Assembly: GCF_900631955.1 (NCBI RefSeq)
Contig: NZ_UZWD01000026.1
Coordinates: 1-64,000, forward strand
Length of the DNA: 64,000 bases
Direction: 5' to 3'
DNA from: Devosia equisanguinis
Lineage (GTDB): Bacteria; Pseudomonadota; Alphaproteobacteria; Rhizobiales; Devosiaceae
Shown: positions 1-64,000 of the stretch, one piece after another
Numbering within the stretch: the stretch's first letter is position 1
Layout: every line of letters starts with the position of its first letter
Translations under genes and position numbers: made by a program
The notes under the pieces: generated by a model
Databases searched by the model: none
Told to the model about the DNA's origin: nothing
Seen by the model: only the letters and a program-made list of their open reading frames with translations

Positions 1-136
1 CCTCCCTCCCCCCCCACGCGAGGGTAGCGTCGCTCGGCCCGAAGGGCGGTAGCAAAGCTGGGGTGGGGGTCGCCTTGGCATTCTCCAGACCGCTCCCCGC
101 GCGACGCAAAGCAAGACTGCAAACCAGTAAACCCCC
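1..136. other. Non-coding left edge
   Basis: I see no supported gene here. The stretch starts with a C-rich run and continues as GC-rich sequence up to the stop codon of the minus-strand oxidoreductase that ends at 137. It could be the 3' flank of that gene; no clear terminator hairpin with a T-run is visible. Confidence 0.4.
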
Positions 137-1201
137 TCACGGCTTCGCCTCCAGCGGTGTCGCCGGAGCAGCAGCCGAACGGAAAGCCGCTTCGACCAGT
201 GCCATGGTGTGCCAGGCGTCCTCCACCGAGGTGACCAGCACCTCGTCTTCGCCCGCCGCGAAGCGCTGCAGATTGCTCATCGTGCCGATAAAGGCATGCG
301 GGAACCAGCCGCCCTGCAGCGGCACCTGTGCCCATTCCTCTCCCTTGCGGACAATCCAGAACTCATCCGGCTCGCCCTCCGGATAGTTGAGCAACAATCC
401 GAGCTTGACCATGGCCGCGCCGTCGCTGCCTTCGAAGCGGAAGCTCGCATCTTGGAACTTGCGGCCAAAGTCATGGTGGTGGTTGATCGACAGCGTCGTC
501 CGCGCACCCTCGGCAAAATCGATCAGCGCGCTGGTCCGCGTCTGCGCCAGGTCGGTCGATGGATGCCCCATTGTCCGCGCATGCACCCCGACGGGATTGC
601 CCTGCAGCGCCCGCAGCAGATCGAGATAGTGGATGGAGTGCACCGCGATCTCGACGCGCGGCATGCCTTTGAGAAACGGAAACAGCTGCCAAGGCGTCAC
701 GAGGTTCAGATGCACCTCGGTATCGATCAACCGGCCGAGCCAGCCGCGCTTGAGCGCATCCTGCACCGCCAGCATCATCGGCGCGAAGCGCAGTTGGAAA
801 TTGACAGCCGCCGTGAGCCGCTTGGCCCGACAGAGCTTCAGGATCGCCGTCGCCTCGTCGAGATCGCGTCCCATCGGCTTTTGCAGCAAAACCACCGCGC
901 CATCGGGCAGTCGTTCCAGCACCGACAAATGCGCGGCAGGAGGCAAGGCGAGGTCATAGACCGCGCCCGGCGTCGCAATCGCCTCTTCCAGCGTGGCGAA
1001 GGCGGGGATGTCCCACTTGGCAGCCAGGCTGCGCGCCCGCTCACCATCGATGTCGAAGACGCCGGCCACCGGAAATCCGGCCAGTCGATAGGCCGGCAGA
1101 TGCGCGTCATTGACGATGCCACCGGCGCCGATGATGACGATGGGGCGGGGGGCTGCCGGCAAGGGCCAGCTCTGCAGCAAAGCAGAGGTGTCGACGGGCA
1201 C
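137..1201 (-). CDS. Gfo/Idh/MocA family NAD(P)-dependent oxidoreductase
   Basis: This 354-residue protein has the two-domain build of Gfo/Idh/MocA sugar dehydrogenases. An N-terminal Rossmann fold carries a GAGG dinucleotide motif near residues 25-28, and the usual EKP motif appears as QKPMG at 107-111, a conservative change at a normally catalytic-loop position. A histidine-rich HSIHYLD segment near residue 190 fits the substrate-binding domain. It probably oxidises a sugar or sugar derivative; given the fucose-pathway neighbours it could supply the first dehydrogenation of L-fucose or a relative, but that is inference from context. A 14-bp perfect inverted repeat lies 30 bp upstream of its start, so it may have its own regulated promoter. 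The exact substrate cannot be read from sequence. Confidence 0.8.
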   Translation of the reverse strand: MPVDTSALLQSWPLPAAPRPIVIIGAGGIVNDAHLPAYRLAGFPVAGVFDIDGERARSLAAKWDIPAFATLEEAIATPGAVYDLALPPAAHLSVLERLPDGAVVLLQKPMGRDLDEATAILKLCRAKRLTAAVNFQLRFAPMMLAVQDALKRGWLGRLIDTEVHLNLVTPWQLFPFLKGMPRVEIAVHSIHYLDLLRALQGNPVGVHARTMGHPSTDLAQTRTSALIDFAEGARTTLSINHHHDFGRKFQDASFRFEGSDGAAMVKLGLLLNYPEGEPDEFWIVRKGEEWAQVPLQGGWFPHAFIGTMSNLQRFAAGEDEVLVTSVEDAWHTMALVEAAFRSAAAPATPLEAKP

Positions 1202-1230
1202 GCTGTCCTCCTCCTCGACCTGTCGAGGTT

Positions 1231-1265
1231 CATTCTTATGTGAATAATCTTTTCACATAAGAATG
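1231..1265. promoter_or_regulatory. Perfect inverted repeat, candidate operator
   Basis: CATTCTTATGTGAA (1231-1244) is followed by seven bases and then its exact reverse complement TTCACATAAGAATG (1252-1265). The element is AT-rich in GC-rich surroundings, lies about 30 bp upstream of the oxidoreductase start and has no T-run, so an operator is more likely than a terminator. The IclR protein at 2616-3386 is the nearest candidate binder. Confidence 0.6.
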
Positions 1266-1332
1266 ATTGAGGCAAGCACCAAACGCCGTTCAGAAACCGT
1301 TCATATCGCGGTCAGACTCTGCGCCTCCGCGC

Positions 1333-1662
1333 TCAATCGAGATGAAATACTTCCTCGGTGCCCGCCCACCAGTCGCCCTCGGCGCGTGTCGCTAGCGGCG
1401 CCTGCATCGGCATGCACACCGCCCACCATTCCTGCGTCCGCGGATCAGCCGCCATCGCAGCCATATCGGCGTCGTGGTCCGTCCCGACATATTCGTAATA
1501 GGCGAAGAGCAGGTTCTCCGGTTCGCGCAGAAAGATCGAATAGTTCTTGATATTGCTGGCTTTTATCTGCGCCAGCACATCAGGCCAGACGGCAGCATGC
1601 ACCCGCTTGTAGTCCGCAATCTGCTCCGGCTTGAGCCCGATCACCGCGCCATAACGTTTCAT
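1333..1662 (-). CDS. L-rhamnose/L-fucose mutarotase family protein (RhaM-like)
   Basis: This 109-residue protein matches the small DUF718/RhaM mutarotase family along its whole length. These enzymes interconvert the alpha and beta anomers of deoxyhexoses in the cytoplasm. Family hallmarks are His22 in a VHAAVWP segment, Tyr41 in NYSIFL, and a WW pair at 79-80 followed by a C-terminal EEVFHL. The start at 1662 is chosen over an in-frame upstream start because it follows a GAGGGA-type ribosome binding site and gives the normal family length. It sits beside a fuconolactonase-like amidohydrolase and near an L-fuconate dehydratase, which suggests L-fucose or a similar 6-deoxysugar rather than L-rhamnose isomerase metabolism. 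Confidence 0.85.
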   Translation of the reverse strand: MKRYGAVIGLKPEQIADYKRVHAAVWPDVLAQIKASNIKNYSIFLREPENLLFAYYEYVGTDHDADMAAMAADPRTQEWWAVCMPMQAPLATRAEGDWWAGTEEVFHLD

Positions 1663-1745
1663 TCCCTCGCTCCTCGCTATCGTTCTGCGCACACCGCCAA
1701 AGCCGCGCGACCCCGCAGGTGTCCGCGCGAGTTTCGGCTAAGCCT

Positions 1746-2570
1746 CTATAAAACCTTATAAATCCGTTCCGCATTGCCATGCAGCAGCTTGGCCTGCTCC
1801 GCTTCGGAACAATCCCGGATAATCTCCCAGGTCGCTTCTACCCAGCGGGTTAGGCTGCCGGTTAGCGTCACCACCGGGTGGTCGGAACCCCAGACCACCC
1901 GGTCCCAGCCGAAGCTTTCAATGACATGTTCGACATAGGGACGGATGGTTTCGACGGTCCAGTCGGCGCCAGAATAGGCCACGATCCCGGAGATCTTGGC
2001 ATTGACATTCGGTAGCTTGGCGATCTCGGAAATATAAGCTTTCCAAGGATTTAGACCAATTCCAGTGACATCGGGCACGCCGCAATGGTCGAGGATGAAG
2101 GTTACCTCCGGCGCCTTCTCAGCCAGCGTCTTGCCGATCGGCAACTGGTCGTGACGCACGCAAAGGTCAAAGCTCAGCCCATGCGCCGCCAGCCGCCTGA
2201 TATTGTCGGCGAACAGGGCTGACTGGCTCAGCTCATCCGGCGCCTGGTGCAATATGCGCCGCACCCCCTTAACCCCTGGCTTGGTCGCCAGTCGTTCGAT
2301 TTGCGCCGCAAAATCAAGGCTTTCCGGTCGACATGCCGCAATGGCACCGACGATGCGGGGCAGGGTGAGCACATAATCGGTCTCTGCCTCGATGTCCTTT
2401 TCGGCGACGTCGACTTCCATATGCAGCGCCGATTCGATCCCCAGCGGCACCGCCTCCGCGAAATAGGCCGCACTGGTCCATTCCCGATTGATCGCTGGCG
2501 CACCAGACAGCCACGGATAGGTGAAGCGATCCGGGTAGACCAGATGCAGATGCGTATCGAGTATGCGCAT
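1746..2570 (-). CDS. Amidohydrolase family 2 protein, probable L-fuconolactonase
   Basis: The 274-residue protein is a TIM-barrel amidohydrolase of the L-fuconolactonase / 2-pyrone-4,6-dicarboxylate lactonase group. It opens with the metal-binding DTHLHL motif (residues 5-10), carries an ILDHCG strand in the middle and a WGSDHPV motif near residue 228 holding the late aspartate. Members open sugar-acid lactones, and in the non-phosphorylative fucose route hydrolyse L-fucono-lactone to L-fuconate, which would feed the L-fuconate dehydratase at 10054-11328. A strong GGAGGA ribosome binding site precedes the ATG. It follows the IclR gene on the same strand and is followed by the mutarotase. The lactonase role is family plus context inference. 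Confidence 0.75.
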   Translation of the reverse strand: MRILDTHLHLVYPDRFTYPWLSGAPAINREWTSAAYFAEAVPLGIESALHMEVDVAEKDIEAETDYVLTLPRIVGAIAACRPESLDFAAQIERLATKPGVKGVRRILHQAPDELSQSALFADNIRRLAAHGLSFDLCVRHDQLPIGKTLAEKAPEVTFILDHCGVPDVTGIGLNPWKAYISEIAKLPNVNAKISGIVAYSGADWTVETIRPYVEHVIESFGWDRVVWGSDHPVVTLTGSLTRWVEATWEIIRDCSEAEQAKLLHGNAERIYKVL

Positions 2571-2615
2571 GAAATTCCTCCAGATTTTTGGGCGGCCGCT
2601 GGCCGCTTGCCGCGT

Positions 2616-3386
2616 TCAGCTGCCGTTGGAGCGTCGCGAAATCTCGTGCCCAGCCTGCTGCAGCAGCTTCAGCACGGTCGGCATATTGGGTGCATCCAGC
2701 TTGTCGAGACGCTGCGTATAGGGGCAGGTCAGCACCGCGATCACCGTGCCCAGCGGCCCGAAGATCGGCACCGACAGGTTCGAAACGCCCGAAACCTGGG
2801 CGCTGGGCATCATCTCATAACCCTGCTCCCGCACGCCCTCGAGCCGCGCCTCCAACCCCTTCGGCATTTTCTCGGGCGTGCCAAGGTCTTGTTCTTCCAG
2901 CATCAATCGCCGCTCTTCCGGCGTCGAAAAGGCCAGGAAGACATGGCCTGAGCCGGTATTGACGAGGCTGATGCGCGAACCGACGCGAATAGACACGTTC
3001 CAATAGCCGGGCCCATCCACCTGGGCGATCACCACCAGCAGATTGCGGTCCTGCACCACCAGATGCACCGCCTGCTCGGCATGCAGCGCGAAATTGCGCA
3101 GCACCGGCGTGGCCTGGCTGATCATGCGGTGCATGGGCGGCCGCTGATGCGCCAGCTCGAACAGTTTCAGCGTGATTTCATAACGATCTTCAGGCGTCCG
3201 CCGGACATAATCGCGCCGCACCAGCCGGTCGAGCATGCGGTAGATTTCGTTCGGTGTGCGGTCCAGCGCCTTGGCGATCTCCGCCTGGCTCAGTCCGTCC
3301 GCCGTCCCCGCCAGCAGCTCGATGATGTCGAGCCCCTTGTCGAGCGCCGGTGCGCGATAGCGTTCGCTGTCATCCTCGATGGCCAA
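2616..3386 (-). CDS. IclR family transcriptional regulator
   Basis: The protein of about 256 residues has an N-terminal winged helix-turn-helix (roughly residues 13-70, with ALDKGLDIIELLA at the start and SQAEIAKALDRTPNEIYRML as the recognition region) and a C-terminal IclR effector domain. I place the start at a TTG (3386) because GGAGGA lies just upstream of it; an alternative TTG four codons earlier is also open. It heads the minus-strand group (amidohydrolase, mutarotase, oxidoreductase) and is divergent from the sugar ABC importer, so it most likely controls both arms of this sugar module in response to a pathway intermediate. Confidence 0.88.
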   Translation of the reverse strand: MAIEDDSERYRAPALDKGLDIIELLAGTADGLSQAEIAKALDRTPNEIYRMLDRLVRRDYVRRTPEDRYEITLKLFELAHQRPPMHRMISQATPVLRNFALHAEQAVHLVVQDRNLLVVIAQVDGPGYWNVSIRVGSRISLVNTGSGHVFLAFSTPEERRLMLEEQDLGTPEKMPKGLEARLEGVREQGYEMMPSAQVSGVSNLSVPIFGPLGTVIAVLTCPYTQRLDKLDAPNMPTVLKLLQQAGHEISRRSNGS

Positions 3387-3611
3387 CTCGTCCTCCAAAT
3401 ATCTGTCCGGCTATCTCACGTTCCCGCCGCTTCGTCACCGCCGCCATCCGCCCCGCCCAAAATACCAATGGTGCTCACCCCACCACAAACCCCTCAAACC
3501 GCCGTTGACTGAACTAACATGTTTGTGCTTACCTACGAATAGACTTTTCAAATATGGATGATCAAGCTCAAAACGAGCCGGGCGTCCGAAAGGGTCTGTG
3601 GAGGAAAATCT
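3387..3611. promoter_or_regulatory. Divergent promoter region, IclR / sugar importer
   Basis: This 225-bp gap separates the divergent IclR gene and ABC importer. TTGACT at 3503-3508 could be a -35 element for the plus strand, but no convincing -10 hexamer follows at standard spacing. The segment around 3510-3560 is AT-richer than its surroundings. No clear long palindrome was found here. Confidence 0.35.
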
Positions 3612-4940
3612 ATGGCAAACAAGACTTTGGCCGGGGCGCTCCTGGCTTCGTGTGCGCTTGTCGGACTCGCTGCTGGCGCGTCGGCGCAGGAATTCAACTA
3701 TGGTTCGTTCCCGGGCTACACCCTCAAGGTCAAGCTGATCGGTGGCACGCAGTACGAAAAGCTCTATACGCGCATTCCCGAATGGGAAGCGCTGACGGGT
3801 GCCAAGGTCGAGATTGTTTCGTCCAAGAACCATTTTGATCTGGATCGCGAAATCAAGCAGGATATCGCGACCGGCCAGATCACCTGGTGCGTCGGCTCCA
3901 ACCACACTAGCTTCGCCCCGCAATATGGCGACCTCTATATCGATCTCAAGGACTATATACCCGCCGAAGAACTGGCGAAATATGTCCCCGGCACGCTGGC
4001 CTCGGCCGAGGTCGATGGGCGCCTCGTGCAGATTCCGCGCGTCACCGACGTGTCCAATCTCTACTACCGCAAGGATCTCTACGAAGATCCGGCCAAGCAG
4101 GAGGCCTATAAGGCCGAGTTCGGCGTCGATCTGGCGCCGCCTACGACCTATGACGAGTTCAGGCAGCAGGTCATTTTCTTCGCCGAGCCGCCGAACCTTT
4201 ACGGCACTGCCTTTGCCGGCAAGGACGAAGGCATGACCGGCCGCTTCATGGAAATCCTGCGCGCCAATGGCGGCGACATGTTCGACGAGAACTGGAACCC
4301 CATTTTCAATTCGCCCGAAGGCGTGGCTGCCCTGCAGTGGTTCATCGACATCTACAAGGCCGGCGCGGTGCCCGCTGGTACCGTGAATTACACCTGGGAT
4401 GATATCGGCCAGGCCTTTGCCGCCGGCCAGCTGGCGCTTGACCTCGATTGGCCAGGCTTTGCTGGCTTCTATTCTGATCCTTCCGCCTCCACCGTCTCCG
4501 ACAAGCTCGGCTTCGCCGTGGCTCCGGTTGGCTCTTCGGGCAAGCGCGGCGCCTGGTCAGGTTCGCATTCGTTCTCGGTTACCGAGGCCTGCGATAACAA
4601 GGAAGCGGCTGTTTCTCTGGCCGTGTTCCTCACCAATGACGAAAGCGAATTGATGGAAGCCCAGGCCGGCAATCTGCCGACCCGCTCGGCCACCTTCGAC
4701 GAAGTCGTGCCGTGGTTCCACGAGAACAACAAGCCCGCGCTGGCCGAGATGTTCTCGGTGTTCCAGGCATCTTTGGCTGAAGCCCGCACGCCGCCGCTGG
4801 TGCCGGAATGGATCGAAGTGTCCAACGTGCTCTGGCCGCAACTGCAGGCCGCCATCGTCGGCGAAAAGACCGCCCAGGAGGCCTTGGACAAGGCGGCCGA
4901 TGATGCGCGTGTCATCCTCGAGGACGCTGGTCGTCTCTAA
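3612..4940 (+). CDS. Sugar ABC transporter substrate-binding protein
   Basis: A 442-residue extracellular solute-binding protein of the carbohydrate (family 1) type. A Sec signal peptide occupies about residues 1-25 with a likely cleavage after ASA. The ATG at 3612 follows GAGGAAA; an in-frame upstream start at 3558 lacks this site and would spoil the signal peptide. The mature part has aromatic-rich stretches typical of sugar-binding clefts. It is the first gene of a complete importer (two permeases and an ATPase follow) embedded in fucose-pathway genes, so L-fucose, a fucoside or a related sugar is the likely ligand. That specificity is inferred from context. Confidence 0.85.
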   Translation: MANKTLAGALLASCALVGLAAGASAQEFNYGSFPGYTLKVKLIGGTQYEKLYTRIPEWEALTGAKVEIVSSKNHFDLDREIKQDIATGQITWCVGSNHTSFAPQYGDLYIDLKDYIPAEELAKYVPGTLASAEVDGRLVQIPRVTDVSNLYYRKDLYEDPAKQEAYKAEFGVDLAPPTTYDEFRQQVIFFAEPPNLYGTAFAGKDEGMTGRFMEILRANGGDMFDENWNPIFNSPEGVAALQWFIDIYKAGAVPAGTVNYTWDDIGQAFAAGQLALDLDWPGFAGFYSDPSASTVSDKLGFAVAPVGSSGKRGAWSGSHSFSVTEACDNKEAAVSLAVFLTNDESELMEAQAGNLPTRSATFDEVVPWFHENNKPALAEMFSVFQASLAEARTPPLVPEWIEVSNVLWPQLQAAIVGEKTAQEALDKAADDARVILEDAGRL

Positions 4941-4964
4941 GGTCTGAAACCATCGAGCAGGCGG

Positions 4965-5104
4965 CCCTCGCATCGAGGGTCGCTTCGCTCCCGCCTCCAG
5001 AGGCCCTCCCGATAGATGGCATCAGTGGCGCGCATTGGCGTGACGCTGCACCGTCGCCCATCAGGGCATGGTATCGATCAAGCCATGCCAGACCCGATCG
5101 GGTC
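4965..5104 (+). other. Structured gap between binding-protein and permease genes
   Basis: The 180-bp spacer holds several inverted repeats: CCCTCG/CGAGGG around a three-base loop (4965-4979), GCATGG/CCATGC around 5066-5088, and a 14-bp perfect palindrome GACCCGATCGGGTC (5091-5104). Hairpins after the binding-protein gene are common in ABC importer operons, where they stabilise the upstream message or cut downstream expression. No T-run makes a full terminator. Confidence 0.4.
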
Positions 5105-5122
5105 ATTTTGCAAGGGACTGAA

Positions 5123-6076
5123 GTGACAGCGACCGCCGAACCCTATTCCCGGCCGACTGCGAAAGAGGGCATTACTGCCTTTTTCCGTTCGCCTGCGGCA
5201 ATCCCCTATCTGCTGCTCCTGCCGGCGATAGTCGTCATTCTCGCGGTTGTGCTCGTGCCGCTGCTGGTATCGTTCTGGACCAGCTTCACCAGCTACAATC
5301 TCACCAAGCCTGATACGCTCTACAATTTCGTCGGCCTGCGCAATTATCAGCGCCTCCTGGGCAATGAGGAATTCTGGTGGGCTTTTGGGCGCACTTTCCT
5401 GTTTGTCACCATCACGCTCAATCTTGAAATGCTGCTGGGCCTTGGTCTGGCGCTGCTGATCAACAAGATCACCTGGGGCCAGCGCACCCTGCGCACCATC
5501 ATGATGTTCCCCATGATGTTCTCGCCCATCCTGGTCGGCTTCCAGTTCAAATACGTGTTCAACGACTCCATTGGCCTCGTGAACAATGCGCTGTTCGATC
5601 TTGGCATAATCAGCCAGCCCATTCCCTGGCTGGTCGATGGAACACTGGCAAATTTCTCCATCATCTTTGCCGAAATCTGGATGTCGACTTCTGTCTTCGC
5701 CATTCTGCTGCTGGCGGGCCTCATGGCTCTGCCCAAGGAGCCGATCGAGGCGGCAAAAGTCGATGGCTGCAATCCCTGGCAAGTGTTCCGTCACATCACG
5801 CTGCCCTTCCTCATGCCTTTCGTCTATATCGCCATGACGATCCGCTCCCTCGATGTGGCGCGTGCCTATGACATGATCCGCATCATGACCAATGGAGGGC
5901 CGGCCGGTCGCACCGAGCTGATTTGGACGCTGATGACCCGCACCGGCTACCAGAACAGCCAGATGGGCATGGCCAATGCCATGGGCTACGTGTCGATCAT
6001 CCTCTCGATCGTCTTTACCTTCTACTTCTACCGCAAGCTCACTGCGGCGCGGACCTTCATGGGAGGTGCGCAATGA
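5123..6076 (+). CDS. Sugar ABC transporter permease (MalF/UgpA-like)
   Basis: The 317-residue inner-membrane protein has about six hydrophobic segments and the cytoplasmic EAA loop (EPIEAAKVDGCNPWQVF, near residue 215) that docks on the ATPase. I choose the GTG at 5123 because AAGGGA precedes it at good spacing; a TTG at 5108 is also in frame. The stop codon overlaps the ATG of the next permease by four bases, indicating translational coupling. It forms a heterodimeric channel with the next gene product, serving the importer that starts at 3612. Confidence 0.88.
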   Translation: MTATAEPYSRPTAKEGITAFFRSPAAIPYLLLLPAIVVILAVVLVPLLVSFWTSFTSYNLTKPDTLYNFVGLRNYQRLLGNEEFWWAFGRTFLFVTITLNLEMLLGLGLALLINKITWGQRTLRTIMMFPMMFSPILVGFQFKYVFNDSIGLVNNALFDLGIISQPIPWLVDGTLANFSIIFAEIWMSTSVFAILLLAGLMALPKEPIEAAKVDGCNPWQVFRHITLPFLMPFVYIAMTIRSLDVARAYDMIRIMTNGGPAGRTELIWTLMTRTGYQNSQMGMANAMGYVSIILSIVFTFYFYRKLTAARTFMGGAQ

Positions 6077-6936
6077 GTGCCAACGGCCTGACCATCGAAA
6101 AGCCTTGGCAGCGGTGGCTGATCCGGCTTGGCGTGTTCGTCGCCATGCTGATCCTGACCGTACCGGGCCTCTGGGTGGTACTCACCGCCTTCCGCCCGAA
6201 TATCGAAGTGCTGGCGCGCCCTGCCATCTGGATCCCGCAGAACTGGACACTCGACAATTTTCAGCGTCTCTTCGGTCTATCCACAGCGCAGCAAGGCCTG
6301 CCGGTAGCGCAGTATTTCGTCAACTCGCTGGTGATCTCGCTGACCTCCACTTTCGTGGCGATCATAGTGGGCATGGCTGGCGGCTACGCATTCGCCCGCT
6401 ATCGTTTCCGCGGCAAGGCAACATTGTTCCTCGCCTTCATGCTCAGCCGCACAGTTCCGGGCGTGGCGCTCAGCCTGCCGCTCTTCATCATCTGGGCGCG
6501 GTTGGGCATCATCGACACCAGTCTCGGGTTGATCCTGGTGTATATGGCCATCAACATCCCCTTCACCATCTGGCTCACCGATGGCTTCTTCCGCCAGATC
6601 CCGGTCGATCTCAGCGAGGCCGCCCAGATCGACGGCTGCACGCCCTGGCAGGCCTTCTGGAAGATCGAATTTCCGCTGGCCCGTTCAGGCCTCGCCTCTG
6701 CTGCCATCTTCGCTTTCCTCACCTCCTGGAACGAATATGCCTTGGCCAGCCAGCTCACCCGCACCACGGCCAGCAAGACCATGCCGGTCGGTCTCATGGA
6801 TTTTACCGCCCAGTTCACCGTGGACTGGACCGGCATGAGCGCCATGGCCGTGCTGATCATCATCCCCGCCCTGGTGCTGACCTTCATCGTGCAGAAGCAC
6901 CTGATCGCCGGTCTCACCTTCGGCGGCGTCAAGTAA
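6073..6936 (+). CDS. Sugar ABC transporter permease (MalG/UgpE-like)
   Basis: A 287-residue inner-membrane permease with six predicted membrane segments and an EAA motif (VDLSEAAQIDGCTPWQ) characteristic of the MalG group. The ATG overlaps the previous stop as ATGA and follows GGGAGG. An upstream in-frame extension to 5923 is only a shadow within the previous gene. It pairs with the 5123-6076 product; the ATPase gene follows nine bases downstream. Confidence 0.9.
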   Translation: MSANGLTIEKPWQRWLIRLGVFVAMLILTVPGLWVVLTAFRPNIEVLARPAIWIPQNWTLDNFQRLFGLSTAQQGLPVAQYFVNSLVISLTSTFVAIIVGMAGGYAFARYRFRGKATLFLAFMLSRTVPGVALSLPLFIIWARLGIIDTSLGLILVYMAINIPFTIWLTDGFFRQIPVDLSEAAQIDGCTPWQAFWKIEFPLARSGLASAAIFAFLTSWNEYALASQLTRTTASKTMPVGLMDFTAQFTVDWTGMSAMAVLIIIPALVLTFIVQKHLIAGLTFGGVK

Positions 6937-6945
6937 GGAATTCCG

Positions 6946-8031
<1,086 letters not shown>

Positions 8032-8033
8032 AG

Positions 8034-9140
8034 ATGGCCAGAATCGTTCGTGTCGAACTGGTGATGGTGGACCTCAAACCCAAGGTGAAGCGGGTCGACG
8101 CAATCCAGAGCTTCGTCAGCCAGGAAACGCCAATCGTGCGCCTCACCGACGCCGATGGTGTCGTTGGCACCGGCTATAGCTATACAATAGGCACCGGTGG
8201 GCACTCGGTCATGGCGCTGCTGGAGCGGACCCTGGCACCGGCGATCATCGGACGCGACGCCGACGAGATCGAGGCGATCTGGCGCGATCTGCTGTTTCTC
8301 ACCCACGCCACTACGGTGGGCGCCATCACTGCCATCGCCATGGCGGCGGTCGACACTGCCCTGTGGGATCTGCGATGCCGCAAGCTGGGCCTGCCGCTGC
8401 ACAAGCTCGCCGGTGGGGCGCAAAAGGCCATTCCGCTCTATACCACCGAGGGTGGCTGGCTGCATCTGGACGAGGCAGCACTGGTCGAGGACGCTCTCAA
8501 GGCTAAGGCCGACGGTTTCGGCGGCTGCAAGCTCAAGGTTGGCCGCCCGATCCATGAGGACGTCAAGCGCATTGCCGCGGTGCGCGAGGCGGTGGGGCCG
8601 GGCTTCGAAATTTTCACCGATGCCAACCAGGCCTTCAATCTCGACCAGGCCATCCGCCGCTCGCGCGCTTATGAGCCGCTCGATATCGGTTGGCTCGAGG
8701 AGCCGCTACCGGCCGACGACATGTCTGGGCACATCCGGCTCAGCCAGCATACCAGCCTGCCCATTGCGGTGGGGGAGAGCGTCTATTCGGTCAGTCACTT
8801 CCGCGAATATCTGCAGCACAACGCTGCCAGCATCGTCCAGGTCGATGTCGGCCGCATTGGCGGCATCACCCCCTGGCTCAAGGTGGCGCATATGGCCGAG
8901 ACCTTCAACGTGGCTGTGTGCCCGCATTTTCTCATGGAACTGCATGTGAGCCTCTGCGCCGCAGTGCCCAATGCGCGTTGGGTGGAGTATATCCCGCAGT
9001 TGGATGACCTCACCACCGAGCGCATGCGTATCGAGGCGGGTAAGGCCATTCCTTCGGAACAGCCGGGCCTTGGCATCGCCTGGGATTTTTCGGCTATCGA
9101 CCGGCTTGCCGTCGCCGGCAGCCGCAGCACCATTCAATAG
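8034..9140 (+). CDS. Mandelate racemase/muconate lactonizing enzyme family protein
   Basis: A 368-residue enolase-superfamily enzyme. The capping domain is followed by a barrel with the expected catalytic set: KLK (Lys166, Lys168), metal ligands Asp196, Glu222 and Glu248, and His298 in CPHF. The KxK-plus-His pattern is that of the mandelate racemase subgroup, whose members dehydrate or cycloisomerise acid sugars through an enolate intermediate in the cytoplasm. It lies directly between the importer ATPase and the 2-keto-3-deoxy-sugar-acid dehydrogenase-like SDR. It may act on a second acid sugar or lactone of the same pathway; it is not the L-fuconate dehydratase, which is the separate gene at 10054. 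The substrate is unknown. Confidence 0.8.
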   Translation: MARIVRVELVMVDLKPKVKRVDAIQSFVSQETPIVRLTDADGVVGTGYSYTIGTGGHSVMALLERTLAPAIIGRDADEIEAIWRDLLFLTHATTVGAITAIAMAAVDTALWDLRCRKLGLPLHKLAGGAQKAIPLYTTEGGWLHLDEAALVEDALKAKADGFGGCKLKVGRPIHEDVKRIAAVREAVGPGFEIFTDANQAFNLDQAIRRSRAYEPLDIGWLEEPLPADDMSGHIRLSQHTSLPIAVGESVYSVSHFREYLQHNAASIVQVDVGRIGGITPWLKVAHMAETFNVAVCPHFLMELHVSLCAAVPNARWVEYIPQLDDLTTERMRIEAGKAIPSEQPGLGIAWDFSAIDRLAVAGSRSTIQ

Positions 9141-9150
9141 GACAAGACAA

Positions 9151-9882
9151 TTGGCTGACCTTACTGGCAAGATCGTTCTCATCACCGCCGCTGCGCAGGG
9201 CATCGGTCAGGCCTCGGCCCTGGCCTTTGCCCGTGCCGGCGCCAAGGTGATCGCCACCGATATCAATGCCGCCAAGCTGGCCGAGCTCGAAGGCACGGCC
9301 AATATCGACACCCGCGTGCTCAACGTCCTGTCGGATGATGACGTCAATGCTGCTGTGGCGGAAATCGGCCATATCGATGTGCTGTTCAACTGTGCCGGCG
9401 TGGTCCATGCCGGAACCGTTTTGGAGATGAGCGACAAGGATCTGGATTTTGCCTGGGACCTCAACGTCAAGGCGCAGATCCGCACCATCAAGGCCATCCT
9501 GCCGCAGATGCTTGAGCGTAGGGATGGTGCCATCATCAACATGGCCACCGTCGCCAGTTCGGTGAAGGGCGTCCCCAACCGCGCCGCCTATTCCATCTCC
9601 AAGGCTGCCGTCATCGGCCTCACCAAGTCGATTGCGTCTGACTACACCACCTCCAATATCCGCGTGAACGCCATTTGCCCCGGCACGGTGGAAAGCCCGA
9701 GCCTGCATGAGCGCTGGCACGCCACCGGCGATTTCGACGCTGCGCGCAAGGCCTTCATCGCTCGCCAACCCATCGGCCGCATTGCCCGCCCCGAGGAAGT
9801 GGCCGATCTGGCCGTCTATCTGGCGGGTGCCACCTACACCACCGGCCAGATCCACGTCATCGATGGCGGCTGGACCGCCTGA
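9151..9882 (+). CDS. SDR oxidoreductase, likely 2-keto-3-deoxy-L-fuconate dehydrogenase
   Basis: A 243-residue classical short-chain dehydrogenase starting at TTG 9151, ten bases after the preceding gene. It has the cofactor motif TAAAQGIG (residues 12-19), NCAG near 80-83, and the catalytic Tyr147-x3-Lys151. The overall sequence strongly recalls 2-keto-3-deoxy-L-fuconate dehydrogenases and the related human DHRS6, notably the short form with DIN after the second strand and the C-terminal HVIDGGW. In the non-phosphorylative fucose route this enzyme oxidises 2-keto-3-deoxy-L-fuconate with NAD+ to the 2,4-diketo acid. The L-fuconate dehydratase that would make its substrate is encoded just downstream. 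Confidence 0.78.
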   Translation: MADLTGKIVLITAAAQGIGQASALAFARAGAKVIATDINAAKLAELEGTANIDTRVLNVLSDDDVNAAVAEIGHIDVLFNCAGVVHAGTVLEMSDKDLDFAWDLNVKAQIRTIKAILPQMLERRDGAIINMATVASSVKGVPNRAAYSISKAAVIGLTKSIASDYTTSNIRVNAICPGTVESPSLHERWHATGDFDAARKAFIARQPIGRIARPEEVADLAVYLAGATYTTGQIHVIDGGWTA

Positions 9883-10053
9883 AGCCGCGCCGCCGGATTT
9901 GAGACTGAGCTCGTGCCGCCGCCGGGGGGACGGCGCTCGGGTTGGCCGACAGGCACAAACCAATCATGCCGCCCCTTTTCTCAGTGAGGACAGGGGCGGA
10001 CGAGCCGACGGCCGGTGCAAATGCCCGACCGTCCCACTTCAGAGAATAGCAGC

Positions 10054-11328
10054 ATGACCAAGATCACCGCCCTTACCACCCACGATTTGCGCTTCCCGAC
10101 TTCTCAGTCGCTGGATGGCTCGGATGCGATGAATCCCGATCCCGACTACTCGGCCGCCTATGTGGTGCTGGGCACCGATGGCGCCCATGAGGGGCATGGG
10201 CTGACCTTCACCATCGGTCGTGGCAATGAGGTGGTGTGCACGGCCATCAAGGCGCTGACCGATCGTGTCGTCGGCCTGGACCTCGCCTGGATCGCCGAGA
10301 ATCCCGGACGTTTCTGGCGCCATGTCACTGGCGACAGCCAGCTGCGCTGGATCGGGCCGGACAAGGGCGCCATGCATCTGGCCACTGGCGCTGTGGTCAA
10401 TGCGGTGTGGGATCTCTTGGCAAAGGAGGCCGGAAAGCCGGTCTGGCTCTATGTCGCCGAAATGAGCCCGGATCAGCTCGTTTCCATCATTGATTTCCGC
10501 TACCTCACCGACGCCATTACCCCCGAAGAGGCTTTGGCCATCTTCAAGGCAGCAGAGGCCGGCAAGGCTGACCGCATCGCCAAGCTACGTCAGGAAGGTT
10601 ACCCCTGCTATACCACCTCGGCCGGTTGGCTGGGCTATTCCAATGAGAAGCTGACGCGCCTCGCCACCGAGGCGGTGGAAAGTGGCTTTACCCATATCAA
10701 GATGAAGGTTGGCCGCGACCTCGAAGACGACATCAGACGCCTGGAAATTGTCCGTTCGATCATGGGGCCTGATCGATACCTGATGATCGACGCCAACCAG
10801 GTCTGGGAAGTCGACCAGGCGGTCGAGTGGGTCAACCAGCTCGAGCGCTTCAATCCGTACTTCATCGAAGAACCCACCAGTCCCGACGATGTCGAAGGTC
10901 ATCGCAAGATTCGCGACGCCATCGCCCCGGTAAAGGTCGCTACCGGCGAGATGTGCCAGAACCGCATTCTCTTCAAGCAGTTCATCACCCGAGACGCCAT
11001 CGATGTGGTTCAGATCGATGCCTGCCGCATCGGTGGCCTCAACGAAGTGCTTTCTGTGCTGCTGATGGCGGCCAAATATGGCAAACCGGTTTGGCCGCAT
11101 GCTGGCGGCGTCGGCCTCTGCGAATATGTGCAGCACCTGTCGATGATCGATTATCTGGCGGTCTCGGGCAGCAAGGATGGCCGGGTGATCGAGTTTGTCG
11201 ATCACCTGCACGAACACTTCCTTGATCCCTGCACCATCAAGAACGCCGCCTACATGCCGCCGGAGCGGGCCGGCTTTTCCATCGAGATGAAGCCTGACTC
11301 CATCGCGCAGAACACCTTTGCAGGATAA
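10054..11328 (+). CDS. fucD: L-fuconate dehydratase
   Basis: This 424-residue enolase-superfamily protein matches L-fuconate dehydratase closely. The N-terminus has LRFPTSQSLDGSDAMNPDPD and the GHGLTFTIGRGNE segment characteristic of this family, and the barrel carries Lys216, Lys218, Asp246, Asn248, Glu272, Glu299 and His349, the expected catalytic and Mg2+-binding set. It converts L-fuconate to 2-keto-3-deoxy-L-fuconate. The ATG at 10054 is preferred over an upstream in-frame start because the protein then begins at the conserved family start. It lies 171 bp after the SDR, with no strong promoter visible in the gap. This is the firmest pathway marker for the left part of the window. Confidence 0.92.
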   Translation: MTKITALTTHDLRFPTSQSLDGSDAMNPDPDYSAAYVVLGTDGAHEGHGLTFTIGRGNEVVCTAIKALTDRVVGLDLAWIAENPGRFWRHVTGDSQLRWIGPDKGAMHLATGAVVNAVWDLLAKEAGKPVWLYVAEMSPDQLVSIIDFRYLTDAITPEEALAIFKAAEAGKADRIAKLRQEGYPCYTTSAGWLGYSNEKLTRLATEAVESGFTHIKMKVGRDLEDDIRRLEIVRSIMGPDRYLMIDANQVWEVDQAVEWVNQLERFNPYFIEEPTSPDDVEGHRKIRDAIAPVKVATGEMCQNRILFKQFITRDAIDVVQIDACRIGGLNEVLSVLLMAAKYGKPVWPHAGGVGLCEYVQHLSMIDYLAVSGSKDGRVIEFVDHLHEHFLDPCTIKNAAYMPPERAGFSIEMKPDSIAQNTFAG

Positions 11329-11467
11329 GGCTCCGCCACCGCTCACCAAGGTGCCTGTGTGACGACGAGACGCGCTCCCGGCTGGGGAGCGCGCCACAAG
11401 ACGGGTTGTTCTGTCACCGATCTTGGCTAGGGTCGTTGCGACGATAAACCAAAGCCTTGGGGTGTTC

Positions 11468-12820
11468 ATGGCAGTAAACGCGGCGCCTGCGAAATCGGTG
11501 GTCATTGTCGGCGGTGGAGCCAGCGGCGTGCTGCTCGCGGCTCATCTGCTGCGCAGCGACGATCCCGATCTGCGCATCACCTTGATCGAAAAGCAGGGGC
11601 GTTTCGGCCAGGGCCTGGCCTATTCGGCGCTGCAGCGCGATCACCGCGTCAACGTCCCGGCACGCGGCATGAGCGCCTTTGCTGACGAGCCTGGGCATTT
11701 CTGGACCTGGTTGCAGCAGCATCAGCCCGGCAAATACGCCAGCTCATGGGTCTTCGTTCCGCGCCGCCTCTACGGCACATACCTAGAGGACGTACTGCGC
11801 CAGGCCGCCTCGCGCATCCCCGGCCGGCTGGTTGTGCTCTCCGAAGAGGCCGAGGCCCTTGAGACACGAGGCAATGGCGTTTCTGTTCGCCTTGGCAATG
11901 GCACAAGCGTAAGCGCACGCTGGGGTGTGCTCGCCGTTGGGCACGAGACCCAGCCGGCACGGGGCAGGGGCATAGCTGTGCGCGCCGGGTCGGATCAGGA
12001 TACGCCGCTCGATCCCGACGCCCCAGTGATGATCCTTGGATCCGGCCTCAGCATGGTCGACGCCTGGGTGTCGCTCTCCGAAGCGCGCCACCGTGGCCCG
12101 ATCACCGTGGTGTCGCGCAATGGCCTCCTGCCGCTGGCGCATAAGGACGTGTCGACCCTCGAGATCGACGCGGCTGATGTTCCCTTCGGCAAGAGCCTCT
12201 CGGCACTGACCCATTGGTTCCGCAAACTGGTCCGAGATACCGAGGCGCTTGGCGGCAACTGGCGCAGCGTCGTGGATGGCCTGCGCCCATACAACCAGCG
12301 CCTTTGGCAGAGCTGGCCCAAGACGGAGAAGCGGCAGTTCCTCCGTCATATCCGCCCGTGGTGGAACGTGCATCGCCATCGCCTGCCGCCTGACCTGCAT
12401 GAAGGGCTGGTGCGGGCTATCGAGGCGGGACAGGTGCGGCTGGTCGCGGCCGAATTCATGGGGATCGAGCGAGCCGGGGAGGGCGTGCGCGCCACCATCC
12501 GACCGCGCGGTTCCGCCGCCAGGCAGTCGCTCGATGTCGCCCGCGTTTACGATTGCGGTGGCGTCAGCGTCGATGTCCGCGCTAGCGCCAACCCGATCAT
12601 CCAGCAGCTGATCCACACCGGCGCGGCGCGTCCGGACCCCATGCATATCGGTCTCGACGTCGATGACAATTGTGCGCTCATTGCCGAGGACGGCACCGTC
12701 TCGCCTCGGGTGCGTGTGGTTGGGCCGCTGACGCGCGGACGGTATTTCGAAATCGAAGCTGTTCCTGACATCCGCGTGCAGTGCGCCGCTCTGGCCAAAT
12801 CGCTGTTGGCGCCGTCCTGA
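11468..12820 (+). CDS. FAD/NAD(P)-binding protein
   Basis: A 450-residue flavoprotein-like sequence starting with a dinucleotide-binding motif VVIVGGGASGVLLAAHLL (residues about 9-26) and a second nucleotide-binding strand (VMILGSGLSMVDAWVSL) near residue 185, as in the FAD_NAD_binding_9 group. An HRVNVPARGMSAFADEP segment is characteristic of that group. The reaction is unknown. It precedes the sulfate permease genes on the same strand, with a 185-bp gap, so a link to sulfur metabolism is possible but only contextual. Confidence 0.7.
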   Translation: MAVNAAPAKSVVIVGGGASGVLLAAHLLRSDDPDLRITLIEKQGRFGQGLAYSALQRDHRVNVPARGMSAFADEPGHFWTWLQQHQPGKYASSWVFVPRRLYGTYLEDVLRQAASRIPGRLVVLSEEAEALETRGNGVSVRLGNGTSVSARWGVLAVGHETQPARGRGIAVRAGSDQDTPLDPDAPVMILGSGLSMVDAWVSLSEARHRGPITVVSRNGLLPLAHKDVSTLEIDAADVPFGKSLSALTHWFRKLVRDTEALGGNWRSVVDGLRPYNQRLWQSWPKTEKRQFLRHIRPWWNVHRHRLPPDLHEGLVRAIEAGQVRLVAAEFMGIERAGEGVRATIRPRGSAARQSLDVARVYDCGGVSVDVRASANPIIQQLIHTGAARPDPMHIGLDVDDNCALIAEDGTVSPRVRVVGPLTRGRYFEIEAVPDIRVQCAALAKSLLAPS

Positions 12821-13005
12821 TCAAGGCAAGGCCGTTCTTTCGATCTGTCGGGGGCCAGGCAAAAGGATTTTCTAGCGGAACGGGAAAACTCGGCCGCTGC
12901 TTCCTTGTGAAACTCTACCCTGTCGCTAGGGTTTGCTGAGTTCAGCAGCGGCAGGCCGATGACCGGTTCAACAGCGATTTTTCATGACTGCAGCGGGGCA
13001 GGGCG

Positions 13006-13851
13006 ATGAGTGCGCGCACCCGGTTTCGCCAGCCCAATGTCATTCCCGGCTTCGGGCTGACCTTTGGCTTCACCCTCGTCTATTTTTCGCTGATCATTCT
13101 GATCCCGATGGTGGCGCTGGTCTTGCGCGCCACAGGGCTGGGTTGGAGCGGCTTCTGGGCAGTGGCGCTCGATTCGCGTGTGCTGGCTTCCCTGCGCACC
13201 AGCTTTGTCACAGCGCTCATCGCTGCCGGCATCAATGTGGTTTTCGGTACGCTGATCGCCTGGATCCTCGTGCGCTATCGCTTTCCGGGCCGGCGCATTG
13301 TCGACGCCTTCGTCGATCTGCCCTTCGCGCTGCCCACTGCCGTGGCAGGCATTGCGCTGACCGCAATCTATGCACCCAATGGCTTTGTTGGCCAACTGGT
13401 GGCGCCGCTCGGCATCCGCATCGCCTATACGCCGCTGGGCATCACCATCGCCATGATCTTCATCGGCCTGCCCTTTGTGGTGCGGACCATCCAGCCCATT
13501 CTCGAAGAGACCAGCCACGAGGTCGAGGAGGCGTCGGCTACGCTCGGCGCCAACCGGCTCCAAACCATTTCGCGGGTGCTGCTGCCGGGTCTGGCCCCCG
13601 CCATCCTCACGGGCTTCGCACTCGCCTTTGCTCGAGCGGTTGGTGAATACGGCTCGGTGATCTTTATCGCTGGCAATATTCCCTTCGTTTCCGAAATCAC
13701 GCCTCTACTGATCGTCATCCGCCTCGAGGAATACAACTATGCCGGGGCGGCGGTGATCGCGACGATCATGCTGGCAATTTCCTTCTCCATGCTCTTCGTC
13801 ATCAATCTGATCCAGGCCTGGAGCCGCAGGAGATATGGCTATGGCAACTAG
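13006..13851 (+). CDS. cysT: Sulfate/thiosulfate ABC transporter permease CysT
   Basis: The 281-residue inner-membrane protein has six membrane segments and the CysT/CysU-type EAA region ([20 protein letters not shown]) and the [18 protein letters not shown] segment found in sulfate, thiosulfate and molybdate permeases. It should form the channel with CysW, encoded next with a short overlap. A GGGGCAGGG purine-rich site precedes the ATG. Neither a CysA ATPase nor a binding protein is adjacent; the sulfate-binding protein gene is about 8 kb downstream. Confidence 0.88.
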
Positions 13852-14710
13852 GCTCGCAGCGCGGCGACAGCCTTCGCCCACCAATGAACCGCTCTGGGTC
13901 AGAGTGACGCTGATCCTGGTAGGCATGGTGTTTCTGGCGCTGTTTCTGGTTTTGCCGCTGATTGCGGTGTTTTCAGAGGCATTTCGCCAAGGTTTCGGCG
14001 CCTATTTCGCCGCACTCAATACCGCAGATGCCCAATCGGCCATCCGGCTGACGCTCTTGGTCGCCGCTATTGCCGTGCCTCTTAATCTCGTTTTTGGCGT
14101 CTGCGCCTCCTGGGCCATTGCCAAGTTCGAGTTCAAGGGCAAAGCCTTTCTGATCACGCTGATCGATCTGCCTTTTTCGGTGTCGCCGGTGATCTCTGGC
14201 CTGGTCTATGTGCTGCTCTTCGGCACCGGCAGCGTGCTCGGCCCCTGGCTGAAATCCTACAATATCGAAATCTTGTTCGCCGTGCCCGGCATCGTGCTGG
14301 CCACGATCTTCGTCACCTTTCCCTTCGTCGCACGCGAGCTCATTCCGCTGATGCAGGATCAGGGCAATGGCGACGAAGAGGCAGCTCTGTCGCTGGGCGC
14401 ATCAGGCTGGCAGACCTTCTGGCGCGTTACCCTGCCCAATATCAAATGGGGTCTGCTCTATGGTGTCTTGCTCTGCAACGCGCGGGCCATGGGCGAGTTT
14501 GGCGCTGTTGCCGTGGTTTCGGGCAAGATCCGCGGCCAGACCACCACCATGCCGCTGCAAGTCGAGATGTTCTACAATGAATATCAAGGCACCGCCGCCT
14601 TCGCCTTGGCGTCGTTGCTGGCCCTCCTTGCCCTTGTCACGCTGGTGCTTAAGACCACCCTGGAGTGGCGCTTCGGTGCTGAATTGGCCGCCACCGGCCG
14701 CGGCCATTGA
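13841..14710 (+). CDS. cysW: Sulfate/thiosulfate ABC transporter permease CysW
   Basis: A permease of about 289 residues paired with CysT, with six membrane segments, the [24 protein letters not shown] loop and the [19 protein letters not shown] block typical of CysW. I prefer the second of two in-frame ATGs (13841 rather than 13835) because AGGAG lies eight bases before it. It overlaps the end of cysT, so the two are translationally coupled. The usual next gene, cysA, is missing: a convergent enolase-family gene ends 63 bp downstream. Confidence 0.88.
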
Positions 14711-14773
14711 GGCGAGGTATCGAGGCCTTGCCGCAGGGTTAGTCCCCGCGACAAGGCGCATTCGATCGTCAGC

Positions 14774-15931
14774 TCACGCGAACCAGGTCGTTCCCGGATA
14801 CTGATGCGCCCGCGCCACGTCCTCGTTGAGTTCGAGGCCGATGCCCGGCCGATCGGAAAGCTTGATCTTGCCGTCCCTGATGATGTCGCCGCCATCGGTG
14901 ATGGTCGACCAATAGTCGCGATGGAACCAGTGGAATTCCAGCACCAGGAAATTGGGGATCGTGGCACAGACATGGGCCGATGCCATGGTGCCGATGGGCG
15001 AGGAGACGTTGTGCGGCGCGAAGGGGATTGAGTAGAGATCGGCCAGTTCCGCAATCTTGCGGCATTCCGACAAGCCGCCGCATTTGGGAATGTCGGGCAT
15101 GATGATATCCACCGCCTGCTGTTCGAGCAGCTTGCGGAAGCCATGGCGCAGATAGAGGTTCTCGCCGGCGCAGATCGGCGTCGACGTGCTGCGCGTAATC
15201 TCCGCCATGACATCGATATTCTCCGGCGGGATTGGTTCTTCAAGCCACATGAGCTGGAGATGCTCGAGATCGCGCGCCAGGCGGATGGCGCTGTGCTTGT
15301 CGAGCCGCGTATGCAGATCGCAGGCGACCTCGACGTCCTTGCCGGCAGCCTTGACCACCATTTCGGCCAGTTCGACCATGCGGTCATGCTCCCACTTGTT
15401 GGGAGTCATGTTGAACTTGTCTTTGACATACCAGCCGGTTTCGCTGCCGGTGTGTCCATAGGCGCGGATGTCGAGATCCACCTTTAGTGCCTTGAAGCCG
15501 GCCTCGAGCACCTGGTCCACCTCGCGCTGGACCTCGTCCATGTTCATGCCGGGCGAGACCTCGCAGTCGCAATAGACGCGGATATCGTCGCGGAACTTGC
15601 CGCCCATCAGTTCATAGACCGGCACCTCGAGCGCCTTGCCCTTGAGATCCCAGAGCGCGATCTCGACGCCGGTAAGCGCGGTGATCAACGCACCGGCAAA
15701 GCCGCCTTCGAACACCAGGCTCCGCCTGATATCCTCAAAAATGGCGTCAATGGCGAAGGGATCGCGCCCGATCAGCATCGCCGCCATTTCTTTCTCGATA
15801 ATGGCGATGGCCTGGTGGCCGCCATGCACGCATTCCCCCAGCCCGGTAATGCCGGCGTCAGTTTCGACGCGAACCCACAAATGCATGCAATGGCCGACCG
15901 TCGCCGCCGTTTTGACGGATGTGATCTTCAC
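14774..15931 (-). CDS. Enolase-superfamily sugar-acid dehydratase (galactonate dehydratase-like)
   Basis: A 385-residue mandelate-racemase-family protein. Instead of the KxK-DxN pattern it has Lys150-Val-Asp152 and the Asp205-Leu-His207 pair, with metal ligands Asp205, Glu231 and Glu257, then Asp280 and His307 in APHN. An Asp-x-His pair is the mark of the D-galactonate/gluconate dehydratase subgroup, which removes water from aldonic acids to give 2-keto-3-deoxy acids. The start is GTG, with GAGGAGA upstream. It follows a GntR regulator and a sugar ABC importer on the same strand, suggesting that the importer brings in a sugar acid that this enzyme dehydrates. The exact acid is not known. Confidence 0.78.
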   Translation of the reverse strand: MKITSVKTAATVGHCMHLWVRVETDAGITGLGECVHGGHQAIAIIEKEMAAMLIGRDPFAIDAIFEDIRRSLVFEGGFAGALITALTGVEIALWDLKGKALEVPVYELMGGKFRDDIRVYCDCEVSPGMNMDEVQREVDQVLEAGFKALKVDLDIRAYGHTGSETGWYVKDKFNMTPNKWEHDRMVELAEMVVKAAGKDVEVACDLHTRLDKHSAIRLARDLEHLQLMWLEEPIPPENIDVMAEITRSTSTPICAGENLYLRHGFRKLLEQQAVDIIMPDIPKCGGLSECRKIAELADLYSIPFAPHNVSSPIGTMASAHVCATIPNFLVLEFHWFHRDYWSTITDGGDIIRDGKIKLSDRPGIGLELNEDVARAHQYPGTTWFA

Positions 15932-15955
15932 TCCGATGTCTCCTCAAAGCCTTGC

Positions 15956-16729
15956 CTAACCCTGGTCGGACAAATCCCGATCCACGGCCTCCTCCGCCGA
16001 ATCCTCGAAGAATGCGATGCCGATATGCAGGTGTGACTGCAGGGCATACTGGTATCGGATCCGGTCCCTCTGCTCCAACGCGTCGACCACGGCAGCGTGC
16101 TGCTCATAGGTGTCGCCTGTGAAGTTGTGCAGTTCTTTGGCCCGCTCCATGATCCGGATGATCACCGGCTTCATGATCCCATAGACGTCGCGCACCGCGC
16201 GATTGTCGAGAATGGACACAATGCGAAGATGGAAGCGGAAATCCAGCTCCGATGCTTCCGCGATTGTCCCGGCGGCGCGCAACTGATCGTTGATGCGACG
16301 CATCTCCGCGATATCCTCGGGACGCATGAGGTCGAACAGCGTATCCACCGACCCGACCTCGATCAGCCGCCGAAATCCCTGGATATCATTGAAGGTCCGG
16401 CGGGAAATATCGAGCGTATTGAAAGAGAACAGGTCGAGTGCCCGTTCCATGCGGTCATCGATGATGGTGGCGCCAACCTTTGGGCGAACCGACACCACGC
16501 CATAGGCCTTGAGGATACGCATGGCTTCGCGCACCGTGTTGCGGCTGGCCTGAAACCGTTCGCACAGCTCGCGCTCGGTGGGCAGGCTGTCACCAACCAC
16601 CAGGCCACCATCGGCGATCAGGCCGCGGATCTTGAGCACCATGGCATCTACGGCAGAGGGAATGGAGCTGCGCACAACCGAAGCGTTGAGCCCATTGCCG
16701 ACCATTCCCATCCGCGGCAGATCGGTCAT
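15956..16729 (-). CDS. GntR family regulator, FCD (FadR) subgroup
   Basis: The 257-residue protein has an N-terminal GntR winged helix (residues about 28-95, with LPTERELCERFQASRNTVREAMRIL) and a C-terminal FCD ligand-binding domain with the expected Asp and His metal-binding positions (DFRFH, and a later HAAVVDAL). FCD regulators usually sense sugar acids and repress their catabolic operons. Its start overlaps the stop of the fused permease by four bases, so it is part of the importer operon and probably represses it, perhaps through the TTTTGTCCCA motifs in the divergent promoter at 20339-20417. Confidence 0.88.
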   Translation of the reverse strand: MTDLPRMGMVGNGLNASVVRSSIPSAVDAMVLKIRGLIADGGLVVGDSLPTERELCERFQASRNTVREAMRILKAYGVVSVRPKVGATIIDDRMERALDLFSFNTLDISRRTFNDIQGFRRLIEVGSVDTLFDLMRPEDIAEMRRINDQLRAAGTIAEASELDFRFHLRIVSILDNRAVRDVYGIMKPVIIRIMERAKELHNFTGDTYEQHAAVVDALEQRDRIRYQYALQSHLHIGIAFFEDSAEEAVDRDLSDQG

Positions 16730-18687
16730 CCCTTGACGGCTCCAACGGTCAGCCCTTCGGACAGGAAGCGCTGGGCATAGACATAGAGGATGGCCACCGG
16801 CACGGCCGTAAGAAGCGATGCAGCCATCAGCTTGCCCCAGGGCAGGATGTCGCCAACCACCAGCGACTGCAGGCCGATCGGCAGGGTGCGCAGGGATTCA
16901 CTGGTGATGAAGACGAAGGCAAAGAGGAACTCGTTCCAGGCGTTGGTGAAGGCGAACAGGGTCACCGAGAGAATGGCGGGTGCCGCCAGCGGCAGGGTGA
17001 TCCGCCAGAAGATATAGAGGCGGCTGGCGCCGTCAATGCGTGCTGCTTCCTCCAGCTCCACCGGAATGGAGCGGAAGTAGCCCATCAATACCCAGGTCGC
17101 GAACGGCAGGAGGAAGGTGGGGTAAGTGATGATCAGCGCCGTGTGGCTGTTGATAACGCCCAGATTGGTCAGCGTCTGATAGAGCGGGATGAATAGCAGC
17201 GTACCCGGCAACAGGTAGGTGATCAGCAGCAGCGTGGTCAACAAGCCCGCGCTACGGAAGCGCAGGCGCGAGAGGGCATAGGCTGCCAGCGACGCCAGGG
17301 CGACCGAAACTAGCGTGCTCACCGCGGCCACGAAGGCCGAGTTCATCAGCCAGGTCAGGAACGGAGTGTCATTGAGCAGTGAGGTGTATTGGTCCAGCGT
17401 CGGGGGATCGGGCCAGAAGATCGAGCGGCGCTCACTGATCTGCGGGGTCGATTTAAGCGAGGTGGTGACGATCCAGTAGAATGGGAAGATCACGAAAGCC
17501 AGGAACGGCACCAGCACCAAAAATCGAGCGAACGGGCCGGCATTTGATCGCGCCGCATGGCGCAGGATCGGCTGCGTCGCGGGGCGGCCGGTGGCCACGC
17601 GCACGCGCCGCACGATCCATTCCAGACCGGCGAAAATCAGCTGGATGGGCAGGAAGATGATGTCGATGATGACATTGACCAGCCAGGTTGCGCCCGACAG
17701 CAGCCGGTCGGCGAAGCCGGGACCACGCTCGGATGCGCCGTCACGCTTGTCGTCCTGGCGCATAAAGCGGGCCAATAACCAGATCAGGATGGCCATCAGC
17801 GGTGCCACCGAGAAAGCGATGGCAATGCCTGGACCATATTGCAGCGAGCCCAGGGCCTTTTCATAGGCGAGGATGGAGTAAAGCTTCGTCGCGCCGCTTG
17901 GGCCGCCGCCTGTCATCAGAAAGGGCAGGCCAAACTGGTTGAAGGTGGAAATGAACGACAGCAGCAGGGTGACCACGATCACGTAGCGCAAGCTGGGCAG
18001 CGTGACGTTGCGGAACCGCTGCACGGCATTGGCGCCGTCCACCTGCGCGGCTTCGATCTGCTCCTTGTCCACGGCTTTGAGGCCGGCAAGCAGCAGCAGG
18101 ACGAAGAACGGGATGCCCTTCCACACATTGACCGAAATGACGCTGGCCATCGCCATGTTGGGATCGGACAACCAGCCCAGCGGCCGATCGATGATCCCGA
18201 CCCCTTGCAGGATAGGGTTGAGGCCGCCGAATAGCGGATCGTAGATGCTCTTCCAGGCCAAGGCAGTGACGATTTCCGGCACGATCCAGGGCAACAGCAT
18301 GATACCGCTCAACAGGCTGCGGAAAGGCAGCCGGCTGTTGAGGATCAGCGCTACTGTCATGCCGATGACGAATTTCAGGGTCAGCGACCAGAACGTGAAC
18401 TGGATGGTGTTCTGCATGGCCTGCAGAAAATCGCTACTGGTCCACAGCCGCTCATAATTGCGCATGCCGACATTGACGGTCTCGCCCGTGAGATAGTTCA
18501 GCGAGGTCGTACTGATGAAGATGGCGCTGACAAAGGGCCAGAAGATCAGCAGCGCCATGATCAGAACCATGGGCAAGACGAACAGATAACCGACTTTCCA
18601 GTCGGTTCCGAACAGGTTTTCCAAACGCTTCTTGAAGCTTGGTTGCCTGCGGGCAGAAGCCATCGGCAAGCTCATTCGATCGTCCAT
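16726..18687 (-). CDS. Fused ABC sugar permease (MalF-like plus MalG-like in one chain)
   Basis: A single reading frame of about 653 residues contains two complete ABC permeases normally made as separate proteins. The N-terminal half (about 20-325) is MalF-like, with EAA loop EQIEAAQVDGANAVQRFRNV; the C-terminal half (about 405-653) is MalG-like, with EAA loop VELEEAARIDGASRLYIFWRI. They are joined by a linker of roughly 75 residues containing an extra hydrophobic stretch (about 340-365) and a basic segment. No stop or frameshift is visible, so the fusion looks genuine. The start at 18687 follows GGAGA; 18699 is the alternative. It serves the importer with the binding protein at 18805 and the ATPase at 20582. 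Confidence 0.85.
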   Translation of the reverse strand: MDDRMSLPMASARRQPSFKKRLENLFGTDWKVGYLFVLPMVLIMALLIFWPFVSAIFISTTSLNYLTGETVNVGMRNYERLWTSSDFLQAMQNTIQFTFWSLTLKFVIGMTVALILNSRLPFRSLLSGIMLLPWIVPEIVTALAWKSIYDPLFGGLNPILQGVGIIDRPLGWLSDPNMAMASVISVNVWKGIPFFVLLLLAGLKAVDKEQIEAAQVDGANAVQRFRNVTLPSLRYVIVVTLLLSFISTFNQFGLPFLMTGGGPSGATKLYSILAYEKALGSLQYGPGIAIAFSVAPLMAILIWLLARFMRQDDKRDGASERGPGFADRLLSGATWLVNVIIDIIFLPIQLIFAGLEWIVRRVRVATGRPATQPILRHAARSNAGPFARFLVLVPFLAFVIFPFYWIVTTSLKSTPQISERRSIFWPDPPTLDQYTSLLNDTPFLTWLMNSAFVAAVSTLVSVALASLAAYALSRLRFRSAGLLTTLLLITYLLPGTLLFIPLYQTLTNLGVINSHTALIITYPTFLLPFATWVLMGYFRSIPVELEEAARIDGASRLYIFWRITLPLAAPAILSVTLFAFTNAWNEFLFAFVFITSESLRTLPIGLQSLVVGDILPWGKLMAASLLTAVPVAILYVYAQRFLSEGLTVGAVKG

Positions 18688-18804
18688 GCGTGTCTCCATC
18701 GGGTCGGGCGCCCGCCGCAGCGCGCACCAGCCTGAAGCCGAAAGTCCTGAAATTTAAGAGAAAGCGAGCGACGGACGCCGCGAGGCGCCCGTCGAAAAGG
18801 CTGG

Positions 18805-20202
18805 CTACATGATGCCGCCTTCTTCGAAGATCTGGACGATCTTGTTGTGCGCATCCTTGACCGCCTCTTCGGGGGTCATGCGACCGGCGATCACGTTGCC
18901 CATCGACTGTTCCAACACGCCCTGGGCGCGGATGGCATCGATCTGGGCAGCCGGCTTGGCAGGCCAGGAGGGGCCGATGAACGGGTCTTCGATGTCGACC
19001 TGTTCCTTGATGATCGCATAGTTCGAGTCTGCCGAGAGCAGCTCTTCGGTCCACAGGTTTTCGTAAGCCGGCATGAACAGGCCGCCGGCAACAGCTGACA
19101 TCGGCGTGAAATTCGCCGGATCGAGCAGGTCCAGAGCCAGCTTCTTGGCCAGATCGACGTTCGGTGCGCCCTTGAAAATCGTCAGCCAGCCGCCGACGGC
19201 GCCGCCATTGCGATGGTCGCCATTATTGGCCCGCGGCTGCGGCACGAGAACAGTATGCGGGAAGACCGGATTGTTGTCGCGCTTGGAGGCAGCATAGAGC
19301 GAGAAGGCGTTGTGGGTGTAGCCCACCGACCCTGCAAGCCAGGCTTCGTTGTTTGAAATGTCGCCCCAGCTTTCGACACCAGGAGGCAACATGGCAGCAT
19401 ACTTGCCATTGCGGTCGTAGGTTTCGCGCACGAATTCATAGGCAGCGATGGTCTCCGGCGAGTCAAACTCGACCTTGGTGCCGGATTCGTCGGTGAAATG
19501 GCCGCCAAAGGCGTTGAGAATGGCTGATGCCACACCCCAGCCGTCACCGGACTGGTTCACGGTCAGGCCCCAGCCATAAAACCCATTATCAGGATCGGAA
19601 ATCGCCAGAGCGGCTTCGCGGCGTTCTTCCCAGGTGTTCAGCGTCGAGACGTCGATGCCCTTCTCGGCCAGCTTGTCGCCCCGGAAGAATGCGCCTGTGG
19701 TGTTGGCGATGAACGGCACGGCGACCCAGCGCCCGTCGATCTTGCCGATGCTCTCGGCATTGATGCCGCGCATGACATTGCCGTAACGCTTGATGGCGTC
19801 CTCGACCACGTCGTTGACGTCTTCGAGCAGCCCAAGCAAGTGCATCTGCGGGATGGAAACCGTGCTGGTGTAGGCCAGGTCAGGCGGATTTCCGGCCTTT
19901 ACCGCTGCAGACATCTTACCGAGGAAGTCACCGAACGATTCCGGGTTGGTCGTGGAGATATCGAGCTGCGCATTGTTGGCCGCAGCGAACTTGGTGACGG
20001 TGTCGCGGAACAGGTTCTGCGCCGCTTCGAAATATTCCGTGCGGTGGATGACAGTCAGTTTGCCAGCGGCGCCCTGCGGCAGCTCTTCCTCCGGTTTGTC
20101 CTGTGCAAATGCCGGCAGGCCATGCGCAGCTGCCCAAAGGCCCACGCCAGCGGCGCCGCCTTTCCTCAATACGTCACGGCGATTGAACTTGTCCGACGTC
20201 AT
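18805..20202 (-). CDS. Sugar ABC transporter substrate-binding protein, Tat-type signal
   Basis: A 465-residue solute-binding protein of the sugar family. The N-terminus has a twin-arginine signal: FNRRDVLRKGG followed by a hydrophobic stretch and a likely AFA cleavage site near residue 32. The body has the usual domains with a conserved GGWLTIFKGAPN segment near the C-terminal third. It begins the minus-strand operon that continues with the fused permease, GntR regulator and dehydratase, and is divergent from the matching ATPase gene. The ligand is probably a sugar or aldonic acid, by context. Confidence 0.85.
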   Translation of the reverse strand: MTSDKFNRRDVLRKGGAAGVGLWAAAHGLPAFAQDKPEEELPQGAAGKLTVIHRTEYFEAAQNLFRDTVTKFAAANNAQLDISTTNPESFGDFLGKMSAAVKAGNPPDLAYTSTVSIPQMHLLGLLEDVNDVVEDAIKRYGNVMRGINAESIGKIDGRWVAVPFIANTTGAFFRGDKLAEKGIDVSTLNTWEERREAALAISDPDNGFYGWGLTVNQSGDGWGVASAILNAFGGHFTDESGTKVEFDSPETIAAYEFVRETYDRNGKYAAMLPPGVESWGDISNNEAWLAGSVGYTHNAFSLYAASKRDNNPVFPHTVLVPQPRANNGDHRNGGAVGGWLTIFKGAPNVDLAKKLALDLLDPANFTPMSAVAGGLFMPAYENLWTEELLSADSNYAIIKEQVDIEDPFIGPSWPAKPAAQIDAIRAQGVLEQSMGNVIAGRMTPEEAVKDAHNKIVQIFEEGGIM

Positions 20203-20581
20203 GATGCCATTTCCTCCTGTTGGACCATGCCCGAGCGCTTGCGGAGCCCTGTTCTGGGCCTACCAATCCTCGCAAATTGCTCGTCCTCCCAGGAACAGGG
20301 CGACGCCGCCCATGCCCCCGTCACGGTCAAATATGGTCATTTTGTCCCATCATTGACCGCGAATGGCGATGTTTTAGGACTCAAAACGATCAGTCGTCAA
20401 CCTTTTGTCCCACAAAAGACTTGCTGCATGGAAAACCTGCCTTTAGACAGAATGGGAGCCGCGCTGTGTCGAAACGCGTCCAAAGCCGTCCAGGCTTTGG
20501 GGCCGGCCTGCGCTGCGCCTGGTGCGAGCCCCCATCGAAATGAGGGGCGTTAAGAGGCGATTGTCGATCTGGGAGGAAATG
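20203..20581. promoter_or_regulatory. Divergent promoter with repeated TTTTGTCCCA motif
   Basis: This 379-bp gap separates the divergent binding-protein and ATPase genes and contains no supported gene. It has ATTTTGTCCCAT (20339-20350) and, about 63 bp away, CTTTTGTCCCACAAAAG, in which TTTTGT/ACAAAA form a perfect inverted repeat around CCC (20403-20417). A GGTCA direct repeat spaced by AATAT lies at about 20335-20349. These are candidate sites for the GntR/FCD regulator at 15956. Confidence 0.5.
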
Positions 20582-21640
<1,059 letters not shown>

Positions 21641-21743
21641 GCGAAGCTGTTACCGGCAAGACGTGATGCGGGGCAGGGTGCGCAGGCCGGCAAAGGAAGC
21701 AAAAGCAATTCCCGCACGCGGTTGAGCGCCGTTTGGAACAGCG

Positions 21744-21768
21744 GCAAAGCCGGTTGGCCCGGCTTTGC
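21744..21768. terminator. Hairpin, possible transcription end signal
   Basis: GCAAAGCCGG (21744-21753) and CCGGCTTTGC (21759-21768) form a perfect 10-bp stem with a five-base loop, about 100 bp after the ATPase stop. There is no clear T-run on either side, so it may be a stabilising hairpin rather than a full intrinsic terminator. Confidence 0.4.
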
Positions 21769-21885
21769 GCGTTAGCGGTCCGATCCAGCAAGATTTTTCA
21801 TTTCTTCCGAGTTCGGGGCAAGACTGCGCCTTCATAATCACGACCGAGTTGATAGGGTTTAACCATCATAACTCGGGAGGTTCCG

Positions 21886-22914
21886 ATGAACCGGACAGCC
21901 AGGATTTTTGCCTACACTGCCCTTGCCGCCTCGCTGGCCATGGGTTTCGCCGTCACCGCCCATGCCCAGGACAAGACGCTCATCAACGTCTCCTATGACC
22001 CGACGCGCGAACTCTATCGCGATTACAACGAGGTCTTCATCAAGCACTGGCAGGAAACCAAGGGCGAGACCGTAGCGGTCCAGGTAACCCATGGCGGCTC
22101 AGGGTCGCAAGCCCGCACGGTGATCGACGGGCTCGAGGCCGATGTGGTGACGCTGGCGCTCGAAAGCGACATCAACGCCATTTCCGACGCCAACCCGGCT
22201 TTGGTGCCGGCAGACTGGCGCACCCTGCTGCCCAACAATAGCGCGCCATATACCTCGACCATCGTGTTCCTCGTCCGCAAGGGTAACCCGAAGGGCATTG
22301 CCGACTGGGGCGACCTGACCCAGGATGGCGTCGAAGTCATCACCCCCAATCCGAAGACCTCTGGCGGCGCACGCTGGAACATGCTCGCGGCATGGGCATG
22401 GGCCAAGGCACAGCCGGGTGGGAATGACGACACCGCCAAGGAATATGTTACCCAGCTCTACAAGCATGTTCCGGTGCTCGATACCGGCGCGCGTGGGTCC
22501 ACCACCACTTTCGTGCAGCGTGGCATCGGCGATGTGCTGCTGGCGTGGGAGAACGAGGCCTATCTCGCGCTCGAAGAGCTTGGTCCGGATGCTTTCGACA
22601 TCGTCACCCCCTCGGTTTCCATCCTCGCCGAACCGCCGGTGGCGGTCGTCAAGGGCAATGCCGAACGCAAGGGTAATCTGGAGCTGGCGCAGGGCTATCT
22701 TGAGTATCTCTACTCCGATGAAGGCCAGGCGATCGCCGCCAAGCACTACTATCGCCCGTTCAAGCCGGAAGCGGCCGCTCCGGAAGACATTGCCCGCTTT
22801 GGTGATGTGAACCTGATCACCATCGAGGATTTCGGCGGCTGGCGTGAGGCACAGCCCCACTTCTTCGGCGATGGTGGCGTCTTCGACCAGATCTATTCCG
22901 GTCCGACCCAGTAG
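21886..22914 (+). CDS. sbp: Sulfate/thiosulfate-binding periplasmic protein
   Basis: The 342-residue protein has a Sec signal peptide (about residues 1-27, ending AHA-QD) and the sulfate-binding-protein signatures SYDPTRELY near the start of the mature chain, VTHGGSGSQ, and NPKTSGGARWN, which line the oxyanion site. It delivers sulfate or thiosulfate to a CysTW channel. A good GGGAGG-type site precedes the ATG. The matching permease genes are at 13006-14710, separated by the sugar-acid module; no cysA lies next to either part. Confidence 0.9.
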   Translation: MNRTARIFAYTALAASLAMGFAVTAHAQDKTLINVSYDPTRELYRDYNEVFIKHWQETKGETVAVQVTHGGSGSQARTVIDGLEADVVTLALESDINAISDANPALVPADWRTLLPNNSAPYTSTIVFLVRKGNPKGIADWGDLTQDGVEVITPNPKTSGGARWNMLAAWAWAKAQPGGNDDTAKEYVTQLYKHVPVLDTGARGSTTTFVQRGIGDVLLAWENEAYLALEELGPDAFDIVTPSVSILAEPPVAVVKGNAERKGNLELAQGYLEYLYSDEGQAIAAKHYYRPFKPEAAAPEDIARFGDVNLITIEDFGGWREAQPHFFGDGGVFDQIYSGPTQ

Positions 22915-22989
22915 CAGCTCAACTCGCGGTCGGCCCCACAGGCCGGCCGCACCTGTCTTTGGCCCCGCAAACCGCATTGGGAGACTGAC

Positions 22990-23208
22990 ATGGTTCACTT
23001 CTTTGGAATTTTCGGTCCGGGCAAGCTGGCGCGGCGCGCCCAGGACGACGCTCCCGCCAAGGCCAATTTCTTCGGCGGCCTGCCCGATCCGGCCCAGGGC
23101 GCCGTACCTTTGACGCGCGCCGAGCAGGATGCCTGCTTCCTCAATGGCAAGGGACCCGAACCCAGCGCGGACACCGAGTCCTCGGAGCAAGCCGAGGTCC
23201 AGGAGTAA
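22990..23208 (+). CDS. Small hypothetical protein
   Basis: A 72-residue frame starting at an ATG preceded by GGGAGA, 75 bp after the sulfate-binding protein gene and ending immediately beside the stop of the convergent VIT gene. The N-terminus is hydrophobic and glycine-rich (MVHFFGIFGPGKLARR) and the C-terminus is acidic and serine/glutamate-rich. I do not recognise it. Its ribosome binding site and tight placement suggest a real gene co-transcribed with sbp. Confidence 0.55.
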   Translation: MVHFFGIFGPGKLARRAQDDAPAKANFFGGLPDPAQGAVPLTRAEQDACFLNGKGPEPSADTESSEQAEVQE

Positions 23209-23907
23209 TTAGGCCATCACCCCGAAGACTGCGCCGATGGCTGCAGTCACCGCCATGGCGAAAGCCCCCCAGAAGGTGACGCGCAGAGCGCCACGCACGA
23301 GGCGGGCGCCGCCCGCAGAGGCGCCCAGCCCGCCCAGGATGGCCAGTCCGACAAGGGTGGATGCTGCCACCAGCCAGACCACCAGAGCTGGCGGAGAGAA
23401 CACTGCCACGAGGATCGGCAGGATGGCGCCGGTGGCAAAGGTCAGCGCCGAAACGAGAGCCGCCTGCACCGGGCGGGTGGCGATAGTCTCGGAAATGCCC
23501 AGCTCATCGCGAGCGTGTGCGGCAAGGGCATCTTTGCTGGTCAGTTGTTCCGCCACCTGGCGTGCCAGCGTCCGGTCCAGGCCCCGCGCCTCATAGATAC
23601 CCGTCAACTCGTCCAGCTCCCCCTCCGGATCGTCCCGTAGTTCGGCGCGCTCGCGGGCCAGGTCGGCCTGCTCAGCATCCGATTGCGAACTGACCGAAAC
23701 ATACTCTCCCGCCGCCATCGACATGGCGCCGGCCACCAGCCCGGCAAGGCCAGCAATCAGGATCGCTTGATGGTTCGAGCCCGCCGACGCCACGCCCACC
23801 ACCAGGCTTGAGGTGGAAACCAGGCCGTCATTGGCTCCGAGCACGGCAGCGCGCAGCCAGCCGATCCTGTGCACCATGTGCATTTCGCGATGGGTCGTTC
23901 TGCTCAT
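23209..23907 (-). CDS. VIT family (CCC1/VIT1-like) membrane transporter
   Basis: The 232-residue protein has the VIT family layout: an N-terminal LRAAVLGANDGLVSTSSLVVGVA segment, a SMAAGEYVSVSSQSDAE metal-site helix, a soluble charged middle domain, and about three C-terminal membrane helices. Relatives export iron or manganese from the cytoplasm or store it. It overlaps the stop of the histidine kinase gene by four bases, so it belongs to the PepSY, cytochrome and two-component operon. Metal stress may therefore be the signal sensed, though this is inference. Confidence 0.88.
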   Translation of the reverse strand: MSRTTHREMHMVHRIGWLRAAVLGANDGLVSTSSLVVGVASAGSNHQAILIAGLAGLVAGAMSMAAGEYVSVSSQSDAEQADLARERAELRDDPEGELDELTGIYEARGLDRTLARQVAEQLTSKDALAAHARDELGISETIATRPVQAALVSALTFATGAILPILVAVFSPPALVVWLVAASTLVGLAILGGLGASAGGARLVRGALRVTFWGAFAMAVTAAIGAVFGVMA

Positions 23908-25219
23908 TTCGCTTCCCCGTTTCGAAAATTGGCGTCGAAGGTGATGGTGACGGTCATGCCGCTCGCGCTCATGTGCTTGGCAAGAACGGCACCGTTCAGG
24001 TGAAGGACTCGCTCGACCACGGTGAGGCCGATGCCGAGCCCTTCTGACAGGGGGGCAGCTCCGGCCCCAGACGGCGCCATGTCGATCACCGCGATCACCG
24101 GGCCGGGCCCGGCGCGCACGACGATAGTGGTGCCCGGCGGCGTGTGGCGCACGGCGTTCTCGATCAGGTTGCGGCAGGCGTCGCGCACGAGATTGGGCGC
24201 GATGCGGACGCTGTCGGCCCCTTCATTTTCGAACGCAATACTGTCGCCACGTGACAACACCCACGGGGCAATGACGCCCACCAGTTCCTCGCCCAGCAAG
24301 CCCAGGTCGGTGGCCACGAATTGGTCCGCCTCCAGTGCCTCGAGTCGCGCCAGTGCCGTAAGCTGCGCCACGAAATCGGATAATTCATCGACCTGAGCTT
24401 CGGCGCGCCGGGCCGTCGAGTGATCCAGGGATGACAGTTCCAGCTTGATGATGGAAAGGGGCGTTCGCACTTCGTGGGCAATGGCAGAGGTGAGGACGCG
24501 CTGGCTGCGGATCAACTCGCCGCTGCGGGCAAAGGCGCGATTCACCGCACGGGTCAGATGCCCCACTTCTTCGGGCATGCCAGCAATGGGCAGCCCTTCA
24601 CCCAGTTGCAGGGGATCGAGGCGGTCTGCCGCGCTCGCGGCAGCCTTGACCGGTCGCAAGGCGGAGCGGATTGAAACAATGGTGCCGCCGATCACGAAGA
24701 CCAGCAAAATGCTCATTGGCACGATCAGATGGTCGAGCACCTCATGCCAGAATACCCCCCATACCAGTCCGTCACGGTCACCCATGGTGGCAAATTCGAT
24801 CAGCAGCGGTTTGCCGTCGCGCTCCACTCGTCCGCCACCGGCGACATGGAGCGGCTTTCCAGGCGTGATCACCCGTACCCAGAAATCGGGCGGTCGCACC
24901 GACAGGGGCAGGAAGTGTTCCTCGCAGGCGGTGTCGCAGGCCGAAAACAAGACCGCGCCATCGGCCGTGCGGACGCGCGCGAAATAGCCGGTTCCGGGGG
25001 CAAACAACTCCTCCATCTCGTCGGGCAGGGCATAGCCGATCCGGCCCGAGACACTGGCGGCGCCTTCGCTCAGCATGTCCACCTGTTGCTCCACCAGCAA
25101 CCTGCCCAGTTCCTCGTCGTTGAAATAATAGTCGCTGAAGACCACCGCCATCTGCGCCAGGGCGGCAAGAAAACCAAAGGCGATGATGCGCGTCGCCGCG
25201 AGCTGCCAGAGTGGACGGC

Positions 25220-25223
<4 letters not shown>
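23904..25223 (-). CDS. Sensor histidine kinase
   Basis: A 439-residue membrane kinase. A membrane segment near residues 10-30, a periplasmic sensor of about 130 residues and a second membrane segment near 175-195 precede HAMP, the H-box (AIAHEVRTPLSIIKLEL, near residue 250) and an HATPase domain with N-box NLIENAVRHT. The G1 region reads VIDMAPSGAG instead of the usual DxGxG pattern, so ATP binding may be atypical; the G2 region GLGIGLTVV looks normal. It overlaps the response regulator gene by four bases and should phosphorylate that protein. Confidence 0.88.
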
Positions 25224-25865
<642 letters not shown>

Positions 25866-25894
<29 letters not shown>

Positions 25895-26462
25895 CAGAGC
25901 CGTCCAGTGGCCGTTTCCATCCGGTAATCATCGCCAAAGGCAGGTTTTCACGGTGTCGCACGCTTTCTATCATGGCCGCAGCGATATGCAGAATGGCAAG
26001 GCCAAGAACGGCATTGGCCATCACATCATGCAGCGTTTCCAACCACTTCTCGCCCCAGAACGCGTCGAGCCCCATCATCCAGCCAGTGACACCGAGCCCA
26101 GCCAGCAATGCCATCAGGCTCAACATCATGACGGCGCCGAGCGGCGAATGACCGAGGGTGCGCGGATCGGTGCCGGCGAGCAACTGTCGAACATGGTTCA
26201 CCACACGCCGCGGCGTTGGAAAGAAGTCCGAAAAACGTGCATGCCGCGTTCCGACAATGCCCCAGACCAGGCGAATGGCCAACGCGCCGACGACGACATA
26301 GCCGGTCACCTTGTGCCAATATTTGCCGTGCTCCAAGACCCAGAGGTTGAGCACGACGCCGGTGACGATGGTCCAGTGGAACAGGCGGACAAGCGGGTCC
26401 CAGACCCTGACGGGGGCGGCGGATTGCTCCGCCGCCGTGCCAATTGGATGCGTGTCAGCCAT
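25866..26462 (-). CDS. Cytochrome b561 family protein
   Basis: This 198-residue protein has four predicted membrane helices with haem-ligand-type histidines: VRVWDPLVRLFHW in helix 1, a YWHKVTGYVV helix, and two more in LHDVMANAVLGLAILHIAAA. Such di-haem cytochromes pass electrons between membrane quinones and periplasmic partners. It starts within the end of the PepSY gene and ends 29 bp inside the response regulator gene, an unusually deep overlap in a compact operon. Confidence 0.88.
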
Positions 26463-26727
26463 CGATCTCGGCCTCGACGACGTCGCCGGTCACCGGGTTG
26501 AAATAGACCTCGGCGCGCTTTTCGTCCTTGGTGAAGCCGTAGATCTCGTAGCAATTGCCACTGACCTGGAAGGTCTTGATGGTATAGCCGAGTTCGGCAA
26601 CCTTGGCCTTCATGGCATCTTCGCTCATCCACTTGTCCTGCGCTTCAGTGGTGCAGTTCGGGCTGGCCATGGCCAGGGTGGGCGACAGGAGGACGAGGGC
26701 GGCGACGACAGCAGCTTTGAGTTTCAT
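26455..26727 (-). CDS. PepSY domain-containing small periplasmic protein
   Basis: A 90-residue protein with a signal peptide (residues about 1-21, ending in AMA) followed by a PepSY-type domain (EDAMKAKVAELGYTIKTF, and a C-terminal YFNPVTGDVVEAEID strand). Two cysteines (CTTEAQ and GNCYEIYG) could form a disulfide. The ATG at 26727 gives the proper signal peptide, so I reject the upstream in-frame start. PepSY plus cytochrome b561 plus a two-component system is a recurrent set; the protein may modulate the sensor kinase or bind metal. Confidence 0.85.
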   Translation of the reverse strand: MKLKAAVVAALVLLSPTLAMASPNCTTEAQDKWMSEDAMKAKVAELGYTIKTFQVSGNCYEIYGFTKDEKRAEVYFNPVTGDVVEAEIDG

Positions 26728-26897
26728 GGGTGTTCTCCATTTTCGGGGCCGCACCATCGCGGCCATGGTCATGGATTAGCCGGGCCAAGCTGTCGGGATG
26801 CTGTCGAAGCCATCAAATAGTCGACCCGAGCCGTTTCGCCGACGGCGCCAGACTCAGCTAGGGTGCGGTCGCGCAATACGGGGCTTCCAAAATATCC

Positions 26898-27548
26898 ATG
26901 TCCGAAACCGACCTTTATCTCCCGCTCAAGGCCTTCATGGAGGGCGCCGGTTATTCGGTCAAAGGGGAGGTGAATGGATGCGACCTGGTCGGCGTGCGGG
27001 ACGACGATCCGACCGTCGTCGTTGTCTGCGAAATGAAACTGTCCCTGACGCTCGAACTGGTGATGCAGGGCGTCAAGCGCGCGGCTTTCTGCGACGAGGT
27101 GTGGCTGGCGGCCCGTGCGGCAAAGACTGGCCGTGGTCGCGAGCATGATGCGCGGTTCCGTAATCTCTGCCGCCGGCTGGGCTTTGGTCTGCTCACTGTT
27201 TCGGCCTCCGGGGCCGTCGAGATCATTGTCGCCCCCTTTGCCGCGACACCGCGCAAGGACGCAAAGCGCCGCTCGCGGCTGCTGGAGGAGCATCGGCGCC
27301 GGGTTGGCGATCCGCAAAAGGGCGGTGGACGCGGCAAGCCGATCATGACCGCCTATCGGCAGGATTGCATACGTTGCGCTGCGGCCCTGTTGTCCGGGCC
27401 GCAAAGTCCCCGCCAGCTCAAATCCGTTGTCGAACGCGCGCCGACCATTCTGCGCAGCAATGTCTATGGCTGGTTTGTCCGCGTGAGCCGCGGCATCTAT
27501 GATCTCACCGAACTGGGTCGAGCGGCAGTACTCCCGGCCCAAGAATAA
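26898..27548 (+). CDS. DUF2161 family PD-(D/E)xK nuclease-like protein
   Basis: A 216-residue cytoplasmic protein. The N-terminal half has the PD-(D/E)xK core: GCDLVGV followed by VVVVCEMKLSL, with Asp and the Glu-x-Lys as probable catalytic residues. The C-terminal half (from about residue 150) looks like a winged-helix segment ending in GIYDLTELG. I recognise the family DUF2161, described as a putative phosphodiesterase; the biological role is not known to me. It stands alone, convergent with the ABC permease gene, with a strong bidirectional terminator between them. Confidence 0.75.
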   Translation: MSETDLYLPLKAFMEGAGYSVKGEVNGCDLVGVRDDDPTVVVVCEMKLSLTLELVMQGVKRAAFCDEVWLAARAAKTGRGREHDARFRNLCRRLGFGLLTVSASGAVEIIVAPFAATPRKDAKRRSRLLEEHRRRVGDPQKGGGRGKPIMTAYRQDCIRCAAALLSGPQSPRQLKSVVERAPTILRSNVYGWFVRVSRGIYDLTELGRAAVLPAQE

Positions 27549-27579
27549 TGGGCGCCCTCACTGTGAGGACGCCCATTAT
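27545..27579. terminator. Bidirectional intrinsic terminator-like hairpin
   Basis: ATAATGGGCG (27545-27554) pairs perfectly with CGCCCATTAT (27570-27579), and the inner CCTCA/TGAGG pair around a CTG loop extends the stem. It sits between the convergent genes ending at 27548 and 27631. Confidence 0.75.
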
Positions 27580-27630
27580 CAGGTCTAGTAATCTGACAGC
27601 GCCGACGTACTCCTCGGCCCTACCGCTTGA

Positions 27631-28536
27631 TTAGGCGCGCATCTTCTCCCGCGTTTGGAAGCGCTTGCCGGTGGCTGAAGGCAGGGCCAGCGTGACGAGA
27701 ACGAAGATCGCCGTCGCCAGTTTGAGGTCACTGGGCTGCAGGCCGATGGACAGGCCAAGTGAGACGAGCTGGTAATACACCGCCGCACCCAGCACCGGCG
27801 CCAGCAATTGCCGGGTTACCGTATGACGGCCGACAATGGTTTCACCGATCACCAACGATGCAAGGCCGTTGATCAGCACGCCCAGGCCCATGCCGACATC
27901 GGCATAACCCTGCAACTGCACGATCAGGGCCCCACCCAGCGCCGTCATGGCATTGGCCAGGGCGAGGCCGACAATGGTGTAGGTCCACAGGTTGATGCCC
28001 AGCGACGGCGCGAGGTCTGGATTGACACCCACCACCCGCAAAGCCGCCCCTGCTTGCGTGGTCAGGAACCAGCGCAGCGCCAGCAGCAAGGCAACGACCA
28101 GTACGCCGAACACCAGGATCTGCATCCAAACCGTGGTGACGATACCCGGATGGATCATGTTGAAGATGTTGTCGGCGTTGAACAAGGCCGCATTGGACTT
28201 GCCCAGGATGCGCAGGTTGATGCTGTAGAGGCCGGTAAACACCAGGATGCCGGCGAGCAGCGAGTTGATGCCGAACCGCAGATGAATGATCGCTGTGCTG
28301 GCCCCGGCCAGGCCACCCGCCGCCACGGCGACCAGCGTCGCCAGGATCGGATTGTAGCCGGCAAGGATCAGCGCCGCGCACACGCATCCGCCGAGCGGAA
28401 AGGCCCCCTCGCTGGTGAGGTCGGGAAAGCTGATCAGCCTGAAAGGGATCATGATGCCCAGCACCAGGAACGAATAGATCAGGCTTTGGGCAAAGGTGAC
28501 CGGGACGAGATTTATGTAGGACGAAACAAAACTCAT
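27631..28536 (-). CDS. ABC transporter permease, TrpY/BMP-like family
   Basis: A 301-residue multi-helix permease of the branched-chain/BMP-related type with eight or more membrane segments and the family block ITEGAF-like LTSEGAFPLGG near residue 38. This permease type partners with ABC_sub_bind-family binding proteins in the system often labelled tryptophan/tyrosine transport. It follows the ATPase gene by one base and completes an operon with the binding protein at 29362. Aromatic amino acid or indolic substrates are plausible given the neighbouring catabolic genes; this is inferred. Confidence 0.82.
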   Translation of the reverse strand: MSFVSSYINLVPVTFAQSLIYSFLVLGIMIPFRLISFPDLTSEGAFPLGGCVCAALILAGYNPILATLVAVAAGGLAGASTAIIHLRFGINSLLAGILVFTGLYSINLRILGKSNAALFNADNIFNMIHPGIVTTVWMQILVFGVLVVALLLALRWFLTTQAGAALRVVGVNPDLAPSLGINLWTYTIVGLALANAMTALGGALIVQLQGYADVGMGLGVLINGLASLVIGETIVGRHTVTRQLLAPVLGAAVYYQLVSLGLSIGLQPSDLKLATAIFVLVTLALPSATGKRFQTREKMRA

Positions 28537-28537
28537 C

Positions 28538-29365
28538 TCAGGCTCCCAGCAGCATGCGGTCGTTGTCGAGCTTGAACTTCTCGATCAGGTCGGCAGGGGT
28601 GAGACCGGCTTTCTCGGTTCCGCCGATATCGAGCTTGATCTTGCCGGCATCCATCATGATCAGCCGGTTTCCCGTCTCGATGGCCTGGCGCATATTATGC
28701 GTGACCATGAGTGTGGTGATCGCATTGCTGGCGACGGTGTCGAGCGTTGCCGCCATCACTCGGTCGGCTGTGCGCGGGTCGAGCGCCGCCGTATGTTCGT
28801 CCAGCAGCAAGAGCTTTGGACGCGACAAAGCCGCCATGATCAGCGACAGCGCCTGGCGCTGGCCACCGGACAAGGTCGCGACCACCGCATCGAGCCGGTC
28901 TTCCAGCCCCAGTTGCAGGCTGGCCAGCTGCTCCCGGTAGAATTCCCGCCGGCGGGCGGAAATCAGCTGGGCAAAGCCATGGCCTTTACCGCGACGCTCG
29001 GCCAGCGCCAGGTTTTCCTCGATGGTCATGGCGGCGGCCGTGCCGATCATCGGGTCCTGGAACACGCGGGTGACCAGACCTGCACGTCGGTGTGGTGCGA
29101 GGCGGGTAATGTCCTGTCCGTCGAGCACGATCTGGCCGGCATCGACGAAGAAGCTGCCGGCAATGGCGTTGAGCAGCGTCGACTTGCCCGCGCCATTGCT
29201 GCCGATTACCACGACAAAATCACCGCGCGACAGCTTCAGGTCCACGCCATCAAGGGCGGGTCGACCGCCGGGCAGCCCGGTCGAGAAGCTCTTCTTCAGG
29301 CCCTGGCAGTGGAGCAGAGACGCAGGTGACTGCGTCTCCTTTCTTAGAGGAACGGGTTCGCTCAC
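28538..29365 (-). CDS. ABC transporter ATP-binding protein
   Basis: The 275-residue ATPase has Walker A GSNGAGKS (near residue 55), signature LSGGQRQALSLIMAAL, Walker B LLLLDEHTAALDPRTA and H-loop MVTHNMRQAI. The DEHTAALDP form is typical of ATPases that pair with the TrpXYZ-like permease and binding protein. It overlaps the binding-protein stop by four bases. Confidence 0.88.
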   Translation of the reverse strand: MSEPVPLRKETQSPASLLHCQGLKKSFSTGLPGGRPALDGVDLKLSRGDFVVVIGSNGAGKSTLLNAIAGSFFVDAGQIVLDGQDITRLAPHRRAGLVTRVFQDPMIGTAAAMTIEENLALAERRGKGHGFAQLISARRREFYREQLASLQLGLEDRLDAVVATLSGGQRQALSLIMAALSRPKLLLLDEHTAALDPRTADRVMAATLDTVASNAITTLMVTHNMRQAIETGNRLIMMDAGKIKLDIGGTEKAGLTPADLIEKFKLDNDRMLLGA

Positions 29366-30333
29366 TTGATGATCCAGGGGCTGTCCTTGAGCGCTTCCGG
29401 CAGGGTCAGGCCGACTGCCTCGAGACCCTTGACGCTGATCAGCTTGTCGAAGTCTTCCGGCTGGGGAATATAGGTGGCGATATCGGCCGGCTTTTCGCCT
29501 TTGAGGATACGGTCGGCGATGTCGGCCGCATGCTCGCCATTCTTCCAGTAGGAGATGGCGTGGAACCCGGCCAACTGGTCCTTGAGGTCCGGCGCATAAA
29601 CCGAATTGAACAGCGGCAGCTTGATCCGCTGGGCGGCCTGGGCCACCACTGGCACTGCGGTCTGCACGATGTTGGACTGGATCAGGAAGATAGCATCCAC
29701 CTGGCCGGCAAAGCTCTGTACGCGCTGCGGCAGATCGTTCTGATTGTCGACCGGCACCGCGACGATTTCGATGCCTGCTTCGGCAGCAGCTTCGTTGATC
29801 AGCTTGATATTGGTCGCGTCATTGTCTTCGCCGGGATTGAAGAGCGTACCCACTTTCTTGATGCCGGGAATGACTTCCTTGAGGAAGGACAGAGATTCCT
29901 TGAAGTTGGGGAGCATGGCCGCACCGGCACTCCATTCCGAACCGTGCTCCCAGTCGGGCACGATGCCAGCGACGACGGGGTCGACGACGGCGCCGAATAC
30001 GATGGGGATGGATTTGTCGGTGATGCCGCGCACGGCCGCCTGGTTGAGGCCCGTGGTGATGGCGAAGATCAGCGCCGGCTTCTTGGCTTCGACCTGCTGC
30101 AACACCTGCGGGATGAGACTGCGGTCGAAATTGGCGTGCTGGAAGTCATAGACGACATCAGTGCCCTCGACATAGCCGAGCTCTGTCATCCGGGCCTTGA
30201 AGCCATCGGCGGTCTCGGTCAGCGCCGGATGTTCGCCGAAGCTGGCGATGGCGATGAGCTTGGGTTCGGCATGTGCCATTGTGGTAGCGGTCGCAAGGGC
30301 AGCGGCAGCCAGAAATAGTCTTTTGAGCAGCAT
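29362..30333 (-). CDS. ABC_sub_bind family substrate-binding protein (TrpX-like)
   Basis: A 323-residue periplasmic protein with a Sec signal peptide (residues 1-22, ending AHA). The body (IASFGEHPALTETADGFKARMTELGYVEGTDVVYDFQHANFD) is typical of the PF04392 family, whose studied members bind tryptophan or other aromatic amino acids. The ATG at 30333 is preceded by GGAGGG, which decides against the upstream start at 30357. The dipeptidase gene lies 20 bp upstream in the same operon. Confidence 0.85.
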   Translation of the reverse strand: MLLKRLFLAAAALATATTMAHAEPKLIAIASFGEHPALTETADGFKARMTELGYVEGTDVVYDFQHANFDRSLIPQVLQQVEAKKPALIFAITTGLNQAAVRGITDKSIPIVFGAVVDPVVAGIVPDWEHGSEWSAGAAMLPNFKESLSFLKEVIPGIKKVGTLFNPGEDNDATNIKLINEAAAEAGIEIVAVPVDNQNDLPQRVQSFAGQVDAIFLIQSNIVQTAVPVVAQAAQRIKLPLFNSVYAPDLKDQLAGFHAISYWKNGEHAADIADRILKGEKPADIATYIPQPEDFDKLISVKGLEAVGLTLPEALKDSPWIIK

Positions 30334-30353
30334 GGTTTTCCCTCCGTGTGCTG

Positions 30354-31346
30354 TCATTTTGCTGGCGCGATGCGCCAGTTTTCGCGGGCAACGCGGAGAA
30401 AGTTCTCTCCGAGAATGCCCTTGATTGCGGGCTCGCCATAGCCAAGGCCGATCAGGGCCTCGACCAGGTCGGGCAGAATTTCGGGTTTCACATCGGCCCA
30501 GGGGGGGCGCGGATAGCCGCGCTGCGCCATCATCGGTCCGGCGTCGTAAAGCTTGGTCATGAAGTCTTGGTAGAACACCACGTCGAGCCCCAGCCCCACA
30601 TGGTCTGGGCCAACCAGTTGCACCACGTGATCGATATGGCGCACCAGCGGCTCGAGGCCGGACTGGTTGTCCTCGGTCAGGAAGGCACCGATAGAATTGA
30701 TGCCCACCACGCCATTGCGTGCCGCCAGAGCCTTGACCTGTTCGTCGGTCACATTGCGTTCGTGATCTTTAAGCGCGCGCATGCTCGAATGCGAAATGAC
30801 AATAGGCTTTTCCGACAGCGCGATCATGTCGAGACTGGTCCGGATACCCGCATGCGAAGCGTCGAGCAGCATGCCGCAGCGGTTTGCCTCGGCTACGAAG
30901 GCGCGTCCCAGCATGGACAAGCCGGCATCGGACGGTTCGTGGCAGCCATCGCCCAGCGGGTTGCGGGTATTATAGGCCAGGATCATCCAGCGGATGCCCA
31001 GGCGGTACCAGAAGTCGATCAGGGTCGGCTCATAGCCAAGCGGGCCGGCTCCCTGCAGGTGAAAGCTCACCGCCATCTGCCCATCGGCCTTAGCTGCGCC
31101 GATGTCATCGACCGTCTCAATGATCCGGTAGCGGTGCTGCCGTTCGATCCAACGGCGTTGCTGGGCAAAATGCTTGAGCGTCGCTTCGGGCTTGTCCCAA
31201 TCCGCGCCGATGGTCAGAGATACGAAGGAAAAGCCAGCCTTGTCGAAACGGGTCAGCATTTCCGGCCCGTTATCTAGGCATTCGGGCGTCCAGCCGACCA
31301 CGCTTTCCCAAACGATCGACTGCGCAATGAGGTCCTTCGCGGACAT
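30354..31346 (-). CDS. Membrane dipeptidase-like protein (peptidase family M19)
   Basis: This 330-residue protein is an M19 dipeptidase: a TIM-barrel metalloenzyme with LLDASHAG, a PIVISHSSMRAL segment (metal-ligand histidine) and VGLGLDVVF near the C-terminus. The classical N-terminal DGHND motif is not obvious (VGWTPECLDNGPE stands in its place), so some metal ligands may differ. Members hydrolyse dipeptides and some amides and lactams. It lies between an amino-acid oxidase gene and an aromatic-amino-acid-type importer in one operon. Confidence 0.8.
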   Translation of the reverse strand: MSAKDLIAQSIVWESVVGWTPECLDNGPEMLTRFDKAGFSFVSLTIGADWDKPEATLKHFAQQRRWIERQHRYRIIETVDDIGAAKADGQMAVSFHLQGAGPLGYEPTLIDFWYRLGIRWMILAYNTRNPLGDGCHEPSDAGLSMLGRAFVAEANRCGMLLDASHAGIRTSLDMIALSEKPIVISHSSMRALKDHERNVTDEQVKALAARNGVVGINSIGAFLTEDNQSGLEPLVRHIDHVVQLVGPDHVGLGLDVVFYQDFMTKLYDAGPMMAQRGYPRPPWADVKPEILPDLVEALIGLGYGEPAIKGILGENFLRVARENWRIAPAK

Positions 31347-31350
31347 GGGA

Positions 31351-32532
31351 TCACACTCCGGAAAATGCGGGGAAGCGGCTGAGAGAAAAGGCAGAAATAT
31401 CGATGGCGCTCTGCCCGGTGGTCACCAGCTGTGCAGCAATCTCGCCGATGGCCGCTGAATGCTTGAAGCCATGGCCGGAGCAGGGGGACACCACCAGGAT
31501 CCGCTCATCGTTCGGGTGCCAGTCGATGACGAAGGCGCTGTCCGGGGTTGCGGTGTAAAGGCAGGTCACCGCCTTATGCCGCCGTTCCGATACGCCCTTG
31601 AGGCGCGGCGCCAGATGGCGGGTATATTTTTCGGCAGACGCCGAAAGCGGCACGTTGCGGTCCACTTGGTCGGGATCGATGGGGTTGCCATAGGCTTCGT
31701 CGGCGATCTTGATGGCGCCCAGCCCATCGATCTCGGGAAAGCCGTAGAAGAAGTCGTCGGCGCTCTCGCCATGCGGCCAGATAAACACCGGGCCGCTCGC
31801 CCATTCCTGCCGCAGCTCCGGTTCGAGTTCGAACCAATGCATGGACTGGCGGGTGGGAGAGAGAATGGTCTCGAACGCGCCGCCTAACAGGCTCGGTGCG
31901 CCGCTGCCTGCCGAAAGCACTAGCTTCTGGGCCAGGATATCGCCCAACGTTGTCTTGAGCAGGACGCCATCCGGCGTGTGTTCGATGGCGGTGACCTTCG
32001 TGTCGAGCACCGTCTCCCCGCCTAGCGCCTTGCCCAGCGTTAACTGGGCGGCAACGCAGCGCTCGGGTTCGACATAGCCGGCTCCCGGCTCGAAATAGCC
32101 AATTTCATCGTCGGCGACTGCGAACTGCGGAAAGCGCTGGCGGATCGCATTGGCGTCGAGAATTTCGTGCGGAATGCTGTAGCGGTTGGCCGCCTCGCGC
32201 GTACGCTGGATAAAGCCGGTTCGCCCTGGGCGTTCAACGGCATCGTCGGCGCGTGAGATGATGAGGCACCCCACTTCGCTGAGCAGGGTCTGCCCGGTTT
32301 GGCCCTCAAGGTCGCGCCAGATTTCGTGGCTGCGGCTGACCAATGGCACATAAGCCATGCCTTCGCCGATGGCGCGCCGGGTGATGCGGCTTTCGCCATG
32401 AGTAGATCCATGGGGATGGGGCGGATTGTAGCGGTCAATACCGATGACATCGGCCCCGGCCTTTGCAAGCTGGTAGAATGCCGCGCTCCCCATAGCCCCG
32501 AGCCCCAGGACTGCATACTCACAACGACGCAT
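31351..32532 (-). CDS. FAD-dependent amine/amino-acid oxidase, N-methyltryptophan oxidase-like
   Basis: A 393-residue flavoprotein of the monomeric sarcosine oxidase/SolA group. The N-terminal GLGAMGSAAFYQLAKAG motif binds FAD, GSTHGESRITR follows at the expected place, and the C-terminal CLYTATPDSAFVIDWHP and SPCSGHGFKHS segments contain the family's covalent-flavin cysteine region. Members oxidise secondary amines or N-methyl amino acids, giving an imine, H2O2 and, for methyl groups, formaldehyde. The ATG at 32532 follows GAGGGTGG. It heads an operon with the dipeptidase and importer, divergent from the indole-type monooxygenase, with shared operator motifs between them. The substrate is inferred only. 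Confidence 0.85.
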   Translation of the reverse strand: MRRCEYAVLGLGAMGSAAFYQLAKAGADVIGIDRYNPPHPHGSTHGESRITRRAIGEGMAYVPLVSRSHEIWRDLEGQTGQTLLSEVGCLIISRADDAVERPGRTGFIQRTREAANRYSIPHEILDANAIRQRFPQFAVADDEIGYFEPGAGYVEPERCVAAQLTLGKALGGETVLDTKVTAIEHTPDGVLLKTTLGDILAQKLVLSAGSGAPSLLGGAFETILSPTRQSMHWFELEPELRQEWASGPVFIWPHGESADDFFYGFPEIDGLGAIKIADEAYGNPIDPDQVDRNVPLSASAEKYTRHLAPRLKGVSERRHKAVTCLYTATPDSAFVIDWHPNDERILVVSPCSGHGFKHSAAIGEIAAQLVTTGQSAIDISAFSLSRFPAFSGV

Positions 32533-33033
32533 TCTGCCCACCCTCTCGTCACAGCCGAGCGGTCGTCAACCTAGATGCATGCCTCTGCATTGGTATAGAC
32601 CTAAAATTTTAAGCTCCACCGACCCGTGAGTTTTGTTTTTTGAGCGACCCACTTGGCCGGGGTTTGGTATGCCTAGCGAGCCACAGGCTGAGCGGGTCGT
32701 CAATCGCATTTATGTGCGCAATCGGCACTTAAAATAGAAAATATTGCCTTCATGAAATCTAAAAATAGCAAGTGATGCTACGATATGCATCGTGAGTAGA
32801 ATTTGGTCACTTCTGCGACCTGGCGCCGTCTGTCGCGCTACGCCGCAGAAGCCAACTGCTGCGCGCCGCTTTCCCAGATTGCCTGTTGGCCCTCAGCCAT
32901 CACCCGTTGGTCGCTTCGACACAAACAATCAGCGATAAGTGCATAGTGCATGCACTGGCTGCATAGCGCCGGATGACGGATTTGCGACGATCCCATGCAG
33001 TCCATGAGGGTGGACAAGCAAGGGAACACGAAA
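32533..33033. promoter_or_regulatory. Divergent regulatory region, oxidase operon / monooxygenase operon
   Basis: This 501-bp stretch contains no supported gene but many regulatory-looking elements. CCTAGATGCATGC (32570-32582) is identical to a site at 45421-45433. ATGCA-N6-TGCAT spans 32575-32590. ACCTAAA (32599-32605) merges into the palindrome TAAAATTTTA (32602-32611). ATATGCAT lies at 32783-32790. The perfect 12-bp palindrome AGTGCATGCACT (32945-32956) is about 80 bp before the monooxygenase start. A minus-strand frame of 63 codons (32838-33029) overlaps this; it has no recognised domain. Confidence 0.6.
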
Positions 33034-34260
33034 ATGCGAAAAATCGGAATTGTTGGCGCCGGTCAGGCCGGCCTGCAGCTGGGCCTGGGGCTGCTCAAGA
33101 ATGGCTACCAGGTGGTCATTACCTCTAATCAGACGCCGGACCAGATCCGCAATGGCCGCGTCACCTCCAGCCAATGCATGTTTGACCGCGCGCTGGAAAA
33201 CGAGCGCGCCCTGGGCATCGACTTCTGGAAAGACGCGCCGCCCGTGGAGGGAATCCAGTTTTCCCTGGTCCCGGGCGGCCAGACCGCGATGCAGTGGTCG
33301 TCCCGCCTCGACAGGCCGGCTCAGTCCATCGACCAGCGTGTGAAGATGCCGCGCTGGATGACAGAATTCGAAAAGGCCGGTGGCGAACTGCGCATCGCCG
33401 ATGTCGACATGGCCGGGCTGGAAGCGCTCGAGCAGGAATGCGACCTCGTCATCGTCGCCTCGGGCAAGGGTGAGATCGGCAAGCTGTTCCAGCGCGACGA
33501 AACGCGCTCGCCTTTCGACAAACCCCAGCGGTCGCTGGCGCTGACCTATGTGCACGGCATGGAGCCGCGCAAGGAGCATTCGGCGGTCAATTTCAACCTG
33601 ATGCCGGGTGTGGGCGAGTATTTCGTATTCCCGGCGCTGACCCTTAGCGGCCCATGTGAGATCATGGTGTTCGAAGGCATTCCCGGTGGCCCGATGGACA
33701 ATTGGGCCAATGTGAAGAGCCCGCAGGAGCATCTGGCCGAGAGCCTCCGCATCCTCAAGGAATTCGTGCCCGAGGAATATGCCCGCTCAAAGGATTGCGT
33801 GCTGACTGACGACCTCGGCATATTGGCTGGCCGCTTCCCGCCCACCGTGCGCAAGCCGGTTCTGGCGCTGCCCAATGGCGCTGTGGCACTGGGCATGGGC
33901 GACTCGGTCTGCCTTAACGACCCGATCACCGGCCAAGGCTCCAACAATGCCAGCCACTGCGCGGCGGCCTATCTCACGGCGATTCTCGAGCATGGCGATC
34001 GTCCCTATGACGCCGCCTTCATGCAGGCGACGTTTGATCGCTACTGGGATTATGCCCAGTTCGTCGTTGGCTGGACCAACAACATGCTGCTGCCGCCGCC
34101 CGAGCACATGGTCAAGATCCTCGGCACGGCCCAGCAGAACCAGAAGGTGGCCCACTGGTTCGTCAACGGCTTCAACGACCCCCGCACCTACTTCCCGACT
34201 ATCACTGACCCGGCTCTCACCGACGCCTTCTTGGCTGAGGCCATGGGAGCAGCAGCATGA
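33034..34260 (+). CDS. Styrene/indole-type flavin monooxygenase (StyA-like, group E)
   Basis: The 408-residue protein is close in length and layout to the StyA oxygenase of two-component styrene monooxygenases (about 415). FAD motif GIVGAGQAGLQLGLGL is at residues 5-20; SPFDKPQRSLAL in the middle and GMGDSVCLNDPITGQGSNNAS near residue 290 align with StyA blocks as I remember them. Group E enzymes epoxidise styrene or indole using reduced FAD from a separate reductase, and here the reductase gene follows with a four-base overlap. With an isatin-hydrolase-like gene nearby, indole or a 3-substituted indole is the best-guess substrate, giving indoxyl or an epoxide. The ATG at 33034 follows AAGGGA. 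Confidence 0.85.
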   Translation: MRKIGIVGAGQAGLQLGLGLLKNGYQVVITSNQTPDQIRNGRVTSSQCMFDRALENERALGIDFWKDAPPVEGIQFSLVPGGQTAMQWSSRLDRPAQSIDQRVKMPRWMTEFEKAGGELRIADVDMAGLEALEQECDLVIVASGKGEIGKLFQRDETRSPFDKPQRSLALTYVHGMEPRKEHSAVNFNLMPGVGEYFVFPALTLSGPCEIMVFEGIPGGPMDNWANVKSPQEHLAESLRILKEFVPEEYARSKDCVLTDDLGILAGRFPPTVRKPVLALPNGAVALGMGDSVCLNDPITGQGSNNASHCAAAYLTAILEHGDRPYDAAFMQATFDRYWDYAQFVVGWTNNMLLPPPEHMVKILGTAQQNQKVAHWFVNGFNDPRTYFPTITDPALTDAFLAEAMGAAA

Positions 34261-34763
34261 GTGAACCCATCAGCAATATCGACCCGGCGCAATTGCGCCG
34301 GGCCTTTGGAATGTTCGCCACCGGAGTGCTCATCGTCACCACCCGCTGGGGCGAGCGCATCCACGGCATGACGGCGAATTCGTTCACCTCGGTCTCGCTC
34401 AACCCGCCACTGGTCCTGATCTGCATCGACCACAAGGCTTCGATGAAACAGGCGCTGCACGATAGCGGCCATTATGGTCTCTCGGTGCTAGCGCATGACC
34501 AGCAGCATCTGTCCCGTCACTTCTCGTCGCGAGGCAGTTCTGATCTGGAGGTCAGCTTTGACGAGCTCGGCGGCATGCCGGTGGTGCAGGGGGCGCTGGC
34601 CCAGTTCTCCTGCCGCATCACCCAGGCGCCGGATGCCGGCGACCATCTGATCTTCATCGGCGAAGTCACCGACTACAAGCACAATACCGGCGAGCCGTTG
34701 CTCTACTTCGGCGGCGGTTACAAGCAATTGCACAAACCCCAGGTGATGGAGGCCTGCCAATGA
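34257..34763 (+). CDS. Flavin reductase (StyB/HpaC-like) for the monooxygenase
   Basis: A 168-residue flavin reductase of the FMN_red/HpaC family: LRRAFGMFATGVLIVTT at the start, GMTANSFTSVSLNPPLVLICID (flavin-binding block) at about residues 36-57, and a C-terminal LLYFGGGYKQL. It uses NAD(P)H to make reduced flavin for the oxygenase encoded immediately upstream. Overlaps of four bases with both neighbours show tight coupling. Confidence 0.9.
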   Translation: MSEPISNIDPAQLRRAFGMFATGVLIVTTRWGERIHGMTANSFTSVSLNPPLVLICIDHKASMKQALHDSGHYGLSVLAHDQQHLSRHFSSRGSSDLEVSFDELGGMPVVQGALAQFSCRITQAPDAGDHLIFIGEVTDYKHNTGEPLLYFGGGYKQLHKPQVMEACQ

Positions 34764-35560
34764 GCGAGTTCGAAGGAAAGGTGGCAATCGTCACGGGTGG
34801 CGCGGCCAGCATTGGCCTCGATATCACCAAGGGACTCGTAGAGGCCGGCGTAAAGGTCGTGGTTGGAGCACGCAGCCGCGAAGCCGGCGAGGCTGTAGCC
34901 AGGCAGTTCGGCGACAAGGTGCGCTATGTGGCTGCCGACATCCGCAAGGACGAAGACCTCGATGCCCTCGTTGCTGCGGCCGCGGAATGGGGTCGGCTCG
35001 ACATCGTCGTCAACAATGCCGCCGTCTATGACGACAATGGTGCTCAATCGAGCCGCGAGTCCTGGCTCAATACGCTGAACACCAATGTGGTCTCGAGCGC
35101 GCTGCTGTCGGAAAAGGCGCGGCCGCATCTTGCGAAGCAGGGGGGCTCGATCGTCAATATCTCCTCGATCAGCGCCTATGCGGCTCAGTCCGGCCGCTGG
35201 ACTTACCCGGTCTCCAAGGCCGCCATCCTGCACCTGACACACTCGCAGGCGCTGGATTATGCCAAGGACGGTATCCGGTCCAATAGCATCATTCTCGGCT
35301 GGACCTGGAGCGATCCCATTGCCGGCCTGTCCGGTAACGATCAGGAAAAGGCCGACAGTGTCGGCGCAAATTTCCACATCCTGGGGCGAGTCGGTCGCGG
35401 GCCGGAAGCGGCAGCGGCGGTACTGTTCCTGTCATCCAAGGCAGCCAGCTTCACCACCGGCTCTGAACTCAAGGTCGATGGCGGCTACACGGCGCTGGGG
35501 CCGGAAGGTCCGGGCCAGGCGATTGCCCTGCTCACCGGCGGCAGCGCCTCGGTCCGCTGA
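34760..35560 (+). CDS. Short-chain dehydrogenase/reductase
   Basis: A 266-residue classical SDR. The cofactor motif is TGGAASIG (residues about 12-19), with NNAAVYDD near 90 and SSISAYAAQSGRWTYPVSKAA providing the catalytic serine, tyrosine and lysine (YPVSK, so the usual Tyr-x3-Lys is kept). It is the third gene of the monooxygenase operon, overlapping the reductase by four bases. By position it could oxidise the hydroxylated product, for example 3-hydroxyindoline or dihydroxyindoline to indoxyl or isatin, as SDRs do in indole oxidation operons. That reaction is inference. Confidence 0.8.
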   Translation: MSEFEGKVAIVTGGAASIGLDITKGLVEAGVKVVVGARSREAGEAVARQFGDKVRYVAADIRKDEDLDALVAAAAEWGRLDIVVNNAAVYDDNGAQSSRESWLNTLNTNVVSSALLSEKARPHLAKQGGSIVNISSISAYAAQSGRWTYPVSKAAILHLTHSQALDYAKDGIRSNSIILGWTWSDPIAGLSGNDQEKADSVGANFHILGRVGRGPEAAAAVLFLSSKAASFTTGSELKVDGGYTALGPEGPGQAIALLTGGSASVR

Positions 35561-35611
35561 ACCATGTGGCCGGCCCAGCGCATCAGCGATAAGGGTCGGC
35601 CCAATCCAGCA

Positions 35612-36586
35612 TCAGCGGCGGCGGCGTGTTTCCGACGGCGACTCGCCGAATGTCGCCTTGTAAAGCGCCGCGAAGCGCCCCAGTTGATAGAAGCCCCATT
35701 GTGTGGCCACGGACGTAACCGTTTCCTCGTCCCCGCCTGTGAGCAACTGCTCCCGCACACGATTGAGGCGTACCATGCGCAAATGGGCCAGCGGCGAGGT
35801 GCCGCGAAAGTGACGGAAACCATCGAACAGCGCGCGTCCGCTGACGCCGCTCACCGCGATCAGGTCCTGAAGGTCGAGCGGCTTGTCCGCATTCTCTTCG
35901 ATAAAGCCCTCCACCAAGCGCACATGTCGCGGCGCGATGGCATTGCTGCGCTGGGCCAGCCTGGCGGTGAAATTGTTGGCCTGATGTTCGAGCAGGCTCA
36001 CCATGAGCAGCGATTCCTGCAGGCTCGCCGCCAGCGGATTGGGCGGCTCTTCGGAAAGCTCCAACCCATCCATCAGCAGGTTCACCATGCGCCACCAATG
36101 CGCGCTCGCACCCTGCACCGGCATCGCCAGGTCGAAGCGGACGCCCTTGGCTGGTGCGCCACCGAGCATGGCCGACAATTGCTGCTCAAGTGCCCCGCGA
36201 TCGATGCGCACCATCAATTTGGCGCAGTCGGCACTCCAGCGCATGCGCGTGGCATCATCTGGGTTGAGGACTGTCGCCTGTGCGGAAGACGCCTCGGCCT
36301 CATGACGCCCTTGCTTGATCCGCGCCTGGCCGGAATAGGGGAGCATCAGCAGAAAAAAGTCATCGAGGGCGCCCGGTTCGATCTCGACGTCCGCGCCATA
36401 GCTCATCGCGCCCACCGCGATGGCTCCTGTTCGCGCCATGGTCTGCCACGCCCCGACGGTACGGGCGCCGGAGAGCGGACGCAGACGATGGTCACAATAA
36501 ACGCGGGCGACCTGTTCTCTCGCCTCGTCCACATCGGTGGTGGAGAAGCGTTCATAGCGGGCGAGCGGTTGCTGCAAAGCAGTCAT
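35612..36586 (-). CDS. AraC family transcriptional regulator
   Basis: A 324-residue regulator with an N-terminal AraC-binding-like ligand domain (residues about 20-200) and a C-terminal double helix-turn-helix (DLIAVSGVSGRALFDGFRHFRGTSPLAHLRMVRL, then VTSVATQWGFYQLGRFAALYKATFGESPS). The ATG at 36586 is preceded by GGGAG; a GTG three codons upstream is possible. It is convergent with the monooxygenase operon. AraC regulators are known beside indole oxidation genes, so it may activate them. A GTTTA/TAAAC inverted repeat lies in its own upstream region. Confidence 0.88.
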   Translation of the reverse strand: MTALQQPLARYERFSTTDVDEAREQVARVYCDHRLRPLSGARTVGAWQTMARTGAIAVGAMSYGADVEIEPGALDDFFLLMLPYSGQARIKQGRHEAEASSAQATVLNPDDATRMRWSADCAKLMVRIDRGALEQQLSAMLGGAPAKGVRFDLAMPVQGASAHWWRMVNLLMDGLELSEEPPNPLAASLQESLLMVSLLEHQANNFTARLAQRSNAIAPRHVRLVEGFIEENADKPLDLQDLIAVSGVSGRALFDGFRHFRGTSPLAHLRMVRLNRVREQLLTGGDEETVTSVATQWGFYQLGRFAALYKATFGESPSETRRRR

Positions 36587-36629
36587 CGACGTCACTCCCG
36601 TTCCGGCCCGCGAGCAGTGCCGGAAAACA

Positions 36630-36643
36630 GTTTAAGCCTAAAC
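36630..36643. promoter_or_regulatory. GTTTA-N4-TAAAC inverted repeat upstream of araC-type gene
   Basis: GTTTAAGCCTAAAC has perfect five-base arms around AGCC and contains the GCCTAAA variant of the half-site seen in other promoters of this region. It lies 44 bp before the AraC-type gene start. Confidence 0.45.
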
Positions 36644-36688
36644 ATTAAACAGTGCCCGCGTCATGCGCAAGAGCTGTGCAGGTCACGC

Positions 36689-38254
36689 TCACTTGCCCGC
36701 CAGATCCTGGGCCAGCATGAATCCCGAGCCGACGCCGGTTCCGGCGCCCGGCCAGGTCGAAGCGCCTACCTGATAGAGGCCGGACAGTGGTGTCTTCCAG
36801 CGCGACCAGCCGTGCACTGGTCGGAACAGGAAATTCTGGTCCAGGTGGTGGCTGCCGGAGAGGCTGTCGCCGCCCACCAGGTTGGGGTTCATCCGCTCGA
36901 GATCGAGCGGGGACTGCACTGCCATGCCCAGTATCTTGCCGCGAAGTCCCGGCGCATACCGTTCGATCAGGTCGATGGCGCGCTCGGCATAGGGCCCCTT
37001 GGCTTCATCCCAATTCTGGGCGCTGATCTTTCCGGCTGCGTCGCCGGCAATATCGTAGGGCAGGGTGCGGACCTGCACCCAAAGGACATGCTTGCCCTCT
37101 GGCGCGCGGCTGGGATCGAGGGCCGTCGGTTGACCGACGACGAGGACAGGCTCGTCGGGCAAAAGTCCAGAGATGGACTGCTGATAGACGCGCGACATGG
37201 TGGCATAATCCGGCGCCAGATGCACATAGGCGAAGCGCTTGAGGTCCTCTCCGGCTTGCCAATCCGGCAGGCTGTCGAGCGCCATATGGATCATCATCGT
37301 ACCGGGACCGGCGCGGAACTTGCTCGCCGGGGCGGTGAACCGCGCGGGCAGGTCGGGAGCAAGGCGGATGAGGTGGCGCGGATGAAGATTGGCAATGACG
37401 GCTCGGCTGGCGCTGATTTCGCGGCCATCGCTCAGCCGTACACCAATTGCCTTGCCGTTACGCGTGGTGATGGCGGTGACCTCGGCATTGCATTCGATTC
37501 GACCGCCCCTGGCCCCGATGACGCCGCTCATGGCGCGGATAATGGCATCGGCGCCGCCTTTGCCGAGCACCATCCCAAATGCCTGGTTGGCCATGCTTTC
37601 GAGATAGGGGAATACCGCGCCGCCGGCGATGTCGGGACCGAAGTCGAGATGCATGCCCCAGGCGGCCATCATGGCGCGCAATTGCGGGCTTTCGAAATGC
37701 CTGTCGAGATAGTTGCGCGGCGAGGAGACCAGCATGCCTGCCATGTCCCGCATCCAGTCCAGCCCTTTTTCGCGCCAGGCCCTGAACATCAGCTTGACCA
37801 CGGCAAGCGACGGCATCGGCTTGCCAAGAAGACCGCCGATATAGGCAGCATCCGAGGGAAAGCTTGCTGCCATCGCGCGCCAGGCGGCTGCGTCAGCGCT
37901 GGAAAACTCCGCAATGCGCGCACTTGTCGCCGCAAGGTCGGTGCTGACGCCCAGCCATCGACCATCGACGAAAGGGGTGGCGAAGCTGTCCGCTACGCCG
38001 ACGAAGTCCAGCCCCTGCGCGTGCAACGCCTGCTTGTGGGTGGCGTAAAAGGCAGAGCCCGCAAACATGGACAGGTTCATGGCGCAGAGATCGTGCCGGA
38101 AGCCGGGCAGGGTGGCCTCCTCGGTGCGCACCGCGCCGCCGGGGGCATCGGCCTTTTCCAGCACCAGCACGCTCCAGCCTCGCTCGGCCAGGTGGGTGGC
38201 GGCTGCCAGCCCGTTCACGCCCGCGCCAACGACAATGGCGTCTACCTGTTGCAT
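36689..38254 (-). CDS. Phytoene dehydrogenase-like FAD/NAD(P) oxidoreductase (copy 1)
   Basis: A 521-residue flavoprotein of the carotenoid desaturase-like amine oxidase superfamily. The N-terminus has VVGAGVNGLAAATHLAERGWSVLVLEKADAPGGAVRTEE, the classical FAD fingerprint, and the C-terminus has GLYQVGASTWPGAGTGVGSGFM, the flavin-binding closing motif. The start at 38254 follows GGGAGA. It shares family, length and many motifs with the gene at 39278, which lies on the other side of the isatin-hydrolase-like gene. No carotenoid genes are present, so a role in oxidising an indolic intermediate is more likely, though unproven. Confidence 0.82.
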   Translation of the reverse strand: MQQVDAIVVGAGVNGLAAATHLAERGWSVLVLEKADAPGGAVRTEEATLPGFRHDLCAMNLSMFAGSAFYATHKQALHAQGLDFVGVADSFATPFVDGRWLGVSTDLAATSARIAEFSSADAAAWRAMAASFPSDAAYIGGLLGKPMPSLAVVKLMFRAWREKGLDWMRDMAGMLVSSPRNYLDRHFESPQLRAMMAAWGMHLDFGPDIAGGAVFPYLESMANQAFGMVLGKGGADAIIRAMSGVIGARGGRIECNAEVTAITTRNGKAIGVRLSDGREISASRAVIANLHPRHLIRLAPDLPARFTAPASKFRAGPGTMMIHMALDSLPDWQAGEDLKRFAYVHLAPDYATMSRVYQQSISGLLPDEPVLVVGQPTALDPSRAPEGKHVLWVQVRTLPYDIAGDAAGKISAQNWDEAKGPYAERAIDLIERYAPGLRGKILGMAVQSPLDLERMNPNLVGGDSLSGSHHLDQNFLFRPVHGWSRWKTPLSGLYQVGASTWPGAGTGVGSGFMLAQDLAGK

Positions 38255-38304
38255 GGCCACTTCTCCCCGCGTCAACCAACAAGGAGTGCAGCCTGTCACA
38301 ATAA

Positions 38305-38339
38305 ATATGCATATGTCGATATTTTCGACCTAAAATATC
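38305..38339. promoter_or_regulatory. Operator cluster between divergent oxidoreductase and hydrolase genes
   Basis: ATATGCATAT (38305-38314) is a perfect palindrome and a shortened form of the 16-mer found upstream of the iorA-like gene. Next to it GATATTTT and AAAATATC form a perfect inverted repeat with a six-base spacer (38318-38339), enclosing the ACCTAAA half-site (38328-38334). Confidence 0.65.
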
Positions 38340-38464
38340 TTTCCAAAGCCTGCAATGCAGGTATTCTATGGTCAGGAAACTCCATGCAGTTGCCTGATAA
38401 AGTGCCCGCGGGGGAGACGCGGGTGGGAACGCAGTTTACGCAAGCCTCACGAGGAAAATCCGCC

Positions 38465-39256
38465 ATGAGCTCACTTCAAGCCCTTGCCAACGTCGCCGGC
38501 GCCCTGGCGTCCGGCGCCATCGAAATCGTCGACCTGACCGCTCCGCTGGGGCCGAATACCCCGGTTCTCTATCTGCCGCCCGACTTTGCCAAGAACACGC
38601 CCGCGTTCAAGATGCACAAGATCTCGGCCTATGACCAGGACGGTCCCTGGTGGGCCTGGGGTTGGATGGAACTGGGTGAACATACCGGCACCCATTTCGA
38701 CGCCCCCAGCCACTGGATTTCCGGCAAGGACGTGCCGAACAATTCGACCGACACCATTTCTCCGCAGACCTTTGTGGCGCCGGTAGTCGTCATCGATAAG
38801 TCCAAGGAAGTCGCTGCCAATCCCGATTTTCTGCTGACTGCCGATGACATCAAGGCCTGGGAAGCCGAGCACGGCGCCATTCCCAAGGGCGCCTGGGTCG
38901 TACTGCGGTCAGACTGGTATCCGCGCAATGTCAGCACCGAGCAGTTCCTCAATGCCGATGAGAACGGCCCGCACACGCCGGGGCCGAGCGTCGATGCCGT
39001 CAAATACCTTGTCGAAAAGCAAGTTCTGGGCTGGGGCAATGAATGCGTCGGCACCGACGCCGGCGCGGCCGCGACATTTGATCCGCCATTCCCGGCCCAT
39101 GCCCTGTTGTTGGGCGCCGGCGCCTACGGCCTGGCCAGCCTCGTTAACCTCGACAAGCTGCCGGCAACCGGCGCGCTGCTGGTCGTCGCGCCGCTGAAGA
39201 TCGTCGGCGGCACCGGCAGCCCGGTGCGCTGCTTCGCGCTCGTCCCGCGCGGCTAA
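38465..39256 (+). CDS. Cyclase family metal-dependent hydrolase, probable isatin hydrolase
   Basis: A 263-residue member of the cyclase/kynurenine-formamidase superfamily. The metal motif HTGTHFDAPSH gives His73, His77, Asp79 and His83, the positions I recall for the Mn2+ site in Labrenzia isatin hydrolase. The length (263) fits isatin hydrolase better than bacterial kynurenine formamidase (about 210). Isatin hydrolase opens isatin to isatinate (2-aminophenylglyoxylate). The ATG at 38465 follows GAGGAAAA; the frame is open far upstream, but that part is antisense to other genes. It is co-oriented with the second desaturase-like gene 21 bp downstream. Alternative: an N-formylkynurenine formamidase-type amidase. 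Confidence 0.75.
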   Translation: MSSLQALANVAGALASGAIEIVDLTAPLGPNTPVLYLPPDFAKNTPAFKMHKISAYDQDGPWWAWGWMELGEHTGTHFDAPSHWISGKDVPNNSTDTISPQTFVAPVVVIDKSKEVAANPDFLLTADDIKAWEAEHGAIPKGAWVVLRSDWYPRNVSTEQFLNADENGPHTPGPSVDAVKYLVEKQVLGWGNECVGTDAGAAATFDPPFPAHALLLGAGAYGLASLVNLDKLPATGALLVVAPLKIVGGTGSPVRCFALVPRG

Positions 39257-39277
39257 GCAAACAGGGAGAGGTGGATC

Positions 39278-40858
39278 ATGAGCCAGCTCGATTACATCGT
39301 TGTCGGCAGCGGCATCAATTCGCTAGTTGCCGCCGCCATGTTGGGCAAGAGGGGCAACAAGGTGCTCGTACTCGAGCGCAATGCTGTCCCGGGTGGCTGC
39401 CTGCGCACCGAAGAGGCAACGGTTCCAGGGTTCGTCCATGACGTCATGGCGACTACCTTCGTGCTCTTCACCACCTCTCCAGCCTTTGCCGCGCTGGGCC
39501 CAGATCTCGCCCGGCACGGCCTCGAATTTTGCAACACCAAGGCACCCACCGGCGTGGTGCTCCCAGATGGTCGCCATCTGATATTGACCGGTGACCGTGC
39601 CGCCAACATCGCCGCTTTCGACGCCGCAGCCGCCGGCGATGGCGCCAGCTTCCAGCGCGAAATGGATCGCTTCGGCGCCAATGCCGGCTTTGTCTTCGGC
39701 CTGTTGGGAGGCCAACTCTGGTCGCTCGCGACTATGAAACTGGTGGCGCGTGAAGCCTGGAAACGCGGGCTGCGGGGTCTTGCCAGCTTCTTCGGCGAGG
39801 CGCTGGTCTCGGCGCGCCCCTATCTTGAAACGCGCTACCGCTCGGAACTGGTACGGGCTCTGTTTGCACCCTGGGTGCTGCATTGCGGGCTCAACCCGGA
39901 CAACACCTATTCCGGCGAAATGCTCAAGGTCATCGGCTTTGCGCTGGAAATGGCCGGCGCCCCCATCGCTAGGGGAGGCGCCATCAATGCGGTGCGCGCC
40001 TTCGAAGGCCTGATCGCCGAACAGGGCGGCGCGGTGCGCACCGGCTCTGAAGTTGCCGAGATTACCATCGACGCCAATGGGCGGGCTAGTGGTGTCCGCC
40101 TGGCGAATGGTGAGGTCCTGACGGCGCGAAAGGGCGTCATCTGCTCGGTCGCGCCCGGTCAGCTCTATGGCAAGCTGCTGCCGGCTGCCAAGGTACCAGC
40201 GGAAGTCGCTGAAGGCGTCGCCAATTATCGCTATGGCAAGGGCGACATGCAGATCCATTACGCGCTCAAGGGCAAGCCGCAATGGGCGGCCGAAGGAATG
40301 GCTGACGTCGCCCTGATCCATTTGACGCCTGGGCTCGACGGCGTGTCGCGCGCCGCCAACGAAGCCGAGCGCGGTCTATTGCCTGCCGTCCCCACGATCT
40401 GCGTGGGACAGCCTGCCGCCCTCGACCCTAGCCGTGCGCCCGAGGGGCAATCCATCCTCTGGCTGCAACTGCCCGAAGCGCCGAGAACGATTCTCGGCGA
40501 CGCAGCGGGCGAAATCGCTGTTGATGCTGATGGCCGCTGGACCGAAGCCGTGCGCGAAGCCTTTGCCGACCGTGTTGAGGCCATCCTTCGCCGGCACATC
40601 GTCAACTTCGACGAGATCGTCATCAAGCGCCGTAGTTATTCGCCGGCCGACCTCGAGTCGATGAACGTCAATCTGGTGGGCGGCGATCCCTATGGCGGCT
40701 ATTGTGGCATAGACCAGTTCTTCATCTGGCGACCCTTGAAGAACACCGTCAACCATAATACCCACGTGCCTGGGCTCTATCACATTGGTGCGGCAACGCA
40801 TCCGGGGCCGGGACTGGGTGGAGGCTCCGGCTTCCTGCTGGCCAAGGCCCTTCGTTAA
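39278..40858 (+). CDS. Phytoene dehydrogenase-like FAD/NAD(P) oxidoreductase (copy 2)
   Basis: A 526-residue flavoprotein with an N-terminal VVGSGINSLVAAAMLGKRGNKVLVLERNAVPGGCLRTEEAT FAD fingerprint and C-terminal GLYHIGAATHPGPGLGGGSGFLL. It is a clear relative of copy 1 at 36689, sharing for example LDPSRAPEG followed by a tryptophan-rich strand, and MNxNLVGGD near the end. It follows the isatin-hydrolase-like gene with AGGGAGAGG before the ATG and precedes a MarR regulator. Two divergent copies around one hydrolase suggest successive or stereospecific dehydrogenations of a cyclic intermediate; this is inference. Confidence 0.82.
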   Translation: MSQLDYIVVGSGINSLVAAAMLGKRGNKVLVLERNAVPGGCLRTEEATVPGFVHDVMATTFVLFTTSPAFAALGPDLARHGLEFCNTKAPTGVVLPDGRHLILTGDRAANIAAFDAAAAGDGASFQREMDRFGANAGFVFGLLGGQLWSLATMKLVAREAWKRGLRGLASFFGEALVSARPYLETRYRSELVRALFAPWVLHCGLNPDNTYSGEMLKVIGFALEMAGAPIARGGAINAVRAFEGLIAEQGGAVRTGSEVAEITIDANGRASGVRLANGEVLTARKGVICSVAPGQLYGKLLPAAKVPAEVAEGVANYRYGKGDMQIHYALKGKPQWAAEGMADVALIHLTPGLDGVSRAANEAERGLLPAVPTICVGQPAALDPSRAPEGQSILWLQLPEAPRTILGDAAGEIAVDADGRWTEAVREAFADRVEAILRRHIVNFDEIVIKRRSYSPADLESMNVNLVGGDPYGGYCGIDQFFIWRPLKNTVNHNTHVPGLYHIGAATHPGPGLGGGSGFLLAKALR

Positions 40859-40879
40859 TCACCAGCCAAGGGTGACTGC

Positions 40880-41407
40880 GTGCCAAAGCACCTCATGGGC
40901 TCGTTGCGCGAGCCGGAAGATACCAGCCGAATCCCCAGCCTGGGTGAAATCGGGCTCAACCAGTTCGCGCCATTCCTGATCAATCGCATTTCGGTGACCT
41001 ACAACACGTTCCTGCAGGAGCGGCTGAAGTCCTATGATCTGACGACGCCCAAAATGCGCGCGCTGCTGTTGCTCACTATTTCGCCGGGCCTGACGGTCAA
41101 TGACCTGTCCTATCTGGCGGTGGTCGAGCAGTCGACAATGAGCCGCAATCTGGATGCACTCGAAACTCAGGGCTATGTCCGTCGGCAGTCCCGCGCCGAC
41201 GACATGCGCGTGCGCGAGCTTCATATCACCGAAGAGGGTAGGGCGGCGGTGCAGGATTTCTGGCCGGTGCTCTACCAGCTCTATGCCGATCTGTTCGAAG
41301 GCGTGCCGGCCGACGAGTATGACCGCTTTGTCGATACCTTGCACAAGGTCATGCGGAACATGCTCAAGATTGCGTCCGGCGAGTCCAAAGAGGACACGCC
41401 GGACTGA
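40880..41407 (+). CDS. MarR family transcriptional regulator (1)
   Basis: A 175-residue MarR protein starting at GTG, 21 bp after the oxidoreductase. The winged helix-turn-helix spans about residues 50-115 (LTVNDLSYLAVVEQSTMSRNLDALETQGYVRRQSRADDMRVRELHITEEG), flanked by dimerisation helices. MarR proteins usually bind AT-rich palindromes and release them on binding a phenolic or aromatic acid ligand. It is one of two MarR candidates (the other at 52978) for the ATATGCA/TGCATAT sites in this locus. Confidence 0.88.
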   Translation: MPKHLMGSLREPEDTSRIPSLGEIGLNQFAPFLINRISVTYNTFLQERLKSYDLTTPKMRALLLLTISPGLTVNDLSYLAVVEQSTMSRNLDALETQGYVRRQSRADDMRVRELHITEEGRAAVQDFWPVLYQLYADLFEGVPADEYDRFVDTLHKVMRNMLKIASGESKEDTPD

Positions 41408-41418
41408 TCGCACAAGGC

Positions 41419-42969
41419 CTATGCTGCCTCGGAAAAGCTGTGGATCGTCGCCAGCGCACCGTCGAGCGTCTTGCCAGCCTCGTCGGCCAGTGCGGCGTCC
41501 ACCAGCCGCCCCAACCACACGCCGCCATCGGCGCGATCGGCAAGCAGCGGCACCGCCGACATGACCTTGTCGAACTTGGTCTGGCCACGCGCATGGGTAT
41601 CCGAATAGCCCTTGATCAGCCGCCGAGCGCCCAGCGCCGCGGTGGCGAGATCGTAATTTGTCGGCAAGACACCGTTCGCCACCTCGAGCCAACGGGCGAT
41701 ATGGGCCATTTCCATGTCATGGCGCATCATGCCGCGCCGCATGGGCTTCAGCGCCGATACGAAATAGAGCCCGGCAAACCAGAAAAGCGTGCCGGTCTTG
41801 ACGTGGCGGCCCTTGCTGACGAAGCGGTCCAGGCCCTCATAGAGCCCCTTATTGCCGGTCAGCCAGCGGCCGATCCCGGCGGGAAGGGCGCCGGCCACTT
41901 CTTCCATGCGCGGATGCATGTATTCGGTGGTGTAAACCACCTGTTCGGCTTTGGCGCCAATCTCCTTGCGCACGCGCTCGAAGCGGGTGGCGCGGGTCTT
42001 TAGGTCGGCGACGCGCACGACATCGTCATAGGCCATCGCATTGGCGAGATATTTGGCCGCCGCCTGAGTAAAGCCGAAATCCCGCGCAGCCCCGCCAGCC
42101 TTCATATCAAGGTCATGCAGCGCGATCAGGCGGTCGAGATATTCGTCGCCATAACGGGGGTCCTGCCAGTCGACCACCTTTTTGAGGCCGGCAAAGGCAA
42201 TGGCCTGCGCGCTGTCTGGCAGTGTTGAGCGCAGCCGGTTCAGCAGCGCGTCGAGCTTGGGATGGCCGGCACTGGCTGGCAAGACTGCTGCCGTGACGGC
42301 GGGCTTGCGGCTCACCGGGTCAGTTGCGCCCCCTTCAGCACGATCGAACGCAGCGGCGAAGGCGCGCAAACTGGCTTCCACGCCCTTACCACCGGCCCGA
42401 ACCGCATTCTCGAACGCGGTGCGCGAAAATGGCAGCACGCCAGCGCCGGCCAATGCCCCGAACATGGCTGACGAAATGACGCTGCCATTCTTTTCAGCCA
42501 GCGTCTGCATGTCGAATACGATGCTCTTTCGCGCCGCGATTCCAGACGCTTCCGCGACCTTTTGCGGGTCGCCGGTGCCGTCGCCCGGCACTTCCTTTTC
42601 GCCCACGGCATAGGACCGGTGGGTCGACGCAATCAGAGTAGTCTTTTCCGGCGTAACCAGTCCGCGCATCATCGAGCGACCGGCTTCCATGAACTCGGCT
42701 GCCAGCACGATATCCACATCACCCTGCGTCGGCATCAGCGACAGCACCGGCATCTTGCCCTCGGCGCTTGGTCGCAGCAACTCGACATAATAGATGGTCG
42801 CGCCTGTACGCTGCGCCACGCCGGGAACCGAGGTCGACTGGGCGGCCCAGCCCTCGGCCTCGGCCATGGAGACGATCCAGTCGGCCAAGACGCCGCCGCC
42901 CTGTCCGCCCATGGCGAGAATGGCGATGGCAATGGGTTTTTCGAAGGTTGGGGTCATGTGAGCGTTCAT
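41419..42969 (-). CDS. Indolepyruvate oxidoreductase subunit beta family protein (IorB-like, long form)
   Basis: The protein is about 516 residues, much longer than archaeal IorB (about 200). The N-terminal 220 residues are the gamma-type domain of 2-oxoacid:ferredoxin oxidoreductases, with IAIAILAMGGQGGGVLADW and GVAQRTGATIYYVEL motifs; the remaining 300 residues form an extra helical C-terminal domain found in the long bacterial form. It works with the IorA-like subunit encoded immediately upstream. The ATG at 42969 has AGGTGGG just before it; a TTG at 42987 is an alternative that would overlap the upstream gene. The pair oxidatively decarboxylates aryl 2-oxo acids to acyl-CoA. Confidence 0.85.
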   Translation of the reverse strand: MNAHMTPTFEKPIAIAILAMGGQGGGVLADWIVSMAEAEGWAAQSTSVPGVAQRTGATIYYVELLRPSAEGKMPVLSLMPTQGDVDIVLAAEFMEAGRSMMRGLVTPEKTTLIASTHRSYAVGEKEVPGDGTGDPQKVAEASGIAARKSIVFDMQTLAEKNGSVISSAMFGALAGAGVLPFSRTAFENAVRAGGKGVEASLRAFAAAFDRAEGGATDPVSRKPAVTAAVLPASAGHPKLDALLNRLRSTLPDSAQAIAFAGLKKVVDWQDPRYGDEYLDRLIALHDLDMKAGGAARDFGFTQAAAKYLANAMAYDDVVRVADLKTRATRFERVRKEIGAKAEQVVYTTEYMHPRMEEVAGALPAGIGRWLTGNKGLYEGLDRFVSKGRHVKTGTLFWFAGLYFVSALKPMRRGMMRHDMEMAHIARWLEVANGVLPTNYDLATAALGARRLIKGYSDTHARGQTKFDKVMSAVPLLADRADGGVWLGRLVDAALADEAGKTLDGALATIHSFSEAA

Positions 42970-42979
42970 CATTCCCACC

Positions 42980-45133
42980 TCAGACAAAAGCCACGCGCTT
43001 GGCGGCGCGGCGGGACTGGAAGAAGCCGATCACGGCGGAGCGGAAGCGCGAGACGAAACGGTCCCAGCCGGTGGGATTATAGATGATATCGGCGCGATAA
43101 AAGGACGGGCAGAGCACAGCAGCCTCCGAGACTTCCCCGCAATTGCCGCAACCGACACAGGAATTGTCGATGGAGGCCACCGGATCGTCGCGCAGCGGAT
43201 CGTCGAGATGCTTGAGCGACAGCGACGGGCAGCCGGACAGGCGAATGCAGGCGTGATCGCCGGTGCAGGTATCCTCGTCGACTCCAAAACGCTGGCGCAC
43301 CATGCGCTTGCCATCCTTGACGCTCTTGGAAAACAGCGGTTTTTCGCGGCGCTGCTTGTTGAGCATGCATTCCGAGGAGGCGACGATGACCTTGGGGCCC
43401 TCCACATCGGAGGTCAGCGCTTCCTTGAGCGTATCGCGCATCTTCGACACGTCATAGGTGCGGTCGATCTGGCGGACCCATTTCGCGCCGATGCCCTGGA
43501 CGGCCTTGGTGATGGAGTTGTTGGTCGACCGCAGCGGGTTCTGGGCGCGTGAGGACAGGATATCCTGCCCCCCTGTGGCCGCCGAATAGTGGTTGTCGAC
43601 GATCATGATCACGCCGTCATGCTTGTTGTAGACGGCATTGCCCACGCTGGTATTGAGCCCATTATGCCAGAAGCCGCCATCACCCATCACCGAGATGGGG
43701 CGTTTGCCGGCCGGCACGTTGAAGGCCGACGCGGATGCTGGGCCCAAGCCATAGCCCATGGTGCTGCCGCCTATATTGAAGGGCGGCAGGATGGAGAACA
43801 GATGGCAGCCGATATCAGCCGAGATGTGGTGCTGACCCAGCTCCTTCTCGACCAGCTTCATCGCCGCAAAGATCGGACGTTCCGGACACCCAGTGCAGAA
43901 GCCGGCTGGGCGGGCCGGAACCACTTCTGCCAGGGCCTTGACCTCGGGGCTCGACAGCACCGCATCGGCGCTTGGCAAAGGCGGGCGATTGCCAAGCATC
44001 GGCGGTTCGAATTCCTCGAGGAACGACTGGATGCCTTTCATCAGCACGCCGGCGGTGTAGTCGCCGCCCATCGGCAGGCGATCCTTGCCGGCCACACGCG
44101 TCTGCACATCCTTGCGGCGCAGCGCCGTGTTCACCGCCTGCTCGAGATAGTCGGGATGGCCTTCCTCGACCATCAGCACTGCGCGCTTGCTCTGGCAGAA
44201 GCGCACCACTTCGTCGTCGAGCAGGGGATAGGTGACATTCAGCACATAGAGCGGCACAGCCGTGTTGCCATAGCTGTCGGCCAGACCCAGCAACTGCAGC
44301 GCACGGATAACCGAATTATACATTCCGCCCTGCATCACGATGCCAACCGGACCATCTTCGGGTCCGAAGAACTCGTTGAGCTGACGCTCGCGGATGAAGT
44401 CGAGCGCGGCGGGCCAACGCTTTTCCAACTTTTCCTTGTCATGCACGGTGATCGACTGCGGTGGCAGCACGATGCGATTGAGGTCGCGCACCGGGTTTTC
44501 CAGGGCCTCCTTCAGCGTGTAGCTGGGTTTTCTGTTGTCCTTGGCGACGAACTGACCATGGACATGGCAGGCGCGGATGCGCACTTGCAGCATGACGGGC
44601 GTATTGGAGGCCTCGGACAGCTCGAACCCGTCCTCGACGGCCTTGACGATGGATTCAAGGTTCGGCCGCGGATCGAGCAGCCACATCTGTGACTTCATCG
44701 CAAAGGCGTGGCTGCGCTCCTGTGGAATCGACGATCCCTCGCCATAGTCCTCGCCCAAGATGACTAGGGCGCCACCTTTGACGCCGGATGAGGCCAGGTT
44801 GGTGAGCGCATCGGAGGCCACATTGGTGCCGGCGGTGGACTTCCAGGTGACGGCGCCGCGCAGCGGATAATTGATCGAGGCTGCCAACATGGCCGCAGCT
44901 GCTGCCTCTGAGGCAGAGGATTCGAAGTGAACGCCCAAATCGTCGAGCACCGGCTTGGCATCGGCCAGCACATCCATGAGGTGCGAAATCGGTGACCCCT
45001 GATAGCCTCCGACATAGGAGACGCCCGACTGCAGCAGCGCCTTGGTTATGGCGAGAATGCCTTCGCCGCGAAAAATGTCGCCCGCGCCGAGCTTGAGGTC
45101 TTCGACCTCCCGCGCGAATGATCTCTCTGCCAT
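42980..45133 (-). CDS. Indolepyruvate ferredoxin oxidoreductase subunit alpha-like (IorA-like)
   Basis: A 717-residue subunit. The N-terminal domain (GYQGSPISHLMDVL, ESSASEAAAAAML, AGTNVASDALTNL) is the alpha-type pyrimidine-binding domain; the central part has the thiamine diphosphate motif VMGDGGFWHNGLNTSVGNAVYN; the C-terminus carries ferredoxin-like clusters (CTGDHACIRLSGCPS and CVGCGNCGEVSEAAVLCP). Classical members convert indolepyruvate or phenylpyruvate to arylacetyl-CoA and CO2. The arylglyoxylate isatinate, which the nearby isatin-hydrolase-like enzyme would form, is an attractive alternative substrate giving 2-aminobenzoyl-CoA. GGGAGA precedes the ATG. The ATATGCAAATGCATAT palindrome lies 66 bp upstream. 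Confidence 0.88.
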   Translation of the reverse strand: MAERSFAREVEDLKLGAGDIFRGEGILAITKALLQSGVSYVGGYQGSPISHLMDVLADAKPVLDDLGVHFESSASEAAAAAMLAASINYPLRGAVTWKSTAGTNVASDALTNLASSGVKGGALVILGEDYGEGSSIPQERSHAFAMKSQMWLLDPRPNLESIVKAVEDGFELSEASNTPVMLQVRIRACHVHGQFVAKDNRKPSYTLKEALENPVRDLNRIVLPPQSITVHDKEKLEKRWPAALDFIRERQLNEFFGPEDGPVGIVMQGGMYNSVIRALQLLGLADSYGNTAVPLYVLNVTYPLLDDEVVRFCQSKRAVLMVEEGHPDYLEQAVNTALRRKDVQTRVAGKDRLPMGGDYTAGVLMKGIQSFLEEFEPPMLGNRPPLPSADAVLSSPEVKALAEVVPARPAGFCTGCPERPIFAAMKLVEKELGQHHISADIGCHLFSILPPFNIGGSTMGYGLGPASASAFNVPAGKRPISVMGDGGFWHNGLNTSVGNAVYNKHDGVIMIVDNHYSAATGGQDILSSRAQNPLRSTNNSITKAVQGIGAKWVRQIDRTYDVSKMRDTLKEALTSDVEGPKVIVASSECMLNKQRREKPLFSKSVKDGKRMVRQRFGVDEDTCTGDHACIRLSGCPSLSLKHLDDPLRDDPVASIDNSCVGCGNCGEVSEAAVLCPSFYRADIIYNPTGWDRFVSRFRSAVIGFFQSRRAAKRVAFV

Positions 45134-45198
45134 CGTCGTTCTCCCAACCTTGGCGACTGCCCTTTTCTCGCCCCCTCAGGCCGCAAACGGGCATTGAT

Positions 45199-45214
45199 AT
45201 ATGCAAATGCATAT
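45199..45214. promoter_or_regulatory. 16-bp palindrome ATATGCAAATGCATAT upstream of iorA-like gene
   Basis: ATATGCA (45199-45205), AA, TGCATAT (45208-45214) is a perfect inverted repeat. The identical 16-mer occurs at 57482-57497 upstream of the 2-aminobenzoyl-CoA monooxygenase/reductase gene. Size and symmetry fit a MarR dimer site. Confidence 0.7.
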
Positions 45215-45517
45215 TTAAATAGATCAGCCCCTCTGTCAATTGGCCAGTTTTCTGCTCTGGGCTATGGGGCGAAATCAGCATTAACCGCTTGAAAAACCGT
45301 CAGTCTTAGTACGGTGGAGCCCTCAAGAGGCAGCTGCCACATTAACATGACAGAAAACATCAGAATAAATGCGCGTCGCTTAGGCAGGCGCTTTTACTTG
45401 CCTAAAATATGGAAATAGCCCCTAGATGCATGCAAAGGAATATGTTTAGGTATGAAGTATAAGTCGGTGCGCTGAGGGGCTAGCCGACTTAAGGGAACGC
45501 ATAGAGGGAATACAAAT
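45215..45517. promoter_or_regulatory. Promoter region of dipeptide-type importer with operator motifs
   Basis: This part of the 384-bp divergent gap contains no gene. TTAGGCA (45380-45386) and TGCCTAA (45399-45405) form a perfect inverted repeat that includes a GCCTAAA half-site. CCTAGATGCATGC (45421-45433) is identical to the site at 32570. TTTAGGT lies at 45445-45451. TATAAG near 45459 might be part of a -10 element, but this is uncertain. Confidence 0.55.
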
Positions 45518-47047
45518 ATGCTGTCACGCCGTTCATTCTTGGCGGCCGGTTCGGCCGGGCTTGTCGCAGCTGCTCTTGCAGGCACCTTGCCGGGCCTGGC
45601 GCAGGATGCCGATACGCTGACCATCGCCTTCAACGTCAATCTGCCCAGCTTTGACCCCACGACCGGGGCCTCCGCCGTCAACCCGACCATCCAGGCGATC
45701 TACCGCACTGTATTCGACCAGTATATCGGGCAGGCGCCCGATCTGCAGTTCGTTCCTGGTCTGCTGACCGACTGGGGCTTCAATGACGACAAGACCAAGG
45801 TCTGGTTCGACGTCCGCGAGGGCGTGACCTGGCATGATGGCAGTCCGCTGACCCCCGATGACGTGGTGTGGTCGCTGACGCGCGCCGCCGATCCGTCCAA
45901 TGGCAACCCGGTCTCCGGCGTTTGGGCTTCGATCGGCAATTTCACCGTCACCGGCAACCGCATCGATGGCGACGTCGTGGCCTTCGATCCCACCATCTTC
46001 AAGTGGATGGCCTTCCTTACGGGCTATGTGTTGCCCAAGGCCTATTACGAGAAGGTCGGTGCTGAAGGCTTTGAGCGCGCACCCATCGGTACCGGTCCCT
46101 ATATGGTGGACGCCTTTGAAAGCAACGGCTTCCTGCGGCTCAAGGCCAACGATGCTTATTGGGGCGAAAAGCCCAATTTCCGCACCGTCATCTTCAAGTT
46201 CGTGACCGATGCCACGAGCCGCGCCGCCGAAGTGGAAAGCGGCGCCGCCGATGTGACGCTGGAAGTCTCCTATGAGGACTTCGACCGCCTGCGCGTCAGC
46301 GAAGGCCTGGGCGGGGTTGCCGTGCCGATTTCCGATATCGGCATGATCTTCCTCAACAATATCGACGCCATGCTCGACAAGAATGTGCGTCTGGCTGCCC
46401 ACCACGCCATCGACAAGAAGGCGATCATCGATCGCTTGCTTCGCGGCTATGGTATTCCCATCGACACGTTGCAGGCCCCCGAATACGAGGCTTACGACGC
46501 TTCTATCGTCGTGGGCTACGATGAGGCCAAAGCCAAGGAATTGCTGGCCGCCAGCGGCTTCTCACCGGAAAACCCGGTCAAGTTCGCCATCCAGACCACC
46601 CGCGGGCTGAAGCCCAAGGACTATGAGATGGTCCAGGCTATTGTCGGCATGTGGCGCAAGGTCGGCATCGAGGCCGAGATCGAGGTCTACGAGATCGCCA
46701 AGCATTATGAGCTGCGTGCCGCCGACCAGCTGGCGCCGGCCGCCTTCTACAACTGGGGCGATGCCATCGGCGATGCCTCCGCCTCGACCGGCTTTGCCAT
46801 GTTCGGGCCGTCGCCGCACTCGGTTTGGGACACCGAAGATCTCGACGCCATGATCGCCCCGCTCTGGACCGAGAAGGACGAAGCCAAGCGCATCGCCGGG
46901 TGGAAGGCCGTGGACAAATACATTGCCGAAGAAGGCTATGTGATCCCACTGCTGCAATATGTGCAGCCGATCCTGTTCAAGGCTGGGCTCAAGGTTATCC
47001 CGAATACTTCGGGCGCCTTGCAGCCGTCGCTCATCTCTCGCGTCTGA
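45518..47047 (+). CDS. Peptide/nickel-type ABC transporter substrate-binding protein
   Basis: A 509-residue family-5 solute-binding protein. It has a twin-arginine-like signal (SRRSFLAAGSAGLVAAALAG, residues about 3-30, cleavage near LAQ). The mature region has the typical VWFDVREGVTWHDGSPLTPDDVVWSLTRA block and RAAEVESGAADVTLEV. AGAGGGAA precedes the ATG. It begins a full five-gene DppABCDF-type operon. The ligand could be a dipeptide or an aromatic/indolic conjugate, given the shared operators with catabolic genes; the sequence alone does not tell. Confidence 0.88.
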   Translation: MLSRRSFLAAGSAGLVAAALAGTLPGLAQDADTLTIAFNVNLPSFDPTTGASAVNPTIQAIYRTVFDQYIGQAPDLQFVPGLLTDWGFNDDKTKVWFDVREGVTWHDGSPLTPDDVVWSLTRAADPSNGNPVSGVWASIGNFTVTGNRIDGDVVAFDPTIFKWMAFLTGYVLPKAYYEKVGAEGFERAPIGTGPYMVDAFESNGFLRLKANDAYWGEKPNFRTVIFKFVTDATSRAAEVESGAADVTLEVSYEDFDRLRVSEGLGGVAVPISDIGMIFLNNIDAMLDKNVRLAAHHAIDKKAIIDRLLRGYGIPIDTLQAPEYEAYDASIVVGYDEAKAKELLAASGFSPENPVKFAIQTTRGLKPKDYEMVQAIVGMWRKVGIEAEIEVYEIAKHYELRAADQLAPAAFYNWGDAIGDASASTGFAMFGPSPHSVWDTEDLDAMIAPLWTEKDEAKRIAGWKAVDKYIAEEGYVIPLLQYVQPILFKAGLKVIPNTSGALQPSLISRV

Positions 47048-47099
47048 TCCAATCGGCAGCGCCGCAGGCTCTGCGGCGCTGCTTCCGAGGAGTTGGGCC

Positions 47100-48104
47100 A
47101 TGATTTGGTCAATTCTCAATCGTGCCACTATGGCCGCGATCACGCTGTTCGGCGTGGCACTGGTGGTGTTCCTCTTGCTGCGTCTGGCGCCCGGCGATCC
47201 CATCGCCATGATGATCGGGCCGAGCGCGACTGCCGAGGATATTGCCCGGTTGCGCGCCAGCTATGGTCTTGATGAGTCACTGTTCAATCAGTTCTGGATC
47301 TGGCTGGGCAATCTGGCTCAGGGTGACTTCGGTACCTCGATTTCTCGCCGCATCGGCGTCGGCTCGCTGCTGCTCGAGCGGTTGCCCGTGACTCTCGAAT
47401 TGGCTTTTTCAGCTCTCATAGTCGCACTGCTTCTGGGCGGCGCCATCGCTATCAGCGGCACGCTCTGGCGCCGCAACTGGGCCTCGGGTGCGCTGGATGG
47501 CGCGACCGGCCTGATGCTGGCCATCCCGGAATTCGTTTGGGCGCTCGGCCTGGTGCTGCTGCTGGGCGTCACCTTTCCAATGCTGCCGCTGTCGGGCCGC
47601 ATCAATCCCTCGCTCAGCACCAATTTCGTCTCCGGCTTCTATCTCTTCGAATCCATCCTGACGGCTCGGTTCGATCTCGCCTGGGACCTCATCCGCCACA
47701 TGGCCATGCCGGTGCTGGCCCTCGCTTTGCCGCTGGCCGCGATCATTGCCCGTGTGCTGCGCGAGGCGCTGGGCGAGGCGATGATGCAGGACTATGTGAC
47801 CCTGGCTCGCGTCAAGGGCATGAACGAGACCCGGCTGATCTTCTCGGAAACCCTGCGCAACGCTATCGGCCCGACGCTGGCGCTCGCCGGTGTGCAGTTC
47901 ACCTTTCTCATTGGCGGTACGGTGATCGTCGAAAAAATCTTCGCCTATCCAGGACTGGGCAGCATGGCCATCGACGCGGTGATCAATCGCGACTTTCCCT
48001 TGATACAGGGCCTCGTGCTGATGTTCGGGCTCATCTTCATCATCGTCAATCTTCTCGTGGACGCCGCCATTGTCGCTTTCAATCCCCGGCTCCGTCATGG
48101 CTGA
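47100..48104 (+). CDS. Dipeptide-type ABC permease (DppB-like)
   Basis: A 334-residue membrane protein with six membrane segments and the DppB layout: N-terminal GVALVVFLLLRLAPGDPIAMM, a periplasmic loop, then the EAA-type region EAMMQDYVTLARVKGMNETRLIF. The ATG at 47100 follows GAGGAG; the frame extends upstream but without signals. It overlaps the next permease gene by eight bases. Confidence 0.9.
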   Translation: MIWSILNRATMAAITLFGVALVVFLLLRLAPGDPIAMMIGPSATAEDIARLRASYGLDESLFNQFWIWLGNLAQGDFGTSISRRIGVGSLLLERLPVTLELAFSALIVALLLGGAIAISGTLWRRNWASGALDGATGLMLAIPEFVWALGLVLLLGVTFPMLPLSGRINPSLSTNFVSGFYLFESILTARFDLAWDLIRHMAMPVLALALPLAAIIARVLREALGEAMMQDYVTLARVKGMNETRLIFSETLRNAIGPTLALAGVQFTFLIGGTVIVEKIFAYPGLGSMAIDAVINRDFPLIQGLVLMFGLIFIIVNLLVDAAIVAFNPRLRHG

Positions 48105-48984
48105 CACCGCCAACTCCGCTCCTATTTCCCGCAATTGGGGGCCAGCCATCCGGGCTGCACTGTCCAATCCGCGCGTCATCATTGGCGGCGGCTTCATTCT
48201 CTTCCTGATCGTCCTGGCTCTGGGCGCTGACTGGATTGCGCCGCACGATCCGTTGGCACAGGATCTGATGCTCGGCTCGCTACCGCCGGTTGGCATGAAC
48301 GGGACCGAGTCTGGTTACTGGCTGGGTACCGACGATCTCGGCCGCGACGTCCTCTCCCGTTTCATCCACGGCACGCGCATTGCGCTGACCGTGGCCTTCA
48401 CCGCTGCCACTATTGCCGCAGTGCTGGGGACAATAGTCGGCCTCCTGGCCGGCTATTTCGGTGGCTGGGTGGATGTGGTCGTGTCGCGGCTCATCGAAAT
48501 CTGGATGGCCTTTCCGGCGGTGCTCCTCTCCATCCTTATCGTCGCCATTCTCGGCTCTGGCGTGCATTCGGTGATCTTTGCCATCGCCATTATCGATTGG
48601 ACGCGCTTTGCCCGTGTGGTCCGCGCCGAAACCCAGGCGCAGCGCAACAACGATTATGTCACTGCCGCCGAGGTGCTGGGCTTCTCCCGCCTTGCCATCC
48701 TCGCCGGCGAAATTCTGCCCAACGTGCTCTGGACCATTTTGGGGCTATTCACGCTCGAGCTGGGCCTGGCCGTCGTCATCGAGGCCATCCTGTCCTTCGT
48801 TGGTCTCTCGGTCTCTTCCGACACCCCGACCTGGGGCGGCATGATCGCGCAGGGCCGTACCATCATCTACCAGGCCTGGTGGGTCTTCGCCCTGCCGCTG
48901 GCCGGTCTCTTGGCCACGGTGCTCGCCTTCAACCAACTCGGCGCCGGCCTGCGCGCCAGCTTTGATCCGGTGATGCAGCGATGA
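48097..48984 (+). CDS. Dipeptide-type ABC permease (DppC-like)
   Basis: A 295-residue permease with the DppC signature GTDDLGRDVLSRFIHGTRIALTV near residue 75 and the EAA region ETQAQRNNDYVTAAEVLGFSRL. The ATG at 48097 lies within the end of the DppB-like gene, while the first ATPase gene overlaps its own end by four bases. It forms the channel heterodimer with the 47100 product. Confidence 0.9.
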   Translation: MADTANSAPISRNWGPAIRAALSNPRVIIGGGFILFLIVLALGADWIAPHDPLAQDLMLGSLPPVGMNGTESGYWLGTDDLGRDVLSRFIHGTRIALTVAFTAATIAAVLGTIVGLLAGYFGGWVDVVVSRLIEIWMAFPAVLLSILIVAILGSGVHSVIFAIAIIDWTRFARVVRAETQAQRNNDYVTAAEVLGFSRLAILAGEILPNVLWTILGLFTLELGLAVVIEAILSFVGLSVSSDTPTWGGMIAQGRTIIYQAWWVFALPLAGLLATVLAFNQLGAGLRASFDPVMQR

Positions 48985-49856
48985 ACAAGCCTCTGCTCTC
49001 CATTCGCAATCTCAATGCCGTCTCGCGCCGCGATGGCAAGCCTATCCTGCGGGACGTGTCGCTCGACGTGGCGGCGGGCAGCATTCATGGCCTGGTCGGC
49101 GAAAGTGGTGCCGGCAAGTCGACGATCTCCAAGGTTATTCTCGGCATCCTGTCGCGCGGCGTGATCATCACCTCCGGCACGGTGACGCTGGCCGGGCGCG
49201 ACCTGCTCGGCGGCAACGAAGCCGAGCGGCGCAAGCTTATTGGCTCGGAAGTGGGTCTCATCCCGCAGGACCCTTTGACCGCCCTTAATCCCGGTCGTCG
49301 CGTCGGGGACCAGTTGATCGACAGCCTGCGCCTTTGGCGCGGCCTCAGCAGTCGTGCCGCCTGGCAGCGTGGGCTCGAACTGCTCGATCAGGTTGCCATC
49401 CGCGAGCCGGAGCGGGTGATGAAGCAGTTTCCGCATCACCTGTCCGGTGGCATGCGCCAGCGGGTTCTGATTGCTGCAGCGTTCTCCATCGAGCCGCGGC
49501 TGCTGATCGCCGACGAGCCGACGACCGCTCTCGACGTCACGGTGCAGAAGCAGGTGCTGCTGCTGCTCAAGCAGATGCAGGCCGAACACGGCACCGCCGT
49601 GGTTTTCGTCACCCATGATCTGGGCGTCGTGGCGCAGATCTGCGACGAGGTCACGCTACTCTTCCAAGGCAAGGTGATGGAGCGGGGCGGCATTGATGCC
49701 GTGTTCCATCATCCGCAGCATGCCTATACGCGCGCGCTTTTGGCGGCGAGCCCTCGTTATGACGATCCGGCGGCGGGGCTCCATCCGATCGACGACGCTA
49801 TTATCGCCGCATGCCGCGCCGAAATTGCACAGTTCGACGGAGCACGCCATGCCTGA
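48981..49856 (+). CDS. Dipeptide-type ABC ATP-binding protein (DppD-like)
   Basis: A 291-residue ATPase with Walker A GESGAGKS (near residue 40), signature LSGGMRQRVLIAAA, Walker B LLIADEPTTALDVTVQ and H-loop FVTHDLGVVAQ. The C-terminal oligopeptide domain common in this family is short. It pairs with the DppF-like ATPase encoded next, overlapping by eight bases. Confidence 0.92.
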   Translation: MNKPLLSIRNLNAVSRRDGKPILRDVSLDVAAGSIHGLVGESGAGKSTISKVILGILSRGVIITSGTVTLAGRDLLGGNEAERRKLIGSEVGLIPQDPLTALNPGRRVGDQLIDSLRLWRGLSSRAAWQRGLELLDQVAIREPERVMKQFPHHLSGGMRQRVLIAAAFSIEPRLLIADEPTTALDVTVQKQVLLLLKQMQAEHGTAVVFVTHDLGVVAQICDEVTLLFQGKVMERGGIDAVFHHPQHAYTRALLAASPRYDDPAAGLHPIDDAIIAACRAEIAQFDGARHA

Positions 49857-50658
49857 ACATGCCTTGTTGGAAACACGCGGCCTCGTGGTGGATTATGCAG
49901 CGCGGCGCTCCTTTCTCGGTCCCGCCAACACGTCCACCCGCGTGTTGCGGGGCGTCGATCTCTATATCGAGGCTGGGGAGATCGTCGGGATCGTGGGCGA
50001 GTCTGGCTCCGGCAAGTCCACTCTCGGTCGCGCCATGCTCGGCCTGGTCCCAGCCACTGAGGGCAGTGTTCTGTTCGACGGCTTCGCCCTTGCCGATTTT
50101 CCCGGCGGTGATATCGCGCGCAAGCGTCACATGCAGATGATTTTTCAGGACCCGATGAGCTCGCTTAATCCGCGACACACTATCGGTGCCATCCTGACCC
50201 GGCCGCTGCTGCTGCACGGCGTGGCGTCCGACCAGCGCCAGGCAGTCGGCATTGCCGCCGCCATGCTCGAACGCGTCGGCCTGCCTGTTGCCGTGCTGTC
50301 GCGCTACCCGCATGAGCTCTCCGGCGGCCAGCGCCAGCGCGTTGGCATCGCCCGCGCTGCCCTGTTGCGCCCACGTTTCGTCCTCGCCGACGAGGTGGTG
50401 TCCGGACAGGACGTGTCCACCCAGGCGCGCGTGCTCACCCTATTGCGCGAACTCTGCCAGGAAATGGGCATGGCGCTAGCTTTTATCAGCCACGACCTCT
50501 CGGTCATCCGCGCCTTCTGCAATCGCCTCTACGTGCTCAATGGCGGCGTGGTAGTGGAGGAGGGGGCAAGCGAAACCGTCTTCGCCAAACCAAAACACGC
50601 CTACACACAGGCGCTTATCTCCGCCATTCCCATCCCCGATCCGTCGGTGCGCTGGTAA
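49849..50658 (+). CDS. Dipeptide-type ABC ATP-binding protein (DppF-like)
   Basis: A 269-residue ATPase with Walker A GESGSGKS, signature LSGGQRQRVGIARA, and a Walker B of FVLADEVVSGQDVSTQARV, in which the common DEPxSALD form is replaced by DEVVSGQD. The catalytic glutamate is retained, while the D-loop is changed (GQD). H-loop: FISHDLSVI. It ends the importer operon; a strong terminator follows three bases after the stop. Confidence 0.9.
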   Translation: MPEHALLETRGLVVDYAARRSFLGPANTSTRVLRGVDLYIEAGEIVGIVGESGSGKSTLGRAMLGLVPATEGSVLFDGFALADFPGGDIARKRHMQMIFQDPMSSLNPRHTIGAILTRPLLLHGVASDQRQAVGIAAAMLERVGLPVAVLSRYPHELSGGQRQRVGIARAALLRPRFVLADEVVSGQDVSTQARVLTLLRELCQEMGMALAFISHDLSVIRAFCNRLYVLNGGVVVEEGASETVFAKPKHAYTQALISAIPIPDPSVRW

Positions 50659-50660
50659 AC

Positions 50661-50685
50661 AAAAGGGCCGGAAACCGGCCCTTTT
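50661..50685 (+). terminator. Intrinsic terminator after importer operon
   Basis: AAAAGGGCCGG (50661-50671) and CCGGCCCTTTT (50675-50685) form a perfect 11-bp stem with an AAA loop, followed by a T-rich stretch. It ends the plus-strand DppABCDF-type operon and may also act on the minus strand. Confidence 0.88.
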
Positions 50686-50755
50686 CATTTTTCATTTTGG
50701 TTCGGGATAACTGCAGCGCCTTTGAGCTAAAGGCCTTTGTCGCTCCGACTACGCC

Positions 50756-51535
50756 TCAGTCCTTGTAGATGCCGGTGGCGCTGGCCACGTGCCGATAGGC
50801 GGCGCCGGCGGTAAAGCCGCCATCGATGACAAAATCTTCGCCGGTTATGAAGCTTGATGCGTCGGACACGAGGAACAGCACCAGTTCGGCGATCTCCTCC
50901 GGCTTGCCGCTGCGCTTCATCGGCGTGATGCCGATCATCGGTTTGAGGTGCGGGCTGTCGGCATTGAGTCCCGTGACCACGAGGCCCGGGCAAATGGCGT
51001 TGACGCGAATGCCTTCGCCGACCATTTCCATCGCCGCGCTGCGGGTCAGCCCGCGTAGGCCCCATTTGCTGGCAGTATAGGCCGGGTCGTAATGGCCGGA
51101 AAATCCGCTATTGGACGAAATATTGACGATTGCGCCACCCTTCTCAGCCATCAACGGGCGCACGGCCTGGATGCCGAGGAAAGCGCCGGTCAGGTTGACC
51201 TTGAGCACCTTTTCCCACGCCTCGAGCGTGGTGCTGGCCACGGTCGTGCGGTTGATGATCCCGGCATTGTTGACGAGGATATCGACGCGGTGCTTCCACG
51301 CAGCGGCAAGGTCAATCACCTTGGCCCAGCTCTCCGGATCGGTCACGTCGAGGCGGATGAAGCGCGCTTCGTGGCCTGCATTGGTCAGGTCGTCAGCCAA
51401 AGCCTTGCCTTCGGCCTCAAGCACATCGGCGATGATAACAGCCGCACCTTCACGGGCGAGCAGGCGAGACTCCGCCTCGCCCTGTCCACGTGCACCACCG
51501 GTGACGATGGCAAGTTTTCCGTCCAGTCGGCCCAT
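50756..51535 (-). CDS. SDR family oxidoreductase (module A)
   Basis: A 259-residue classical SDR with TGGARGQGEAE as the cofactor motif (residues about 12-22), NNAGIINR near 90, ISSNSG and the catalytic YTASK, and GEDFVIDGGF near the C-terminus. It is a close relative of the SDR at 57577, sharing GARGQG, YTASKWG and NAVCPGLVVT-like segments. It ends the three-gene set cupin, FAH hydrolase, SDR. Substrate is probably a sugar-derived or cyclic alcohol. Which route the set serves is not determined by sequence. Confidence 0.82.
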   Translation of the reverse strand: MGRLDGKLAIVTGGARGQGEAESRLLAREGAAVIIADVLEAEGKALADDLTNAGHEARFIRLDVTDPESWAKVIDLAAAWKHRVDILVNNAGIINRTTVASTTLEAWEKVLKVNLTGAFLGIQAVRPLMAEKGGAIVNISSNSGFSGHYDPAYTASKWGLRGLTRSAAMEMVGEGIRVNAICPGLVVTGLNADSPHLKPMIGITPMKRSGKPEEIAELVLFLVSDASSFITGEDFVIDGGFTAGAAYRHVASATGIYKD

Positions 51536-51537
51536 GC

Positions 51538-52386
51538 TCAGTCCCTCGCTGTGATGGTGTGTTGCTGCTGTTCGCCCAGGCCAGTAATGCCCAGACGCAT
51601 GGTCTGTCCGGCGCGCAGGAAGACGGGCGGCTTATGACCGAGACCGACCCCCGGAGGCGTGCCGGTAGCGATGATGTCGCCGGGCTCCAGCGTCATGAAC
51701 TGGCTGATATAATGGACGAGGAAGCCAACGCCGAAAATCATGGTCTTGGTATTGCCGGTCTGGCGCCTGACGCCATCGACATCGAGCCAGAGGTCAAGAT
51801 TTTGCGGATCGGCGATCTCGTCGCGGCTGACCAGCCAGGGGCCGATTGGCCCAAATGTATCGTGGCTCTTGCCCTTGGTCCATTGGCCGCCGCGCTCCGA
51901 TTGGAACGCGCGTTCCGACACATCATTGACCAGGCAATAGCCGGCAACGTGATCAAGCGCCTTGGCTTCGCTGACATATTTTGCGCGTCTGCCGATGACG
52001 ATCCCGAGCTCGACCTCCCAGTCGGCCTTTTCCGAGCCCTTTGGAATTTCGACATCGTCATTGGGTCCGATGATGGCGCTGGTCGCCTTCATGAAGAGGA
52101 TCGGTTCGGCCGGCGGTTCCTTGCCGGTTTCCTTTGCATGGTCGGCATAGTTGAGACCAACGCAGATGAACTTGCCGACCCCGGCGATGCAGGGGCCGAT
52201 ACGGCTGCCAACCGGTGCTGCCGGCAGGGTGGAGGCGTCCAGACTGCGAAGCCTGTCAAACTCCGCCGAGGCAAGCAGCGATCCGTCGATATCGCTGACC
52301 ACCCCGCTCAGGTCCCGCAACACGCCATGGTTGTCCACCAGTGCCGGGCGCTCGGCGCCGGGCGCGCCGTATCGAGCAAGTTTCAT
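51538..52386 (-). CDS. Fumarylacetoacetate hydrolase (FAH) family protein
   Basis: The 282-residue protein has the FAH fold with an N-terminal YGAPGAERPALVD segment, GVGKFICVGLNYADHAKE, metal-binding region WEVELGIVIG with FMKATSAIIGPNDDVEIP, and GDIIATGTPPGVG. It closely recalls the 2,4-diketo-3-deoxy-L-fuconate/L-rhamnonate hydrolase branch, which splits the diketo acid to pyruvate and L-lactate. That is the step missing from the fucose module at 0.1-11.3 kb, yet this gene sits 40 kb away in an aromatic locus. Alternatively it cleaves a 1,3-diketone formed in aromatic ring breakdown. It lies two bases upstream of the SDR gene. Confidence 0.82.
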   Translation of the reverse strand: MKLARYGAPGAERPALVDNHGVLRDLSGVVSDIDGSLLASAEFDRLRSLDASTLPAAPVGSRIGPCIAGVGKFICVGLNYADHAKETGKEPPAEPILFMKATSAIIGPNDDVEIPKGSEKADWEVELGIVIGRRAKYVSEAKALDHVAGYCLVNDVSERAFQSERGGQWTKGKSHDTFGPIGPWLVSRDEIADPQNLDLWLDVDGVRRQTGNTKTMIFGVGFLVHYISQFMTLEPGDIIATGTPPGVGLGHKPPVFLRAGQTMRLGITGLGEQQQHTITARD

Positions 52387-52398
52387 CTTCGTCCCCGA

Positions 52399-52824
52399 TC
52401 AGGCGCGCGAAAAGCCGACAAGCACGGAGTCGTCGACATCGGGCAGGTTGACCACGATATTGTCGGGCGTGCGGGTGGTCAGCCAGACGAGTTCATCGGT
52501 GGTCGACATATTCACCTCGATATGCGGCCAATAGGGGGGCACAAAGATGAAGTCGCCTTCTTCCATGTCGAGATATTCGCTCCAGTTCTCGCCGAAATAG
52601 ATGCGGGCCTTGCCCTTGAGGACATAGCCGCCGGTTTCCGCCTCGCCATGGTGGTGGGGCAGGGAGCGATAGCCGGGATCATTGCTGACGCGGCCGAACC
52701 AGATCTTGGTGGCGCCGGTGTGCTGCGGGCCGACGCCCGTAACGCGGATGCAACCGCCGGACTGAGCCGTGCCGGTATGTTCCTGGCCCTTGCGGGTAAC
52801 GACGGGCTGGAGTGTGGCAGCCAT
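52399..52824 (-). CDS. Cupin domain protein (module A)
   Basis: A 141-residue single cupin. The first cupin motif contains PHHHGEAETGGYVLKGKARIYFG (His-rich metal site near residues 57-60), and the second contains FIFVPPYWPHIEVN. The start at 52824 is chosen because an extension to 52869 adds unconserved sequence. It is clearly paralogous to the cupin at 59299. Function is unknown; it may be an isomerase, a dioxygenase-like protein or a sensor. It heads the cupin, FAH, SDR operon and has operator motifs upstream. Confidence 0.8.
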   Translation of the reverse strand: MAATLQPVVTRKGQEHTGTAQSGGCIRVTGVGPQHTGATKIWFGRVSNDPGYRSLPHHHGEAETGGYVLKGKARIYFGENWSEYLDMEEGDFIFVPPYWPHIEVNMSTTDELVWLTTRTPDNIVVNLPDVDDSVLVGFSRA

Positions 52825-52854
52825 GGTATTCTCCTCGATGACGCTGGCTTTCGA

Positions 52855-52900
52855 TCTATGCCAATGCATTTAACTGGCGCTCTTTTAGTTTAGGTGTCAA
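52855..52900. promoter_or_regulatory. Operator motifs between cupin operon and marR gene
   Basis: CTATGCCAATGCATT begins near 52856; its CTAT-CCAATGCA core also appears, on the opposite strand, in the 32.57-32.60 kb promoter (CTATACCAATGCA). AATGCATT (52863-52870) is a perfect palindrome. TTTAGGT is at 52889-52895. The site lies between divergent cupin (52824) and MarR (52978) genes. Confidence 0.55.
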
Positions 52901-52977
52901 GTAATTTCTGGCTGGACGCACTTGCAAACCGCTCTCTGGGCGAGCTAACAAGATAGCGCGAGATCGAGGGGAAGTTC

Positions 52978-53496
52978 ATGAGTGAGGGGCAGGGCCGCGT
53001 CTGGATCGATGCCGAGACCAAGGTCGCCGATGCGCCGGAGGATCACCACGACCAGCTGCGTCTATGGCTGCGGTTGTTCAGCGTCACGCGCCTGGTGGAG
53101 AACGAGGTGCGCAGCCGCTTGCAGAGCGAGTTCGACGTCACTTTTCCCCGTTTTGATATCCTCTCGCAGATTTATCGCATGCCCGAGGGACTGATCCTGG
53201 GCGAGCTGTCGCAGCGCTTGATGGTTTCGCCCGGCAATATCACCTCGGTCATCAAACGGCTCGAGGAAGATGGACTGATCCTGAGGACGCAAAACCCCAA
53301 TGATCGGCGCGAAAGCATCGTGCAGATGACGCCGCTGGGCCGCGAAAAATTCAAGGAAATGGCGGCGGCCCACGAAGAGTGGATCCGCAACCTCACTGAC
53401 GGCCTCAACGCCGCCGATGTCAAATCCTTGCTCGGTCTTCTGCAGAAGACCAAGACGTCGGTGCGCCGGGCCTTGGTCGACGACACACGGCCCTGA
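52978..53496 (+). CDS. MarR family transcriptional regulator (2)
   Basis: A 172-residue MarR protein with the winged helix-turn-helix at about residues 65-130 (LILGELSQRLMVSPGNITSVIKRLEEDGLILRTQNPNDRRESIVQMTPLG). It is divergent from the cupin operon and convergent with the RidA/monooxygenase operon. Autoregulation through the motifs at 52855-52900 and control of the 2-aminobenzoyl-CoA operon through 57466-57514 are plausible. Confidence 0.9.
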   Translation: MSEGQGRVWIDAETKVADAPEDHHDQLRLWLRLFSVTRLVENEVRSRLQSEFDVTFPRFDILSQIYRMPEGLILGELSQRLMVSPGNITSVIKRLEEDGLILRTQNPNDRRESIVQMTPLGREKFKEMAAAHEEWIRNLTDGLNAADVKSLLGLLQKTKTSVRRALVDDTRP

Positions 53497-53515
53497 CCCG
53501 GCGCATTATTCGGCC

Positions 53516-53920
53516 TCAGTCTTCGTCCGGCACCACGGCCAGGGCGACGATCTCGATCTTGGCGCGATCTTCCATCAGCGCCACGACCTGCACCGCTGCC
53601 ATGGGCGGAAAATGACGGCCGATGATCTCGCGATAGGCCGCACCCACCTCTTTGAGCCGCGACTTGTAGGCATGGCGATCGGTAAAGTACCAGGTCAGCT
53701 GGATGATATGTTCCGGCTTGGCGTCGGCCTTTTCCAGCACGGCGACAATATTTTTCAACGTCTGGCGCACCTGGTCGACGAAGTCGTCCGAGTGAAATTC
53801 GCAGTTCTCGTCCCAGCCCACCTGGCCGCCGACCTGCACGATGCGACCGCGCGTCGAAATGCCGTTGGAATAGCCGATGGGCTTGGCCCAGTTGTCGGGC
53901 TGGATGAACTGGTGGGTCAT
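53516..53920 (-). CDS. RidA family protein (enamine/imine deaminase-like)
   Basis: A 134-residue member of the RidA/YjgF/UK114 family, with VQVGGQVGWDENCEF near residue 30, QTLKNIVAVLEKA in the middle and VVALMEDRAKIEIVALAV at the C-terminus. RidA proteins hydrolyse reactive enamines and imines to ketones and ammonia. It is the last gene of the operon begun by the 2-aminobenzoyl-CoA monooxygenase/reductase, whose expected product is an enamine-type 2-amino-cyclohexene carboxyl-CoA. Deamination of that product is therefore a natural inferred role. Its ATG overlaps the thioesterase stop. Confidence 0.88.
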   Translation of the reverse strand: MTHQFIQPDNWAKPIGYSNGISTRGRIVQVGGQVGWDENCEFHSDDFVDQVRQTLKNIVAVLEKADAKPEHIIQLTWYFTDRHAYKSRLKEVGAAYREIIGRHFPPMAAVQVVALMEDRAKIEIVALAVVPDED

Positions 53921-54330
53921 GGTGTCGGCTCCAGGTAACGGGAAAGACCGGCACGAACATCGTCGGGCCAGCGTGTGGATTTGTGATCGGTGAGCGAAGT
54001 GGCGACGATGCGCTGCTGGATGGTCCAGATAACGTGCTCGCCAACGCTGACAATCGTTTCGAGATCGAGCGAGGCACCGCCGACCTTGCGCACATGCACG
54101 GCGAAGTCGAGCACGTCGCCATAGGTCGCGGGACGCTTGAATTCGATATGCATGGTAACGGTGGGCAGGCCCATCTTGCGCTCGAACATCAATTCCTTCC
54201 AGGTGACCCCGAAGGAAGCGAACATGGCCTCGTTCACGTCGACCAGCATGGAGAGATAGGCGGGGTGATAGGCGATCCCGGTCAGGTCGCAGTCCCCGAA
54301 GCGCAGGGGTTTGGAAATCGTGAATGCCAT
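53917..54330 (-). CDS. Acyl-CoA thioesterase (4HBT hotdog fold)
   Basis: A 137-residue hotdog-fold protein with the 4-hydroxybenzoyl-CoA thioesterase layout: RFGDCDLTGIAYHPAYL near residues 10-26, where the acid of the second Asp region would be catalytic, and MHIEFKRPATYGD later. Such enzymes release a CoA-bound aromatic or alicyclic acid. GGAGGA precedes the ATG. It lies in the 2-aminobenzoyl-CoA operon and may either act in the pathway or rescue trapped CoA. Confidence 0.86.
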   Translation of the reverse strand: MAFTISKPLRFGDCDLTGIAYHPAYLSMLVDVNEAMFASFGVTWKELMFERKMGLPTVTMHIEFKRPATYGDVLDFAVHVRKVGGASLDLETIVSVGEHVIWTIQQRIVATSLTDHKSTRWPDDVRAGLSRYLEPTP

Positions 54331-54339
54331 TATGTCCTC

Positions 54340-55131
54340 CTATCCAGCCAAGACTTCACCGCCAGCAACGGCGATGGCCTGGCCCGTTATGGCCGAAGCC
54401 GATGGTTGCGCCAGCCACAGTACCGTGTCGGCGACCTCTTGCGGCGACACCAGTCGTCCCTGCGGATTGGCCTTGGCCAGCTCAGCCCTCGCGTCTTCCG
54501 GGGTGCGCCCGGTCTTGGCGACAATGGCCTCGATCGAGCGGGTGATGAGTGGCGTATCGGTAAATCCGGGGCAGACCGCGTTCACCGTTGCGCCCGTGCG
54601 CGCCAGTTCCAGGGCCAAGGATCGGGTCAGTCCCACCACACCATGCTTGGCGGCGGCATAAGCACTGACATAGCGATAGCCGGTCAGTCCCGCCGTCGAG
54701 GCGATATTAATAATCCGCCCGGCTCTACTGGCCTTAATATCGGCCAGAAACGCCTGGGTGACCAGGAAGACACCTGTGAGGTCAGTCAGAATGACCTTGT
54801 TCCAGAAGGCCGGTGTCATCTTGTCGAACGGCGCGCTGGGAGCCTCGCCGGCATTGTTGACGAGGATCTCCACCGGGCCGAACCCATCATGTGCAGCGAT
54901 CACGCCCAGCGCGATGGCATCGGCATCGGTGACGTCGAACCGGTCCACCAGATGCACTCGGTCCGGCGGCAGGCTATCTGCCGCCGCTTCCAGCCGCGCT
55001 TGGTCGCGACCGGTCATCGTCACATTGGCGCCGGCTTCGAGCAGGCTGTGCACGATGGCAAGGCCTATGCCGCCCGAGGCGCCGGTCACCAGCGCATGGC
55101 GACCGGACAGGGTCTGCGTGGGTCCGCTCAT
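54340..55131 (-). CDS. SDR family oxidoreductase (3-hydroxyacyl-CoA-like)
   Basis: A 263-residue SDR with TGASGGIG (about 15-22), [14 protein letters not shown], and catalytic serine/YAAAK ([22 protein letters not shown]). It resembles hydroxybutyrate or 3-hydroxyacyl-CoA dehydrogenases. The ATG at 55131 overlaps the stop of the monooxygenase/reductase gene (ATGA), so it is translationally coupled to it. It probably oxidises or reduces an alicyclic CoA thioester made by that enzyme. The frame is open upstream to 55428, but that part is antisense-type shadow within the neighbouring gene. Confidence 0.83.
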
Positions 55132-57434
55132 CGGGCCGCTCGCTCCAGATTGTTCTCGTATTGCGCCTTCGCCGAATAGTATTGCTTGGGCCAGGCCACC
55201 GACTTGATACCGATCTTTGCGGTTTCGTGCATCAGCCAGCTTGGATCGGCCAGGTGCGGACGAGCCACGGCGCAGAGATCTGCGCGGCCGGCCGCAATGA
55301 TCGAATTGGCGTGGTCTGCTTCCGAAATGGCGCCCACTGCAATGGTGGGGATGCCGACTTCGTTGCGCACCTTGTCGGAGAACGGGGTCTGGAACAGGCG
55401 CCCATAAACCGGCTTCTCCTCTTTCCAAACCTGACCGGATGAGCAGTCGATGAGATCGGCGCCAGCGTCCTTGAACATCTTCGCAAAGATCACTGCATCA
55501 TCGGGCGTGTTACCGCCCTCGTACCAGTCGTGGCAGGACAAGCGCACCGATATCGGGCGATCTTCCGGCCAGACTTCCCGCACGGCGCGGAACACTTCCA
55601 GCGGGAAGCGGGCGCGGTTTTCGTGGCTGCCGCCATATTCGTCCTCGCGACGATTGGTCAGCGGGCTCAGGAAACTCGACAGCAGATAGCCATGGGCGCA
55701 GTGGAGCTCAAGCCAGTCGACGCCGGCTTCGGCGGCACGCATGGCCGCAGCGACATGGTCGGCCTTGACCCGATCCATGTCGGTCCGGTCCATCGCCTTG
55801 GGCACCGGACTGTGTTTGAGATAGGGCAGGGCCGAAGCCGAAATCAGTGGCCATGCACCCTCTTCCAGCGGCTGGTCGATGCCATCCCATGCGAGCTTGG
55901 TCGAGCCCTTGCGGCCAGCATGGCCCAACTGGCAGCCCAGCTTCGCACCGGTATTGGAGTGGACGAAATCCGCCAGGCGCTTCCAGCCTTCCTTCTGCTC
56001 GTCGTTCCACAGACCCAGGCAGCCCGGGGTGATGCGCGCATCGGGCGAAACGCAGGTCATCTCAGCAAAAACCAGCGCTGCACCGCCCATGGCGCGCGAA
56101 CCCAGATGTACCATGTGGAAATCGTTGATCAGCCCGTCGGTGGCCGAATACATGGCCATGGGCGAAACGACGATGCGGTTCTTGAGCGTCACGTCGCGCG
56201 CCTTGAACGGCGTCAGCATGGGCGGCAGGCTGCGCGTGTCAGGCTCGACATTGAGCCCCGAATGCGCGGCAAACCAGCGCTCATAGCCTTCCAGCCATTT
56301 GGCGTCCCGCAGGCGCAGGTTTTCGTGGCTGATACGCTGCGAGCGGGTCAGCATGGAATACATGAACTGCTCGGGGGGCAGGGTATCGGCGTAGCGTTCA
56401 CCCACCACCTCGAACCATTCCATCGCGTTGCGGGCCGCATTCTGGATACGGGCCACATCGACGCGTCGGATCTCTTCGTAGTCGGCCAGCACGGCCGGAA
56501 TCTTATCCGCGTCATGCCCATGAATCTGAAACTGCCGCGTCAGCTCGATCGCATCCTCGATCGCCAGCTTGGTGCCCGAGCCGATGGCGAAGTGCGCGGT
56601 GTGGGCGGCGTCGCCCATCAGCACCACATGCGACTGGCCGTTGAAATGGCTCCACTTGCCACAGATCAGCCGGTTGAAGTTAAGCCAGGCCGAGCCGCGC
56701 ATATGCCGCGCATTTGTCATCAGCGGCGCGCCATCTAGCGTGTCGGCGAATAGCGTCTCGCAGAAGGCGATGGAGGCGTCCTGATCGGCGCTGTCGAGAC
56801 CGTGCGCCTTGAACGTATCCTCTGTGGTTTCAACGATAAAGGTCGAAGTCTGGTCGTCGAACTTGTAGATATGCGCCTGGAACCAGCCGTGGTCGGTCTT
56901 GCGGAAATCGAAGGTGAAGGCGTCGAATTGCTTGTTGGTCCCCAGCCAGATATAGCGGTTGGGGCGCTGCTGCAGATCGGGCTGGAACACGTCCTTGTAG
57001 GCGTTTCGGACCTTGGAATTGAAGCCGTCCGAAGCAATTACGAGATCGGCGTCGGGAAAATCGAGATCGGAATTGACCTCGGTCTCGAACTTGAGCTTGA
57101 CGCCGAGTTCCTCGCAGCGCGCCTGCAGGATATTGAGCAGCTTCTTGCGCCCGATACCGACAAAGCCGTGACCGCTGGTGCGCTGCCGGGTGCCTTTGAA
57201 CAAGACCTCGATATCGTCCCAGTGGTTGAAGGCGTCCTTGATGATCGCCGCGCTTTCCGGGTCCCATTTGTTCATGGCGTCCATGGTCTGGTCGGAGAAC
57301 ACGACCCCCCAGCCAAATGTGTCATAGGGCCGGTTGCGCTCGACCACCGTCACCTGGTGCTCGGGGTGGTTCTTCTTCATCAACAGGCCAAAATAGAGGC
57401 CGGCCGGCCCGCCGCCGATACAGACTATGCGCAT
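55128..57434 (-). CDS. 2-aminobenzoyl-CoA monooxygenase/reductase-like fusion protein
   Basis: A 768-residue fusion. Residues 1 to about 370 are a flavin monooxygenase of the aromatic hydroxylase type ([26 protein letters not shown] at the start, [22 protein letters not shown] near 275). Residues about 405-768 are an old-yellow-enzyme domain ([56 protein letters not shown]). This exact fusion is that of 2-aminobenzoyl-CoA monooxygenase/reductase, which hydroxylates and reduces the CoA-activated ring to a non-aromatic product; similar proteins are annotated as salicylyl-CoA 5-hydroxylase. No CoA ligase is encoded nearby. Strong GGAGG before the ATG. It heads the operon with SDR, thioesterase and RidA. 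Confidence 0.88.
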
Positions 57435-57465
57435 GGTAACCTCCGTCGCGGCGATACCGCCAATT

Positions 57466-57514
57466 GCTTTAGGTCTAAAATATATGCAAATGCATATTCG
57501 TCAAGACCTAAAGC
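57466..57514. promoter_or_regulatory. Nested operator upstream of monooxygenase/reductase gene
   Basis: Outer arms GCTTTAGGTCT (57466-57476) and AGACCTAAAGC (57504-57514) are exact reverse complements. Between them lies ATATGCAAATGCATAT (57482-57497), identical to the site upstream of the iorA-like gene. TTTAG-GT-CTAAA is itself a near-palindrome at 57468-57479. The array is 32 bp upstream of the ATG, a typical repressor position. Confidence 0.75.
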
Positions 57515-57576
57515 ATTTTTGCGCGATCACGCCTTTGATGAGATCTGCGAGAGCGCTTGATGCGCGCCCGCGATTT

Positions 57577-58359
57577 TCACATGGCAGGGGCTGCGCCGGC
57601 TCCCTGAACCGACCGATATGCTGAGAGCGCGACGAAGCCGCCGTCGATCACGATGTCTTCGCCAGTAATCGACTGCGCCAGGTTGGAAGCGAGAAACATC
57701 ACGAGGTTGGCGACCTCGTCGGCCTCCACCGCCCGCCCGGAGGGGGTCGCGGCGATCATAGGCGCCAGATGCGGCGCGCCGCGATTGAGGTCAGTGACCA
57801 CCAGTCCCGGGCAGACGGCATTGACCCGAATGTTCAGTGCCGCGAATTCCGATGCCGCTGCGCGCGTCAGCCCCCGCATGCCCCATTTGGAGGCCGTGTA
57901 AGCCGGGTCCTGATGGGCCGAGAAGGCACTGTTAGAGGCGATATTGACGATGCTGCCGCCGCCAGATTTCGCCATCAGCGGCGCGACGAATTTCTGGCCC
58001 AGAAACACCCCCTTGAGATTGATCGCCAGTGTCAGATCCCAATCCTCGACCGACATCTCAAGGATCGACCGCCGCCTTACGATGCCCGCATTGTTGACCA
58101 GGACATCGAGCCGTCCGTGCCAGGACTCGGTGGTAGCGATGGCGGCCTGCCAGGCGGATGGATCAGTTACGTCCAGCCGCTGGAATCGGGCCTGCAGCCC
58201 TGACTTCGTTAGCGCATCGGCGAGTGCAAGGCCCTCCTCCTCAAGCACATCAGCGATCATCACGGCCGCACCAGCTTCTGCCAGTCGTCGCACCTCGACC
58301 GCACCCTGGCCCCTGGCGCCGCCCGTGACGAGGGCAACTTTGCCTTTGAAATCAAACAT
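57577..58359 (-). CDS. SDR family oxidoreductase (module B)
   Basis: A 260-residue SDR with TGGARGQGAVE (about residues 12-22), NNAGIVRR near 90, IASNSAF, YTASKWG and GEDIVIDGGFV. It is paralogous to the SDR at 50756. It is the last gene of an operon reading from 63535: binding protein, ATPase, permease, cupin, metallo-hydrolase, SDR. It probably oxidises an alcohol or sugar-type substrate taken up by that importer; the operon ends before the operator array at 57466. Confidence 0.82.
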   Translation of the reverse strand: MFDFKGKVALVTGGARGQGAVEVRRLAEAGAAVMIADVLEEEGLALADALTKSGLQARFQRLDVTDPSAWQAAIATTESWHGRLDVLVNNAGIVRRRSILEMSVEDWDLTLAINLKGVFLGQKFVAPLMAKSGGGSIVNIASNSAFSAHQDPAYTASKWGMRGLTRAAASEFAALNIRVNAVCPGLVVTDLNRGAPHLAPMIAATPSGRAVEADEVANLVMFLASNLAQSITGEDIVIDGGFVALSAYRSVQGAGAAPAM

Positions 58360-58475
58360 GATCGATCTCCTCCGCCATGACCCGGGCCGGCAGCGAGCGA
58401 CGCTCGGCCCCTTGGGGGCCGTCGTTGAGAAGTTTCATGGTCTTTGCCTTAGAGGGAGCCGAGAAAATCGTTGGC

Positions 58476-59264
58476 TTAGTAAAAGTCCGGCGCCTTGCGC
58501 AGTTCAGCCCATTGCTTGCTGTCGTGGCCGGCGATCACCAGCGCACCTTCGCGCTGCTGCACAGCCCGCAACTTCTTTACCGAACGCACCACTTCGATGG
58601 CCGAATGCAGCGCGCCGGGCAGTGCCTTTTCCTCGAAATGGTCCATTGTGTCGGCGGCATCGACCGCCAGCAGTACCGAAGCGCCGGCCGAGGTCCGTAC
58701 AAGGATGGACTGGTGGCCGCAGGTATGTCCGGGCGAGCGGATCAGGACGATCGAGCCATCGCCATAAAGGTCGTAGAAGTCGCCCCACGAATTTTCGAGG
58801 ATCAGCCAATCGAGGTCGGGCCGGTCGAAATCCTTGCGGACATAGGCGGCGCGCGCGAACCAGTCCGGAGCGTGGGCATATTCCCACTCCACCCTCTGCA
58901 CCACATGGGTCGCGCCGGGGAACCGGCCCACCGCACCGACATGGTCAAGATGCAGATGCGACAGCACCACATGGCGCACAGATTCCGGCGCAATGCCCAT
59001 GGCCGTTAGCTGGGCCACGCATCCCTGTTCCGGCGTCATGACAGGCGTGAAAAACTCGGCGACCTTGCCCCAGTGTCCGGCCGCGTCGGTGGCGCATTCG
59101 ACCGGCGTGCCCCCATCGATCACCACATTGCCCTTGGGGTGGGTGATCAGGAAAAACGGCACCGGAATCTCGAATGGTTCATCGGCGCCATTGAGATAGA
59201 TGTCGTGGTAGTTGCATTTGAGAATGCCGGTATCGAACAGATAGAGACGGATATCGTCGGCCAT
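58476..59264 (-). CDS. Metallo-beta-lactamase fold hydrolase, AHL-lactonase-like
   Basis: A 262-residue MBL-fold protein with the dinuclear metal motif HLHLDH (His103, His105, Asp107, His108), a SPGHTCGHQSILV segment and VDAADT later, matching the family often labelled N-acyl homoserine lactonase. GGGAGGAAAA precedes the ATG. In this operon (importer, cupin, SDR) a lactonase for a sugar-derived or other imported lactone is at least as likely as quorum quenching, as its FAH counterpart in the paralogous module is also a hydrolase. Confidence 0.82.
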   Translation of the reverse strand: MADDIRLYLFDTGILKCNYHDIYLNGADEPFEIPVPFFLITHPKGNVVIDGGTPVECATDAAGHWGKVAEFFTPVMTPEQGCVAQLTAMGIAPESVRHVVLSHLHLDHVGAVGRFPGATHVVQRVEWEYAHAPDWFARAAYVRKDFDRPDLDWLILENSWGDFYDLYGDGSIVLIRSPGHTCGHQSILVRTSAGASVLLAVDAADTMDHFEEKALPGALHSAIEVVRSVKKLRAVQQREGALVIAGHDSKQWAELRKAPDFY

Positions 59265-59298
59265 GGTTTTCCTCCCAGGATCAGTTTTGCGCCACGCT

Positions 59299-59727
59299 TC
59301 AGGCGCGACGGAAGCCTTCCAGCGCCGTATCGGGCACGTCGGGCAGATTGGTTACCAGATTATCGGGCGTGCGGCAGGTCAGCCAGACCAACTCGTCGGT
59401 TGTCGACATGTTCACCTCCACATGCGGCATGAAGGGAGGAACAAAGACGAAGTCGCCTTCGAACAGGTCGACGAACTCGGCATAGTCCGCGCCGAAATAG
59501 ATGCGGCCGTGACCCTTGAGCACATAGCCGCCGGTTTCGCATTCCTCGTGGTGATGCGGCGGCGAACGATGGCCCGGACCATTGGATACGCGCCCAAACC
59601 AGATTTTCGTGGCCGGCGAATTCTGTGGACTGACGCCTGAGCGCCTGACGCATTCTCCAGACTGCAGCGTGGTCTCATCCAGCGAACCGGCACGCGTGAC
59701 GACAGGGACGACGGCTGGGGTGGTCAT
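59299..59727 (-). CDS. Cupin domain protein (module B)
   Basis: A 142-residue cupin paralogous to the one at 52399, with PPHHHEECETGGYVLKGHGRIYFG and FVFVPPFMPHVEVNMSTTDELVWL. The long MSTTDELVWL segment is identical in both. The start at 59727 gives the same length as the paralogue. It lies between the permease and MBL-hydrolase genes. Function unknown; the retained histidines suggest metal binding. Confidence 0.82.
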   Translation of the reverse strand: MTTPAVVPVVTRAGSLDETTLQSGECVRRSGVSPQNSPATKIWFGRVSNGPGHRSPPHHHEECETGGYVLKGHGRIYFGADYAEFVDLFEGDFVFVPPFMPHVEVNMSTTDELVWLTCRTPDNLVTNLPDVPDTALEGFRRA

Positions 59728-59744
59728 GGAAAGGGTCCTTCCGG

Positions 59745-60731
59745 TCATTTGATGAACTGGTACTTTTTGCGGTCAATGGTCGAAGCGACGGCGAGAATAA
59801 TGACGACGCCCTTCACCACTTCCTGGGTGAAGCTGTTAACGCCGATCACGTCCATGCCGTTGGAGAGGATGGCGATGACCAGAACGCCCAGGATCGTGCG
59901 ATGCGGCCCGCCAATGCCGCCGGAAAGGGCGGTGCCGCCCATGACAATTGCCGCGATGGAGTCGAGCAGCATGTTGGCGCCTGCCGTCGGCGTGCCGGCG
60001 CCCACCTGGGCGGTCAGCATCACGCCTGCCAACCCGCAAAGCGTCCCCGAAAGCATGAACGCCAGCACCTTGTAGCGCAGCACCGGTACGCCGGCATTTG
60101 CCGCGACCAGCTCACCGCCGCCAATGGCATAGAGATAACGACCAAGCGTGGTCTTGAATGCCACAAAGGTCAGCACGGCGGCGGCCAGCGCCGCGATCAG
60201 GATGATATTGGGGACGCCGAACAGCATGGCAGCATTGACCGAGGAGGTCAGCGAGAAATCCATGAACATGATCGACGTGCCGCCGGTGATCATGTTCGCA
60301 ATGCCTGAAAGCACCGAAAGCATCCCTAGAGTTACGAGGAAGGATGGCACTTTCAGACCGATCAGGATCAGACCGTTAAAAGCGCCGACACTCAGGCCGA
60401 CGCCCATCCCGACCAGCACTGCGACCAGAGGGCCCGCTGGGTCGATGACCATGGCTGCAACGATGCCCGCCAAGGTGACGATCGAGCCCACCGACAGATC
60501 GATCGAGCCGATCATGATCACCATGGTACCGGCCAGCGCCACCAGGAGCAGCACCGAGGACTGCCGGCCGATATTCATCGCGTTGTCAAAGGTGGCAAAG
60601 TACGGATTCTGCACCGCAAAAAAGGCGATCAGAACTGCAATGACCACGAGGGGATAAAGGGCCACGGCGTTCTGGCGAAGCCAGCTGGATCGTGCGGCTT
60701 CGGGAGCGGCTTTGGCAGCAATTGCGGTCAT
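59745..60731 (-). CDS. Ribose-type ABC transporter permease (RbsC-like)
   Basis: A 328-residue permease with about nine membrane segments and RbsC-family blocks MIGSIDLSVGSIVTLAGIVAA and GVPVLRYKVLAFMLSGTLCGLAG. The ATG at 60731 is preferred over an upstream in-frame start, as it begins the normal cytoplasmic N-terminus. It follows the ATPase gene by 13 bases and precedes the cupin gene. Confidence 0.9.
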   Translation of the reverse strand: MTAIAAKAAPEAARSSWLRQNAVALYPLVVIAVLIAFFAVQNPYFATFDNAMNIGRQSSVLLLVALAGTMVIMIGSIDLSVGSIVTLAGIVAAMVIDPAGPLVAVLVGMGVGLSVGAFNGLILIGLKVPSFLVTLGMLSVLSGIANMITGGTSIMFMDFSLTSSVNAAMLFGVPNIILIAALAAAVLTFVAFKTTLGRYLYAIGGGELVAANAGVPVLRYKVLAFMLSGTLCGLAGVMLTAQVGAGTPTAGANMLLDSIAAIVMGGTALSGGIGGPHRTILGVLVIAILSNGMDVIGVNSFTQEVVKGVVIILAVASTIDRKKYQFIK

Positions 60732-60744
60732 TTGTATGGTCTCC

Positions 60745-62268
60745 TCAAACCATGCCGCGCACGACGGCGGCTTCTTCCGGCTTGGCATGGGCTGGTGCGG
60801 CGATGGTGTCGGTGATGCGCCCCGCGCGCAGGGTCACGATGCGATTTGAAAGCCCGATGAGCTCGGGTAGGTTGTCCGAGACCAGCAGGATGGCGACGCC
60901 TTCGGCGGCGAGTTCGCGCAGCAGTTGATAAATGTCTTCCTTGGCCCCGACATCGAGGCCGCGCCCCGGGTCATCCAGGACGAAGACGCGTATGCCGCGC
61001 TCCATCCATTTCGCGAAAACCACTTTCTGGGCATTGCCGCCTGAGAGATTAAGGATCTGCACGTGTCGGCCTGCAACCCGAATGCGCAACCGCTCGATCC
61101 AGCCATCGGCCATGCGGGCGGAACGCGCCGCCGACAGCACCGGGCTCCGGCCATGGCGCAGGCGCTGCAGCGAGGGCAGGGCCATGTTCCATTCCACCGA
61201 ATGCACGCCAATCACGCCGGCAAGGTTGCGTTCCGCAGGGACCGTGCCGATACCGCGCCGCACCGCCTGGGCTTGGCGGCCCAAGGGCAGGGGTGCGCCG
61301 TCGAGCAGCACCTGACCCTGGCTGGGGCGCAACGCCCCGGAGAGCACCCCTGCAAGTTCGGTCTTGCCCGAGCCCATCACACCGGCGACGCCAACGATTT
61401 CGCCGGCATGCAGCGTCAGATCGATAGCCTCGAGCGCACCGGGCAGGTGAATGCCGCGCAATTCGACCACTGGCGCACCGGGTTGGTCGCGCTGGGCGGA
61501 CTCCTTGTAGTAACCGGCGAGTTTCGGGCGGCCGACAATCGCCTCATGGATGCGATCTGCGTCGGTCTCCACGACTGGCCACTGGCCGCTGACGCTGCCG
61601 TCCTTGAGCGTGACCACGTCATCGCATACTTCGAAGACGTCGCTCAGGTGATGGGAGACGAACAGGATCGACGCGCGCGATTTCCAGCGGCGGATCGAGT
61701 TGAACAACACCTCGGTTTCGGCATCGGAAAGCGCGCTGGTCGGCTCGTCCAGAAGGACAATCGGTTCCACCGGATAAAGGTGTCCCAGCGAAAAGGCCTT
61801 GGCGATCTCCACCAATTGACGCTGTCCGAAGGACAGATCGCCGGTGCGAGCCTTGGGATCGATATCGAGCCCCAGCTCGGCAAACACCTTGGAGACGAAC
61901 GCAGCCATGCCCTTGGCATCAAGCACGCCAAGGCGCGAAAATCGCTTTTCGCGCCCCAAAAGGATGTTTTGATAGACTCTGAGGTCCGGCACCAGGCCCT
62001 GTTCCTGGAACACCGTGGCAATGCCTAGGGCGGCGGCATCGGCCGCAGACGCGAATTTGCGTTCGCTGCCATTGACCAGCAGCCGGCCCTCGCTGGGCGC
62101 ACGCGTGCCGTTGATCATCGCAATGATCGTCGATTTGCCGGCGCCGTTTTCTCCGACAAGCCCTAGGACAGAATGCCGCCGGAGCCGGAAAGACGCGTTG
62201 TTGAGGGCGGTGACGTGACCATATCGTTTGGTCACGCCCTCCAGTTCGAGTGCGATTTCGGGCGTCAT
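60745..62268 (-). CDS. Ribose-type ABC transporter ATP-binding protein (RbsA-like)
   Basis: A 507-residue ATPase with two nucleotide-binding halves. The first has Walker A GENGAGKS and LSFGQRQLVEIAKA with Walker B IVLLDEPTSALSD; the second has a degenerate Walker A region (GVMGSGKTE) and LSGGNAQKVVFAKWMERGIRVFVLDDPGRGLDV, where the usual DEPTRGIDV reads DDPGRGLDV. The second site in RbsA is typically partly degenerate. It works with the RbsC-like and RbsB-like proteins encoded on either side. Confidence 0.9.
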   Translation of the reverse strand: MTPEIALELEGVTKRYGHVTALNNASFRLRRHSVLGLVGENGAGKSTIIAMINGTRAPSEGRLLVNGSERKFASAADAAALGIATVFQEQGLVPDLRVYQNILLGREKRFSRLGVLDAKGMAAFVSKVFAELGLDIDPKARTGDLSFGQRQLVEIAKAFSLGHLYPVEPIVLLDEPTSALSDAETEVLFNSIRRWKSRASILFVSHHLSDVFEVCDDVVTLKDGSVSGQWPVVETDADRIHEAIVGRPKLAGYYKESAQRDQPGAPVVELRGIHLPGALEAIDLTLHAGEIVGVAGVMGSGKTELAGVLSGALRPSQGQVLLDGAPLPLGRQAQAVRRGIGTVPAERNLAGVIGVHSVEWNMALPSLQRLRHGRSPVLSAARSARMADGWIERLRIRVAGRHVQILNLSGGNAQKVVFAKWMERGIRVFVLDDPGRGLDVGAKEDIYQLLRELAAEGVAILLVSDNLPELIGLSNRIVTLRAGRITDTIAAPAHAKPEEAAVVRGMV

Positions 62269-62284
62269 CCGGCGGCTTCCGTTC

Positions 62285-63535
62285 TTAGGACTTTACCGGG
62301 CCGGTCTTGTAGTGCTCCGCATAAAGCGCATCGACGTCTGCGAAAACGCCCTTTTCGGCTGCGCCTTCATAGGCCGGATTGAGCTTGCCACGGTTTTCCG
62401 GGAACGGTCCCCAGTAATCGTCGGGATTGATGGCCGTGATCTTGTTCTGCGGGTCCCAGGTCTCGGGGTTGAGCGTACGGCTCATCTTGGCCCAGTCGAA
62501 GGGATCCTGCCCTTCGCCATAGATGGCGTCGGCGATGGGGCCGGCATTTTCCGCCGTGGCAAGCGCGGAACCGGTGAACAGCAGCCGCTCGCCCAAGGTC
62601 GGCTTCCAGCCGTTCATGGCGTCGAAGGCCAGCACCGTGGTGAAGCCCGCGCCATAAGGGGGCAGGGAGGTATGGGTTGCAACCATCTGCTCGCCCTTGG
62701 CCACCTCGCGCAGACCTTCGGGCAGTCCGTCAACGCCGGAAACCTTTATCCCGGTAAGGCCGCGTTCGCGCAAGGCGCTGATAACGCCGAGGGCCATATT
62801 GTCGTTCTGCGCGAACACGCCCTTCATGTCGGGATGCGCGGTGAGCATGGACAGCATCACCGTGCGAGCCTTCTGGCGATCCCAGTCGGCGCGCAGTCCA
62901 CCAACGATTTCGATGCCGGGATATTCGGCCGCGGCCTGCATCAGGCCGGCAGTGCGATAGACGTCGGTGGGCGTGGCGAGGCCCGCGATATGGACGATCT
63001 TGCCTTCGCCGCCGACGCTGTCGAACAGTGCCTTGGCGACCTCATAGGCGCCCTCGACCGAATTGGGGGTGACGAAGGCAACGAAGTAGTCGCCGATATC
63101 GGGCGGCGTGAACCATTCCGGTGCCTCCCAGCTGGGCACGAAATGGATGGCGTTTTCCTGGCAGAACTGGGCCATCATCGGCAGCGAGCCGGCCGGGTTG
63201 ACGCAACCGATCAGCATATTGGTCGAGCTGCTGGGCAAGCTGCGCACCTGCGACAGCTGCCGCGCTGTGTCGTTCTGGTGGAAGATTTCCTGCGGCTCGA
63301 GGCCAAGCGCGACGGCGGAGCGGTTGAAAGCCTGCGTCCAGACATTCCAGTAGTCGTTGGCCGGTGTCGAGACCTGGTTGGCGATCCGCTTTCCGGTGGC
63401 CGCCTCGGCCATCCTGGTCAGGGCCGGCGTCACCGCCAGCGACAGGCCCGCAGCGGCGGCGAGCTTCAGAAATACGCGTCGTTCCATACCGTCACGCATG
63501 GTCAATGCGTGGCGGACGATCTGTTCTTCAGACAT
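62285..63535 (-). CDS. Ribose-type ABC transporter substrate-binding protein (RbsB-like)
   Basis: A 416-residue periplasmic binding protein of the type I sugar-binding (Peripla_BP_4) fold. The N-terminus (ERRVFLKLAAAAGLSLAVTPALTRMAEA) is twin-arginine-like, with cleavage near residue 45. Motifs: NDNMALGVISALRERGL and VSGVDGLPEGL, typical of RbsB relatives. GGGGAGG precedes the ATG at 63535, deciding against an upstream start. It begins the importer, cupin, MBL, SDR operon and is divergent from another SDR gene. Ligand unknown. Confidence 0.85.
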   Translation of the reverse strand: MSEEQIVRHALTMRDGMERRVFLKLAAAAGLSLAVTPALTRMAEAATGKRIANQVSTPANDYWNVWTQAFNRSAVALGLEPQEIFHQNDTARQLSQVRSLPSSSTNMLIGCVNPAGSLPMMAQFCQENAIHFVPSWEAPEWFTPPDIGDYFVAFVTPNSVEGAYEVAKALFDSVGGEGKIVHIAGLATPTDVYRTAGLMQAAAEYPGIEIVGGLRADWDRQKARTVMLSMLTAHPDMKGVFAQNDNMALGVISALRERGLTGIKVSGVDGLPEGLREVAKGEQMVATHTSLPPYGAGFTTVLAFDAMNGWKPTLGERLLFTGSALATAENAGPIADAIYGEGQDPFDWAKMSRTLNPETWDPQNKITAINPDDYWGPFPENRGKLNPAYEGAAEKGVFADVDALYAEHYKTGPVKS

Positions 63536-63648
63536 GGGTTCCTCCCCAACAAATGTCACTTGTAAATAATTATATAATTTCTCATATGTCAATAAATTAC
63601 GAAATTTGGCGATGGGCGGTCGCCTGAAACGGCACCTGGGAGGAGGAA
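63536..63648. promoter_or_regulatory. AT-rich divergent promoter
   Basis: The 113-bp gap between divergent binding-protein and SDR genes is strikingly AT-rich. It contains a perfect 12-bp palindrome AATTATATAATT (63568-63579) and TGTCAA at 63587-63592, a TTGACA -35 for the minus strand, though no strong -10 is seen at the right spacing. None of the 32-57 kb motifs is present here. Confidence 0.5.
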
Positions 63649-64000
63649 ATGTCCATGTTGATCAAGGGAATGACTGCGGTTCTCACCGGGGCGGCGGCGC
63701 CGGATGGGATCGGGTTCGCCACCGCCCGTCGCTTCGTCGAAGAAGGGGCTAGGGTGGCGATCCTCGATCTCCGACAGGAGGATTGCGCGCGTGCGGCGGA
63801 ATCATTGCGGGCCATTGGAGGCCCGAATGCGGCCATCGGCGCGGCGGTGGATGTGCGGGATCGCCAGGGCCTGGCCCAGGTCGCGCAGCACCTGCAAACT
63901 ACTTTCGGGAAACTCGACATTCTGGTGAACAATGCCGGGATTGCTCAGAAGCGGCGGCTGGAGGAGGTCAGTGCCGAGGATTGGCATGCCACGCTGGATG
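63649..64000 (+). CDS. SDR family oxidoreductase (partial, runs off the window)
   Basis: The first 117 codons of an SDR start at ATG 63649, preceded by GGGAGGAGG. The cofactor motif is TGAAAPDGIG (near residues 13-22), an insertion-bearing form of TGxxxGIG, and NNAGIAQ lies near residue 96. The 3' part, including the Tyr-x3-Lys motif, is beyond the window. It is divergent from the ribose-type importer and probably belongs to the same catabolic unit. Confidence 0.78.
   Translation, partial: MSMLIKGMTAVLTGAAAPDGIGFATARRFVEEGARVAILDLRQEDCARAAESLRAIGGPNAAIGAAVDVRDRQGLAQVAQHLQTTFGKLDILVNNAGIAQKRRLEEVSAEDWHATLD

Follow-up and report, generated by a model that had tools for sequence, protein, structure and literature searches.

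The window (the whole 64,000-nucleotide stretch of Devosia equisanguinis DNA that was analysed) carries at positions 32995-57434 a locus of four modules, namely an indole module, an isatin hydrolase, iorAB and an ACMR operon. All of the genes named in the initial annotation were found there as described (a StyA-like monooxygenase with flavin reductase and SDR, a cyclase, IorAB, and ACMR with SDR, thioesterase and RidA), except that one open reading frame had been spuriously extended. We consider it reasonably likely that these genes form a super-locus for the catabolism of indolic compounds, with an 'isatin node' at its centre and IorAB in place of a ligase. This reading is based on gene identities, co-occurrence, linkage, the finding of no ligase and a shared operator. 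The cluster probably degrades indole-type compounds through isatin and yields a CoA-bound intermediate directly, so that neither the free acid nor the enzyme with which other bacteria activate it would be needed.

The indole module consists of a StyA-like indole monooxygenase of the IndA/IifC type (32995..34260, + strand; Pfam Smoa_sbd, E=1.1e-46), a flavin reductase partner of the StyB/IifD type (34257..34763, +; Pfam Flavin_Reduct, 144.8 bits), an SDR of the IifB type (34760..35560, +; PRK08265, 323 bits) and an AraC-family regulator in an IifR-like position (35612..36595, −; AraC_binding_2 and HTH_18), the combination that marks an iif cluster. The closest solved relative of the monooxygenase is 7z4x (528.9 bits, residues 13-416), which we take to be VpIndA1. 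The monooxygenase matches its iif-type counterpart in an Acinetobacter record at 56%, and the reductase and SDR match those of the Acinetobacter stretch L087 at 38% and 49%, respectively. Gene prediction gave nothing further within 32995-36595, and hence no apparent IifA or IifE porin of the iif operon. Because of this, and because an isatin-hydrolase-type cyclase lies at 38465, we classified the module as iif-like rather than as an iif cluster. The initial annotation had derived isatin from indoxyl, but no gene for this step was identified at the locus. Given the homology of the SDR to iif, its product should be 3-hydroxyindolin-2-one (dioxindole), so that isatin more likely derives from dioxindole, perhaps via CrtO-like FAD enzymes.

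The cyclase at 38465..39256 (+) is, judging from its sequence, an isatin hydrolase of the IHB type. It aligns end to end with isatin hydrolase B (4j0n, E=1.1e-112 over 1-262), carries the metal motif HxG[T/A]HxDxPxH as HTGTHFDAPSH, and has GLAS where the signature is GLAS or GLQC (motif definition from PMC6117287; the papers cited here by PMC number are used in excerpt). The gene had been taken as part of a fusion of 1230 aa (35564-39256). We rejected this, as the first ~960 codons run antisense to two genes, AraC and a CrtO-like gene, both of which show the codon-position GC pattern of the genome; the true cyclase is 263 aa long. Assignment of the cyclase as IifA, which converts dioxindole to anthranilate, is also disfavoured, because the 11-kb stretch L087 contains no counterpart at E<=1e-8 with 45% coverage and the hydrolase signature is present. 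A point of caution here is that the Providencia iif-type cluster includes a PF04199 cyclase (PMC9871250). Two CrtO-like FAD oxidoreductases occur at 36689..38299 (−; Amino_oxidase/NAD_binding_8) and 39278..40858 (+), and they were close to isatin hydrolase in 8/14 and 10/14 loci, respectively. The second is a candidate isatin-making oxidase. These two enzymes, the AraC regulator and two MarR regulators were unnamed in the initial annotation.

The IorB-like subunit (POR and DUF6537; 41419..42987, −) scored 691.9 bits against NF006179 (cut-off 348), which places it with the PRK08312 beta subunit of indolepyruvate ferredoxin oxidoreductase. The IorA-like TPP subunit (42980..45133, −) reached 276.5 bits against the alpha-subunit model TIGR03336 (cut-off 650.9), and is therefore a relative of the alpha subunit and not an equivalog. 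Its TPP motif GDG...N lies at 484, and its C-terminal part has seven Cys (residues 623-675) as putative Fe-S ligands; comparison with solved structures gave nothing at E<=1e-5. We also observed a Dpp/Opp-type ABC importer, previously unnamed, at 45518..50658 (+; SBP, two permeases and two ATPases), which is kept beside IorA elsewhere (loci L014, L016, L037, L043/L094, L095 and L097).

ACMR (55128..57434, −; Pfam FAD_binding_3 and Oxidored_FMN) is an FAD monooxygenase fused to OYE that scored 1369 bits against NF006101, above the cut-off of 1078. From its sequence, the substrate of this monooxygenase-reductase could be either 2-aminobenzoyl-CoA or salicylyl-CoA, and no Azoarcus/Aromatoleum record was among the 40 of 100 matches listed. 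Directly downstream lie an SDR (54340..~55110, −; start estimated), a 4HBT thioesterase (53917..54330, −) and a RidA family protein (53516..53920, −; PF01042, E=1.2e-21). Genes for an SDR, an FAH-family hydrolase and a small cupin (50756..52869, −) also went unnamed before, and this trio adjoins ACMR in locus L065 as well. Scans for sigma-70 promoters and terminators performed no better than chance (4 vs 3.4 expected and 12 vs 9.8, respectively).

The initial annotation had proposed a search for conserved co-occurrence, which we carried out in 377 Hyphomicrobiales genomes. Hydrolases were counted at >=50% identity; cyclases below this value (51 places in 48 genomes) were left out of the count and served as a control. 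We likewise left out IorB matches that fell short of the family cut-off (128 of the 195 genomes with an IorB match of any score), ACMR-like matches <670 bits, and StyA-like matches <58% identity together with two fragments. The best candidates in each genome were scored (3 IorB, 3 ligase, 2 ACMR, 6 hydrolase and 4 StyA), so gene copies could be missed, and contig breaks may conceal linkage. A few of the 119 ACMR genomes are represented by partial copies at the end of a contig; ACMR neighbourhoods were examined as DNA in 60 of the 119, and ligase distances by position in all 119. IorB (NF006179) and ACMR were present in all 48 genomes with the hydrolase, and the distance between IorB and the hydrolase was at most 10 kb in 33 of these and at most 25 kb in 38, while the more distant cyclases of the control lay within 25 kb of IorB in 0/15. 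By presence, the distant cyclases were also weakly associated with IorB (15/48 genomes, p=0.011), perhaps as an effect of genome size; we therefore rejected genome-wide presence alone as proof, and the argument is carried by linkage and operators. The full set also occurs in two genomes of other Hyphomicrobiales families (G293 and G010) and on a plasmid of Alloyangia pacifica (Rhodobacterales), where the SDR and FAH are 65% and 74% identical to those of the window and the cupin shares 82% identity with a second cupin gene product of the window (59299-59748). The linked ACMR of genome G202, at only 43% identity, counts against the reading. Co-occurrence and linkage support the idea that isatin hydrolase, IorAB and ACMR act as one functional unit. 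The joining of modules proposed initially is thus supported for these three, but the indole module is present in only 9 of the 48 hydrolase-bearing genomes and is optional to the set.

A shared operator points in the same direction. The palindrome ATATATGCAAATGCATATT precedes iorA at 45197..45215, and the same 19-mer precedes ACMR, whose promoter region (57468..57512) contains the palindrome TTTAGGTCTAAA and then ATATGCAAATGCATAT at 57482-57497. The two upstream regions share this 19-mer, compared with <=14 in 300 shuffles, and with 0 mismatches the 16-bp palindromic core has exactly two sites in the 4.1 Mb genome, one before iorA and one before ACMR. In relatives, related sites (<=3 mismatches) precede 11/22 iorA and 5/22 hydrolase genes (null means 0.1 and 0.05), 1/15 FAD enzyme 1 genes and 0/3 StyA genes. 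The palindrome stands before ACMR in 1/14 relatives, the one being shared with a divergent iorA (L048), so that the case for joint iorA/ACMR control is limited to this genome. Here, iorAB and ACMR are probably co-regulated through the common palindrome by a MarR protein, for which there are two candidates. The second-best solved relative of MarR regulator a (40880..41407, +; MarR_2) is 7kym (E=7.8e-19), one PDB code of the paper on the auxin-catabolism MarR (PMC9613470). For MarR regulator b (52978..53496, +), a gene that has it as best match occurs in 46 of 60 ACMR stretches examined, and a search for a ligand of this regulator gave generic MarR matches only.

If IorAB forms 2-aminobenzoyl-CoA from isatinate, it takes over the role that a 2-aminobenzoate-CoA ligase has in the known pathway. 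A benzoate-CoA-ligase-like gene was found in 54/55 ACMR genomes without IorB, within 15 kb in 49/55. In the cases with ACMR and IorB no more than 25 kb apart, the ligase was near in 5/21 and none was found genome-wide in 6/21. Either ligase or IorB was present in 118/119 ACMR genomes, and the exception is a 75% complete genome. In the D. equisanguinis genome, where all 12 AMP-binding candidates were scored, none matched the reference ligase at E<=1e-120, and 7 AMP-binding enzymes showed <=28.2% identity to it. The bypass of a CoA ligase suggested initially is therefore plausible. Against replacement, 39/48 genomes with hydrolase, IorB and ACMR keep a ligase somewhere, and 2/7 named IorB loci (L011 from Mesorhizobium and L014 from Beijerinckia) have one within the same 21 kb; together with the 5/21 linked cases, this indicates that replacement is not general. 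A Caballeronia plasmid speaks for replacement: it carries iorAB-thioesterase-ACMR together with a cyclase, and 29 kb of it show no annotated ligase in the PLSDB gene tables, which are incomplete. The suggested bypass of catechol gains only from the lack of any Rieske oxygenase alpha subunit match (PF00848) in the genome, but intradiol dioxygenases are present.

We also considered the possibility that isatinate or dioxindole yields free anthranilate, enzymatically or chemically, followed by an unrecognised ligase, with IorAB otherwise employed. The nine-gene Variovorax region iadC-K2 converts IAA to anthranilic acid, which was detected as its end product (PMC12633357), so isatinate can apparently reach free anthranilate without IadAB; anthranilate is also the iif product in Acinetobacter (PMC6221969). 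Other AMP ligases exist in the genome; however, the two that adjoin an isatin-hydrolase-A-like gene group with ligases of iad-like gene sets. Given also that no benzoate-CoA-type ligase was detected, that beside ACMR the ligase and IorB tend to exclude each other, and that iorA and ACMR have a common operator, we regard this route as unlikely. It is quite unlikely that IorAB is an indolepyruvate or arylpyruvate oxidoreductase of aromatic amino acid or auxin metabolism, a neighbour by common aromatic catabolism. Its family name fits, and 19/67 IorB genomes lack the hydrolase, which leaves room for other substrates in this family; however, Pfam matching of the locus gave no aminotransferase, and both the association of IorB with the hydrolase and the iorA operator at ACMR argue otherwise. 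That ACMR is a salicylyl-CoA 5-hydroxylase of a separate salicylate or benzoate pathway, as the NCBIfam name (bifunctional salicylyl-CoA 5-hydroxylase/oxidoreductase) suggests, is very unlikely in view of its accompanying RidA and SDR genes, its co-occurrence with isatin hydrolase and the monooxygenase/reductase reported to act on 2-aminobenzoyl-CoA in Azoarcus evansii (PMC4539516). Finally, although the operons are divergent with several regulators, their being unrelated neighbours is strongly disfavoured and scarcely credible, since the same set occurs in other families and another bacterial order and operators are shared between operons.

For the super-locus around isatin, we infer the chemistry of IorAB and the FAD enzymes and the fate of the ACMR product as follows. 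By homology, the iif-like monooxygenase, reductase and SDR would convert indole to dioxindole, which a CrtO-like FAD enzyme would probably oxidize to isatin. Isatin hydrolase would open the ring to give isatinate (2-aminophenylglyoxylate), an aryl 2-oxoacid, and IorAB would decarboxylate this oxidatively with CoA to 2-aminobenzoyl-CoA and reduced ferredoxin. ACMR may then dearomatise 2-aminobenzoyl-CoA, with further breakdown by the SDR/RidA/thioesterase (and FAH/SDR/cupin) genes. More tentatively, with the balance slightly against it, a general aerobic isatin node may exist in Alpha- and Betaproteobacteria, in which hydrolase and an O2-tolerant IorAB make 2-aminobenzoyl-CoA directly from isatinate, interchangeable iif-like and iad-like modules feed it and ACMR drains it; IadA/IadB would catalyse the same reaction, and CrtO-like FAD enzymes would be new isatin-forming oxidases. 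If true, ATP would be saved, anthranilate would be kept out of the pool, and an aerobe would use a 2-oxoacid:ferredoxin-type oxidoreductase where an ATP-consuming aryl-CoA ligase would otherwise act, which would alter how the removal of auxin and indole by bacteria of roots and soil is predicted from genomes. According to PMC6221969, it is not settled whether isatin is a true intermediate of indole degradation in bacteria or a dead end, and the IadAB reaction is not stated in the excerpted iad literature (PMC9613470). One testable reaction, isatinate + CoA to 2-aminobenzoyl-CoA + CO2, would bear on both.

Each part of the locus resembles a known system. With Labrenzia aggregata isatin hydrolase A/B (4j0n and others), it shares the full-length match, the metal motif and GLAS; the excerpts of PMC6117287 treat the enzyme mechanism without gene cluster assignment. 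With the iif/ind clusters of Acinetobacter, Cupriavidus and Providencia, it shares the StyA-like oxygenase, flavin reductase, SDR and AraC regulator. In Acinetobacter, dioxindole is converted to anthranilate and isatin is not involved. A 2-aminobenzoyl-CoA gene cluster is reported to be vital when indole degradation reaches anthranilate (Qu 2017, cited in PMC6221969); IorAB is unmentioned in these excerpts, whereas the window locus adds isatin hydrolase, two CrtO-like FAD enzymes and IorAB. The aerobic 2-aminobenzoyl-CoA pathway of A. evansii likewise has a monooxygenase/reductase dearomatising an aryl-CoA, but begins with a 2-aminobenzoate-CoA ligase, and the search of the D. equisanguinis genome gave no such ligase. 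Isatin and isatinic acid have been detected in auxin degradation by the iad loci of Variovorax, Bradyrhizobium and Achromobacter, for which IorA/IorB (IadA/IadB) are exclusive markers and a MarR site precedes iadA (PMC9613470). The window locus has the IorAB markers and MarR, but no candidate for the IadDE Rieske oxygenase was found in the genome, and a set resembling IadFGHI is located on a different contig. Unlike the iad auxin locus, the window locus places iorAB with ACMR and an indole module. The modules are known, and their junction is apparently new.

The genes named in the initial annotation are all present at the locus (32995-57434 of the window). Gene calls and family matches place a StyA-like monooxygenase, a flavin reductase and an SDR in a forward-strand operon from 32995, and an AraC gene followed by a CrtO-like FAD enzyme gene lies on the reverse strand between this SDR and the isatin hydrolase gene. 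The latter encodes an isatin-hydrolase-like cyclase (38465-39256, forward strand) and is followed on the same strand by a second CrtO-like FAD enzyme gene and a MarR gene (MarR a, 40880-41407); the two CrtO-like enzymes (carotenoid ketolase/desaturase type; 36689-38299 and 39278-40858) thus flank the isatin hydrolase. After MarR a come iorB and iorA (reverse), which encode indolepyruvate ferredoxin oxidoreductase-like subunits, then a Dpp/Opp-type ABC importer (forward) and SDR, FAH hydrolase and cupin genes (50756-52869, reverse). A second MarR gene (MarR b, 52978-53496, forward) separates the cupin gene from the RidA end of a reverse-strand operon for a monooxygenase/reductase (ACMR, 55128-57434), an SDR, a thioesterase and RidA, which extends up to 57434. 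The window is contig C63 of a 4.1 Mb genome that belongs to the Devosia group, since the closest named relatives of its IorB occur in two Devosia genomes (84% and 85% identity).

The ABC and SDR genes converge on a perfect inverted repeat of 10 bp with T's behind it (50661-50685), which is likely a terminator. The SDR, FAH, cupin and metallo-beta-lactamase genes (50756-52869 and 58476-59748) also adjoin a ligase-bearing ACMR operon in another locus (L065), where they accompany ACMR without IorAB; the Alloyangia cassette keeps the SDR, FAH and cupin genes, and the metallo-beta-lactamase is absent from it. A 1230-aa open frame (35564-39256) was rejected as a single protein: its first three quarters are an artefact that runs opposite the AraC and FAD genes on the other strand, and the codon-position GC of these two genes matches that of the genome; the true cyclase start is at 38465. 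Frames of this kind can mislead ORF-based annotation of GC-rich genomes.

The best solved relative of the StyA-like monooxygenase was 7z4x (528.9 bits), which we take to be VpIndA1, and the identities to the counterparts in an Acinetobacter stretch were 56% for the monooxygenase, 49% for the SDR and 38% for the reductase. IorB exceeds the NF006179 cut-off; IorA is a relative of TIGR03336 with a score under the cut-off, and carries a TPP motif and C-terminal cysteines. ACMR passes NF006101 ('bifunctional salicylyl-CoA 5-hydroxylase/oxidoreductase') with 1369 bits, and its FAD-monooxygenase/OYE layout is presumably the same as that of 2-aminobenzoyl-CoA monooxygenase/reductase. In the alignment of the cyclase with 4j0n, the isatin hydrolase B of Labrenzia, residues 1-262 matched at 378.8 bits; the cyclase contains the metal motif HTGTHFDAPSH and the signature GLAS; a metal motif and signature of this kind define isatin hydrolases (excerpts of PMC6117287).

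StyA-like oxygenases oxidise indole and, with the SDR of the indole (iif) cluster, give 3-hydroxyindolin-2-one (excerpts of PMC6221969). A CrtO-like FAD enzyme would then convert dioxindole to isatin, and both such enzymes of the locus are candidate isatin-forming oxidases; the second stands close to the hydrolase in 10 and the first in 8 of 14 loci. Isatin hydrolase yields isatinate (excerpts of PMC6117287), from which, with CoA, IorAB may form 2-aminobenzoyl-CoA. The latter is converted to a non-aromatic product (excerpts of PMC4539516), for which RidA could provide deamination and the FAH hydrolase or SDR ring opening.

The initial annotation suggested looking for conserved co-occurrence of these genes in other genomes. 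One set of 377 Hyphomicrobiales genomes was searched for four proteins. IorB scored over its family cut-off in 67 genomes, the hydrolase was found at an identity of at least 50% in 48, ACMR at 670 bits or more in 119, and the StyA-like monooxygenase at an identity of at least 58% in nine. Each of the 48 genomes with the hydrolase also encodes IorB (Fisher p=1.5e-45) and ACMR (p=3.2e-28); the three are likewise present in 9/9 StyA-like genomes. The reverse association is imperfect, with the hydrolase absent from 19 of the 67 IorB genomes. IorB and the hydrolase are no more than 10 kb apart in 33/48 genomes and no more than 25 kb apart in 38/48, and distances of at most 25 kb were also found between hydrolase and ACMR (23/48), between IorB and ACMR (21 of the 64 genomes having both) and between the StyA-like gene and IorB (3/9). 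As a control, more distant cyclases from the same search were within 25 kb of IorB in 0/15 genomes and of ACMR in 0/28. Nine of the 48 hydrolase genomes carry the indole module, so this module is an optional entry to the proposed route, in which the step that forms isatin is putative.

Upstream of both iorA and ACMR, the intergenic DNA contains an identical 19-base word that includes the palindrome ATATGCAAATGCATAT; the longest common word in 300 dinucleotide shuffles of eight intergenic stretches of the locus was 14. Without mismatches, this 16-mer occurs at exactly two places in the genome, the iorA and ACMR promoters, and allowing up to two mismatches adds just one. Among relatives, sites with at most three mismatches precede iorA in 11/22 loci (null mean 0.1), the hydrolase in 5/22 (null mean 0.05), including those of Alloyangia and Paracoccus, and ACMR in 1/14. 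A second palindromic motif, TTTAGGTCTAAA, gave 10 strand-wise matches in the window with up to two mismatches, versus 0.5 expected. These represent eight places, since palindromic sites are counted twice; one (20373) is outside the locus, and the other seven are intergenic (32594, 36631, 38323, 45445, 52889, 57468 and 57501): one each precedes the StyA operon, AraC, the hydrolase, iorA/SBP and MarR b, and two precede ACMR.

If IorAB makes 2-aminobenzoyl-CoA, then a benzoate-CoA-ligase-like enzyme should be replaced by IorAB. We read 60 of the 119 ACMR neighbourhoods as DNA, and a ligase of one similarity cluster was near ACMR in 28 of 30 from IorB-free genomes versus 10 of 30 from IorB genomes. 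One cluster member scored 374.3 bits against TIGR02262 (benzoate-CoA ligase), just below the cut-off of 375.25, and a ligase of the same cluster also occurs in two of seven named IorB loci (Mesorhizobium and Beijerinckia). Overall, the ligase was found in 110/377 genomes. Where ACMR occurs without IorB (55 genomes), 54 have the ligase, 49 of them within 15 kb of ACMR; where IorB lies within 25 kb of ACMR (21 genomes), it is within 15 kb in five and none was found in six; where IorB is elsewhere in the genome (43), it is near in 29 and somewhere in 39. Among the genomes that combine IorB, hydrolase and ACMR, nine, from seven families, gave no ligase, versus 1/55 without IorB (p=0.005). Ligase or IorB is present in 118/119 ACMR genomes, and the sole exception is a 75% complete genome. 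However, 39 of the 48 genomes with IorB, hydrolase and ACMR keep the ligase, contrary to a strict replacement rule; there it may be needed for external anthranilate. The window's genome encodes seven AMP-binding enzymes, with at most 28.2% identity to the reference ligase and at most 32.9% to the nearest ligase-cluster member among those listed. A Rieske alpha subunit was not found in this genome, which therefore lacks the enzyme with which the catechol route from anthranilate normally starts. Given the linkage, the operators and a genome in which no ligase was found, the predicted route joining isatin hydrolysis, IorAB and ACMR, the central inference of the initial annotation, is better supported than it was from sequence alone.

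Two genomes from other families of Hyphomicrobiales carry the gene set, one in about 35 kb and the other in about 25 kb with the order hydrolase-FAD-MarR-iorBA-Dpp-AraC-SDR-StyA-ACMR. A plasmid of Alloyangia pacifica (Rhodobacterales) holds 19 window gene types, differently ordered, within about 21 kb. In Azospirillum thermophilum, AraC-SDR-StyA-reductase-transporter-FAD-cyclase and MarR-iorAB-Rieske-ligase-ACMR-RidA are on separate plasmids, and the ligase of the latter is iadF-like. In Caballeronia sp. SBC1 a cyclase lies 5 kb beyond iorA-iorB-thioesterase-ACMR, and in Paracoccus saliphilus a set like that of the auxin-degradation (iad) locus (Rieske, ligase, thiolase, SDR, cyclase) adjoins hydrolase-MarR-iorAB. 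These arrangements suggest that the isatin node is fixed and that the modules upstream of it are exchangeable. No cyclase was among the listed genes of the Ruegeria pomeroyi iorAB locus (29 kb read). In loci of Caballeronia sp. SBC1, R. pomeroyi and Shinella, IorAB is accompanied by a cupin of about 375 aa, an FAH hydrolase, a C-N hydrolase and an Asp/Glu racemase, a set that would fit ring cleavage of 5-hydroxyanthranilate to maleamate, maleate and fumarate.

Among the matches listed from open-licence PubMed Central, no paper links isatinate and an IorAB-type enzyme with 2-aminobenzoyl-CoA. Anthranilic acid is formed by the Variovorax iadC-K2 region (PMC12633357), which complicates the reading as a bypass. 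The second-best solved relative of MarR a is 7kym, which is among the PDB codes of a paper on an auxin-catabolism MarR; this regulator has its site between iadR and iadA, the latter encoding the IorA homologue (excerpts of PMC9613470). The window's own genome also contains, on contig C70 (locus L004, 2966-9532), a LysR gene followed by genes for a thiolase, a zinc-ribbon SDR, an isatin-hydrolase-A-like cyclase (50% identity to the window's cyclase, with a GLQC signature) and two ligases. Since the search of the genome gave no Rieske oxygenase, this second locus perhaps serves auxin breakdown products or conjugates and not IAA itself. Its row of genes resembles iadFGHI, and is adjoined by an M20 peptidase and a copper amine oxidase.
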